Shown: positions 1 through 64,000 of the stretch, piece by piece | How the letters are laid out: each line of letters opens with the position of its first letter | Position numbering within the stretch: the first letter of the stretch is position 1 | DNA from: Capitulum mitella | Taxonomy: Eukaryota; Arthropoda; Thecostraca; Pollicipedomorpha; Pollicipedidae | DNA: 64,000 nt | Assembly: GCA_030062745.1 (NCBI GenBank) | Contig: CP099846.1 | Location: 4,526,001 to 4,590,000, forward strand | Reading direction: 5' to 3' | The notes under the pieces: generated by a model | What the model was told of the DNA's origin: nothing | The model's database searches: none | The model's input: only the letters and a program-made list of their open reading frames with translations | Program-made: the position numbers and the translations under genes

Positions 1-117
1 GTCGAGAGGTCCGTCTCTCGCGGCGGGCCGGTGTCGTCGGTATGCGCCGGACGGACACGGCGCGGAGTACTGAGGCGTTCTGAGGTCTGAGGCGGATCTC
101 GCCTGTCCGCCTACCCA

Positions 118-240
118 ACAGTCTGTATCGTGCCGTACTGAACTACCTGTACGGTACTGGACCGACTGTGCTGTACTGTAATGGGCTGCCAGTGCTGTAC
201 TGGACTGTCTGGAATGTCTGTACTGTACTGCCAACCTGCG
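118..240. repeat. Degenerate GTACTG-rich tandem repeat
   Basis: Irregular repeats of GTACTG and TGTACTG variants about 15-25 bp apart. Low-complexity DNA in a copy-1 intron or flank. The surrounding 1-1343 has a GC-rich patch (to about 720) and then ordinary DNA, with no exon recognised. Confidence 0.6.
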
Positions 241-1343
241 CCGTACAAGCGCCTGTCGACCTCGGCACACGGAGGCCCAGGTGAGCGCAGGCGGGCGGCG
301 TAACACGACTCCCCGGCTCGCCCGTCTGCCGGCGTGGAGACACCACGTCCGGCCGTCACCTGCCCACCGAGCAGGGGCGCCCGCCCGACCGCCCCGCCCA
401 CACAGCCAACGCCGGGGTCCGTAGCCTCCTCCTCGGCTGGGTACAGCGCATCGGCCGTGACGGCGGCGTCACGGCCGAGCGCCGGCCCGCTCCGCAGAAC
501 AGCGGCGCCCGCCGGCGTCACGAGAGCGTGTCACGGCTCGTGCCCGCCGGCCGTGACGGGGGGGGGCGACCTTCATCTGACCTCGTCGGAGACTCCCACG
601 GCGGTGGCGGTCAATGTCAGGCGGCCGGCCGGCGGACAGGGAACTGCCCCCGACGCGGATACGACCGCCGTCACAGGACGCGAGCCGCCGAACTGGCCCT
701 GACCCGCTCCAGCCAATAAAACAGCCCGCGGAATATTCCCACCGAAACTATGTAATGTTCCAGCCAAGCCTGAAGCTGTGTGAATGGAGACAAAAGGTAA
801 AGCGATCATTTGTCTTTGTTGGACAGACCTTGAGACCTGATTTTAAGCCACCACTTTATCACCGGTGTATATGTCCTGGCTGGGCAAAATAAATTATTCT
901 GATCAGCTCAGATGCTCTGGATCTGTACCACTTCTCGCCGCCATGAGGTTGACAAATGCCTTTGCCCATGTGCCCATATTTCTCGACCTCGTTTTCAGGC
1001 GAGACTAGTTTTAAAAGCAAGCTTTACGTACGGCTGTTGCAGCAACGACGTTAAATGTGGAATCATGGGTACTCCGGTATGATTAAGTAAAGCTGTTGCA
1101 ATTGATTTGCGGCTTGTTTGATGGCCTGCAAGTTTGATAAACTGGGATTTATGACTGGGCATGATCCACTCATTCATCGCAAGGGACTAAAACCACAACG
1201 AACCTCTTCCTGTTTATGCCATCGATCACGTGCCACGCGTCACATCCATTAGTGGCACGACGCAAAAAAGGTCAATCACCAGGAATCTGGTGCTAAAAAG
1301 GTCCACGACCAGATGATCTAAAGCTGGCCAGATCTCGACTGAC

Positions 1344-1521
1344 CTGCTCCCCGGGTGGCCACCTCCATGGTGAGGAAGAAGAGGTTCGGGTCGCGGTGCT
1401 TCATCCGGTACTTGTTGAGCAGCTGGTCCACCACGTCACGACACGTGGTCGTGTACTTGACGCACATGGTCTTGTACTCCAGGTCGGGCCGCAGACACCG
1501 GGTGTACACCTTCACCGTCGT
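1344..1521 (-). CDS. Exon 3, copy 1: N-terminal half of RA domain 1
   Basis: This 178-nt exon lies between an acceptor (TTCCAG) and a strong donor (CAG|GTCAGT). It encodes the start of a Ras-association domain: it opens TTVKVYTRC and includes KYRMKHRDPNLFFLTMEV. RA domains are ubiquitin-like folds that bind GTP-loaded Ras or Rap. It enters in phase 0, which matches the phase-0 exit of exon 2 at 4858. It differs from the copy-2 exon (52557-52734) by two synonymous changes, CGG/CGC and CTG/CTA. The rest of copy 1 must lie left of the window, because no later exon is visible in 1-1343. I am sure of the RA fold and the splice sites. The Rau-like identity is inferred from the two-RA architecture of copy 2. 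Confidence 0.85.
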
Positions 1522-4500
1522 CTGGAACAGATCATACGTGTTATCAGAGCGAACTCGGAGACCCCCTGAAAAAACATTTGCATCGTTAGACGGGACATAT
1601 GTACGCACTGCAGCCTGAACAGTGCGAACATGAACGTGGCATTAAAAGGGAACGACGTAAAGATCTCAATGCAGTGCCTTGCACCACGGCGGTCAGCCTG
1701 AGATACCGCCCTCGCAATAGAACGGATTTTGCATTATTCAATAACACTGCAGTTGAAGAAGCTAAAAATACCGCACACCACCACAACGGTCTTATTGAAG
1801 CACATCGTACGCTCCGTAGTACGCAGTGGACGAAATTAAAACTCTGGAGGGAATTTAGGCGAGAACTAGTGGTCAGAGTGTGACTCGCGCCCTATGGTCG
1901 AGTGCTTCCACAACGACTGGTTCTGTTGCCAGCAACCTTGGTGTACAGAACGTGGATGGAGTAAAGCGCACTTGAGCAATGCAGCGAAGAGATCGACAAA
2001 GAATGGACCGAGAGTCTGTGACATACCGCACAAATGTGGGACTCCGTAAAAGTCGCTGGTGACATCGTCATCTGTTCAGGTAATTCTTTCCATGCAAGCC
2101 TAAAAGCTTACGTTAAATATTCGGGAAACAGCAGGCCGGAAACGGCACAGTTGGTCACTCGTTCCTAGCCCATTACGTCTTAGGAAGACTGTCAAGCAGA
2201 CTGCTTGGCATCATGAGCTTATCCACAGAGCTGAGCAGACAACAGACAGCATGACTCGGCGTCTCTGCAGAGCCTGCGCAGTGCTACAAACATGTAACGG
2301 TGCACTCGCCCGAGTAAACACCATACATATGTCCATATCAACTGCGGCGACCCCCACAGTCCCCATCGATCTCTCGTAAGAGCATCACGCGCTGCATGCA
2401 TCTGCCACACCGTCGAAAGTCGGTAAATTCTGTGGCGTTACGTCACGCAGCCGGCGCGTGACGCGCCCCGCGGGGCCGGGCCGTTATCTCGTGACGGCCC
2501 TCGCCGGCTACCGTGGCGCCCCTGACCTCGACCTCCGGGCCGCTGCCCATCGGATCCCGGCCGCCCGTAAAGACCCGGTAACGAGCCGGAACGGACCGCC
2601 CGGGCGGAGGCCTCCAGAGGGCCGACCCGTCCCGGCGCCCACCATCGAAACGTCATCGGTCGAACAGCCGGGCACGCCTTCCAGCCGCGACGACAGCGCG
2701 GCCCGCTCCGGAACAGCGTGGAAACGCTGGACCGCCGCGGGTTTACTCTGCCCCTGTAAGACTAATTTCGGCTTTTCCGCTGTAGTTTTACATGTATGAT
2801 ACCGGCAAAGGCTGGCGTCAGTTTTTCAAGCAACGTTCCGCGTTGCACTTACTGGGTTCGACTACAGCCAGGCACCAGGACGGTCCAGTAGCGCATGCCT
2901 ACAACTGTATCGCACCGGGAACAAGGCCCCCTCCTCCCTCGGCCGCCGCTGCCAGGATGACGGCTCAGTTCCACCCCTCGCCGCGTCCGGCGAGGGGTGT
3001 TGATGTCATCACCTGGTCCGGCCGACGCCCGGCGGAATAGGCCGGCCGAACGCCGCCACTTACAGCCCGTATCGGCGGCTCCCGTAACGGCGTCCGACAC
3101 CAGATCTGCCTCCGTAATGGCGGCGAATTCTGCCGCTGACGTAACGCCGGCGGCAGAGACAGGGCGGGCCGGGTGTCGGGGACAATACCGTGACGCGACC
3201 AGGTGTTCGGAACGTGTGTCTCAGGGACGTGACGGCTGCCAAGGAAACATTATCAGCGACGATCGAAACAAAGAGGCAACCTTCCTGTGACGCACCAGCC
3301 AAACAATGTATGCTACGGAGAATACGTCCGCTACACGGCGAGAGGCTTCCGCCTCATACAGTGAAATATAGCTTGCATAAAGCAAATGATCAGTCATAGC
3401 CAGCAACCTAAATTTTCACACGTAAAAAAACATTTCTGACCGTCTTTGTATATACGTAGGGGCATTTAACTTCTATTTCAATGGCCAGGGGTAAATGACG
3501 TAAATTGGTGCGGCACCGACGTGCAATGGAGTGAATTAAAAGCTATCATTCGTGTGAAGATAGCTTTTTAACGACAAATTTTCGCTAGTGTTGCCAGAAA
3601 CGACGCGGTTTTCTCTGAACTTTGGTATTATCCCATTGCACCCGTGGGACTAAGACAACAGACGTGAACCCTGCAGACGCCAACGAGATTCGCGTCAGCT
3701 ACGCATACAACGCAAAACAACCGAGTTGCCACCGCAACCCCGGCCATTGAATGGTGGCGAATGACATCCGCAAACGCTCAGCTGCGAACGAATGGTGTTG
3801 TTTACAGCCTGCTATTGCCTCCATTGTCGTTTCTCACGCGCCACAGAAAGGCAATCGCTTCGTCTTACAGGAGAAAACGTCCTTAACCAAGAGACCGACG
3901 GCGTATCTCAGTTTTGGCTAAACATTTCCTTGCCTGGCATCTCATTTAGCTGATGAGAACAGCACCAGAGCTGTGGCGAAACTCGCTTAAAGTGGTCCAC
4001 ACAAAGAGTTACAGCGTGCGTTACAGCAGCAGCCCTCAGGCGCGCGCGCTCCTTGCTCCAGAACACCTCGGCCGCCGCCGCCGCCGCCGCTCGGTAACAA
4101 AGGGTCTGCGGGCGGCGGTCGGCCGCCGCTGACGCCTCCAAGCGGCGGTGGCGGCGCCGGCGGCGGCGTCATTACGTCAGCGCCCCGCATCAGACGCGCC
4201 GCGTCATCCGCCGCCGCTAATACACGGCGGCGAAAGCGGCGCGCGGCCATTAATTCGGGATTGATTTATCGCGCAGCCACCGGCCGGCGGCGCGGCCATT
4301 AAAATTGTCGCCGCTGAGCCCCCTCTTCATCGCCGCCCCGCCGGGCGCCGCGGGCGCCGCGGTGGCGTCCCCGCCGCCACAGAGGCCGCCTCGGCGCAGC
4401 CCTGCCGGCCCGTGTGACGTACAGCCCGGCCGGCGCGGGCCGTCCTGGCCGGCCACAGAGGCCGACCGTCCACGTCCGGCACCGGTCGGATTCACCGGCC

Positions 4501-4857
4501 AGCGGCCGACCGGCCACGTCCGGCACCGGCCGAATTCACCGGCCAGCGGCCGACCGGCCCCGCGGATCGCCAGCGGCCTGCGCTGTCGGCCGGCCGGCTC
4601 CTGCGACGATGAACGGGACGCAGCGCCTTGCCTGCCGCGCGCTGCAGGGCGGCTCTGCTGGGCGGAGCCGGCCCGCTGTCGGCGCCTGTCCTGCTCCAGT
4701 CTGCTTTAAATACAGGATTAGCGCACCACCGCGCGGCGCGTGAACCGCCCGTAACGTACTGCGTTCACCTCCCTTCCGATTGTCATCTTACGAGGGCGTG
4801 TTCGCCACGCCCGAGATCTACATATCGCTCCACGTGTCGGTCAGACGGCGGTCTTAC
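1522..4857. other. Intron 2 of copy 1
   Basis: This is 3.3 kb between exon 3 and exon 2, against about 1.8 kb in copy 2. It is not alignable to the copy-2 intron by eye except next to the splice sites. It holds GC-rich patches at 2450-2760 and 4050-4740, a 46-bp tandem duplication near 4466-4558, and a small perfect hairpin at 3538-3568 (10-bp stem, 11-base loop). No extra exon was recognised. Confidence 0.6.
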
Positions 4858-5062
4858 CGTGGGCGTGGCCGGCACACTGGCGCTGCCCGTGCTGCTCTGG
4901 GTCTCGTTCAGCGATGTGTAGGACGAGGAGCGGGATGACAGAGCCGGCTCGTGCAGCGAGCTGAAGCTCATCGTCGAGGTGATGCTCAGAGTGTCGGCCT
5001 TCTGGCCGGACCGCACCAGAGAGGAGCGCAGCGGGTTCACCTGCACGTGCTTCAGCATGATC
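4858..5062 (-). CDS. Exon 2, copy 1: start codon and Ser-rich N-terminus
   Basis: This 205-nt exon has an acceptor CTTTGCAG and a donor ACG|GTAAGA. Translation most likely starts at the ATG at 5058-5056 (MLKHVQVNPLRSS...). That gives 67 codons, rich in Ser and Thr, with stretches such as LSITSTMSFSSLHEP and SSRSSSYTSLNE. It exits in phase 0, directly compatible with exon 3. Exon 1 has no open frame leading in, which supports a start here. Three bases differ from copy 2. Two are synonymous third positions, and the third lies just 5' of the ATG, so it is probably untranslated. The Ser-rich segment looks like a disordered, phosphorylatable leader; that is inference. Confidence 0.8.
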
Positions 5063-5585
5063 CTGCAAAGAATAATGTAACATGAAAACCATTGCAAACA
5101 TCAGCTTCTCGACCACACTTTGGCAGCCATGTGACATGAACCAGTCATTTACAGCAAATTCACATTAAACGTTATGATCAGGTTTAGACCCATTCCGGTC
5201 TGAAATTTACAAAATGTTTAATTTCTTGACCTTTACGGCTTCCTTACTCTTCCACGATTGGGAGGAAAAACAAATCCCTTCGTTTCGAGCGACTGCTGTC
5301 CTGCGAGGGACAACAGCCTCCCTGGCCGCCGCCCCGGCCGGCAGCCGGCGCCTATCACGCCGTACGGGTAAACAGTGGCGGGCCGTTCTCCGGGGACGTC
5401 TGGAGCCGGGCCGACAGTCCGGTTATTGATACAGGCCCGCTGTGGGAACCGCCGCCGGCCGCCCGCGCCTGGGAGAGCGGCGCACGGCGGACGGGGGAGG
5501 GCCGGACGTCCTCGCGGGCCCGCTGACAAACGAGCGAAGCACACGGCGGGACCGTGGGACGGTGGGCGGCGGCCCGGCACAGGGG

Positions 5586-5690
5586 CGAGACCAGGACACA
5601 CGGGGACGAGACCAGGACACACGGGGACGAGACAGGACACACGGGGACGAGACCAGGACACACGGGGACGAGACCAGACACGCAGGCGAG
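5586..5690. repeat. 21-bp minisatellite, about five units
   Basis: Near-perfect 21-bp units with core GACCAGGACACACGGGGAC lie in intron 1 of copy 1. They cause overlapping open frames on both strands that are not genes. Confidence 0.95.
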
Positions 5691-7495
5691 ACATGGGTAC
5701 GGGGAACGCGACAGTTAAGAGGCACAAGACGTGGTGGCAAAGAAACACTCGACAGAAACAAGACACCGGTGAAGGACAAAGATTCGATAGGCATGGAGGA
5801 AACGCGCGGCACAGAGACAAGATGCTAGCTCAGAAACAAGAATCGATGGTGTGCAACACATGGCACAGAGACACGACATGGGCACAGGGCCTAGCAGGGT
5901 CACAATGGCAAGACAAAAATGCAGCGAAAAGACATCACACCAGTTTCAGGCGGGGAACAGTCCCACCGCAGACCGGATAGCGTCTTCAACCACGAAAAAT
6001 GATGATGAACTTCCGGCCAGGGGCCCGTCACGCGATGAATGACGCAGCTGGTTTAATGTTGGACTGTGAATCTGGCAAGGGGTGGGGCGGGGGGAAGAGG
6101 GCATTGGCCGGCCGCCGTGGTTTGAGTCAGCTGTGACTGTCGTTCTGTTCGGATGACGGTAGAGACATTCTCAGAGTGCTCAACACGGCAGGCACCAGGC
6201 GCGCTTCAACAGGGACGCGGGAACTCCCCGCAGCTGAGGGGGGAGACAAAGAGGCACTTCGGGTCAATTCTTTCCGGTCAACTTCCATAGGATCAATGTT
6301 AAATTTCGAAAAGTTGGGGGACAGCGGACCCCCCCCCCCCCGATCTCCCGCGCCCTTGCGCTTCAATCATGAAGCTGATTTAGATGAACAACAGCTGTAG
6401 TGGCAGACATGTGGTGGTATCTGTGATTTGCTGGACGACTGGTGCATTTCAGCGTCAGAACGTCGTGTTAAACTCTGAACACCGTCGGACATGTGTTGGC
6501 GTACGAGTGCCACTTCACAGTACCGTGGAACTCAACCTTGCAGCTGTCTTGATCTGAATAAGTTTCTTGGTGCAGGGTAATAGCTCCTTTTACACAAAAT
6601 AGTTACGTGACGCTGTTGCTATGTGCCGAGAACGCTCGCTACACGGCGATACAGCACCATGAAAATATGCTGCAAATACCTATGCTGCAGTTTTGCACAG
6701 GAGTCCAGAACGTTTGTGCATTTTATAACGGTCCATGAGTAAACAGTAAAACGGCTGAGAGGCTGAGCAAACCACCGCTGAAACTTTCGAATGGAAGAAG
6801 ACTTTAGGAATCGTTCGTGCAGGGTTACGATACTGCATGTACCAGCCCACGTTAAACAGGTTCTTATACAAACCAGTGCTCATTTTGGCTCAAATACACG
6901 GCGTACAAAAATTTGATGTACGGCTACTCGTGGTCAACAGCTCACTTTAATCGTGGTAGTGGCACCCAGCAAGACATGCAGCTCAAATGTCAGTGACATT
7001 TGGGGCGGCTGGTGATATTACAAACAAGGGTGCTTATTTGGATCTGGTTTCATTTTTATGTTGAGAGCACCTGTTTTGGACTTTTCTTTCGTTGTGAAAA
7101 CATGGGCGTAACACGGCCACCGGTTGGCAAACTCAACTGTCTTTTAAATTATAAAAATGGAACCTCCGACGCTGAAGTAGCTCTCTGCCATCTGGCTGAC
7201 GAGAACCTTCACCTAAGCGAGCCGACAGCTGAAAACCACGTCGTGGTCTACTTGGTGATACGCAGCATGAACCACACTTGAACTCGGCATAGGACTACTC
7301 GTTTATATTGGTATTTTTCTTTCCAAAAGTATGAAAATTCGAAAAGGCTCACAAACGTATACGAATTAAAGTTTCATCCAGCACAAGATACAAAAAGTGT
7401 GAACCAAAGACAAGCAACCCATCACCAGCTACGTCAGGATATTAACGCGTCCAATAACACAAAGTAATACGAGTATGTAAGGGCTACGTACTCAC

Positions 7496-7670
7496 CCAAC
7501 CCCGCTGTAGCTATCACGCTCCGCTATGCACGCCCTCAGTTTCTACAGCCTGTTTCAGCCATCCATCGCACCAACACCGCACATTTCACCGCGGCCAGCA
7601 GCAAACGCACCTCCCCTCAGCGGCGGAACACGAACTGAGCGGACGTCGCCGGAACCGGAGGTGTACTACG
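7496..7670 (-). other. Probable 5' untranslated exon 1, copy 1
   Basis: This region lies downstream (minus strand) of the CRE/CCAAT module at 7683-7707 and ends at a good donor, GTTGG|GTGAGT, at 7496/7495. The distance from the first CRE base to the donor is 187 bp here and 190 bp in copy 2. Short upstream ATGs in both copies meet stops within a few to about a dozen codons, so the exon looks non-coding. The 5' boundary is a guess from the promoter position. Confidence 0.45.
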
Positions 7671-7682
7671 CTCCAAACGGTG

Positions 7683-7707
7683 TGACGTCACAGGCCCGTG
7701 GGCCAAT
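7683..7707 (-). promoter_or_regulatory. CRE plus CCAAT module, putative promoter of copy 1
   Basis: A perfect TGACGTCA (7683-7690) is followed after 12 bp by CCAAT (7703-7707). Read on the minus strand, the CCAAT box precedes the cAMP-response element, as in many animal promoters. The same pair with the same 12-bp gap occurs upstream of copy 2 (56676-56700), inside a locally similar segment of about 170 bp. Use by CREB/ATF and NF-Y factors is inference. Confidence 0.55.
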
Positions 7708-10700
7708 GGCCAGCCAGTGGGGCCTCCGTGCGGCGGCGGGACCGGCGGGACCAAGTGATCGAGTCCACCGAAGTCCACCAGTTGGAAAACGAAAACACCG
7801 GCCATGGAATATTAACTAAAAAATTAGTGCAACCAACGTACTGTGGACGAAATTCAATTTTTTTAGCATTAGGCTATCGTAAGACGAAAACCATGGGTGG
7901 AGATCCTGCGTGGTTGGGAAGGCCTAGACCCTCCACTAGACCCACATGCACACTTTTCAAGGATTTTAACATCACAGGGCGACTGCACTGACGCAGAGAA
8001 ACAGTCTGAAATCCTGTTCAGATCTCTCAATAATTTTCGGAGACCTCCAGCAGAGGTAAGAAATGCACAGTGCATTACGAAACAAGGACAAATCCAGCCC
8101 ATGTAGGTACTAAGGGCGAGGGAGGGAAATATCGATCCGCGTTCCCTAGCTTTATTTGGCCATTTTCGAAAGAGCATGTGTAAAAAATGTCACGAAAAAA
8201 TGCGCCTTTTCGTCCGAAAAAAGGAGCCAAAAGACGTGCTGGTTTCCTTTTCTAACGAAAGGTAGGCCATGACCCCTATGGCCTCCCTGGATCCGCCTGC
8301 GTTACGAAGCGATTCCGAAATTATTAGTTTGCGGGCCGAAGAAACAAGAGAAACATGTGCGTCCTTGATCCAGCCGGATATGGCGGCTCTCTCAGTCCCA
8401 CGGCTTCCACAGCTCTTTCAGTCTTTCGGACAAAACCGTTCCGTCAGTGAGCCGAACATGACATAATGACAGGACAGCTATTCAAAAGCGACAGTTCTCT
8501 CACTCTGCCGGACATGACAGTCGTCTGTTTTGGACTGACATGGCGGTTATCTGTTTTGTTGTTTTGTCCTGACATGACGGTTCTTCCTCTGTAAGCCGAG
8601 CATGACAGCTGTCACCGTCAGCTGATCACGATGGCTCCTCAGTCAGCCGCTCATGGCGGGGCTCCATCGGCAGCTGCTGTCCGTCACGGGATGACTGATT
8701 TGCTGCGGTGACCGAAGTGTGTGCGTGTGCCGGGGAGGGTGGGGAGAGGTGGCAGGTGGCGTCTGGGGTCCCCTTATTAGTAATGATCACCTTTCAGTGC
8801 CGTCGCAGATGGGAAGTGGCTTCTGTGGGTTCTTGGCCATCTGCTCCCCGGCACACAAATGTGAGTTTCAAGGGCCATATGGAAAGACACTGTGAAGCAC
8901 TGAATGCCGATTATTCCACCTTAAGCTGCCCAGAGCTTCGTGCAACGCAGAATAACTGCTGGCTGGACGCAAATCAGGGGAAAAGCGATGCACTTTAAAA
9001 TCAGCATATGGCAAAGCGGATTGGCATCAAACTCCGTATTACTCACCGTATCGAAAACGTATGTACGGCAAAAACATTTTCAGCACCCTTTTAGAAAAGT
9101 CTTGCCCTCTGAAAAAGTCATGCGTCACGTTCGGTATGTGAAATTGGCAGTGGTTACAGAAGCTCAAACATCACAGTAGCCTTCGCCCGCAGCGCACGGT
9201 CAGCACGTGCCTCACGATCCCGACCGTGCCGAGAAAATCACCCCATCGCCGGTCTTGACCTTCCGGACCCTTCACACTCCCGTCTATAAGAGGATCCTCA
9301 GCATCCGCTTCTCCATACTGGGATTGTCCCCCCCCCCGGCAGCCCCAGGTGTCGGCGGCCAGATGTCATTTGAAGAGGCCGCCTTTGATGTTCGTCCTTC
9401 TCCGGTGTCGTCAGGGCGTGTGCGTCGGGAGCCGCTCGCACCGCCAGATGGCCAACGAAAATATCCCGGATCGGCGACAGGAAGCGCTCTGAGCGGCGAT
9501 AAATAAACAGCAGCCAGCGCCGCCTACGCATCCGGTCCGGATGTCTTTTTGCGTGTGACGATCGTGGTCGTCACGGGTCGCATCGCCCCTGGGTGATCGG
9601 GGACTATTTCTGTCGGAACCGTCGCCTCACCGGGAGGGCCGTGCGCTGGAACCCAGGCGACCGGAGGTCTGGTCCCCGTGAGGCCTCATTTGCCACCGTA
9701 TCCAGTCGTACCGATTGGCCGAAGTGTGTGAGGAACAGGTCCCAGAGAGGCTTGTCAGCGACTGGGGTGTGCTGGACTTCGTGGTCAGTTCAGCTGATCC
9801 GTGACGAGTGATGTGTCGTCAGACAAAACCGCTGGTTAGAGCGACCGATTTCACGCAGCAGGCATTCGCCGTTAAAGGCGTTTGTGATAGCTTTCGTTGC
9901 GGCGGCTGTGGTTAATGGACAGTGTAACTCGTACGTTGCGGCGGTGACAAATCTTACCTGGCTTGGCTTCCACGAAAGCTCAATAAAAACCGAAATGCGC
10001 TGAAAGGATTGCGAAATCCTTTTAGCCGCAATACTATACGAAGGTCTTGGCTGAAAGCTTGCTTCTTTGGTGGCCCGGGCAGAAATAGGACTACTCTTTA
10101 CGGTCTTTTGTTAACCATGTCAATAGCTACAGAGTGGTCAGCCTTTTTTGAGAAGTGACAGGACTTGACAGGCCTGAAGAGATCAGAACCCTCGGAGCGC
10201 ACACAGGGCGGCCGCCGGCCGGTCTGGTGGGCGGTAACGGCCCTCCAGTCGGCGCGGTGGTGGCGGCGGTTTTTGTGCTCACCTTCAGCGGCAGGTGGAG
10301 GGGAGGCGGGAAGGGGGCGGACTGGGAGGGCATCTCCCGACACCTGTCCGAGCATCGCCCCGCCGCCGCCGCCGATCACGTGGCGTAACGTCACAATTAG
10401 TCACGATTACGGTCGGGTGAGGGGAGAAGGGGGCACACGCAGGATGAAGGCCTCTCGCGCACAAAGCTTCGGCAAGCAATCCCACATCTAACGCAGATAC
10501 TGACGTGAAAAGAAAAATGCAGCGCCCAGTGCTAGAGAACAATTTTCCTTTATTTTATGTTGAGTGTAATGAAATAAAATTGCTTCATTAGGTCTGGGGT
10601 AAGGCTTATCAACGTTTGTACCATTGTCATGATATGTGCTGCGAAACTGCGCGTCGTTCATTTATTTCAGGTTGATTGCCAAATGCGGAAATTATGTTCG

Positions 10701-10980
10701 CAAATTAGCATTTCCTGCAGAAAATTTTTCTCTTTTACGGCCCTTGCTCACGATTAACCACCCACATTGCCAAACAATTAATCTTCTATACAAACATATG
10801 CATGACTGCGTATCCCTTCCGAAACGAGCCATCAAATAAAAACGAATCTTTTATCGGTGGGCAGCGCATGCAGTCAGATGATGGATGACATCACCGTCCA
10901 AACCAGCAGTGCAGCTGATCGCGATCCGCCGGTGCGCCGCGTTTCGCCGGTGCGCCGCGTCTCGCCGCACCTGTCGTTAA

Positions 10981-11108
10981 TCGGTAATGGCGCGCACGTG
11001 CTCGCCTCGGCGGCCGGTTCCGGCGCGCCGGCAGCCCGGGGCGACAGACAGCGTTCCCCGGCCGCTGGAAAAAAGGCCGGCCGCCATGATTGAAGCCAAT
11101 TTCAACCG
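10981..11108. other. Conserved island A, upstream of copy 1
   Basis: This matches 58724-58840 in the same orientation and order. Shared pieces include GCGCACGTGCT, TTCCGGCGCGC and a CCAATTTCAACC / TCAATTTCAGTC pair. The similarity is interrupted by many small differences. There is no shared open frame, so I treat it as non-coding, perhaps regulatory. Confidence 0.4.
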
Positions 11109-12007
11109 AGGGGAGGACTTTAATCACAGTTCATTTCCTGTCCTTTTCAGAAAAACTCTGACAAATGGATAACTTATGGATCCGCCTGGGTCTAAAAACC
11201 AACATGGCCGTGGCCGGGAAGAGATAACTTCGTGTCTTTTTGCTTTTTTGTGTTTGAGCAGCCAACGTTGTAGTGCTGATGTTACTGGAGTTCTGAGCGG
11301 GAAGCACCATCTATTGTCAGGGGGCATCAAAAGAGGTTTTATTCGAAACGAGCTCGATCGCAACTGGCATGATCATCTTTCCTCCCAAGAACGTAAGGGG
11401 AATGCTTAGCGTGGTGCAGGATGTTCAGATTCTGCATGCATGCTGTTATGCACGGGAAATTTTGCGACATTTCATTCTCTGATGTGGGAGACTGCTGTGA
11501 CGTTTGTGCTCGGGTCTGCCCACTGCGCCCGCTTCGCTGCTCGGCATCATCAATTTTTGTCAACGCAGTATTGAAAACGAGACTATATTTGCTCGCAGTC
11601 CGATTATGGGTGGGCTAGGCATACCTCCTACACAACTGACTTTGATTTGCTGTTATTTAATTGCCTCTGCAGTGATGCAATCACGCGCACTGGCGCACAA
11701 ACAGTGTATTAAAAGTTGCAAGGTCGGAGTGATTTCATAAGCAATTAAGTGAGGCAAAAACAGACAGAGACGGTGGTTGGTCTGGAGCACATTGCTGATT
11801 CGAGCCCTGCTATGATTGAACGTGTAACAAGTTCCTGGCAGTCGCATCCATTTCCTGGCGGCGTCAGTTTGAGGGACCGCAGGGCCCACCTGGAATAACC
11901 GGGCCGAATTGATCACTTCATTGTCCGCCCTGCCTCCGTTCCACCACGGCCCGTCGCTCTCCTCTTCCCCGGACCTCCCACGCCGCTCGCCGGGGACAAA
12001 ACAGCGC

Positions 12008-12021
12008 AATTAACCAATTAG
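12008..12021. other. Conserved island B, upstream of copy 1
   Basis: AATTAACCAATTAG here corresponds to AATTAACCGATTAG at 59635-59648. The offset (about 47.6 kb) matches islands A and C. On its own the match is short, and it is supported mainly by its colinear position. Confidence 0.3.
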
Positions 12022-12124
12022 CGGAGCGGGCCGCTGTCCCTGGAGAAGGCCGCTTCCACTGGGAGAAGGTCGACGTCCCTGAGGAGGGACCGCTTTCTCT
12101 GAAATAGGCCGCTTCCCCTCTGTA

Positions 12125-12172
<48 letters not shown>

Positions 12173-12192
12173 GCTCTCTCGCTCTCTCTCTG
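12125..12192. repeat. (CTGT)n-(CT)n microsatellite
   Basis: About seven CTGT units pass into a CT tract with a few G interruptions. It lies between islands B and C of copy 1. The corresponding interval of copy 2 holds a different repeat, the 30-bp minisatellite at 59791-60060. Confidence 0.95.
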
Positions 12193-12452
12193 CGGAATAG
12201 TCTGCTTCCATTGGGAAGGATCACTGCTCTTGGGAGGGGCCACTGGCTTTGGCACGCGAATGCCAGCATGTCTTCCGGCCTTTGATGAGACCACGAGCAC
12301 GTCTGATAATCTGCGTGATAGGCAAGTCGCCCATCTTTTTTGCTGTCTTGCTTCTGGTCGTTATCGCAGGTGATGATTCTGCGACCTGACGACCTGCAGC
12401 AGGTCGTGGCGGTCCAGGAAGGAGCGCCGGCCACCCCGCCGCCGGCCGGCCG

Positions 12453-12597
12453 CCGACCGCGCGGTCAGCTGACCGGGCCACGCCGTTCCCGCCGCCGTTA
12501 ACATTGTTTGGGCGGCCGTTCTCACGTGGCGGCCGGGCGCCGGTCGGCCGCGGCTGGCGGTGACCCGTGGAGGCGCGCAAGGTCGCCGGAGGTCACC
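12453..12597. other. Conserved island C, upstream of copy 1
   Basis: This roughly 145-bp GC-rich block is nearly identical to 60061-60206, with a handful of substitutions and one short indel near the edge. It holds CCGTTAACATTGTTTGGG. The spacing of differences does not keep to one codon position and splice sites are not shared at the edges. I therefore prefer a conserved non-coding element or upstream exon over a coding exon. Confidence 0.55.
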
Positions 12598-13365
12598 CTC
12601 CGGTGCCGGGTTCAGGCCTCGTCTAACTGTCGCAGCGACCTGGCTCACGGACAAGCGCCAGCGGTTGCGGTGGTGCACGACACCGCTGAGACGTCGGGCC
12701 GTGCGCCCAGGGAATGACAACCATGACGGAAAACAAGAGCAAAATATGTGAGATGATTTCCGAATTGTGCTAAAACCTTCGTCGCCCTTGCTGTTTGAAC
12801 CAGCCAACAAACGGGACACGGATTTTGACCAACAAAGGAGCCATGCTTTGGCGACAATGGCGATACGTGGTCGCTGGAATAGTGAATCGCAGCCTATCTT
12901 CAGGATGTTAAATTATCAAATAGAGATTCAGTTGTTTGCAGTTAAACAACTTAATCTCTGTTTGACTGAGCAATTGTAAAAAATGGCAAGTCTGTCGTTT
13001 TTACAATCACGCAGTTGCGGCCTTACTGCGCATTTTGTTTTTCGCAAGCAAGAACAAAAGTACAACATACAAAAGAATAGTGAAGACGCCTGGATGGAGG
13101 ATGACACATACGGACATCTGGTTGACCTCTCACAGATGGATTTCTCAGTGATGTCTACCACAGACGAAAGTCTTGGAGGTGTCTGACACAGACTGACCTT
13201 TGAATGACCTCTGTCAGAGGCTGTCCAGGTGTTCACGTCCAGAAATCCACCAGGCGAAGTGTCTGCGCTGCCTGCCAGGCCACGGCAGTGGCTCCACCCG
13301 CCCCGGGCAAGGCAGCGGCCCCGGGCGGACTGCATCTCCAGCTGGTGTCGGAACTGATAACGAGC

Positions 13366-13600
13366 GGTGCCGGGGCCGTCACGGAGCGGCCGGGACCGTC
13401 ACAGAGACTCACGTAACCCGAGACTGTCACAGAACGGTCAGGACCGTCACAAGAACCGCCGGGGCCATGAAAGGGCCGCGGGGGCCGTCACGGAGCGGCC
13501 GGGACCGTCACAAGAACCACCGGGGCCGTCACGGAGCGGCCGGGACCGTCACAAGAATCACCGGCGCCGTCACGGAGCGGCCGGGACCCTCATAGAGCCG
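13366..13600. repeat. About 41-bp minisatellite
   Basis: Units of about 41 bp are built from CCGTCACGGAGCGGCCGGG and ACCGTCACAAGAA, most regular toward the right. The open frame across it is a repeat artefact. Confidence 0.9.
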
Positions 13601-15923
13601 CTGGCTCGCGGCACCGGGGGATGGGTATGATATGATCTAAACCCGATGGCGGGCGTCTAGATGTGGACCGAGAGATGCACGCTGAGCGCCCTAAGCCATG
13701 ACTGCATTTGGCGTTCATCGGTTGCTGACGCAGGCTTTCGCTGTGATGTTTTCTTGCATTTCATTTTGTGTCATCGGCATGCCGCCGCTTACTTTAAAAT
13801 TTAGCCTTAACTCGCTTTAATAAAAGCATTGAGATGATACCGCCGTCAGTCCCGTACAGACGGTCGAGTAGTGTGTTCTTTGGGTCCATGAGTGTTTCGC
13901 CATAGATTTAAATTTGGACGACGTTGAAAGCAATGAATGCCACGTTGCGTTAATCTTCTTGGTCCCATAGCTTACATTTCATCTCAAGGAATGCAAAGAG
14001 CATACCGCACGGTATCTCGGGTGGTATCTGTCTTCCCTAACTCGCACTTGCAAACTAAGGGAATCGACAGCAACCTGGAGCAAAAACAGCGCATAAAAAT
14101 CAATCTTGCCAATTTCATGGGAGAAAACGAAGGCTTCACAACAGAGCTCTCTTGTCACTCGCAGGTGCGTGTCCGTTTGAAGCCTTTCTTAAGCAATCGA
14201 ACGAGCGGCGCGGAGCACAATGAAGCCAGCCGTTCCGCCGTCCCGCATTTCACCGGTCCGCCGACACGCCGCGTCAGCCAACGCCGTCCAGTCACCGTCA
14301 CGTTACGTCACCGGCCGCCGACGGCCGATGTCCTCACAGCCGACCCCCGCCGTCCGTGAGGGGGCCGCGCGAACGCCCCCCCCCCCCGGCCGAGCGCGAA
14401 AGTTCGTCTCGGTCGGCGTCACGTCGACTGGTGAAATGGGGCGGGGCCGGGTGACGCTGCCACAGGGCCGTGACGCAGATGAAGAGGAGAGCAGCCGTCA
14501 CACGGCCCATGGCTGGACCATGATACAGATGAAGAGGAGATGAACCGTCTCACGGGCCACGGTCGGGGCGAAGTGTAGCCTCATTGTTCAGATCAGTCAG
14601 TTGGTATTGACTAACTATACAATTACAACTACCTCAGATAGTGCAACATAAGTGAAATTTCATGAATGATGACCAAAACAGAAAAAGAATACTGGACTAT
14701 TTCACGTGAACAGCGGGAGGTCGCTGAAGTAGGCCTCCGTCACGCGTTCGTGTGGTCTGAAATTCCCCGAGTAAGACGAAGGAGAACCTGTTTATGGCGC
14801 TGCGGAACACTCGTCGTCTTGCGTAGCTGCATTGCTCTTTCATATAGAGCAGTACTACTCCAAGCTGCAATTGTTGCCACATCAGTGACCTTCAGATGGT
14901 TTTCGTGCAATAATTTCCGCCTCGCTGGGAATCCTCTCCCACACGCCGTCCCATTTCGGGCGTGATTTCTGACTCCGACCAGCGTCGTCGGCGAGTTCAT
15001 CGGCGGATTTCCGGGCCTCCAGCGTCGAAACCCATCTCCATTGGCCTGAAATACGTCCTCGTAATACGCCATTTCGAGTCCACGGGCGCCGACCTTGTCC
15101 GCGTCCGCCTCCCCGCAGCACGGCGTGTCGGCGGCCGGGCTCCTGCGCTGGTGGACCTGCAGCCTGCAGATGTGCCTCCTGACGGCGGCTATGTGCGGTA
15201 TCAGGCCCGCGCCGTCCGGCGACCAGACTGGTGATGACTAACACCAGGCTGGGTCGCCCAGCGGTAAGATTGGTGGAGACTGGGGCTGGGTCGCCTGGTG
15301 GTGAGATTGGTGATGATTCCGGGACGTCCGGTGGGCAGGTTCGTAAGAGGTTCTTGGGTTCGAGCTCTGTCTTTTCTGCAGGGCCACGTGGAAAGTCTGG
15401 CAGTTGGAAGCGGGAAAGTTGGAAAGGAAACATGTGCATCCGGGCTACCTGAACCCGAACTGCACGCGCCGGCTGGGATCCTTCTTAGATTGCTCTCTCA
15501 GCGCGACGCCATTCATCGCAAAACCCAAATAGATATCAAGGACGGAGTTCGGGTCGTCTTCGGGTCGTGCAGAGGTCATGGATCGGGAAAACAGCGCAGT
15601 GCGCAGTGGTAGTTTTCGTCCCTCGCTCCCCCCCCCACCCCCCACCGCCACCGTCACTGTGAGTGTAGGAATAATGAGATCTGGGAGAGTCGTGTACGTT
15701 CCAGGCTGGTGGCGGCGGTGCGAGTCAGCCCAGACTGACCTGGGCCACCGACCAGGTCGCAGCTGACCGCACGGGCTCCATCCGCCCCGTCTCGCGGCGT
15801 CCCGATGTTTTACAGCCTGCTTCCTGGCGGCTAAAGTGGCCGCCTGTGCGGTAAACAGCGCAAACGGTTTATGTCTGCGAGACGATATCCGACTTCCGTT
15901 GACAGGAAGATGAGGTCTGGGGA
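13601..15923. other. No supported gene; GC-rich patches
   Basis: There are GC-rich patches at 14200-14560 and 14900-15240 and a C-rich tract at 15629-15650. The minus strand 15439-14882 has a long open frame with a charged segment (KSADELADD...), but it has no homology I recognise and no convincing splice context. I leave it uncalled. Confidence 0.5.
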
Positions 15924-17149
15924 TTAACCCGTCCCCGACTGGGGGGGGCAGTTGACTGCCCCCCCCTGAGGTTTTTCTGGGATTGCGAGAGAACCAACAA
16001 ACACAGAGTCACAAAACTTTGTGTACCTTTTGCTCCATCAATTTTACGTCTCGTGTCAAAATTTTGACCTCAGGTCAGGTCAGGTGCCTGACCTAGACCA
16101 GGTCAAACAGACCTAAGTCCAAAAAAGTTTAGCTCCCTCTAACTTTTTCGCAAAACAAGATATCTCAATAATACTTTCAGGGATTGGTGATCGTGATAGA
16201 TGCAACAAATCTGCTATCTCGGATTTTTCGGAATTTTCCGGGTCATTGACCTAAGGTCAATCCCATTTTTAAGACATATCGCCGTTTTTCTGAAATTGAC
16301 GGAATATTTCATCACATTTTTAGTGTGGAGTGAAGCAGACATCTAGTTACCGTCATTGGGCAAAGTATCAGTGACTTCCAGCCATTGACCTGAGGTCAGG
16401 TCACGAATAACTGAAGTGGGCCAAAATGTATCACCGTCAAAATGGACCATAAATTACTCAGAATGGGTAGAAAATGGCAGAACTAGCTTGCACAGATGTA
16501 AGTAATACCAGGAACCTCAAAAAGTTTGAAAAAGTAGCATATTTTGGAAATAAACAGGCTCTCGCGAATAAAGCTCCGCCAACTTTGTAGATTGGCAACT
16601 AATCAATTTTTCCAAAATTTAAGCATGAGAAACCATCACAAGAACCACAAAGATCAATAAAATTTACATAGATTGTCTTTTTTCGCGAAAATAAAGGAAC
16701 GCTAAAATTAGTTCCTGTCAATTTGGTACCGCATACGGCAGCGGCGCACAGTGACGCCTGACGGGAGAATTACGGTGTCTTTAACTCAATGTTTCGGCGT
16801 ATATATTGAACAAATCTGGGGAAATTAGACGTGTATCGGCATCCGCGGACATTTACTTGTGCGCTGGTGCCTTTACCTATGCGTTATTAGTCACAGCCCT
16901 TGAGATTCAGGCCATTTCTCGGTCTCATGCAGTCGGCGATGAGAAAACATATATAGGGCGTAAATTGGCTTATATATTATCTAAAACTAAAAATGAGACC
17001 AGTTTCGAGCTCTACTCGTGACGGGCTTTCCAACGGTATGCTTATTTTTATCGTGCGACCAACGGTTCGTGAGTTAGAGGGGGGGGCAGTCAACTGCCCC
17101 CCCCCAGTCGACGGTGTTCGGGACGGACCGACGGTCGTGCGCGGGTTAA
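15924..17149. mobile_element. piggyBac-type MITE, family 2
   Basis: A 1,226-bp element flanked by TTAA on both sides. Its ends read CCCGTCCCCGACTGG (left) and, inverted, CCCGCGCACGACC...GACTGG (right). TTAA duplications and ends opening with CCC are hallmarks of the piggyBac superfamily. Near each end is a palindrome with 12-bp arms, a G-run plus CAGT, around a 2-base loop (15941-15966 and 17079-17104). The right end has 36 bp between TTAA and GACTGG and the left has 9 bp. There is no transposase frame, so it is non-autonomous. The interior has many AGGTCA half-sites. Confidence 0.85.
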
Positions 17150-18270
17150 AGCGAGGCTAAAGTATGGCTTCCTGGTGGTGATGCTCTCGTTTCGCATCGC
17201 CGGGCCGGATTGTAGCCTGAGGTCACACTAGTAAAGCGCTGGTTGTGTGACGCATTGACAGGCGTCAATCCAGGTAGGCTGGGGGTCGCGTGCCCCGTTT
17301 ACTCGGAATATTTTGACAGATGTCTGGAAAGCAGCTCAGTTTTCCGGGAAAGTTTGGGCTAAGGAGAGTACATGTCCGTTTTCGCACCGTGTGTCCCCTT
17401 TTTGATATCCTGGATTTGCGCCTGGTTGCTGGGGGGTCCACGGTTGACCTCTGCCGGTCATACCAAGTTTCGTGAAGAGCATCGGAAGCATCCGGAATCA
17501 CAGTTCTGGCTATAGAAATGCACAGACACTGAGCATCATCAGATTGTCCTCAGGTCGACTGTCCAGCATGTGTGAACCCGAATCGGTATGCAATCTGCGT
17601 TGGTCTCATTCGAGAATATTCCCGAGCTGCTCCAGCCACCGTACAGTTGAATACGAGTGACAGCGGAACAAGACCTGGAATGAGACGCGGAGAACTTTGT
17701 TTACGATTCACTCTCACTGGGGCCCATTACATATGACAACTGAATGTGTTACAAACCGGGTCAAGACGTAATTTGCGAAGGAAGGCCAGAACAACGTTAG
17801 CTGGCTAGATGTATAAATTATTCATTAAACACCCTTCTTTTTAGCATGATTGTTATCGCTTACATTACAACACCGTTTTATTTTCTTGATTGGCAACGGC
17901 TAACGAACATCACCTAGAACGCCTGTTAGTCATCTGTCACTCTGTTTATGAGGAACAGCTGGCCATAGGCGACGGTGAGGTGTAAGTGCTCAGAACTCGC
18001 TTCGCCGTGTCTTTCAGTTATTGACTGAGGTTTTCACGAACTGTTATCGCACGGAGGATTCGAAATCTTAACTAATTTCCGGAGTTCCGAACCACGATTT
18101 TTAATCCGATCTGGAGGTCAACAACTCAAAGGAGAGTCGAAAGGTGTATCATGTGGTGCGCCTGTGACGCACAATGTGATAGAAGAAATCATTAAATCGT
18201 GTCCGCCCCTAGCGTACTCGCTTATTACCAGACAGCACGGCCGGTGATAAATGTCGCTTGCCCTCGATGA
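17150..18270. other. No feature recognised
   Basis: Ordinary mixed-composition DNA between the family-2 MITE and the 22-bp minisatellite. Short open frames only. Confidence 0.5.
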
Positions 18271-18274
18271 CAGC

Positions 18275-18925
18275 CCCGATGCACAGGAGGCAACCCTGAA
18301 ACACGGAGTCTGACATGCTGAAGGCAACCGTGACACACGGAAGACAACCATGACTTACAGGAGACAACTACGATATACGAAAGGCCATTCTGACAAACAG
18401 AAGACGACTCTGACACAAACGAAGCAGCCCCGACACCAAGGAGACCATCACGACATGCGGAAGACAATCCTGACACCCGGGCAGGACTGGGGAGGAGGGG
18501 CAACCCTGGTGGACGGAAGATAGTCTTGACTGAAGGAAGACGATCCTGAAACGCAAGGAGAGCAGTCCTGGGATACACGGAGGACAGTCCCGGAACACAC
18601 GAAGAACAGTCCCGGGACACACGGAGAACAGTTCCGGAACACACGGAGGACAGTCCCGGAACACACGGAGATCTGTCCTGGAACACACGGAGCACAGTCC
18701 CGGGACACACGGAGAACAGTCCCGGAACACACGGAGGACAGTCCCGGAACACACGGAGATCTGTCCTGGAACACACGGAGAACAGTCCCGGAACACACGG
18801 AGGGCTGTACCGGGAACACGGACGACAACCCAGGAACACACGGAGGACAGTCCCGGAACACACGGAGGACAGTCCCGGAACACACGAGAACAGTCCCGGA
18901 ACACACGGAGAACAGTTCTGAAACA
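18275..18925. repeat. 22-bp minisatellite with degenerate flank
   Basis: The right part (18560-18925) consists of regular 22-bp units with core GTCCCGGAACACACGGAG. To the left the same period fades into degenerate units such as AAGACAACCATGACTTACAG. Because 22 is not a multiple of 3, three units make a 22-residue protein repeat. All minus-strand frames are open as a result, and I do not call genes there. Confidence 0.95.
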
Positions 18926-21632
18926 CGGGTGCTCGGCGCCGCCGCCGCTGCCGCGGACCGGACAGCCGGCGGCGCTGCGTCAGACGGAATCAACATGTCG
19001 CCGCGCCGTGCCCCAGCTGTCGTCGCGCGCGCCGACCCGCCGGTCCTCAGGTCGCTCCAGCATCCACCGCTCATCTGCCGGCGCCGCGCCGCGCCGCGTC
19101 CGCCGCCCGATTACAGGGCTGCCAAATTCCCGGCCAGCCGTCCCGTGATTAGGGCTGCGGCTGATGGTGGCCGCCGGCCGCGGCCGGCAGTGCCGGGGTC
19201 TCCTTCCGCGCCCCCGGCGCCCAGGGAACAGCCCCGGGCGCCGGCCGACGTCCGCCGACAGCGGCGTCACGTGATTAATGTGGCGCGAGGCACGCCCGGC
19301 GCTCGCACCCGTTCGATCAGGTCTTACGCCTACAGGTGCGGGGTAATTATCAACGGTTCGGTGTTGATGGAATGGTATCAAGAAGCATTAGCTGTCGAAA
19401 TCCTGCACGCATGAATAAATAAGCAATTCCTGTTAAAAATAAGACGCCACCTGGTGTGAATGCGTTTATCGTGACTGAAATTAAACGTAAAACGCATACA
19501 AAACTGATGGACTACAAATCTCATCCTTACAATTTCCAACGAGTCGAATAAACTCATGACAAGGAGCGTGGAATCACAGGCATGACTATGGCAGCTCTGA
19601 AGAACTGCTATATGTGTTTGAGAACGCGGGAGGGAACTATGTTCTTTGTTTTACTACGTCTGAAAACACGACAGGAGATTATGACGATGATATATGAGTC
19701 GATTCAGGAATTTGTTCCACTAAGACAGGAGCGGTGGAACCCCTGTGGAGATGGGGTGCAGCGTGATCTTTACCTTGTTTCTTTTCATGCAACGCCGTAA
19801 TCGGAAAATCTGCTCCCGAAGTGCTCAAAAATTAAAATACATACAATCCGTTATTCTATAAATTATAACGAAAAAGAGGGGAATTAAAATTGGTGTCCGC
19901 CAAAATACAGCGGGCTATATCCGTAAGGAAACCCATATATGGGGAGAGGTTTAGGCTGTAAGGCCCTGTTTCGCAGCCCCTTCCACGTGTTTTGCACAAA
20001 ACGACACCCCCGGGCCTGACTATAGCTATTCTGAAGAACTACATCGGTATGTCCGAGGACTCGGAAGATCTGCTGGAGCCGGAAGACGGCTGATTGATTA
20101 GAGCCAATCACTCAGCTCGTGCTACCAGAGGTATGTGATTCGCAGACCCTGCCGATCAAAGCTCCCGCACGGGAAGGTCGTGCTGGGGCAGCTCACGTTT
20201 TCAAAGCACATGGAACATGCCGTGATGGAAATAGCCAGGAAATGCACGGAACAGGACCTGTTGCACCCATGACTAGGAGTGCAGGAAATGTTGAGTGATA
20301 TCCTGCATACCTTCCGATCTATCATGAGATCTTGCATGACGTGTAGAATGTCATACAAAGTATGATGCAGTGTAATCGTTATTCAAATAAGCGGGCTCCG
20401 AAAAAAACTTCAAAGCTTGCACATTTTCCAACGTTAAAATTACGTTTCAACATATAAGTAGAACATGCGTTAATGAGTACTGAAACACTGTTACACAACA
20501 TTCTCTGCTTTACGGTAAAGACATTTAACTATTTTTATTTCCATGCATCTCATTTCACAAACCACAACTATCGAATGGGAATATCCTAAGGCAGAAGATT
20601 CATGAGCCGGACCCGGAGGAAAGCAGCGTCAGAATGGCTCGCTGCCGTGGCAGGATAAGAGCGACAGCTCTGCGGCCCGCCGGGAGGCGGACGCCGGCGG
20701 TCCTGGCGTTTCCTGCAGGCGGGAGCGCTCTCTCGGTTTCACCTCCGCTCAGCGGCTCCGCTTTCGCGCCGGTCTCCTGCGCGGGCCCGGCCGTCGTCAC
20801 CTGGGCGTCGTCGGCCGGCGCCGGGCGACGGAGGGTCGGCGGAACGACCTCCGCTGCCGGGCGGCCCGCCGCAGACAGGAAGCGAGGGCGTGCGCCGACA
20901 CCGGCGGCGGACTCGGCACGTCGTGGCGGGCTCCGCCAGCACGGCCGACGGTCGGGCGGCGCCGGGACCGGGGCAGCACCGCCACTGACGGCGTCACCAC
21001 GGGGCTGCGACCGAACGCCGCTGGAGCGAGTCCCTCCCGGGGCAGTCGTGACGGCGGGGAGCGGCAGCAGAGCCGTCATGGCCAGCCGCAATGTCTGGCG
21101 GAGGGACAGTTCAGTCAAAGGGCAATAAGGAGTTTTGATGGTACGAGTGCCCAACATGCCAGGTCGAGTAGTTTTTCCCGGTTTTCTCGTTTTTTTTTTT
21201 GTCACGTGATGTCTGGATCCGCTGAAGAAGCCTCTTAAAGTCGTGCCGTCCGCCGGCGAAACCGGCCATGAATAGGCAAGATATTTTCGCCGGTGTTCAG
21301 CGCAATGGACGACGTCCTAAATTGACATGTTTCGTGTGCTCACTCCACGACGCGCTCGTACGGACCATGACATGTCTCTATCAGAGACAACAGTGACACT
21401 CAGCAAGGTCTTATTTGTATGTGGTGTGTCGTGGCGGTACTTAACCATGCTCAGCCGTTAAACAGAACCATGGCAGACGCCTTTTTCTTGGCATGAAAAC
21501 AACCAAGAGAAACTCACCACCAGACTGATGATGCGTACCTGTACCAGGATAGGAACAGGTACAGACAGGCCAAGACAACTGTTTGTTGAAAGAGTTACGC
21601 AAATAAAAAGATGGAGGAAATAAAAACATCAT
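18926..21632. other. No supported gene
   Basis: GC-rich patches at 18930-19320 and 20620-21110 give long frames on both strands. The rest is AT-rich DNA without recognised features. Confidence 0.5.
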
Positions 21633-21640
21633 GTGCAACT

Positions 21641-22543
21641 CAGGGAAGTAGCCAAGGGGGGCAAGGGGGCCATGCCCCTCCCCTCAAGCCAAGCGGTGTA
21701 CGCACTAAATATATGGCGATTTTGCAGGAATTCGTGATAGTGACCATATATATGTTGCAAAAGCAAATACTATGTTTTCCTGTGTGTTAATTTTTTAAAA
21801 AACAGATAATATTGAATGCACACGACATCATTCCAGGCGACCCCAAGGTCACTGGAGGTCATTTAAGGTCAAAGGTCACAAGTTGATCTGAAGAACGTGT
21901 GACCATGACAGTTCCCCCTTTTTATGTCCCTGGCACCGTCTATCCTAACATTATACAAACATTGTAATGCGATTTGTACTTCTTTAGCATAACATGACTA
22001 GCAAAAGCTAAAAAAGTGTTTTGGCCTCTTTGTTCATTCCGTTATAGAAAGCTAATCCCCTATTTTGAAACCCTGTGAACGCCCATGAATTTTTTCAAAA
22101 TTTCAAATTTGCATACCCATGGTAAAAGCCCTATCCATAATCTCTCGATTCATGCCAGTTTCATCGAAATCGGTCCATAAACAAGGGAGTTATAAGAAGT
22201 CAAAAAGTACCCCCGATTTTGACATTTTTGCCCCCCTGTATCCACAAATTTCAAAATTTTGAGAATTTCTTTTTTTAAAAATGTAGTTCACGTCACGGCA
22301 AATCGATTGCCGTTTGTTGCGATGAAATCGGATAAGTAGTTCTCGAGATCTCAGGGGGGGCCGAATCCGCCCCCCCCCTGCCGGGAATCGGTCATACCGT
22401 CTAGCCCTCCGGGAATAGGGTTAAGTACGAGGTAAATTATATAACATTACAGCGTTTTACTTATAAACTCCGCCACATGTCAGTGGCATATGACAAAATT
22501 TGACACTTGACCACCCCTGAGGAAAATCCTGGCTACGTGCCTG
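21641..22543. mobile_element. hAT-like non-autonomous element hosting a MITE
   Basis: The ends are inverted: CAGGGAAGTAGCCA on the left and CAGGCACGTAGCCA (inverted) on the right, 12 of 14 matching. They are flanked by 8-bp direct repeats GTGCAACT (21633-21640) and GTGCGACT (22544-22551). Eight-bp duplications and CAGG ends are typical of hAT transposons. The truncated family-1 MITE lies within it, so the MITE inserted later. There is no transposase frame. Confidence 0.7.
21791..22424 (-). mobile_element. piggyBac-type MITE, family 1, truncated copy
   Basis: The right half of the element is present up to its long end and TTAA (22421-22424), with a palindrome at 22354-22378. Similarity to 47332-48550 begins near ACAGATAATATTGAATG (about 21801). 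The left roughly 590 bp, including the short end, is missing. It lies inside the hAT-like element 21641-22543. Confidence 0.85.
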
Positions 22544-22551
22544 GTGCGACT

Positions 22552-24040
22552 TCGGTCTTTGGAAGTGGAAGTGGTGATGGGTATCTTGTACCCGACACGG
22601 TCTTGGTAAGGATGCTCTTGATAAAACTGCTTATTAAAACGGGTTGTATTTCCCGCGATCTCCAATGTCTCGACGCCATTTTACAGGCTCACGCGCAGAG
22701 CAGCCGGGATTCGGAGCTGACGCTGGAGACGCAAATAATCCGCCGAAACCTGAAACCTGGAAACCAAACCTGAAAAAGCAAAGCCTTGGGGTAAGCAGCG
22801 ACCGCTCCCCCTATATTGCGTCATGCTACTCGGTTCCGGGAACACATTATTGAAACTAGAGAGCCTGATACAGTCCTATCTCATAACGAGCGAGCGTGAC
22901 GGAAAGCTCAGGAAGGACGTCATTGTTCTTATTTCGGGCACCGATCAATGCCAGTCAGCCTCCAGCGACGTCGCGGCGGCCGGCGCCGCTTCTGACTAGC
23001 TCTTCTGAACCAGATCGGTAGCCGTGGGACGAGCAGGGCCGTAAAATCGAATGAATTGCTAACTGCACTGAAGATAGTAAAGGAGTTCAATGAGGCAGTC
23101 AAGGCCTCTTGCCCAACCGCCACGGTTATGCGCCGATGTTTATCTCAGCTGCATAGCGCCCATAGGTCCACGCAATGCATACCGGCAGGCGCCGCCCCTC
23201 CCGTTCAATCGCTGTAGGACGGTCGCCGGTTGCGCGGCGATATGGGCTGTGGGTCGACCGCCGTGCCCTGGGGCGCTTCGGGGCCGCGCCGACTGGTTTT
23301 ACTCACACACACTCGGCGAGCGGCGCCGGGGAACCGGTTGGTGGCGTAACCGCGCGTGCTCCAGCGGGGCCCGCGGGCGACTCAGCGGCCTTGCAATGTT
23401 GCAGCGCCGCCGCGCGGAATGCGGCGGAACCGGCTCATTGAGTCAATTGGGCGACCCCCGGTCGGCCGGGGCCGAGGCACGAGCCTCACGGCGGGGTCTG
23501 CTGCAGAGAGGTGCTCCGGTCACCACGCGCCCTGAACAGCGTCAGCCCTGCTGCAGGGGAGGTCAGAAGGGCGCCGAGGGGGGCGGGGGGGGGGGCGGAA
23601 TACGGAGCAGGTTGGTGCTGTCGGCGTTGCGCTGCTGAATCAAATCACCGGAAATTTCGGCGCTGGAGGGTATCGCGGGAACAGATGGATGGATCCAGCC
23701 CAACGCGCAGCAGACGCTTCAGAGGCATGAGCCGGATTTCCGTTTTCCCGGCAGCGTTTCCAATTCCCGCACATAGATCACACGTGGGGAAGCGTTCCCA
23801 GCCAAAGACCTCGATGACGATTTAAACGCTGACACGTTCGGCTGCATTTTTCCACGCTGGTGATGTTTTCCGTCGACGTCTACCGAGACGCCCACCGCAG
23901 GCCGGCGCGTCCTTCCGGTTGGCTTCCTGTCTCACGAGGCTGCTTCTCCAACAGGTTACTTAGTGCCTGCTTACAGCACCTCGCCTCCCACAGCGCTCCG
24001 TCTCACACTGATTTGCGCCCTCGCAGGGCCGGGGTAGGTG
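22552..24040. other. No supported gene; GC-rich patch
   Basis: A GC-rich stretch (about 23130-23640) has a 182-codon plus-strand frame with low-complexity Arg/Gly/Ala content. It is not credible as a gene. Nothing else was recognised. Confidence 0.5.
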
Positions 24041-24044
24041 GACT

Positions 24045-24200
24045 CTGGCACGGGAGAGACGGGTTAAGACCTGGGGAGACGGGCTCTGACCTGAGGGAGG
24101 CGATCTCTGACCCGGGGGAGGCGGCCTCTGACCTGGAGAGACGGACGCTGACTTAGGAAGACGGGATCTGGCCAGGGGAAATAGGACCTAATCTGGGGTA
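24045..24200. repeat. Degenerate about 27-bp tandem repeat
   Basis: Variants of GACCTGGGGAGACGGGCTCT repeat about every 27 bp, with much divergence. Confidence 0.7.
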
Positions 24201-24751
24201 AGGTCTGATCTGGGATCAGACCTCGAGTAGGCGGGCTCTGTAGAGGAGACGGACCATGAAAAACAAAATTTGACATGTGAAACGGCATATGACAATGCCT
24301 GTTGGCAGCTGGTGTTGTACGTCTTGTCTCGGCGTGGTCGAACGATGGAATCTTGGCCGATCAGTCTCTCAGGCTGTCCAACAACCCTAGTCGCTGGATG
24401 GCTTGGGTGTTTTATTTTACCTGTTTCTGCCATCCCTGAAATGTCTCCGATCAGTGCACAACACTGGACGCACATCAGTCCGTCAACCCACGTTTAGGAT
24501 TGTCTTCTGCTTGCTAAGTAATTATCTGATATTAAACTCAACAAAGTTACTTCCAGCAAACTGACGGGTTAAACTTTACAGAACTGCCGTGTCCTTTTTT
24601 CATCATTTCAATCAAACTAAATTTCAACAAAAAACGTCGGCCCTTGAAACTTCATAGTTTCATAAAACTGTCCATGTGATGGTCAGATAAATTGAAGAGA
24701 AACAATCGCAGTGTTTTAGACTCAGCACTAGTTTAGCCAGGAGCAATACTC

Positions 24752-25989
24752 TTAAAGTGTGGCTTTTTAGAAACGGACAACTGATTGTGAATTAGCCCAG
24801 TTTCCATACCCATAGCAACAAACGAAAATCGGCTTGCCCGGCGTAAACTGTATTTTATCAAAAGAATTCCTGAAAATTTTGGAAGGGGTGGTTGTATACG
24901 GAGAGGCAAAAAATTCCGAAATGAATGTATTTTTTTACTTGTTATAATTTTGCTGTTTACTTGCATTTTTAAAGTAACTGGCATGAATCGAGAGTTAATT
25001 AATGGGGCTTTGCCCAGTATCCCACATATTTGGAATTTTGGGAAAATTCGTTTGCGTTCGGAGGCATTGGCAAATGAGAGGAATATTTTTTTGAAAACCG
25101 AATTGAAATAAAAGTCAAAAGTATTTTTTTGTTTTTGCTAGTTAAAGAAGTACAAATTGCATTACATTGTTTGCATATTGCTGGCGTAGGCGGCGCTCGG
25201 GATATGGAAAGAGGGAACTGCCATGGTCGCATGTTCCGCATGTTCATCACGTCATCTTAAAACCTTTGACCTTAAATGACCCCCAGTGATCTCAGAGCCA
25301 CATGGAATGGACTCGAGCTCATTTCATAATGTTTGAAAATGATCCAAGTCATTTGACTTGGCTGTATTTCTAAAAGTCCTGTTCATGGTCATCCTGATGA
25401 AGGTCGGGAATCCGCGCGGACATTTTCGGTCATAGCTCCGTGACCAAACCTGACATGAGCCTAAAACGTGAAACATAAGTAAAGAGCATTGTGCTGAGTT
25501 ATAATGTTCTGAACCTCGCATTTTGAAATTAGTGTAGAAATGCTTACATGAGCCCAAATTTTTACTTTTAACGTTACCTTGACATTGTAAAGTGAACTGG
25601 GATATACAAAAGTGCTTTCGTATGCTTTCACATTTATTTACGTGTATAATCAAAAAGTTTTAAGTCCTATATCAAAGTTATATAAGAGAATAGATAAAGT
25701 CAATTATAAAAGCTATAGTCCTATATTTAAATCCTGTATTTTTGGCAGTCATTTGTATTTTACCTTCAACAGTGCCAAAAATGGCCTGAGATGCCTACTA
25801 AAACCTTGGTCTTGCTACACCCCAGAGCGAAATAAAATTATGAAAATTTGTCGTAATGCGCAGAGGAAACAATTAAGAAAAGCCTCCAAGTTTCGTGAAG
25901 CTGCTTCAAAAAGGAACTGAAGCAACTTCACCAGCAAAAAACAAGCGGGGGCTTCTGAAGCCCCCTTTCGAGACGGGAATAGGGAGTAA
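24752..25989 (+). mobile_element. Decayed piggyBac-type MITE related to family 1
   Basis: Matches to 36768-37993 in the same orientation include AAAGAAGTACAAATTGC, GACCTTTGACCTTAAATGACC-like sequence and CCAAGTTTCGTGAAG. The right end keeps CGGGAATAGGG (25974-25984) but its TTAA has decayed. The palindrome survives with a different core, GGGGGCTTC/GAAGCCCCC around one base (25947-25965). The left boundary is approximate: a TTAA at 24752 gives a similar length, but the inverted end is not recognisable. Confidence 0.6.
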
Positions 25990-28900
25990 ACCATGTGATC
26001 AGTTGCAGAGAGTGAAATATTCCCTGGTGCCGTGGCCAGCACGGATCGCTTTTTCCCGACATCCCGACGCCACTGCGCTGCTAATTCTAGCCACCTCAGC
26101 GGCGTCTCATGTGTCGTCATTATCTGTCAACCATTACACCTCGTTGTCCGTGTGGATTACGCCGCCTGCAGCGGTTTCGAGAAAAACGGATAATGAATGA
26201 ATTGCGTTGCAGCTGTTTAGGTTTTTAAGGCTGTTTGAAGCGCCAGGGTAAAGTATACACCTTAATCCAATGGACTGGAGCCAGGCGTATGAAACTGGGC
26301 CATTTAAATCCCTTCATTCGTGGAGCCCTCGCAGGGCCCGGGCGGAAGCTGTCCCTTCCGGCGGCCGGTCGGCCGGGCGGCTCCTGCGGGGGAGCCGAGG
26401 TGTCCGTGTTGTGGCCCTCCCGTCGGGGGGCATTACCGACCGAACACTTGTTTTCCCGCCGATCAAAGGGCGGGCCGACCCTGGTTAGTGCGCCACAATC
26501 GCCGGCACGCCGCCTGTTGTCCGAGGTGCCGCAGATTCCTCCCGAGGCCCGGCCGGCCGCCTGGGAACAAGGGACCCGGGAGCACGCGATAAAGAGCCTA
26601 TCGACGGGCTACCAGACCAATTGAGCGCCTAATAAATCACGGCACCGTGGAGAATTCGGGTCAGACAGAAATGGTAAACGTTGGTTCGGGCACCGTCCCC
26701 GGGCTGGTTACGTGTACCTTATTTTTGACTTGCGCTTTTGCGCAACGCATTTTAGCGCGCAAAGTGCCCAAAGGAATGCACTTGATGAAAACTTCAACCA
26801 CAATCCCATTTCAGCTTTTTTTGTCATACAGTTCCTTATCTAATTTTGGGACCAGGTGCCGTCTCTGCTGTGGACAAAAGACCAAACATTGGCCCGTGCG
26901 GTGGTAATGCCCCGAATAAAGAAAAACGGAAAACACGTCACTGACGACGACATGGCTAAGAAAGGAAGCAGGTCAAAACGTGGTGGATTCGGGATGAAAA
27001 ACGCCAACAGCGTGCATTATGTGTCCTAAGACTGCGAAAGAAAGCTGCGTAAAAAGTGTCGCAAACTATGATCCTAACGATCCAACGTTTTTGTTAACAA
27101 GAAAACTGACTTGCGGAATGCCAAGCATGCCGCACCCGAGAGAATGCCGATAATTGGTTTCGACAGGGAAGAAATTAGTTACAATATAACTTGGCCAACC
27201 CTTGTCACGTGGTCGCCACTGCAGGGGTGGGGGAAGGAGGCTGGTGGGGGCGCCGCCGTCACAGTACGGAACCATTCGAACCGTTCTCCCCCACGACGGC
27301 GGTCCACAATGGGTAATTTGCGGACAATGTGGCGCGCGGCGAGTGACAATGCGGCGCGAATGGCGCGACATTTGGGACCGAAAGTGTTGGAATGCCGGCC
27401 GTCCTCCAGTGGCCCTGGAATCGGCAGCCACCGACGCCACGCAGCGGCCCCGAAAAACAAATTCCACCAACCTGGAGAGCGGAGCAAAAGATGGTACCGA
27501 TAGTCTGCCGCAGGCGGCCTCGGTCCTCTTTTGTGTCTGGACGGCCCCTGCCGGACAGGGATGGCGCCAGCTGTAGTCCGGGCAGCCGCCTCCGAACGCG
27601 CTCAGAGCCCGGGCCGTGAAGCGTAACGTCACGCCCGCACAGAGGCCGCCGGTAACATATGGGCTATTTACCGACAGTGTACCGTCTGTTTAGGCCGGGG
27701 ACGTCGGCCGACACATCAGGGTTCACTGTCCGGACGATTCTTGGTCTCCTGTGGCTGAGGTCTCTTAGAGACTCTGATGTCTGCCTGACTTTTTGATATA
27801 TATCGTTGTGTATAATATATATATATATACATATATATAATTTAGATGTTATAATCTATATGGCATTATATATATATATAGACTATGTATTATATTTTTT
27901 TAACAACTCCGGGGTGCATCCCCCCCCCATACTGGCGAGGGTTCAGTCAACGTTGCCAAACTAGTCCTCAGTTGTAAACAAATGAAAAACACAAATGATT
28001 TAATTTTTGCCGGAGTCACAAGACCCCTGAAAGGCCGTGAGCTATTTAGAATGTTTTGGACCGTCGTTTCCATTTCTCCCAAACCACCGCAACAACACGT
28101 AGCTGACATTTGATGTCCGTCCTAATTACATATTACCACAGGATCTATCCCTGAGATTTTTGAATGCATTGCGTCATCTGTCACTTCGTCCTGTCGGAAT
28201 GTTTTACTGTTCGACGGCACAAAATCCAGCCGTCCGCCACCATGTACTCCCCTTATGTCGATCTCGACAAAGTCTTTGCTACCAAAATGCTCCCTTCGCT
28301 ATCATGAAGATCCCCTGTCTGCCATCAAGAGGTCTTTTTCGGCCATCAGAGAACATGAGCAGTCTGATGTCACAATTTGCCATGGCTAAATCCACCCGTC
28401 TTTCGTAGGAATCCGGCATTACCGATACCAGAGAAGAGAGTCCGTTGCCAAGGAGTCCTTCCGCTGATCACCAGAGCCCGCCATCACAAAGTCCGTCATC
28501 ACAGACTCCGTCAGGTCATCATCAGAGTCTGTCATCACAGAGTCCACCTGCTCATGATCAGAATCCGTCCCCACACAGTCTGTCCGGCCGCTGTCACACG
28601 GCGATGCTCCTCCACGCCGCAGCAGGAGCGCCGCCCGCAGAGTCGGTGCTGCGGCGTCTCCCGCCTGCGGCGCCAGACCCAGGTCCCCCTCTCGCCGGGA
28701 CGAGCGGCGCCGACCAGCCGCTCAGATCAGCAGCACCATCTGCGGTGCCTTTGTCAGCCCCAGTGACCGTGCTCTGGAGGGCAAATGAAATCCGGACAGG
28801 GACAGAGCACTTTCTAGCGGTATGCCAGACGGTAGTCCTGTTTCTCTCTCTCTTCTTCACGGCTTCTGAGCCGTACCCTTCTTTGTGGCGGTGGTCACTC

Positions 28901-29984
28901 GCGACCTCTCGTCGGCGTCGTAGCCTCCCACAGTGAAGTGACAATGGACCGGCCTAAATGATATATCAGCTCATTTTGGAACAATGCAATGAGAGTGCTC
29001 TCACTCCTTTGAATAGCAAACGCTATTATTCCTCCGTCCTGCACTGCTTTCTACAAACTTTTGTTAAAGCGGACACAAAACATGCTAGACGGTTTTGGAG
29101 AAGGCTTTAAAAAGACCAGAGGTCCAGCGCAAACGGGAGATATGGTGATAACCTGAATAATTAATAGCGTAAAAGACGTCACTTGATGCCTTCAACCGAA
29201 GCTGACTACGTGTGTTTTTCTGAACATATTCAAAACATTTACATGGTGAAAACCTGTAATGAGAAACGGTGGGGAGAATTACTAAAATATTTATGACAGT
29301 GCGACTTTAATGCAACAATCCAACTTTTATGTCGTATTCCACTAGCTGTAAACATATGCCACCAACCAATGCAAACAACCAACAAACACGAGCAATCTAA
29401 CTTATTTCCTCAAACAAGTAGTTTGTCCTCTACATTTCAGAGTAGAGGATTTAACGAAATCACGAGGTGGCACATGGCGTGAACAAAAGAGGCTCCGGAC
29501 TTTCTGGGCTGGGCCATTCCCGTGTTCATGCCGGAGAAATCAACCAAAATGCGACACGTCGAGCAATAACATTCCGTAGAGCACTGTTCACCGACGAATT
29601 CCAGTGCGATCCTCAGACGGAAGCGTCGCTATTGAGAACAGACCGCCGGCAGGTGAATCCCAATCCCATCTCCCACCCAGAGCAGCCGTCTCCGATGGCG
29701 GTGCTTCAGTTGCGACCAGCCGTAAGCGACAGCGGCAGAGCGCGTTCGGGGAAGGCCGTGGTCAGAGTCCGGGGGCGGCGGAGCCCTCGCGACCTGCCGT
29801 TTCTCTAACGAGACCTCGCCGGCGGGCGAGGGTCGGCGACCCAGGTCACGGCAGGAAGCCTCAGAGGCGGCCGGTCGGCCCGACAGAGCCATCAGCTCAC
29901 GGTCGGCTGTTTATTCCGGCTGACAAGCCATGCAAATTGCCCGGCGACAGAGCGGTGCCGGGTCACCGGCCGGCGGGACACAGC
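25990..29984. other. No supported gene; AT tract at 27795-27895
   Basis: GC-rich patches at 26320-26600 and 27200-27640 carry spurious frames. A (TA)n-rich tract spans about 27795-27895. Degenerate short repeats (CATCACAGAGTCC-like) lie near 28470-28580. No exon was recognised. Confidence 0.5.
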
Positions 29985-30245
29985 GGGCCGCTGCCGGGAA
30001 CACAGCGGGCCGCTGTCTGCCGGGACACAGCGGGCCGCTGCCGGGACATAGCGGGCTGCTGCCGGGACTGCCGGGACACAGCGAGCTGCTGCCGGCCGGG
30101 ACACAGCGGGCTGCTGTCTGCCGGGACATAGCGGGCTGCTACCGGCCGGGAAACAACGGGCCGCTGCCGGGACTGCCGGGACATAGCGGGCTGCTGTCTG
30201 CCGGGACACAGCGGGCCGCTCACGTGACTGGGACACAGCGGGCCA
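29985..30245. repeat. CAGCGGGCYGCTG minisatellite
   Basis: Units of roughly 18-30 bp are built on CCGGGACACAGCGGGC.GCTG with optional TCTG or CCGG inserts. Many units contain CAGCGG-G-CCGCTG, a 6-bp inverted repeat around one base. Frames across it are artefacts. Confidence 0.93.
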
Positions 30246-33200
30246 CAGGCCGGAAGGGGTTGGCCGCGGCCACAGAACTGGACATACACCGCTCTGGCAA
30301 AGCGGAGGATACCGGGCTGAGCTTACGAAACGGGGTTTTGACTGTTTAGGCGAGCTCTGGCGTTGCGGCATCGGCCGCTGCAACCACTCCACATGCGCGC
30401 CACGTCTTGCGCGATATCTCCGATATCTCCAGCTAACGGGCACGGTAGTTCAGGCGCTGATCTAAATGAGTGTAGGTCGTTGCCGTGCGCTAATTAGGGG
30501 CGTGCTCCGGGCCGTCCAGTTGCACCACTGTGGACGGGGCGGCGCGGTGTTCGGCGCCAGGCGTCTCAGGCGTGCTGGACTCCCCGAGCCGGGCCGGGCG
30601 TTCCCGGTCAGGTCTGGGCCGCCGGACGGCGTGGCCTGCTGACAGAGGCAGCCGCCGCCGCCGGTCCTGCGAGAGCCTCCAGTCCGCTCCCGCGGACCGC
30701 GGCGGACGCCGGAGCTGCGTCTCGACTGATCGCAGGCGGATATCGGAGGACTGGTGGCGAACGGCCGGACTGCAGCCGAAAACCGCCTGCCGCCGCGTCT
30801 GGGCCAGACTCGATTTGACCGCCTAATGCAGGGTGCCTGTCTGGTGGCAGAGTGTTCTGCGCGACTGCGGTTACGACACTGTGGTCAGCAGCCATCAGCT
30901 CGGTTATAACGACCCTGCAGTCTGGAGCAGATCGGGGTCTGGATCGTGCGTTCTGCGAAGGTGACGCCCTTCCAGACGTCCTGTCACGAGTTCGGTGCAC
31001 AGGACACGTCGTTGCGGCCACACTCCGTGAGTGCTCCATGACCTCTGGGGCGGCCCCCGACGGACCGACCCAGTGCGAGAGGCCGCCGTGGATCGCCGCG
31101 CCGCCGAGGCCGGTCGGTTCGAGTTACGTCAGTCTCTTCTGCTGCCCACAGCACGGTATTCCCTATGTCATACACGATGCCCTGTGCCCCAGGGTGGCTG
31201 AGGACGCCATCAGTTCTGGGAAGGCGCCGGCCGATGCCGCCCGCGCGTTCACAAGGGATGACAGACCCCGCGCGGAGGTCCCTGCGCTGATTACGCAACC
31301 CGACCGGCCGGCGCCACTGACAGTCAACGGAACTGAGACAACAACGGCCGACGGCAGATCTGTTGGTCGCCGCCGACAGTAAGCAGAACCGGGAGATGAC
31401 GAATACTTGCGGCATATCTTCGGGCCAGTCATCAGAACAGGAAGATCAGAGAACTGGAGGGAGGCCTGCTGACCTCCCCTCGTGTAACCATGGCTGCGTC
31501 ATAACCACGCCGTTCACGTGCAGGGAACCAGGGCTAGTCACGGTCGCTGTCGGCAGTGAGGCATGAGTCTGTCAGTCTGCCGGCAGACAATATCGATTTG
31601 CAGCAGAGTGACGGCGTCAGGTCCTGTGACTCCGGCTGTGAGCTGTGAGACATCAGTCCGTCAGTCTGCCGGCGGACAATATTGATTTGCAGCGGAGTGA
31701 CGGCATCAGGTGCGTCATCTGTCGTCCCCCGTCGGCGCCTCCATCCGTCATCTGAGAGGCGGCGGCTGCGATAACAGTTCGCAGATGCGCGGCTCTGAGC
31801 CTTCGCCCGGCGCCGGGCCGCTGTGATGTCCGAGATCCTGACACTGTCGAGGTAGCCAGCCGGTTCTGACAGCCCAATAACACTTATCATTGGTTTAACA
31901 ACGGTAAAGAGAAAAATGCGTTTTTGGGTATTCTTTAAATATTTTTATGGCGGAAAACAGAATTTTCTGATATATCATTTTACCGCAATTGCTTCAAAAC
32001 TGTGGTTGTGTTCAAAAATGAGTACTAATCTGAGGTTAATACAAGGTAAACCTGCAAAATTTGAGAAGCCATTTCAGACTACATGTGGCATAACATTTAT
32101 ACACTCACCATTGTAAAGACGGCCATTGCGTGGGACTAGGAATACAGATGCCGAGGTAACGCCCAAATGTTATTCCCCTGGTGCGAAATTCATGCAAAAG
32201 TTCCTAATCGGCTTATTGGTAGGACTCTTTTTTGAAACAACATGCGCGGCACTTTAGACGTTACTCGTGCATTCTGCGTTTTAGAGCGCGAATCAGTCAA
32301 TGCTTTAAACAATATTTTTCCTGACGCAATGTCTGTAGGACTGTAGAATAAGTTTTTGTTCGTCATGCATACGGACTTTTTAGTTTGTTCTCTATTATAT
32401 AACAGTTTGTTTGCACGCACAGGATGGACGTAGTTGATGACCACACATAATGCACTCTCAGGCAATCTACTTCGTTCACCGCATGTTTTTGTTCCTTAAT
32501 AAGGGTTCATTAGCTGCCACACTCACGACCTCTCCTTCGCGTGTAAGCTATGGCATTCCGTGTCCCGCACATTCGCACACATTAATTTCGAAGCTCCTCG
32601 AGAATAATTGTTTCATGGACAAATGATGCCACTCTGGAGGCATAATTGCTTCATATCTAAAAGGCACCATCTGCTGAGCAGTCAGCAGTGCCGGTGCTAC
32701 CTGGCCACCACCTGGGGCGTTCCTCCCTGCCTGCGTGGCTGCAGTGGCCGGCCGTCGCGTCGAGCCCATTTTGCCAGCAGCCGGCTGTCGGGAATCAGGC
32801 GAGCAGTGGCGCACTGCGCAGAAGGTCCGGTATCACCGGCAGCGGGCTGTCACCTTGCGCCGTTCCGCGTGACCCCGGCAGAGGATAATGAAGCCAACTC
32901 CGCTGAGGGCGCTGGCAGCCGGGTTTTGCCGCAATTACGCGATTGCGCAGGGCATTGTTCGCGCCGCTGGGCTCGGCACGCGGCGGCCGCCGTCGGTGGC
33001 TCGCGGGGCTTTGTCTTTTCGCCCTGCACACTCGGCATGTGAGCGCAGAACAGGTTTCTACCCCGTGAAGGATGCCTAAATTATCCGACCGAAACGCAGG
33101 CCTCGTCTGACGACTTAATCGCCATGACGGCAACAATGAAGCCGTTACGGTGGCCGCCGTGTACGTGCTGCTTGCTCAGATGGTGTCAGATGGACAAATA

Positions 33201-33459
33201 GCGGCGCGGCACTGTGAGTACGGTGGAGGGGCACTGGCTCCTACCTTCGTCTGGGGTATCCTGGTATGAATGTTGCGAAGCGTTTTTTTGGGTGGTGACA
33301 AAATCGCCTCAGAATCCTTTCCTTTATTTACAGGTAATTTTCCCTTTACAAATGAATATTCCGGGGCCGGTGCAGTTCCAAGGGGCATCTTGCTGAACGA
33401 AACCGACCCGAAAAATCCCCCGTTATACCACTGGACCTGATCATGTTTCGGCATCATAA
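30246..33459. other. No supported gene; one 89-bp tandem duplication
   Basis: It holds GC-rich patches at 30500-31350 and 32700-33030. A diverged two-copy repeat of period about 89 bp, sharing GTCAGTCTGCCGGC, lies at about 31565-31715. No exon was recognised. Confidence 0.5.
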
Positions 33460-33829
33460 AGACCTTCCACGCTACGGGAAGTGGGGTTCGAGTGCCGGGC
33501 GCCCAGCCTTTTCCTCCTCCTTTCTAGGTGGTCTTTCGGGTTGAGCTGAGACCGTTGTTGGTAAAGCTCTTTCACCTGCTGACCACGCGCGGTGGAGTCC
33601 AGTTCAGATTTTCCTCCAGCGTCTCGGAAACAATGTCCGCACTCGATGACGTCGCTCTTTGGTTCCGCACCGCGCTCTGATGGTGTCGGCAGCAGTCCAA
33701 GCTCGACCGCAACTGGCAATCGGGGAAAACGGACGAGAAAAATTCTGAACAACCGGGATTTAAATCCAGTTCGTGGCAATAACGATCGAAATCTGCTCTG
33801 TGCCAGAACATGAGCATTGCCATACAATG
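33460..33829 (-). mobile_element. Possible tRNA-derived SINE
   Basis: On the minus strand, TGGCACAGAGCAG (33805-33793) resembles a pol III A box. About 38 bp later, GGATTTAAATCC (33767-33756) resembles a B box. The rest has no recognised feature and no clear tail or target duplication. A chance match is quite possible. Confidence 0.2.
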
Positions 33830-36159
33830 TGCGTCCTTTGAGATGTTGACCTGTTACGTGTTATCCCAGTCCATATTTTGCTATATAAATTTTGGCCATT
33901 TCGTTAACCGTTCTTGTGTGACGCCTGTTGGTCTTTTTGAGATATTCCGTCATTCGATATTTTATTCTTTTGATATTTACACCAGTCATTATTTTCCCTT
34001 TTTGATGTTTTGCGTTGGTAAATCATTCGATTTTGTATTTTGTCCCGCAACAGTTTTCTGTTTCAAAAATGATTCACGTAGATTATTTATGTATCGTCGA
34101 TATTTTTCCTTATATTTTTTTCCATAGATATCAATGTTTGTCAATAGTTGTTAAGTTTCAGGATTTTAAGCCTGATATTTGGTTTTCAATATTTTTCCAT
34201 TCCATATTTCACCACACGACATGGTGTCCAGTAATTCTCCGGACGCAACAATCAAAATGAAAACTTTCGGTCGGTAATGAACCAAAAAACTCACTGCGTC
34301 GAGCAAGGCCTTGATTGTCGCTCTCGCCTTTGCGTTCAACTTTACGTTGTTTTTTAGCCCTTGCGTGCTATGTTTTTTTGTAGCGGTTTACACCTATACC
34401 ATTTTAGCCGAGTTTTCCTGACATCCAAAAAGAGATTCCAGGGTTTGGAGACTAAAACTTGCAGCTTTTATGGCGCGGTGCGCAACCCCTTTATGGTGTG
34501 CGCTCACTCATTTTTGAGCCTTTCCACCTCACCTTTACTTTGTGGTAAGATGCTTGGCTTCATAGAAAAGGGTGCAAAATTTTCGATCCAGGCCTTTGTA
34601 ATCGGGCTGTAAACGTCCAAATCTGCTCAAACTGATGGTATTTTCCGTATGAGATGCATTCATTTTTGGCATCGCCACTTGTTTCCAAAATGTGTGTTGA
34701 TATGGTTTCGCATTTACGGTAAAAAACCTGTTTATCAAGTTTCCTTTCTGGTGTTCGCAAATATTGTTGCGTATAATGTGCAGTTAAAACAGTGGCGGCC
34801 CCGGATGGATGGTGGCTGAAGAACCCCATATGCAGTGACCCTGATCGAGTTTTAGAAAAACGAAGTGGCTAGCTAGACTTAACTAGACTAGACATCACAG
34901 TAGATTCAGTAGTTGTGTATGATGGATCTGCACCATATCGACACGTTCGCCACACCTCCCGTCTGTAATCACAATTGTCTTCTAATACGGCGATGTTGAT
35001 AGCAGCCAAGCAGTGACACACGTCATTTTCATTTTTTTTCTTATAACAGTTATCGTGCAGGTTTTGGTCGTGCGCACGGACAGAGTTGTTTTGATCACGT
35101 TTTTGGCTGTGTGGTTTAGCTATCAGTAGATGGGCGATAAACGTGGTGTTAACTCGGTCTCGAAAGGTGTGCTTTGGGTGTATGGCCGCCAGCGTTGCAC
35201 AGGAAAATAATTTTTGAAATTCTTCGAACTACCATAATGGCTCGTCAGATACTTTATGCCATTTATTTTGTATTTCATCGCAGAAATAATCCACGACACG
35301 ACTGAAACCATGGCAGTTATTCTCGGTTCTGAGTCAACTGAACAGTGAATAGGTGAGACAAGCTAGACGAATAAAATTCCGACATACGACTATCGCTGCA
35401 TCGGGGATCAGGAATATCATGCAAGAAATCATATTCAGACAGCATACTGAACAGGCAGCGGCTATTGCTGACAACGATCGCCTGAGATGAGCTGTGAAGT
35501 CTAATCAAGGCACGTTAAAGGACACTGCAGGATACATTCGCAAATTCTGGAGGCAGCCTTGCACAGGGAGGCTGTTCAATACGCCGCTTGTCTCTCATCG
35601 ACCCAGGAGCCGCGGACGGATGGAAGGCTTAACGGGCAGCCTTTCAACGTGCTCCTCACACGGCTTGCCGGCTCCCTTCTCCAAACAAACGACCGAGCAC
35701 GAGGGCAATGAAAATGGAAATGGATCGTCGCGCCGGATCGTCAAATCTTGCGCAGAAGATTATCTCCCGAAGATGTCTTCCGCGCCTCTGACTGGCCCAG
35801 ACCACCTCGCGTGCCGATACACGGTCGCCTTTTTCTTTTTCCTCAGGTGAGGTTTGACGAAAAACTAAAAAATATTGTTTAGGACTGCCAAATGCTTGGC
35901 TGATTCGTTGACGTAAACAGATGGATAGTAATCGGCGTGCAAGAAGACCAGGACAGACAAAACAACAGAGATAGGATTATCGAAAAGGTAGATACTCAGA
36001 TGAGAAATTACTCCCATAATCCTGTAGTTCTCCCACGACATGGGTTTAGTGAGCACCCCATGAGACACCTGTCGAGTGCAACTCTGAGGGTTTTAACAAT
36101 GGTTGAAACGGCAGCTGGGCCACGAAATTTAATGGTAAAGATGGTGGTTACGTATGTTT
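33830..36159. other. No supported gene; AT-rich
   Basis: The part from 33830 to 34260 is strikingly T-rich on the plus strand and gives short hydrophobic frames that I do not credit. The remainder is ordinary DNA. Confidence 0.5.
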
Positions 36160-36595
36160 TATATTGTTGTTTTATGTTAGTTGCATGTTGCATGTTTTAT
36201 GTATGTATTAGGCGTATCTTTTATGTTTTAGCGATGTTTGATGTGTGTTGTATGTTTTAGCGTGTGTTTGCATGTATGTTTTATGTTTTAGCGATGTTTT
36301 ATGTATGTTTTATGTTTTAGCGTATGTTTGTATGTATGTTTTATGTTTTAGCGATGTTTCATGTATGTTTTATGTTTTAGCGTATGTTTGTATGTATGTT
36401 TTATGTTTTATGTTTTGGCGGTGTTTTATGCATGTTTTATGTTTTAGCGTATGTTTGTATGTATGTTTTATGTTTTAGCGATGTTTCATGTATGTTTTAT
36501 GTTTTGGCGTATGTTCGTATGTATGCTTTATGTTTTGGCGGTGTTTTATGTATGTTTTATGTTTTAGCGTATGTTTGTATGTATGTTTTAGCGAG
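36160..36595. repeat. 60-bp TG-rich minisatellite
   Basis: About seven 60-bp units are built from TATGTTTTATGTTTTAGCG and TATGTTTGTATG. The plus strand is almost only G, T and A. The resulting frame (FYVLAYVCMYVLCF repeats) is an artefact. Confidence 0.95.
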
Positions 36596-36767
36596 TAGCG
36601 AGTGGAAGAAGTTCGAAGTCAGTTTCGTTATTTTTCAGCCGTTTAAGCAAAATATTCGCCTCGTGAGGCCGTGTGGTAGGTCATGGAATCATACGCAGAT
36701 TCAGGTACCAGGCTGAAATTATTCCAGATCTAAAGAAGCAATAACCAAGGAAGCTTCACGACGTTCT

Positions 36768-37993
36768 TTAACCCTATTCCCGGAGGGCTAGACGGTATGG
36801 CCGATTCCCGGCAAGGGGGGGGGGCGGATTCGGCCCCCCCCTGAGATCTCGAGAACTACTTATTCGATTTCATCGCAACAAACGGCAATCGATTTGCCGT
36901 GACGTGAACTACATTTTTATGAAAAGAAATTTTCAAAATTTTGAAATTTGTGGATACAGGGGGGCAAAAATGTCAAAATGGGGGGTACTTTTGGACTTCT
37001 TATAACTCCGTTGTTTATGAACCGATTTCGATGAAACTGGCATCAATCGAGAGATTATGGATAGGGCTTTTACCATGGGTATGCAAATTTGAAATTTTGA
37101 GAAAATACATGGGCGTTCACAGGGTTTCAAAAATAGGGGGATTAGTTTTCTAATAACTGAATGAACAAAAGAGGCCAAAACACTTTTTTAGCTTCTGCTA
37201 GTCATGTTATGCTAAAGAAGTACAAATCGCCTTACAATGTTTGTATAATGTTAGCATAGGCGGTGCCAGGGACATAAAAAAGGGGGAACTGTCATGGTCA
37301 CACGTTCTTCAGATCAACTTGTGACCTTTGACCTTAAATGACCTCCAGTGACCTTGGGGTCACCTGGAATGATGTCGTATGCATTCAATATTATCTGTAA
37401 ACGTTTTTAATCGATTGAATTCACTCTATTCCAAAAAAATTATTTTTTGGCTTTTGCGATATAAGGTACGCGCACTGACATTTTAGGTCATAGCTCCGTG
37501 ACCCGACCTGATATCAAGCTGAGCTTGTTACACAAGTAGAGGGCACCCTTCTACGTCATATATGTTCCGGATTTGGTATTTGAAAAAATGGTGCCGAAAT
37601 TATAGCGAAAAAAACAAATTGTGACTTTTGACCTTGACCTGACCTTGTAAAGTGACCTCAGATAAACAAAATTACATATGCACATTGCCCAACTATTTAG
37701 CTATACATTCATATAAAGTTTCAAGTTGTATCTTAAAAACTCTGTTTTTGGCAGACATTTTCCTTTTACCCTCAACATGGCCAAAAATGACCTGAGGTGC
37801 CTCCCAAAAACGTTGCCTGGCTCCGCCCCTGAGGAAAACAGAATTCTGAAATTTTGTCACGGCACGTAGAAGGAATAGCTAGGAAAAGTCACCAAGTTTC
37901 GTGAAGTTGCGTTAAAAAGCCTGGAATTGGCAAGCAAAAGCCCCGGGGGGGGGCGGATTCCGCCCCCCCCCCCCCTGCCGGGAATAGGGTTAA
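36768..37993 (+). mobile_element. piggyBac-type MITE, family 1, full length
   Basis: A 1,226-bp element bounded by TTAA (36768-36771 and 37990-37993) with inverted ends CCCTATTCCCGG. The left end repeats ATTCCCGG 28 bp further in (36776 and 36804) and the right end does not. G-run/C-run palindromes lie at 36815-36841 and 37945-37975. It is colinear and near-identical in many stretches with 47332-48550, which is inverted relative to it. It has no transposase. A perfect direct repeat TGACCTTTGACCT is at 37322-37334. Confidence 0.9.
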
Positions 37994-38084
37994 GGGTCAC
38001 ACATTGAAAGCAAATTTGTCCACTTCGAAGGAATCGCCAGTGAGGCTTACGGCCTATTTCATAGCTGTGCTGTTAAGACGCAGT

Positions 38085-38290
38085 TGTGGTCCTGCGTTCC
38101 GGTCTCCGGTGGTCTCTGTTCCGGTCTCGGGTAGTCCTCTGTTCTGGTCTCCGTTGGTCTCTGCTCCGGTCTCCAGTAATCCTCTATTACAGTCGCCTGT
38201 GGTCTCTGTTTAGGTCTCTGGTGTCTCTCTTTACGGGCCTCCGGTGGTGCTCTGTACCGCTCTGTAATGATCCTCTGTAGCGGCCTAGGC
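38085..38290. repeat. Degenerate about 20-bp repeat
   Basis: Variants of GGTCTCYGGTGGTCTCTGTTCC are repeated irregularly. A (CCG)n run at 38475-38502 follows in a GC-rich patch. Confidence 0.8.
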
Positions 38291-39239
38291 GTGCCTGCAC
38301 CTGTACCTGCACAGGTCGTCAGGGCCCACGGTGCCAGCGGACGCACCACTGAGTGGCTGGCGGCCGTAATGAGCCGCCATCGGGCGCCGCCGCCGGCGGC
38401 CGCTGAGCGTCCTCTAGTCCGGAAGCCCTCTCCAGGCGGGCGGGGCGGGCGCACATTCCTGGCCGTCGTCTGGCCGCCGCCGCCGCCGCCGCCGCCGCGA
38501 CGCCACGCGACCACCCGGCAGTGTTTTGGCCCGGACAAAGAGTGTTTGTGGAGCGCTGTTGAGTGCTTTTTGCCGCCTTTGTGTGTGCGCGCAGTGGCAC
38601 GGGTTTTCCTCTGCTCAGCGGCTGCTGGATAGCCCCCCGTTGTGCAGAGCACGACCTTCTGAGAATTAACCATATCGTTTTGTTATTACCCGGAAACTGA
38701 ACAATCAGCTTGACATTAGTTTCAAGTGGTTGTCGTGTTACGTCGTGTGAAAACAGCAGCCATGTATAACTTTATGGTTACCAGGTCTCGCTGCTCAGAC
38801 GTCGTGCACGAGTAACTTCTACATAATCGCCCCTTCCCGGCTACCATGACGGCCATTGAACCAATAACTGTAATTCAAACGTCAAAGTCCGTGAGCTATG
38901 CTAATTGAACGCATCATTTCAGCTACTTTCTGATGTTCAGACCCCATGACTGATCAATGGCGCATTTCAGTACTATGTCTGGAGTGACCTTTGGAAAGCA
39001 ACTGCGCGCCAACTCCAGTATGGGATTGAAGGGAGGCACCGAAATCCCAAACACAATTTTTGTGCCGATGAAGGCCCTGCTGCTCTCGAGAGAGAAAGAT
39101 TCCAGTCATGTGGAGGAGCACAGCTTTAGGGCAGGTTTAGTATTTTCTGAGATAATGAAAAGCAGCATTTGTCCAAACAGTCCTTATATTTCCCGAAACT
39201 TGAAACGGCCTTAGAAGGTCTCTTGGTGCTGGAAACCCT

Positions 39240-39451
39240 CTGTAGTCCGGTGCGTAGTGATGGTGTAGCACGGTGGGTGGTGGCGGAGACTGTTGATGTC
39301 GTCCGGTATGTAGTGGGGGTGTAGTCCGGTATGTAGTGATGGAGTCCGCTGCTGTAGCCCGATGCGTACTGAAGGTGTAGCCTGGTGTGTAGTGATTGAC
39401 ACCGCTGCAGTAGTCCGGTGTGTAGTAATGTTGTAGCCCGGTGTTTAAGAA
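39240..39451. repeat. GTAGTCCGGTGTGTAGTGATG repeat, left part
   Basis: Degenerate units of about 25-30 bp. The array resumes at 40018-40062 after the MITE 39454-40015. Confidence 0.85.
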
Positions 39452-39453
39452 TA

Positions 39454-40015
39454 GCTCCATTTCCATGATAGGATTGGATTACAAGTCGGATTTTCCTTCG
39501 GGAGGAGAATCGGGATTTCAGGTGGCGTGGTCATGACCATACACAGCAAATCCGGATTACATTCGAGATTTTAGAGCCCGGATTACTTCGGGAAATCTCG
39601 GATTAGCCGCCAGTTATGGCGCGTGTGTGGCATTTTCCTTTAGAGCGTACGGAAATCCATTTCCACAGCAGATTATCGGAATGGAATGAGTTGCTGTAAA
39701 GAACTGGTGTTGTGTGAGGTTTGAGAACGTTGCAGTGCCAGTTCACCGTTTGTTTTTCTTTTTGTCAACAAGCCGCCAACAGACAAGAAAATGATTTCTG
39801 CGCGAGCCCTCACGTCGCAGGACACCAAAACAAATGTGGCGCACAATGCTGCTATGTGCTCCCAACTCACGGGTAATCAGGATTCCTTCGCGCTGTCTTC
39901 TTTTTCAGTCCGGCTTCGCAAATCCAATCCAGTTTGCTAAGAGAGATGTTTCCATGACCTCTGAAATCGGGATTTGAAGGGAGATCCGGATCTGCTAGTG
40001 CCATGGAAACGGGGC
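39454..40015. mobile_element. TA-flanked MITE inserted in a minisatellite
   Basis: Inverted ends GCTCCATTTCCATG and GCCCCGTTTCCATG (12 of 14 matching) are flanked by TA on both sides, as for Tc1/mariner-type elements. The flanking DNA is the same short tandem repeat on each side (39240-39451 and 40018-40062), so the 562-bp element interrupts it. The interior has repeated GGATT/AATCC motifs and no credible coding frame. A 3-bp duplication (Harbinger type) cannot be fully excluded. Confidence 0.6.
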
Positions 40016-40062
40016 TAATGCTGTAGCCAGTGTGTAGTGATGTTGTAGCCCGGCGTGCGGTG

Positions 40063-41400
40063 ATGGAGAAGGTGCGGGCCGGAGGCCGAGTGGCGGACTA
40101 TATCGTCCTGCCCGGGGGCGGCGGCGCCCCTCACCGCGCCGAGCAGCCGCTCTAATGAAGAACTGTCTCTCCCGTAATTGGGGGATACGGCCGGGCAAAA
40201 ACGAAAACACCGGCCCAACCTGCTCGAAGGCGGCGACGCGGGAATCGGTGGCGCATATTTCACGCCGATCAAAACCGGGCTTGTTCGCCGGTGATTTACG
40301 CCGTGGAAGGGGGTCGCCGGGCCCAGGGACGGGTTCACCTGTTTGCAGGCCGGCACGTGGTGAATCGGACCACTGGGGCGCGCGTCAGACCGAGTCCGAT
40401 TGTTTCCTGTGGGCGTTGGGGGCGGTCACCGCTGACGCTGTGTATCTGGAGCGGTTCAGGCACGGCGCGGGGGGATGGCGGGCCAGTGTGAGCATAGCGC
40501 ACGGGAGGCTGGCGGTAGCCGTGTCCGCGTGACGGCGGCTGCACGTCTAAAGAGAACATGCTCGAGCATCGCTACGGAATATATGGACAGGAGACGCAGT
40601 GCTGTGACTTGCTTCGCTCCCTGCCAGCATCGGATTGAGCACCGCAACAACTGGCCGTCCACGTGTCCATGAAGAAACTGTCTGAGCGTGTGCAGAATAG
40701 GCTACGTTTGTTAAGAATAACATGTCTCCAAAAAGATAACTTCATGGATTAGACTTTTTTTGGTTTTCGTCAGAAAGGTGGCTTTTGTCGCAGAGAACGT
40801 TACTGGTCGGCTTCATCTATTTTCCTTTCTCCGAAAATTTGCAGCCGGCGAAATCTATGGTTTTGAGGCACATGGTGAACGTAACGGTCACACTGGAAGG
40901 TACGTGACCATCAGCACCTCATTCAGGTTGGAACATGGTAGTTGGCTTGATAATCGGTGACCTGTGATCTTCGCGATGTGACTGCGAAGTTTTTGCCTGA
41001 GCCCTGTGAATTTTTGTGGCGGCCAAGGGGCAACAACGCCTGGCAGTCCGCACGACAACCTGAACTTTATAACTCGGGAATGCACCAGCTTTTATTAGCT
41101 GTGACCTTGCTGATGTTCCTTGTCCGCTCTACCAACGGGACTTTGACCTTGACTTGGAGCAAGAGGGCCGCCAGATTGTTTTTCCTCCTAGCCTCCAGGC
41201 ACGGGAGAGGAAAGAAGCAGGCACGTGCCAGCGACCGCAGCCAGTAGCCAGCTGGCTGATGGAGAAATGGACCTCGAAATCTGTGATCATGGGCTGCGGC
41301 TGAAGGGCACCACTAGAACCGATGCATCATCTCGGTGATGCATTTTGTCTGTTCCTGGAATGTGGCTTTACTGAAACCATTGTACGGATACGACTCATGC
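40063..41400. other. No supported gene
   Basis: There is a GC-rich patch at 40080-40530 and then ordinary DNA. Only short overlapping frames on both strands. Confidence 0.5.
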
Positions 41401-41409
41401 TAGCACGTA

Positions 41410-41830
41410 TCCACCCCAGCTCCGTTCAGATCCTCTCCCGTTCGGTACATATTCTTCCCAGCTGGGTACAAATCCTCCCTGGTTCGGTACAAATCGGCCC
41501 CAGTTCGGTACAGGTCCTTCCCAGTTCGGTACAGATCCTCCCCAGTTCGGCACAGGGCCTCCCCAGTGCAGAACAGGTCCGCCCCGGTTCGGTACAGATC
41601 CTCCCCAGTTCGGCACAGGTCCTCCCCGGTTCGGTACAGATCCTCCCCGGTTCGGCACAGGTCCTCCCCGGTTCGGTACAGATCCTCCCCAGTTCGGCAC
41701 AGGTCCTCCCCGGTTCGGTACAGATCCTCCCCAGTTCGGCACAGGTCCTCCCCGGTTCGGTACAGATCCTCCCCAGTTCGGCACAGGTCCTCCCCGGTTC
41801 GGTACAGATCCTCCCCAGTCCGGTACCAGC
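41410..41830. repeat. 21-bp minisatellite with 42-bp dimers
   Basis: Units of CAGTTCGGTACAGATCCTCCC alternate with a CGGCACAGGTCCTCC variant, giving a regular 42-bp dimer from about 41570. Because 21 is a multiple of 3, frames are open on both strands, up to 323 codons on the plus strand. They reflect the repeat. Confidence 0.97.
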
Positions 41831-42059
41831 GCAGCGGGCGGTGGCGGCTCGGTCCGCCGCTGCCGGACCGGCGACATCTCCGGAGCCATTGTCAGCCGGC
41901 GCCGGCCGACACGCTCCACTTGCTGACCACGCTGCACTGTTGCACGGCTGCAGTGTTGCACTGTTGCACGCGGCCACGGCCCCGTCACTGTCCAGTGCAT
42001 GGGCGGCGGCGGCGGCGGCGTCCCCACGCCCGGAACAGCGTCAAAACATCCGGCACCTG

Positions 42060-42240
42060 GTCCCCGGCCGGCCCTGCGGTGTCAGGGTTCTGCCAGCCCC
42101 AGGCCCGCCCTGCGGTGTCGGGGCTCTGCCAGTCCCCGGCCGGCCCTGCGGTGTCGGGGCTCTGCCAGTCCCCAGCCGGCCCTGCGGTGTCAGGGTTCTG
42201 CCAGTACCCCCGGCCCGCCCTGCGGTGTCAGGGTGTCGAC
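42060..42240. repeat. 36-bp minisatellite, five units
   Basis: Units with core CCTGCGGTGTCAGGGTTCTG, in variants CAGGGTT and GGGGCTC. It lies about 230 bp after the 21-bp array. Confidence 0.95.
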
Positions 42241-42299
42241 CGGTACCCCGCTCCGGAGACTGTCAGGCTCCGGACAGAGGCAATAAAGTCTGAGGCCGG

Positions 42300-45200
42300 C
42301 CACCCCTGGTCAAGGTCTGTAACTATCTGTTCGTTATATACGCTCACTGCAGACGATCCATCCGCCTGTTAGTGAGTGTTTTTCAGCCAGTGTGTCTGCT
42401 TACATAATCTCATCGTTACTCCTCTATACGCGGCTCTGAACGGGAATTTCGTTTTTTTCCTTTTGGTTCTGTCGTCACGTTATGTAAGCAAACGACATTA
42501 CGATGTATCCTTCAGCTTCAGATGTATCCATCGCGTTTATTTCTGTAGTAATAAACGCGATGCTTTGTTTCTTTTGTTTCCTTGTGCCAATCAAGTTCCC
42601 TGGAGGTCCTGTGTGGATTGGGAGAACATGAACCCTTAACTCGTCTCAGATATTGTAGCATTTTCTATGACAGTGATTAGAGAAAAACGGTATCATATCT
42701 TAATCACCCTCCTCCACCCCTCCCCCCAAAAAAAAATCGAAAATCATCAGCCATACCCAGTTAGGTTTTGCATAACCATCTGTTTCACAGGAACCGACTC
42801 ATCAATGACACCTGAAGGAGGCTTTAAACAAGCCTTGTGACCATTTCGAGTAATTGCTGTGGTTTCGAAAGTGTTTATCACGCTATATTGAATGTGCAAT
42901 CAAGGTAGGTCAGAGCCCTCATCTGCAAATATATTTTCAATGTCAAGAACACACAACGATGTATGGAAAGGGTTGCCTGAAAATCTGTCCATGGCCTTCC
43001 CTGCATACCATATTTGGTCCCATTCCCATCGTCTGTGGACGGAAGCAAGCTGTTCAGCATCATGAAAAGGAACAGCACGTTAACTGAATACATGTCCAAA
43101 CTGACTACTGGAGTGCCGTTCTCTTAACCATTTGCGTGCTGTTTATGGCATCGTGCAAATAGTGTTTATGCAAGGCAGCTCCTGGCTTATACAAGGTGGA
43201 CATCGATATCGTCTGTTGTGCTGCAGATGGCGTTACGTCGCGGAAACAATACAGATATCCACGTATGGCTGCAAGCCAGACACATGCGCGACAAATAATG
43301 AGAGCGCGTCTGTCGTGTGAGGCGCAGCCTTGTTAATACAAGACCGAGTACGGTCGGATAATGGTGCATTATTTTTTACGCTGTTGCTGTGTGGTGTGCA
43401 GGTCTGCGTTGCCTAGCAGAGCCACAAGACCGCCAGGTGGACGCCCACCCAGGCTTGTATCGCTGGTGAAGACGCCGTTCGAAGCGGCGGTCATGTGCAG
43501 CACGCGGAGGTCGGGCCTGACTCAGATCTGCCCCCCGGGACCGCCGGAGGTCTGTTTGTTGACTCGGCGCCGGCCGTCTCAGAGTGACCGGCGGCGACGA
43601 CGCCGGCGACGGTCCGACCGGGCCCGGCGCCGCGTCGGCTGGCCGCAGCCGGAACTGGACAACTTCCGGCGGCGGGCGGAGCCGGAAATGTCCCGGGACC
43701 GGTGCGGGAGGGCACCGGTATTATCCGGGGCGGAGGGGATCAAAACGGGCTGCGGCAAGGACGGATGGCGCCTGCGACACTGAACCCCGCACAGCAAAAG
43801 AGACCACCCAAATATGAACTGATGTCAGTCCAGCAGAGCTCAGAACAGTTTTCTGTTCCGGTTTCCCTGGAAATGAGTTCAACCCAAATCAGGTCGTCTG
43901 GCTATGACCGTGCACTGATGACAGTTTCAGTTTTACTGGTCACTTAAAAAAAATGCCGCACGAGTTCATCGCCGCTCCAGACATATTCTGTCAGTGAATC
44001 CAGACGGCTGCCACCGCCCTTGATAAGGAGTCGTATAACGGAGTCCGGTGTGTGGCAACCACTGGTTTGTGTTTGTTCCAGATGTTTGCCAGAACGGGCA
44101 CCTGTTCTGGCCCGAGACCGAAAGGGTCGGCTCATAGCCGATCCCATGGCGGCCGTGTCGTGCAGCTGAACAGCACGATAAGATCCTCCAGCGCTATCTG
44201 GCTCCATGCCTGGTGCGAACATTACTCCACGTTTGGAAACACTGGGAGTGCAGGGTCAGAGGAAACGCAACAAGCTCGGCTCAGCATGGGTTCCGAACCC
44301 AATACTAACCACTTCTACACACTCTGTGTAAATTGGAGAATGAAAAAAGACAGATATGAGCAGGCCAGCGGAGGAGATTAATGTGGCAGTCAGGACCACT
44401 CGTAGATAAAGCGACGCAAAATTCAATGGAATGATTCTGCTGCACGTCGTCCAACAAATTCTTTGCCCACACCGTCAGACTTCTTGACGATGGCCACTTC
44501 CCCTGCAGGCTTCCACATCACTGCTCAGGGGACATCGAACCTCTTGGGGCTACATTACACTTGGAAATGATCTTCATTGGGACACCAGCTGCTGCCTTCA
44601 AAGCAGCCAGGGAGGAGCCAAAGGAATATCTCGGCAACACTCCATCCCTGCTTATGCGGGGGAAGCTGAGCTGCAAAGAGACGTGTGCAAACCTCCGGAA
44701 AGCAGGCAGAAACCGGCGAGTCGTGTGAATGCTTCATTGCTTTTTGATGGCTCCTAATCACATTGCATGAAGAAACACCTCCAGGGGCATTTCAAGCAAA
44801 TCAAAATACGTTCCTAAATTCGTGCCTTAATTCCTGAATCGAGAGCCGTTTGGGAATCATTTCGAAATGAACGTCATCGCATGGAATTCAGAGGGAGCTG
44901 AGATTTTGCGCAAAGTGCTCCCAGCACGAGACGGGAGCGAGCCGACTGTTTGCTCTCCTACGCCGCTCGCCACAGCCTCTGAGTCGTCCGCGACGCGCCG
45001 AGGACGTCGCCCCGGCCGCTGTCGGCCTCGACGTTCGTCAGCTGTCGACCCGGACGGTCTCGACGATCGTCGGCCGTTTACCCAGACGTCTCCGTCGACG
45101 GCCTGCCGCCGACGGCGCGCCAAGAACAATGCCGTGTAGAGAGGGGCAGACGACACAGACTGACAAGGTTCGGCACGTCCCTCTGAGCAGGGCGTCAGTG

Positions 45201-46088
45201 CGAGGGAGAAGACAACAGATAACAGAGCCCGGGAAGTTCGACGCGCTCGCCCGGGTTGGGTTGGACATTGCTAAAGTGGAGAGAAAGAACAAACGGATAT
45301 GGTGAAGAAGTAGACAGAAAGGAACAAACGGATAAAGTAGAGGTAGCCGTAGACTTCGAGCTAGTTTTAAAACACTGTACGACATGACTGATTCCAAGAA
45401 AAGTTTCTTGACCAGATATCAAAAACCGCCTATCAGTACCAATGGTGGTCATTTTTATGGTACGCAGCTGATGGCATCGACATACATGTGTTCCTTTGAA
45501 CACACTTGCTCTGTGCGTTTTCGGGAATGCTGACATAAAATACGTTTGGACGTATGGACCGTGTGGACCGTATGAGTCGTGCTGCATGACGGTGGCTGAA
45601 AACCTTTTGTGTGAACTAACGTCATGCAATCTGAAGGAATTCAGGAAGCAGGATAGGCATGATATTTTCGACGACATCCTCGAGTCTGGCAATTCTCTAC
45701 GTCGATTTCTGTCGGCTATCTGAGACCATGGTAGTCATTCGTACTCAAACGAAAGAAAACCGAAACAAGGCGAACAACAAAATGTATTTGGTAAGCAACA
45801 CGCTTTCAACAACAATGCAGCGACGGGACTAGATACTGCCACTGTAACGACGCAGTCAGTAAGACCAGCTAAACACCTCGATAGCCAAGATGACGAACAG
45901 AAACCCCCATGCCACCGCACACGACCGTATTGCTTCAGATTTACCCAAGCAGCGCCTTGATAAGGCGCTGAATGTGAGGAAAACTAAACTCGCAGGATAC
46001 GTGACTATTTAAAGCTGGTCATGATATCTGTACGCCTGCTGGCTTATCGCCGTTCGCCCCCGCCATTTCACCGCAGGGCCGCCGGCGG

Positions 46089-46131
<43 letters not shown>

Positions 46132-47331
46132 ACCGGGCGGGTTTCCACTGTCGCCGGCCGGCGGCGGCGGTCTTCAGACGGCCCGGTCACGAGCTGGCCG
46201 GCCCGGCCAGCGTCGTGACCGACTCGGCGGACCGCCACAAAGCCGGCGCCGGCCCGATTCTGGAAACGATTGAGCAGCGAATCGGTAACGAGCGGCGGCC
46301 GCCGACCGCCGTGACGCCGGCTAAAGACTGCGACAGGGGTTAAACAGTCAACTCACGGGCGGGCTGACTGGGGGAGACAGAAGTTAAACGGTCAGAGTCA
46401 CAAACGTCCTGGCTGGGAGGCAAGCACTGGTTAAATGGCGCAATTCTCGGACAGCCTCACGAAGGCCGTGGCTAAATGGTCCAACTCACGGATAGTCCAG
46501 GTGCGACCAGAAACTGGTTAAATGGCCTACCTCACTGGAGGACTGGCCTTCGGCTAGCGGCTGGGGAGGACAGAGAGAACGAGCATCTTATCTGTGAAAG
46601 ATGAAGTACAGGAATCATTCAGTCACCTTTGGTTTGGAGCCTTGCGCTGTGTGTGGCGGCGGCGCCTCACGTGCGGAGGAACTGGTCGCTGTCATCAGTC
46701 GGCGGCGCAGACGGCGGAGGGGTGAGGGGACTCCTCGAGCGTCGTCCCTCGTCCCCGTCCGAGTCCGAGTCAGTCCGCGCCGACCGGCGACTCTGACTCC
46801 AGCGCAGAAACTGTCGGCAGAGAGACAGAGGAGTTCTCTGAGCCGCGGGCCGTAGCATGGTCAGCACATGACGGGTCAGCAGGGGTCATCTGTTATTGAG
46901 CTGGCCCAAAATTCGTTTTTGCAGTCGGCAGCACTAACTTACTACTACACACCACTACACATTTAATCATAATTTATTGATCATTTGTTTAAGTTTCCTT
47001 TTTTATTTTTAACACTATTATGTACTGCTAAGCGAGGACCATGCTCAGACATCAAACTGCGGGGGACTAGGTATGCCACTACCATCAGATGATGACCAGT
47101 TTTGTTTGCATTCGTAGACAACCGCTCATTTTATATCATTACGTCAACCGTCTACTCGCGTCTGGGCTCTGCATATGGCCGCCAGATGACGTCGCGTCAG
47201 TGGCACCAGAGCACTGATCACTGATGGCGGCTTTCTAGCCCGCTCTTGGCTTGCAGGCGGCAATATTGCCACTGGACGCCAGGACTTTCAACGTGGGGGG
47301 CACGAAATGAGCCGTCATTTGCGCCGAGCGT
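42300..47331. other. No supported gene
   Basis: Mixed DNA with GC-rich patches at 43490-43760 and 44930-45120. A (CGG)n run of about 14 units spans 46090-46131. Degenerate GGTTAAA.GGTC repeats lie at 46330-46560. Frames at 45195-45692 (minus) and 44434-44727 (plus) are noted but unsupported. Confidence 0.5.
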
Positions 47332-48550
47332 TTAACCCTATTCCCGGCAGGGGGGGGCGGAATCCGCCCCCCCCTCGGGTTTTTTGCTTGCCAATTCCAG
47401 GCTTTTTAACGCAGCTTCACGAAACTTGGTGACTTTTCCTAGCTATTCCTTCTACGCGCCGAGACAAAATTTCGAAATTCTATTTTGCTCAGGGGCGGAG
47501 CCAGGCAACGTTTTTGGGAGGCACCTCAGGTCATTTTTGGCCATGTTGAGGGTAAAAGGAAAATGTCTGCCAAAAACAGAGTTTTTAAGATAGAACTTAA
47601 AACTTTATATGAATATATAGCTAAATAGTTGGGCAGTGTGCATATGTAATTTTGTTTATCTGAGATCACTTTACAAGGTCAGGTCAAGGTCAAAAGTCAA
47701 AATTTGTTTTTTTGCAATAATTTCGGCACCGTTTTTTCAAATGCCAAACCCGGAATATATATGACGCAGAAAGATGCCCTCTACTTGTGTAGCAAGTTTC
47801 AGCTTGATATCAGGTCGGGTCACGGAGCTATGACCTAAAATGTCAGTGCACGTATCCTATATCGCAAAAGCCAAAAAATGAATTTTTTGGAATAGAGTGA
47901 ATTTAATCGATTAAAAACGTTTACAGATAATATTGAATGCACACGACATCATTCCAGGTGACCCCAAGGTCACTGGAGGTCATTTAAGGTCAAAAGTCAC
48001 AAGTTGATCTGAGAAACGTGTGACCATGACAGTTCCCCCTTTCTCATGTCCCTGGCACCGCCTATGCTAACATTATACAAACATTGTAATGCGATTTGTA
48101 CTTCTTTAGCATAACATGACTAGCAGAAGCTAAAAAAGTGTTTTTACCTTTTTTGTTCATTCCGTTATTAGAAAACTTACCCCCCTATTTTTGAAACCCT
48201 GTGAACGCCCATGAATTTTCTCAAAATTTCAGATTTGCATACCCATGGTAAAAGCCCTATCCATAATCTCTCGATTGATGCCAGTTTCATCGAAATCGGT
48301 CCATAAACAACGGAGTTATAAGAAGTCAAAAAGTACCCCCCATTTTGACATTTTTGCCCCCCTGTATCCACAAATTTCAAAATTTTGAAAATTTCTTTTT
48401 ATCAAAATGTAGTTCACGTCACGGCAAATCGATTGCCGTTTGTTGCGATGAAATCGGATAAGTAGTTCTCGAGATCTCAGGGGGGGGCCGAATCCGCCCC
48501 CCCCTGCCGGGAATCGGCCATACCGTCTAGCCCTCCGGGAATAGGGTTAA
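47332..48550 (-). mobile_element. piggyBac-type MITE, family 1, second full-length copy
   Basis: A 1,219-bp element in inverted orientation to 36768-37993, again flanked by TTAA with CCCTATTCCCGG ends. The short end is on the left and the long (28-bp extended) end is on the right. Palindromes lie at 47350-47374 and 48480-48504. It lies about 0.4 kb beyond the last recognised exon of copy 2. The high similarity to the other copy suggests recent activity by a transposase encoded elsewhere. Confidence 0.9.
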
Positions 48551-48954
48551 ACGAACCTAAAATCTGCAACGAAGGATGACAACGTCGCGACTTTTGATGC
48601 GGTTGTTTGTGCACGCCTGTGCAGCGCAGACATACGACTCACATAACCATCACGCCTGTTACCATCCTTCAAAGGCATCAGCGCAACACCCTCGGTCCAA
48701 ACCTCTGGCTGTGTCGGCTCCACAAACCGTCATCCGCCGACAGCTGGGGGGCCAACTCGGTGGGCGGCCGTCGCAGCCGCAGTATCAATAAATAGCCCGG
48801 CCGTGTTCCGATCGAATGGGCCCCACTGAGCCGCAGCAGTGATATCATCGCCACCGGGGGCCTGCGCGCACCGAGTAAACATCCTCTTCAGATGACGTCA
48901 CCGAGCCCAGACCGCCCACACCAATTGAAACAATCGGCCTGTAGCGTGCTGAAA

Positions 48955-49164
48955 TCATCCCGCGGCGGGCAGCAAATTGGGGAGGGGGGCGCGAAAGCCA
49001 CCCACCGATCGCCTGAGGGGGAAGTCCCGGCCGGTGCGCGGAGTGCCCGGCGGCCGCTTCCTCAGCACGAAGCTGTAGTCGCCGGTGGATTCCCACTCGT
49101 GCTGGATCACCAGTGGGCAGTCGTCCGGGTGTAGCTTGCGCTCAAACCCGATCGACCGGCAAAC
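48955..49164 (-). CDS. RA domain 2, C-terminal exon, copy 2 (possibly terminal)
   Basis: It follows an acceptor TTTTCTAG and enters in phase 0, joining the previous exon as VYE|VCRSIGFERK. It encodes the last strands of an RA domain, including LHPDDCPLVIQHEWE and YSFVLRKRPPGTP. This resembles the end of afadin-type RA domains, where an acidic-CPL motif precedes a W and a FxLxxR strand. The frame can run to an in-frame TGA at 48957-48955 (69 codons). Alternatively, a donor TCG|GTGGGT at 49006/49005 would give a 159-nt internal exon. I cannot choose between these, and no later exon was recognised. Confidence 0.75.
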   Translation of the reverse strand, partial: VCRSIGFERKLHPDDCPLVIQHEWESTGDYSFVLRKRPPGTPRTGRDFPLRRSVGGFRAPLPNLLPAAG

Positions 49165-49319
49165 CTAGAAAAGACCATTTCTAAAATTTAGCGTGATGCT
49201 GCGGGACTGATTAATGTATAACGCACTTGGATTCTCAGAACTTTGCTTCTTCTGATCTTTCAACTCTAGTCCTGGGGCAACAAGAATCAACCGGAAACAA
49301 CAGAGTAATTTTTACCCAC

Positions 49320-49433
49320 CTCGTAGACGCTGAAGAGGTTGACGCTTTCTGTCGAGTTGTAGCAGTTCAGCAGCAGCTGGATCATCTGGTCTACTGTTGT
49401 TCGCTCAGAGACCAACAGGCTCTTGTACTTGGA
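49320..49433 (-). CDS. RA domain 2, central exon, copy 2
   Basis: This exon is exactly 114 nt (38 codons, phase 0 to 0), with acceptor ATTGCAG and donor GAG|GTGGGT. The product contains SKYKSLLVSERTTVDQMIQ and LLLNCYNS, ending FSVYE. It is the typical RA helix flanked by strands. It joins the 49815 exon upstream and the 49164 exon downstream without a frame break. No copy-1 counterpart is in the window. Confidence 0.85.
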
Positions 49434-49814
49434 CTGCAATGCACAGTCGCAGCATTACATGATGAAATACCAAACATCCCTGAAGCGGATTCACTGTTTC
49501 AAACAAGTAAATTCAGCCTTTAACAGGAAAGGTTGTTCCAGGGATGGCATCACAAGGACCCAGATCGTTCATGTAATTGGCGTATAATGCTTCTTTCTGG
49601 CCCGCAGGTTTTTTGCTGCTTTTGGTGTTTTTTTTGTCTGCTGGTACAGGTTATTGCCGACAAATACACAATTCGCTCGTGCGTAAGAAGCGCCGAAAAA
49701 ACACGCGACCTGTGGAAACAGTATTATTTGTCGTTCCACATTCGACGGATATTCCTTTGGCATCCTCGTCAACACAGGTTTGTTAATGAGCATGCAGTTT
49801 ATCCTCCAACTTAC

Positions 49815-49878
49815 CTCAGCCATGAGCACACTGTCGAAAACCTTCACCAGACCGCCGTGTCTCATGCGAATAGTAAAT
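49815..49878 (-). CDS. Exon joining RA domain 1 to RA domain 2, copy 2
   Basis: This is a 64-nt exon: one base completes an Arg codon, then 21 codons follow. The acceptor is GTGTTTCAG and the donor is GAG|GTAAGT. It encodes FTIRMRHGG, the last strand of RA1, and LVKVFDSVLMAE, the first strand of RA2. The two RA modules are therefore adjacent with almost no linker. It accepts the phase-2 exit of the 50794 exon (AG|A). Confidence 0.85.
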
Positions 49879-50438
49879 CTGAAACACACATTGACGATGA
49901 CACTTACATGATAAGGGTGCTACTAACATCAACCTTCCAAGACGTACGACAATGATGTCGTCTTGCAAGAAGCTCCAAGAGCTTGCAACGACGCAATTTC
50001 ACTGAACTTGCGCAAAACCGTGCTCCATTTCCGGCGCGATACGTCAGTCGGCGCAGCAGCTCCACATACAGGCAGACTGACGACGAGTCGGCGCCAGGCT
50101 GTTTCCGATCAAAAGGAATGCGTCGGCTCAGACCGCCCCGGGGCATGGGACGCCACAGCCGGGGCCGGCCGGCTGTCGGCTGCGGTTTTGCCGAGCCGAT
50201 TAGCCGGAAACGGCTCAATTTGCTAACTGCGCCGACCGCGCCCGGCCGGCGCTCCCACGGGACCGTCCAGGCTGGGTGGTCCCGGCCGGCGGCGGTCCTG
50301 GACCAGAGCTGGCGACTCTGACGTGGTCTCGTCGTCCCCTGGACCGCCGGTCACCTCGTGACGTTTGAGGTATGACCATCACTGGTCGCTTCGCTCCAGG
50401 AGCGACGCGTCGCGTTCAGTTCCGCCATACGGCAACTC

Positions 50439-50698
50439 CCCAGTGACGGTCACGTCCAAGTCCGCCCGACTACAGCCCCCAGTGACGCGCCACGTCCAGC
50501 TCTGCCCGACTACAGCCCCCAGTGACGCGCCACGTCCAGCTCTGCCCGACTACAGCTCCTCAGTGACGCGTCACGCCCAGCTCTGCCCGACTACAGCTGC
50601 CCAGTGACGCATCACGCCCAGCTCTGCCCGACTACAGCCCCCAGTGACGCGTCACGTCCAGCCCTGCCCGACTACAGCTCCCCAGTGACGTGCATGGC
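50439..50698. repeat. 40-bp minisatellite, about 6.5 units
   Basis: Units with core CAGTGACGCGYCACGYCCAG and TGCCCGACTACAG. It lies about 100 bp from the exon at 50794, within an intron of copy 2. Confidence 0.95.
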
Positions 50699-50793
50699 CA
50701 GTACTGGTCTGCGGTGGCTGGAGGTCTCGGCACGGGCTGGACTGACCCGGGGGAAGGGCCGGTGTCGTGACGGAGGACGCCGGCGGCACTCAC

Positions 50794-50879
50794 CTGGAGT
50801 CGGCTCGCGGGTAGCAGGCCTGCAGCTGAGCCGGACACGAGTCGTCGTCCAGCACCAGGATCGTCCGCACCGGAGGCGC
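50794..50879 (-). CDS. RA domain 1, C-terminal exon, copy 2
   Basis: This 86-nt exon has acceptor TTGGCAG and donor CAG|GTGAGT. In the frame that joins the next exon it reads APPVRTILVLDDDSCP and then AQLQACYPRADS, typical of the second half of an RA domain. It exits in phase 2, as the 49878 exon needs. Its entry phase (0) does not match the phase-1 exit of exon 3 (52557). Either a small exon was missed or exon 3 uses a different donor. Confidence 0.75.
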
Positions 50880-52556
50880 CTGCCAATAACGGAACCAATC
50901 AGCACACCACGGACGTTATTGACGGATGATCTGTTTTCCGGTGCTGTCGGTGGTTGGTGGTTGTGCCGTATGAGGCCCTATAATCAATTTATCTGCGCGG
51001 GGGCGGGTCACACTCGTGGTCAGATAATTACGGCAGAAGTAGCCCAGCACCGCACACCACTGGATGGTGCCCGAAAGGCTTTTCCATTCTTTACCGCCGT
51101 GACCTCAATCGACCCGTCATGACCTTTGGTGCGGTCTTGGCGGAGGGCGCCCACTCGACCCACATATTGGACAGGTGCGCACGGTACGGTAGTAGTCAGT
51201 GTTTTGCGAAGACCCCATACAGAGTTGGGGTCTTACCTGTTTATGAAGTTGACGTCTTATTTATTTATTAATTTTATTAAATCGTTGGGCGTTTACGGTC
51301 TACTACAGCCAATGACGCGTTTCCTTGCTCTTGCACGCACCAGCTCCGTTTTAACGTGGCTCGTGACCGGACAGTCGAGGGGATTGTGTTTAGACGGTTC
51401 GCAGCGCCAGCATGCGTACTGCGCAACGGTCAATGAGTGACTCGACCAGGGGAAGGACAAAGGATAAGGAGGGGTGACCGCGGCCTGACAGCCACAAGGC
51501 ATCGTATATAGATTTCTTCGCCAGTTTCATCCCTTCCGGCCACTCCGGACACCGAATTTGCAGCGTGAAACGAAGCAGCCATAAGTTACAGCAAGTAATC
51601 GGCCCCCGTGGCAAGCCAAACCTGACCCTGGTAGCATACGTTGTTTGCCATTGTGCATGGGTAGAATTTGGTTGAAAGTTCGGGAAACGGTCCACTATAT
51701 CCGTTTTCAAGTGTTCTGTGTGTTATTTATTGTTGCTGTGTTCGTTGTGTGCTAACTGCATTCGGAAGTGGGATTATTGCCTGTGGACGTTTAACTCATA
51801 ATAAACAATAAACATTATCAAACAGGCGCATCAGAACTTCGGGGAAAATTATCATTACTCGCCAGGCTTTGCGTGTAAAGTATGAGCTTCAAAATGTCAT
51901 GCGTGTCCACAACCATTTTACCGACGTGTCGTCCCTGCTTCCGCGATCGGTAACTAACGACACGACCCTGTGGTAGTCAGACTGATCCTATATCGGCCAG
52001 TTACCACCTGATCCAGCGAGCCAAATATCGAGCGCCGGGGTAACTCTAACCCCTCTTCCGAGAACGAGGCGACCATCGATCTAACCAGATCACAGTAGTT
52101 CATCGTAAACACACAAGTCAAGTCTGCTGGTCACCGTGCAAACGGATACAACTCCACCGATGCTGACTTCCTGTCCGATTATAACCGGCCGGCTGCTATC
52201 AGAGAGACAGAGGTAACGTCCAAGTCCTAACAACACGGTACAAGACAACACGTTTCGATACACTTTATCGGTCTTATCTAACTGGGGCCATCACGATGTT
52301 CCAACTCGTCCGTTTCCGCTGCATGTCGGGAAAACTATTCCGCGTGCAATTCATACCGTCCGCTCAAGTACCGGCTCTGGCGAAACACAGACCAGCCTGC
52401 CAGCCGTGACGGAGGTCTGGTCCGTCGATTGCATCGCGAATGCCGCTCTCGAATTGAGACCCGTTCGCCGCGGAAACGTCTCACTTCCGGCGACGGAGCT
52501 GGCCCCAATCGATGAAGGTTCGAAGCCCGACCAGCTGGACTGCGGTCTCCACTGAC

Positions 52557-52734
52557 CTGCTCCGCGGGTGGCCACCTCCATGGTGAGGAAGAAGAGGTTC
52601 GGGTCGCGGTGCTTCATCCGGTACTTGTTGAGCAGCTGGTCCACCACGTCACGACACGTGGTCGTGTACTTGACGCACATGGTCTTGTACTCCAGGTCGG
52701 GCCGTAGACACCGGGTGTACACCTTCACCGTCGT
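52557..52734 (-). CDS. Exon 3, copy 2: N-terminal half of RA domain 1
   Basis: This is the 178-nt counterpart of 1344-1521, with the same acceptor (TTCCAG), the same donor (CAG|GTCAGT) and an identical protein. It starts a Ras-association domain in phase 0. With the exons at 50794, 49815, 49320 and 48955 it builds two consecutive RA domains. Proteins with two RA domains include Rau, afadin/canoe and phospholipase C epsilon. The small, linker-free arrangement and Ser-rich leader fit Rau best, by recall only. Confidence 0.88.
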
Positions 52735-53406
52735 CTGGAACTAGTAGAATGATAGCTTACATGACGACCAAACTCCTCAACGGAGGATTGGTATCTGGTC
52801 GCAAAGGAAGCGGAACATCGTCTCGTGCATGGATCTTGAATTCGGAACAGTCAATGACCCGCATTGAGTGAAGGGAGAAGGACCAGTGTGTGGCATGCAA
52901 GCCACATTTCAATGAACGACAGTGCGTCACGTGAGACATAAATGAAACCCTGAATGTTTCGACACATTTATGGCTATGAAGAATTTCGAGGAGGAGCTTT
53001 ATATGATTAGACCGGTTTAAACTGCCCCATGTACGATGCTAATCCGTCGTTTAGCTGACGTTTCCAAATAATCAGAAATCGATCAACAGAACTGCATCAC
53101 GACTAGAAGAATCATTGTTGGCAATGCTCCGATTACGTTCCGGTGTGGTGTAAGCCGATTTACGACCACGTCTTTCTCACGGCGTCTCGCTCCCACGGTG
53201 CCGCCTTTCAATCGCCGGATCTACCCCTCGCACACCCCTTCCCCACTCCGTGACCCCTCCCGTCCACGGTCCCAGCCAGCTCCGAGCCGCTGCGGGCCGC
53301 CCGCACGCAAGCCGAGCGCGTAACCCAAAACCGCGTCGGGCACCGGTAAACGTGGCGGCTCTCCGGTAAAACCCCTCCGGTGGGCCAGGAACCCAGTCTG
53401 GACGCA

Positions 53407-53431
53407 CCCCCCCCCCCCCCCCCCCCCCCAC
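53407..53431. repeat. Run of 25 C
   Basis: An uninterrupted C homopolymer in intron 2 of copy 2, inside a GC-rich patch (53180-54230). Its length may be unreliable in the assembly. Confidence 0.95.
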
Positions 53432-54570
53432 GGCTGCGGGCCCGGCGTCATTACCGTACCGACCGCCGAGGAAGGCGCCGGCTAATCATCGCGCCGGCTA
53501 AAAACGGCCTAATGACGACGCCGGCGGCGGCGAGCCGGCCGGCGCAGCCGCTCAGACGCATTAAGGCGTTCCCACGTGGACGACCTGTGGGAGCTGACCC
53601 AGAAAGGACCCGCTGCCGGCCGTCGGCGGCGGCTACCCCTCCCGCGCCCACCTCCCGGGCAGAAGGCGGCCGTCCTCGGGACGGCGTCCTCAGCCGTCCT
53701 CATCACCGACCCCTGAGGACTGCCCCACCAGGCCTGCCGCCCGACCTGACGCCTCGGTCCGCGGGAGAGGGCGACGACAGACAGCGGTGACGATGGCTGT
53801 TGACGCGCCTCCGCCGTCCGGCCGAGCCCGAACTGCGGCCAATCTGCCGCCTCCCGTCCTCGTCCGTCTCCGGCAGCGGCGACCACCCAGCGCCGGCCCC
53901 GCTGCCCGCGGCTCCGACGGGCGCCAGGTGCGTCAGGCACGCCCCCTGCCGACACCGGAGCCGCCCCAGCGTCGGGTCACCGGCCCAGTCGACCCCCCCC
54001 CCCCGACTCACCACCCAGGGGGAGCGGTGACGCCCCCAGCCCTCCCGCCGGCGCCGCGCACGGCTCCGACCGGCGCGGCGTACTCGGGGGTCTATTGTGA
54101 CGGGACTTTAAAGTGGCGGCGCCGACGACAAAGGCGACGCACCTTTCTCTGCGGCCGACACAGGAATGTACTGAGAGTCGGCAGTCGTCACGGAGTGGGC
54201 CCAGTCGTCCTGGTGACGGCGGGCGGTGATAAATGACGGCGCGGCAGTAATACGGAATGACCGGGCTCGGACACGTCTAACGCGGTTCCCAACGGCCGTT
54301 CAGGGACGTGATCTGGTGACGCCTACTGGTGATTCAGCGGGGATCATTCGGTTTACAAGCTGTCCCAGGGTACGGTAAAACGCGACGATAGGTAGGTGTG
54401 ATGCTTTGCTGGTTGCTGAAAGATGCCTCTGGACCTGATGTCTGGAGGGGATGGGAGCATCCAGACACTCAGAGCATGGCAACACTGCGCAGCCACTTCG
54501 ACTGACCAACAAGCGGGAAGTCAAGTCAAGAGGAACCGACAAGCGACAGCCGGTCAGATATTTATCTTAC

Positions 54571-54775
54571 CGTGGGCGTGGCCGGCACACTGGCGCTGCC
54601 CGTGCTGCTCTGGGTCTCGTTCAGCGATGTGTAGGACGAGGAGCGCGATGACAGAGCCGGCTCGTGCAGCGAGCTGAAGCTCATCGTCGAGGTGATGCTC
54701 AGAGTGTCGGCCTTCTGGCCGGACCGCACCAGAGAGGAGCGCAGTGGGTTCACCTGCACGTGCTTCAGCATGGTC
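54571..54775 (-). CDS. Exon 2, copy 2: start codon and Ser-rich N-terminus
   Basis: This 205-nt exon has an acceptor CTTTGCAG and a donor ACG|GTAAGA. The ATG is at 54771-54769 in the context ACCATGC. The 67 encoded residues are identical to copy 1. Similarity to copy 1 stops within about 10 bp of the acceptor and about 20 bp of the donor, although the exon itself differs at only three bases. It splices in phase 0 to exon 3 at 52734. Confidence 0.83.
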
Positions 54776-56485
54776 CTGCAAAGAAGGAAATGCTACTTTT
54801 CCAGCTGACTGCCCTCTCAAATAAGGCAACGATAAAACGGGGCACAAAGGCGTCTGCAAGTGCATGCACAAACTTAGGAGGCGAGGTTCTCGTGATGCAC
54901 GTTTGCTATCGGTGGCATGAGGGCGAGCGTGGACAGTTATTGACGTAGAGTTCATACGGTTTCCTCCGACACGCGCAGCAAACGGTCCATGATGGCTACT
55001 GTTCCTGGAGTGCATCATCCTGCCGTCATCATCATCATCCTGCATCATCCACCATCAGAGCGGGACTGGGACAGTGTCGACCACCGTAATCTGACAGCCG
55101 TCCGTGTTGCCGACCACTCGAGCGGCGCCGTGAGGAGCGCAGGCGCCCGGCACGCGATGGTCATGTCAGCGGTGTTTTCCGACTGCCGGATTACGCCGAC
55201 ACGAATTCGCGCTGCAATGGCGGGTCGTTGTGCGCGATCTCGGGACAATGGCACCGGCCGGGCCACCGATGAAGCATTGTCCCCGCTGTCCTGGCCTACA
55301 TTCGTCACTCACTTATCGGATATAGCGTAGTCCTATCTTGGTTTCATTCAGTAAATCTTAGTGCTCCTCATTCATCGATACCATCGGTGCGTTTCGCCAC
55401 TTTCCTGAGGCAACGATAAGAACAATGGGTCATTATTGCATGGACTTTCACCGTCGAACTGTCCCGCCGATGCGGCCAGCAAGAGGTGGTCGATCTGGGT
55501 AGCCGCCAGGCATGTCGTGACTGTGCTGAGGCGTGAGCATCGAGGTTAAAGGTGCACCGCTTGTCCAGACCATCAACAAAAATGTTCTGCAGAAATGAAG
55601 CAAAAACACGCGGCTTTGCCGCCGCACTCTACAGCTGATGGCAATTCCAACTGTTAGTCCGAAAACATATCGATTTCGTGGCCAAGCGATTAACGCTGTC
55701 ATAACTGATTGATTTATCTGTCGAGAAAAACTTGAGACCGCTGACAGAAACATGCATCTATGTGGGTCAACTGCGCAATATTTGCATTCCATGAGAACAG
55801 AACAGCAGTGCGCATCCTCGTTCAGCTCACTACCTAGCCATCCCGCACATGATATTTGAAACACCAGCCTTGAGAGCAGTCCCGCACGTGACTGCGGCCC
55901 ACACGGACAACACCGCAAGGACAGGTAACGTGGCCATGCCCGAGGCGGCAAGATGTCCACGGCCCGGCCAGCCTGGTAGTCTGACCTGACCGCCTGACCA
56001 AACGCCAGTCAGTAAAGCCGCGCCGGACGCCGGAGCGGCGCAGCAGTCGGCTGCTGAACGTCGCGGGAAGCCGTGCCGGCTCGGAAGTCGTGCAGTCCGC
56101 GCCTGTTACCGCAGACAGCCCTCGGCGCCGCCGCCGGGGAGTTCAATGCCGGACGGCGCAAGAGCCGGGGACCTTCGCGGACGGGCCCGGACGCTGGCAA
56201 CGGTACTTCAAGAGTTCCACGGCTGAACGTGTTTATCTATACATTTCTCACGGTAATGAAACAAAACTTCCGCCCTGCCGACGCCTGGCATTCGTACGCG
56301 GGTCTTCCGTGAATAACAGCCGTTACGGCGCACGGTTGGAAAATAAACTAGCGCATGGTATGTTTTCTAAGCAAACCACATGAAAAGGCAGCGGCTGGCC
56401 CAGGCGAGAAATGCTGTCCAAGCAGTGCAGTTTGCTGCATCTGTTCGTACAGTCCGTGAGTGTTTGGCCATCTGGCCATCCTCAC

Positions 56486-56660
56486 CTCGTAGTCCAGAAC
56501 GCCTGGGGTTTCGGAGGGCTTCCGCCGCTTCACAGGAGGCTTCCGCCACTGCCCAGAGCCCGGTCCACCATCGCACACTGCACGGGCCCCGCCACACCCG
56601 ACCCGCCCAGGCTCCGCTTACACATGAACTAACGCAACCGCCTGGAACGGAAGGTGTAGT
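56486..56660 (-). other. Probable 5' untranslated exon 1, copy 2
   Basis: This region lies downstream of the CRE/CCAAT pair and ends at donor GAG|GTGAGG (56486/56485), 190 bp from the first CRE base. It shares AGTTC.TGT and GTGCGATGG with copy 1. Its upstream ATG runs only 13 codons to a stop. A frame without ATG runs through it, but copy 1 does not keep it. The transcription start is not known. Confidence 0.45.
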
Positions 56661-56675
56661 ACCGGCCGCACGGTG

Positions 56676-56700
56676 TGACGTCACCGCAGCACGAGCCAAT
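56676..56700 (-). promoter_or_regulatory. CRE plus CCAAT module, putative promoter of copy 2
   Basis: TGACGTCA (56676-56683) and CCAAT (56696-56700) are separated by 12 bp, exactly as at 7683-7707. Flanking similarity to copy 1 includes GGTGTGACGTCAC and a GGAGGTGTA/GAAGGTGTAGTAC stretch. It sits about 1.9 kb upstream of the start-codon exon, against about 2.6 kb in copy 1. Confidence 0.55.
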
Positions 56701-57454
56701 CACCAGCCGGCTCCTCCAGCTGACAGCCGGGCTAATTGACGGTGCGTGAACACGCCAGGGATAAGGAAACGACGACGACGAGACCCACCGGTGAGGAAGC
56801 TCTTTAAAGGAAGCCGAGGACCCCGCGGCGCTCGGCTGGCCTGCAGGCGGGGCGGACGCAGCAGGCGGCCGGCGCTCGGGGCCAGTGCCAGCTCAGGTCC
56901 AGGTGGGCCCACCTGCCGTGATTGTCGCCAGGTGGCGGACAGGTGTCGGCTCCGGAGTCCGCTGGAGGGAACACTACCGCCGGCAGACGGAGGAGCGAAA
57001 CACCAATCTGGCCGACTCCGAGACAGCGCACGATGGTGGCTGGGTAACTACGTACCCTACTGCTCGCGATTCCTATCCGCATCACAGCTGAGCTTCGATT
57101 TACGCGCTCCACGGTTCCATTTCCTGGTTAGTCAAATCTAATTCCCGTGACGATTTGTTCAACTTCTGTTCGACGGCACTCAACAGGCCTTTTTTTCATT
57201 CCATGCGTGGATGGCAGCTCGGTGACCGTCTGCCGTCTGAGTACCTCCTGTTTAGCTCCTCGGCGCCGCCCGGCGTCCCAGGCGCGGCCCTGGCTGGCGG
57301 CGTGACGGACTGAGTGGGCCATGAGCCGCTCAGGGCGACAAACAGGCACTGCCGCCGTGACAGCAGGAAATGGACGCAGGATTTATGATAAACGGACGGC
57401 CTGGCCGTCTGACGCGGCTGACGTCACAGCGCGGAGAACACGGACTTTAACCGG

Positions 57455-57550
57455 CCCGGTCTGAGGGGCCGCCGGCTGTGGTCCGGCCCGGTCTGAGGGA
57501 CCGTCGGCCGTGGTCCGGTCTGAGGGACCGTCGGCTGTACCCCTGCGCTG
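57455..57550. repeat. About 30-bp repeat, three units
   Basis: Units of CGGTCTGAGGGACCGTCGGC with slight length variation, between the copy-2 promoter and island A. Confidence 0.85.
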
Positions 57551-58723
57551 GCTGAGGGATCGCCGGCTCTGGCTGGCCGGTACGCAGCGCGAGCGTTCCC
57601 AGCGCCGGCGAGTCATCCACTCCAAATAAACAGCGCCCCGGGCCAGCCCAGCAACGATTACGCATGCGACCATAAAACCGTTACGGCGGGCCGGCCGTGG
57701 GAGTCGGCGCCCGGTGGCCTGTGACGGGATCCGGCCGCCTCGGTCCGCCCGTCTCCCGCCGGAGGAGGTGGCACCAGGTCGCTGGCCGGCGGCTGTGGTC
57801 GCCGTCCCGCCGCTCGAGCGCCACCGAGCCCTGTCACGAGCCGGTATCGCACGGTTTGGGCCCGTTTTTGTCGGCGGCGGCCGGCGCGCAGGTGGCGGGC
57901 GATACTCGCGATGTGAGACCGCGGCCCGGCGCCGGACGGCGGGCGTCCAGCGGGCGGAACAGGCGGCCGAGCGCAGTCGAGCGCGCTGTTCTCACACGGC
58001 TTCATTACCGCGGGACAGGGACCCTTCGCCCCGACACGGCTGCCGCTGGGAGCCAGCCAGCCGAAGAGGTTTGTGCGTGACTGCGATGATATTTAACTTC
58101 GCAGTCGTGTAAGCGTCGAAACACAGTCGAGGAAGGAATTGGCCCAAATCAAGAGAGGACGGTTTTGGTTTGGGACAGAGCTAACCGTACGTTTCCGCAA
58201 TTGTTCTGGGCCATTCTGGACTGGCCTATCATATGTCCTGCACCCACGGGACTGGCTGTCTGCCTGCGTTGTCCCGCTCCTCCGCGGCGCAGACGTCACT
58301 GCGAAGTCCAGGCGGAGCCGGTGACGGCAGCCTACCTAAAGTCCGGCGTTACGTCAACTCTGTTGTTGACCGTGTGCTGTCGGATGTGCGGCGAAGAGTC
58401 CTCAGGTAATCTGTGAGCGATATGTTTTGGTCTTGTTATGGGCTGAATGCACGTTGAGCTGCTCAGGGGTTATATTTTCGTGAAACGCTCTTAACACAGC
58501 GTAAAATGGAACCATTATGTGGGTATTGAAGTTTCCGGATGAAATGGACCACTCAGATCCGCCAGTCTCGTGCAGGCCTGCGAGGAAGGCGACTTCGTGA
58601 CACCAGCGGACAAAGGTAACGCCTCTGAACAGTTAGCGCGAACCCTGGCCGTTCAGCGCACAGCCTGCGGCTGTTTTGTCCGCAGCCCCCGGAAAATAGC
58701 CAATCTTCGGGGCCGGCTGTTTT

Positions 58724-58840
58724 TCGGTAAATCGTGCGCACGTGCTGAAGGTGGTGTAGTTTCCGGCGCGCTCGTGCCCGCCGGCCGTGGTCGTGTCGTG
58801 GTCCGCGTAAAAACGGCCGATTGGAGTCAATTTCAGTCAA
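58724..58840. other. Conserved island A, upstream of copy 2
   Basis: Counterpart of 10981-11108. It keeps GTGCGCACGTGCT, TTCCGGCGCGC and TCAATTTCAGTC in order. Its position relative to islands B and C matches copy 1. No coding potential is shared. Confidence 0.4.
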
Positions 58841-59634
58841 GAGGGAGGCGTTAATCGCGGCTGGCTTCCTGCACTTGTCGCGCAGTTCTGGAACAAAGGA
58901 AACGCGAACACGGCCAGCCGTCTTCAGATTACTACGAAGTATTAAAAATGTCCTCTGTTTCGTAAAGAAGGCCCGTCAAAAAGTTTCCAAAATATTTCGA
59001 GTAAAAGTGTGAAGCAGACGCCCTTCGGGCGTTTTTGCTTTTTGGGGCTATGCGCCAGGGCTCTAAGTGGAAATGAAAGTCTAGATTTCAATGACAAAAA
59101 CTTCGGACGAGACATGCTGTCCGCCGTAGGTGATTTCTTTTTCATTGATCTTTCCATAATGCAAGGGCTCGATTAAAGCAGTAGATAATTTTTCTTTACA
59201 ATGCAATCCAATGATAATTTTGCTTTACAACGTAATCCAATGGAAACCGAATTTCAGATGGTTTTGTTGACAACTGAACCACTGGAGAGAACTTCGGAGT
59301 AAAGCTAGGTGCATGGGAGAGAACGTTTCCAGAAGAGAAGCCGAGAAGCTGGAAATGTGGCAAAACTCAAAGAATGTAGCCTCTGGAGCACAATTATGGC
59401 AAAATAACAAAACGGTCTCTTTAGTTAGATCACCTGGCTACTCTTTTGCCGCTGCTTCGATATCTGATGGCCGAGACCAGGGACCAGGGACTCTTTGCAA
59501 GGACCCGAAGTCAAAGAACGCAAATCAGCGACCGCGGACGCATGCTCCAAGCCCCGGTGCCCTTCTCTGCGTCCAGCCCCACCTCCCACGCCCAGGGCCG
59601 CAGCTCCAGCCCTCCCCCGCGCCTCCCTGGCCCT

Positions 59635-59648
59635 AATTAACCGATTAG
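59635..59648. other. Conserved island B, upstream of copy 2
   Basis: AATTAACCGATTAG, counterpart of 12008-12021. It is short and supported mainly by colinearity. Confidence 0.3.
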
Positions 59649-59790
59649 AGGCGCGACAAGTGGCGACGGCTCTTCGCACCGTCAATAACTCAATTATTTC
59701 GGAGACGCGCCGAGGTTTCTTTGTCCGGTGCTCCGGGGGCTGCCCACGCGCCGGCGCGGCCTGCCTGGAGGAGGCAGGGACTGGTCCACC

Positions 59791-60060
59791 GGCCGCGGAC
59801 CTGACGGTCTCCAGAGCGCCGGCCGCGGACCTGACGGTCTCAAGAGCGCCGGCCGCGGACCTGACGGTCTCCAGAGCGCCGGCCGCGGACCTGACGGTCT
59901 CCAGAGCGCCGGCAGCGGACCTGACGGTCTCCAGAGCGCCGGCCGCGGACCTGACGGTCTCCAGAGCGCCGGCCGCGGACCTGACGGTCTCAAGAGCGCC
60001 GGCAGCGGACCTGACGGTCTCCAGAGCGCCGGCCGCGGACCTGACGGTCTCCGGCGCGGC
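59791..60060. repeat. 30-bp minisatellite, nine units
   Basis: Nine consecutive 30-bp units have the core GCGGACCTGACGGTCTC. Units differ at one or two positions (GGCCGCGG/GGCAGCGG, CTCCAG/CTCAAG). Because 30 is a multiple of 3, open frames run through it on both strands. It directly abuts island C and is absent from the equivalent place in copy 1, so it expanded in this copy only. Confidence 0.97.
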
Positions 60061-60206
60061 CGACCGCGCGCGGCCAGCTGACCGGGCCACGCCGTTCCCG
60101 TCGCCGTTAACATTGTTTGGGTGGCCGTTCTCAGGTGGCGGCCGGGCGCCGGTCGGCCGCGGCTGACGGTGACCCGTGGAGGCGCGCAAGGTCGCCGGAG
60201 GTCACC
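60061..60206. other. Conserved island C, upstream of copy 2
   Basis: Counterpart of 12453-12597, with a handful of differences over about 145 bp. It is the most strongly conserved non-exonic segment shared by the two copies. It begins immediately after the 30-bp minisatellite. Confidence 0.55.
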
Positions 60207-62661
60207 GGCCGGGTACAGGGCTCTCACGACAGGCTAACAGTACGTCTGGGCCGGCTAACAGTGCCGGCGATCCCTGACCACAGGCCGAACGGAACGGAAC
60301 CGAACGACAAACAGGAACGCGAGCAGCTCCACGGTGCGGCGCGCCCGCGCCCGTTCTGCGGCGTGTGGGCTGAATCTGTAGTGAGAGAAAGGCATATGCT
60401 AGCATGAGGTCGAGAGAAACGCTCGAGAAAACTGTTCAAAGCTCGCTTCCGGTTTTCCAACACATGTGACGTCCCACCTCAGTGTTCGCGTGCACTAACC
60501 AGCAGCATATCTGAAACAGTCTGACTTCTGTTATCCACATCAAGGCTATAAAACAACTTCCGCGCAAGGCCGTTCCTCACTAAGCTGTACCCCAGCTTAC
60601 TGCCGGCTATGACCTACCGTTGGATGGCCTGCACCATAACTCGGGTCTCGGTCGGACAGAGGTGGGAAGCGTTCCCGGCACAGTGGCCGGCTGCAGTTGA
60701 CCGACCGGTACTGAGGTCATGACCTCCGTTCGTGGGAGTCGCCATGGCCACCGGCAAGGCAGCGCCGCCAGATGGCCGCTCTCCGCGGCCGAGGCCGGTG
60801 ATCAACGAGCGCACGTGACCGCCGCCGGCTGCTGGAGGCGCCGGCAGCCGCCGCCAGACCCGCCGGATGCCGGAGATGAGTCGAATGGCTGGGATCCTCC
60901 TCCGGTCCGTGCACGAAGCCGGTGCGGACTGATGACGCCGATGTGAACGCATCACAGCCGCTTTCGGGATCTGTAACATGCTTGATTGCCGCAAAAAGGT
61001 AACAGATTTAAATGATAGGGTACTACACGCAGATCTTCAATATGAAGCCACTGGTGGAGTGGCCAGGGGGTGCTGTATGAGATGCGTGCGAAGGATAAAA
61101 TAGCCGTCATTCCCGGTCGTAAAGTACCTTCTAATAACGGCGGCAGAATTACGATGTGCCGAGCCATTAGGCCGGCAGAGAGCGCCGCAGAGCACACGCA
61201 CTCTGCAGCGCCCGATTACTCACCTGAGCTGCTGCACCGGTCAGGTGGATCCGCGATACCCGCACTCAACGGCCGCAGCGCGACCCCGCAGGGTCCACCC
61301 AGCCGTCTTCATCTCAGCCGACCTCCAACGGCCGCCCGGCCAGCCTGTATTTATATCCCCTTATTTCCGGGCCCCCGGCCGGACGAGAAAATCATTAGCG
61401 CACCATGAAATATGCGCTCGTAAATTAGCGGGCGGAGAAGACGCTCTCGCAAATGTGCAGAGCAGACGGCAGTTCGGATCACTGCCACCGGTGCGGACGA
61501 TTCCTTCCGCGTCCGCCGCTCCCGTGCGCTGCGGGAGCCCGCGAGCGTGCGGGCAGCCGCCGTGTGCGTGCTTAAAAGGCCCGGAAAGGAAAAGTTTCCG
61601 GTGTGAAGTACGCTGACAGGCCGGAGATGACCCGGCCAAGGTCACAGCGATTCCTCCTGTGAAACGGTCAAAGGCGGAACTTTCACCGCAGCCGGCACGA
61701 AATGTTTGTGGACGAAACTGGAATGCGTTGGGTTTCATCGTGGCGCGATATTCAGCCGGTCCCGAGACATGAAGTGCGAGGCTGAGGGATAATTACTGGA
61801 GCGAGTCTCTATCGGGCCGGTTACCGGTCGTAATCACCCATCAGCGATGTCCGGAATGCATTACTGGTCTAATATCACATCCTATTTATGTTCGGAATTC
61901 ATTATTGGGGTAATGTATGCGCGGCGAATTCAGATACATCTTAACGACTAGCCTCGTAATAGAAAACACGGATTCGGGTCAGAGCTTGCCGCTCGAGCTC
62001 GAAAAGAGATCCGCCACCATGGACGCCGTAAACGATTCCACTTCATCCTGGGGTGTTTTCAGACAACGGGAAAACGATTGTTTCCCCACGGGCATCACCC
62101 GGACTACTTCTACCTCCGACACCATCAATGCCGTGGTTTACACGCAGCCTCACGGTTCGCGGAGGACTGTAGTTGTTAGTAGCCATATGTTGCTATGATT
62201 GTTGGGCATCGACAAAAGCCAGTGCGACGTCATCGGTGTAATGCACCGATGTTTCACGTAACAACGTAACCATGTTTCACGTAACTGTAGCAGCCAGGCT
62301 GGAACTTATCGGTTGTTATTTTTCTGTTAATCTCCGTCCCGTTTTTACATGGTCTGCTGTGCTTACCTTTGTCCGCGACATCATTAAAATCCAATCACAG
62401 AAACGCTCCGCCGTCTCGAAATTGCCTGCGCCTATCTCCCACCTGCTCGAGCAGAACAGAGCAGAGCGACTGACAAATTGAATTCTGCTGCCGCCGCGGC
62501 GTTTCCGCGCGCCGCTGAGACAATGGCGCCGCGTGCCGGTGTCGGCGGGCCCGGCCCTCCCCGGCCGCCGGCCATTGTCGCTGTCGGTCGGCCGGTGACG
62601 CCTGACCGACTCGGCGGCGACCGGACCCCGCCCGGTGACGTCTCCCGATGGCGGCCACCTG
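60207..62661. other. No supported gene
   Basis: Upstream flank of copy 2 beyond island C. GC-rich patches at 60660-60910 and 61190-61600. No exon or transposon was recognised. Confidence 0.5.
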
Positions 62662-62857
62662 CCGGATGACGTCAGACGATGACGGCCGCCTGCCGGATGA
62701 CGTCAGACGATGACGGCCGCCTGCCGGATGACGTCAGACGATGACGGCCGCCTGCCGGATGACGTCAGACGATGACGGCCGCCTGCGGGATGACGTCAGA
62801 CGATGACGGCCGCCTGCGGGATGACGTCAGACGATGACGGCCGCCTGCCGGATGACG
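62662..62857. repeat. 31-bp minisatellite carrying CRE sites
   Basis: Six units each contain a perfect TGACGTCA, at 62667, 62698, 62729, 62760, 62791 and 62822, spaced exactly 31 bp apart. A final unit is broken (TGACGCGG). The rest of the unit is GACGATGACGGCCGCCTGC. Confidence 0.97.
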
Positions 62858-64000
62858 CGGCTGCGGCGTCGGGCGCCGGCTGACTGCCCGCCGGCCGGTA
62901 CAAACTGTCCGCAAGTGGCCGGTGTGGGAACGGCGACCAGCTGCGCCGGCGAACGACGGTGGTGATTCACCTGTCCGGCCCCCACCGGTGATCAGCGAGA
63001 CTGTCGTGTGTGCGTTCAGCCGCGTGGCAACGTCAATCCATATCTCTAGACGGCGGGCGACAAGCGAGACGCGCGAGTTGGACGAAGATGATTTCGGTGC
63101 CGTAACTGTGCACTGAAGCCGGCCGCAGACATATGGCAGGCGCTCCGGCGACGCCATTGTTCCCGGTGACATTGTTTTCGTCGGCTGGACCGGTGCCGTC
63201 CGCCCGGCCGGCTGCGGGTCCTCCCATCTGGCGGGCCGGCGCGGCTCAGCTGTTTATCAAGCCCGCGGCGTTCATTGCTCATCGCTTGGCGGCACCGTGG
63301 TATTACGGCCACGGGTTAGGGCTGTCAGACTGCCGTCCGGGCCGGCCCGCCGCTACCGCCATCTCTTGGTGGGTCTCAGAAGTTCCGGGATACGGCAGCA
63401 GTTGTGTAGGACTGTCATCCTTTTGTCCAGGTCGGCCCGCTATTGCTGCCATCTGTTGGCGAGTTTCAGTGGCCTCAGTGGCCGTGGGGTAAATCTTCCG
63501 GGTTGCCTTCCGGACCGGCCCTTACCACTGCCATCTGTTGGCGGGTCACGGTAGCTGACAGAGCGCAGGCGGGAGGGGGCCGGGCTAACTCGTATCGGCA
63601 TGGAGGAGGGCTATCGTCTCTGCCGTTGTCCTCGTTTTGCTCTGTCCTCATCCTTGCTTGTCAGGTGATTCCGAGACTTGTCTGCGGCCAACCGATGCAG
63701 TCACTGCAGCCCGCCGGGTCAGCATCGTCCGAGAGGTTCGGTAGGTACCGGTCGCCATGCGACGGGCGGATGATCACGAGTGTGCGCTCTGGGGTATGGT
63801 CTTTGCAAGGTTGACTGCTCTCCGGGCTCACGTTTACCTACATCTCTTAATCTCATGCCTCTGGAATGGTCATCCCCCGTCGTCCTCGTAAATGATCCGC
63901 AGCACGATAAACCCCATCTTCCCGCCACAAAAGTGTCCCTCAAATACCTCTACTTAACCGCAAAGCTTTGAAATGATTAGTGAGAACTGTAACCAACCAA
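62858..64000. other. No supported gene; about 90-bp degenerate repeat
   Basis: Three diverged units sharing GGCCC...TGCCATCTGTTGGCGGGT lie at about 63345-63550. The rest has no recognised feature. Confidence 0.5.

Follow-up and report, generated by a model that had tools for sequence, protein, structure and literature searches.

Exon-by-exon homogenisation in an old family of two-Ras-association-domain genes of Capitulum mitella, probably by interlocus gene conversion

The stretch of DNA analysed here, referred to as the window, covers 64,000 nt of contig C8 of Capitulum mitella (C8:4526001-4590000; G+C 54%) and holds two members, copies A and B, of a gene family with two Ras-association (RA) domains. 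Searches of the 477-Mb genome (16 contigs) returned six matches for the start-codon exon (S) and six for the exon of the first RA domain (RA), at the same six loci, and all six are on one contig: five close copies (A-E) and a more distant sixth member, copy F. Copies A, B and C share one orientation at 4.52-4.63 Mb, copy D is inverted at 4.64 Mb, copy E is at 7.30 Mb, 2.7 Mb away from the other close copies, and copy F is at 23.92 Mb, so that C, D, E and F are all outside the window. Reading along the copies gave seven coding exons per gene, designated S, RA, x4, x5, x6, x7 and x8; for copy F, the exons that could be placed are part of S together with RA, x4 and x6.

Both genes of the window are on the minus strand. 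In copy A, exon S (4858..5058, 201 bp) carries the start codon and is near-identical in copies A-E; it is followed by an intron of 3336 bp (1522..4857) and by exon RA (1344..1521, 178 bp), which differs from that of copy C at no position, from B at 2, from D at 4 and from E at 26, while the remaining exons lie to the left of the window. In copy B, exon S (54571..54771), the S-RA intron (52735..54570, 1836 bp) and exon RA (52557..52734) are followed by the other exons at 46667-50879, all inside the window: x4 (50794..50879), x5 (49815..49878, 64 bp), x6 (49320..49433, 114 bp), x7 (49006..49164, 159 bp), which encodes the end of the second RA domain, and x8 (46667..46810), the last coding exon, with the stop codon, whose limits were inferred from a CAG acceptor and the stop and which is strongly diverged from the other copies. 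The reading frame is open through x7 in copies A, D and E. One extra base in x4 of copy B (86 bp, against 85 bp in the other copies) and one in x7 of copy C (C8:4622067-4622226) put these two genes out of frame as assembled; at the site in copy B the sequence is TCCG where A has TCG and C, D and E have TCC, as if both forms had been joined. Upstream of the genes, a stretch of about 190 bp is 88% similar between the two copies (12422-12603, 7.4 kb upstream of S in copy A, and 60024-60212, 5.3 kb upstream in copy B); none was found near copies C or D, and it may represent a promoter or 5' exon that both copies share.

The encoded protein of copy A has about 314 residues, 267 from exons S to x7 and 47 from x8. 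When the 267 residues were run against Pfam, two stretches matched the Ras-association domain (PF00788; E = 7.5e-37, 126.3 bits against a Pfam cut-off of 21), in agreement with the preliminary description of a two-RA-domain gene, and, RA models apart, no Pfam domain scored above its cut-off in this part of the protein. By sequence, the best solved relative of the first RA domain is the RA domain of afadin (1wxa, E = 1.7e-10), and part of the second matches afadin Ras-association structure 6amb weakly (E = 0.008). The likeness to afadin is one of sequence in the RA domain; afadin is a larger protein with further domains, whereas the protein described here is small, at about 314 residues with two RA stretches. 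Drosophila Rau, which we take to be a two-RA protein, is a candidate relative.

Repeats are a further feature of the window. Two copies of an element of about 1.2 kb (47329-48553 and 36768-37993) are 95% alike and in opposite orientation, with perfect terminal inverted repeats of 19 and 16 nt starting TTAACCC, which may point to piggyBac-type elements. The copy at 47329-48553 sits in the last intron of copy B and has no open frame of at least 150 codons wholly inside it, and partial or diverged relatives occur at 21802-22424 and 24811-25913, and near C8:4496000 and C8:4507600. Tandem arrays of 20-60-bp units are present at 18550-18916, 36214-36590, 41409-41826, 50404-50690, 59789-60068 and 62632-62857. 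Open stretches of 150-330 codons occur in several of them, in more than one frame and on either strand, so that long open frames in these places mean little.

The two copies of the window had drawn attention because exons S and RA were described as near-identical and their introns as unalignable, and this holds: the exons have the same lengths and differ at 4 of 379 coding positions (2/201 and 2/178), all four differences being synonymous (dN 0 in both exons), with a fifth just before the ATG (GATC/GACC). Past the four splice sites, similarity between A and B persists for 7, 11, 14 and 20 bp and is then lost, and the trimmed S-RA introns, of 3336 and 1836 bp, give a local alignment score of 32 against 33 for the best of 20 shuffles. 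A common transposon filling the first intron of copy A was not supported by a genome search with that intron, which (very common words being skipped) found the intron itself and three short matches of 75-86% on other contigs.

A very different picture emerges when the comparison is taken through the whole gene. Between A and B, divergence is 1.0% in S, 1.1% in RA and 1.2% in x4, and 17% in x5, 28% in x6 and 3.8% in x7 (columns with a gap in A, where B x4 and C x7 have their extra bases, being dropped), while in x8, counted without gaps, 68 of 147 sites differ. Among A-D, for which alone x8 was counted, 29-46% of its sites differ, and x5, x6 and x8 are 17-46% apart in most pairs. Exons S and x4 are alike in all five close copies (0-5.0% differences), and in S, RA and x4 GC3 stands at about 0.9. 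Per-exon dS, tabulated for A-E (copy F being only partly placed), is 0.04-0.08 in S in all ten pairs, against 0.52-3.0 in x6 in nine of the ten, the exception being B-C at 0.22; B-C is also the one pair in which synonymous codons of x6 are shared above the prediction from codon bias, taken from a codon-use model derived from the same gene copies. Third-position differences are unevenly distributed over the exons in every one of the ten pairs (permutation p = 5e-5, the floor for 20,000 permutations). Low divergence is therefore confined to particular exons, and which exons these are depends in large part on the pair.

Because synonymous sites of these genes have reached saturation in other exons, the copies are old, and in old genes unalignable introns are to be expected. 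The apparent paradox of alike exons around unrelated introns is resolved once all seven exons are compared, and the thing to explain is why certain exons are so young. A recent duplication whose introns were afterwards replaced was also considered, and was rejected on the strong divergence that x5, x6 and x8 show as well in most pairs.

An assembly join between two very divergent haplotypes had been proposed as another source of the pattern, and this is extremely improbable. Five close copies are present on one contig, four of them within 4.52-4.65 Mb with D inverted and one at 7.30 Mb, 2.7 Mb off; the exons that are homogenised depend on the pair; and the 17-46% that separates x5, x6 and x8 in most pairs of A-D is beyond ordinary allelic difference. 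The flanks outside the genes share just scattered matches, many of which are repeats. Haplotype joining was accordingly rejected on copy number, orientation and divergence.

Individual copies are mosaic in structure. Copy C shows no difference from A in RA (178 bp) or x5 (64 bp), but differs from it at 30 of 114 positions in x6; towards B it differs at 9 of 114 positions in x6, yet at 11 of 64 in x5. At sites where A and B differ (11 in x5), C is A-like at all 11 in x5, whereas at the 32 such sites of x6 it is B-like at 25, A-like at 4 and neither at 3, and the contrast between the two exons is strong (p = 6e-7, A-like and B-like sites only). A change of affinity can also be seen within an exon: C and D differ at 10 positions of x7, 8 of them within its first 21 bp (p = 9e-7, for a cut picked after the alignment was seen), and this clustering indicates a breakpoint inside x7, an exon in which B and D differ at only 2 positions. 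Copy E alternates between two states along its length, matching the other close copies in S (2.5-5.0%) and x4 (1.2-2.4%) and differing from them in RA (15-16%) and in x5, x6 and x7 (26-39%); set against each of A-D at third positions, it shows 5-6 differences at the 95 positions of S and x4 and 66-72 at the 172 of the other four exons (p < 4e-10). A PHI-type test, in a version of our own, gave a recombination signal along the alignment (p = 0.003), and a test for concordant runs, whose power is low for exons that hardly vary across the copies, gave p < 0.05 in two of the ten pairs (AC and BD) and not in the other eight. What was found comprises segments alike at silent sites, mosaic copies with breakpoints and a signal of recombination, by which gene conversion is recognised.

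Purifying selection on synonymous sites, whether through splicing, RNA structure or codon use, would hold S, RA and x4 alike with no exchange at all, and it would fit both the likeness of S and x4 in all five copies and their GC3, as well as that of RA. It would also fit the behaviour of copy F, not regarded as converted, which shares synonymous codons with the close copies above a family-wide codon-use model in S (23-24 of 32-33, where about 15 were predicted) and in RA (27-32 of 35-37, where about 21-23 were predicted), with z of 2.5-3.7. In x4, however, F is 29-32% different from A-D and shares about as many synonymous codons as predicted (12 of 16, against 10). More generally, which exon is conserved depends on the pair in RA, x5, x6 and x7: RA is within 0-2.2% among A-D but 15-16% from E, x5 is identical in A and C but 17-36% apart when either is paired with another copy, x6 is similar in B-C alone (A and B differ there at 32 positions), and in x7 copy C changes affinity inside the exon. 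As a general cause, such constraint is thus very unlikely, although it may account for S and x4 specifically. The excess in copy F may reflect local codon bias, some constraint or an old exchange, and the same could be true (with an older exchange) of the agreement of E and F at 17 of 18 shared-residue codons in x6; neither observation fits the conversion account neatly.

The introns, although mostly unalignable, add evidence of their own. Of 50 intron-pair comparisons (five introns in ten pairs, after trimming of the ends), 6 score far higher than shuffles, and all 6 concern the RA-x4 intron among A-D; six further comparisons come out above the best of 20 shuffles less clearly, about two being expected by chance. 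Immediately before x4, the final 20 bp of the RA-x4 intron show no difference in any of the six pairs of A-D, and upstream of these identity declines in a manner that depends on the pair, A and C for example sharing 93 of 97 aligned columns between -200 and -100. In copy B the alignable 3' end of this intron is 50880..51125, and at the same place in A, C and D there is a stretch of about 170-250 bp that is about 80% alike in A-D and absent from E; it is either residual homology or a conserved element. At the other end of the intron, in the 91 bp that follow exon RA, B and D share 84 positions, after which similarity falls to chance level, whereas the other nine pairs of A-E share 17-33 of 91. 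This tract, at 52466..52556 in copy B and common to copy D only, is read, on the alignment, as a conversion tract that probably crossed the splice site. Its divergence, about 0.08 (7/91), may be compared with a dS of 0.10 in the adjoining exon RA (4/43 sites), both being small numbers: synonymous sites do not appear slower than intron sites between B and D, which argues against synonymous constraint here and for a tract of DNA that extended over the splice site.

These tracts also bear on the template. If conversion were templated by spliced RNA or cDNA, exons would be edited and the edits would stop exactly at splice junctions, and indeed most homogenised stretches run no further than about 20 bp past a splice site, and A and B show about equal low divergence in S, RA and x4 (1.0, 1.1 and 1.2%). 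The loss of intron homology by itself would produce the same endpoints, however, and the 91 bp after RA in B and D, the last 20 bp of the RA-x4 intron in A-D and the pair-specific patches upstream of them all lie across splice sites from the exons they adjoin. A spliced template would, furthermore, hardly explain why copy E is homogenised in S and x4 and not in the intervening RA. Together, the crossing tracts and the RA exon skipped in E make conversion from spliced RNA unnecessary, and we regard it as highly improbable.

The preferred explanation, in which we have high confidence on the strength of these alignments, is recurrent interlocus gene conversion, by which the exons of an old family of two-RA genes have been homogenised individually. 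The introns would have turned over first, while constraint on the protein would have kept some exons similar enough to pair, so that repair tracts could start and end within exonic islands of homology. Each conversion would reset its island and so preserve the similarity needed for the next event, and the less constrained exons, namely x8 and, in most pairs, x6, would have dropped out of the cycle. The template would have been the genomic DNA of another copy, because some shared tracts run past splice sites, and conversion would be limited to exons because it is mostly only exons that still share homology. Of the three explanations that had been offered for copies A and B, which as a set are partly supported, exon-restricted gene conversion is the one borne out, with mosaics across five copies, breakpoints inside one exon and one intron, and saturation in other exons.

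The process itself is already known, exon-restricted conversion having been published for a copepod, and the present locus is a rich case of it. In Tigriopus californicus, conversion between the paralogues GOT1Sd and GOT1Sr is described as mostly exonic, next to an intron too divergent to align (PMC3728101), and in this respect the two loci are alike. They differ in that the copepod system is one gene pair and its conversion was tested with population samples, whereas here one assembly contains five close copies, exon mosaics with multiple donors, an 85-bp exon among those homogenised, and a partner copy at a distance of 2.7 Mb. Among the class I ADH genes of primates, conversion makes the exon and intron histories of old paralogues disagree (PMC3409193), and conflicting histories of this kind are seen here also; the ADH introns are alignable and many of the conversions intronic, unlike the mostly unalignable introns of this family.

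A much broader reading would have exons of a gene family in this lineage evolving together as independent units: conversion would take them one by one, in islands down to 85 bp and across distances of megabases, would persist well beyond the loss of alignable introns, and might act throughout the genome or with spliced RNA as a guide. We consider this unlikely. At the scale of the locus, the implications are more immediate. A duplication dated from the best-conserved exons would seem a few percent old, when other exons of the same genes are saturated, and families of this kind would mislead gene predictors and tree builders. With converted and unconverted exons within the same genes, the locus is its own control, and it could be used to test the minimum length and the maximum distance of homologous tracts that still convert.
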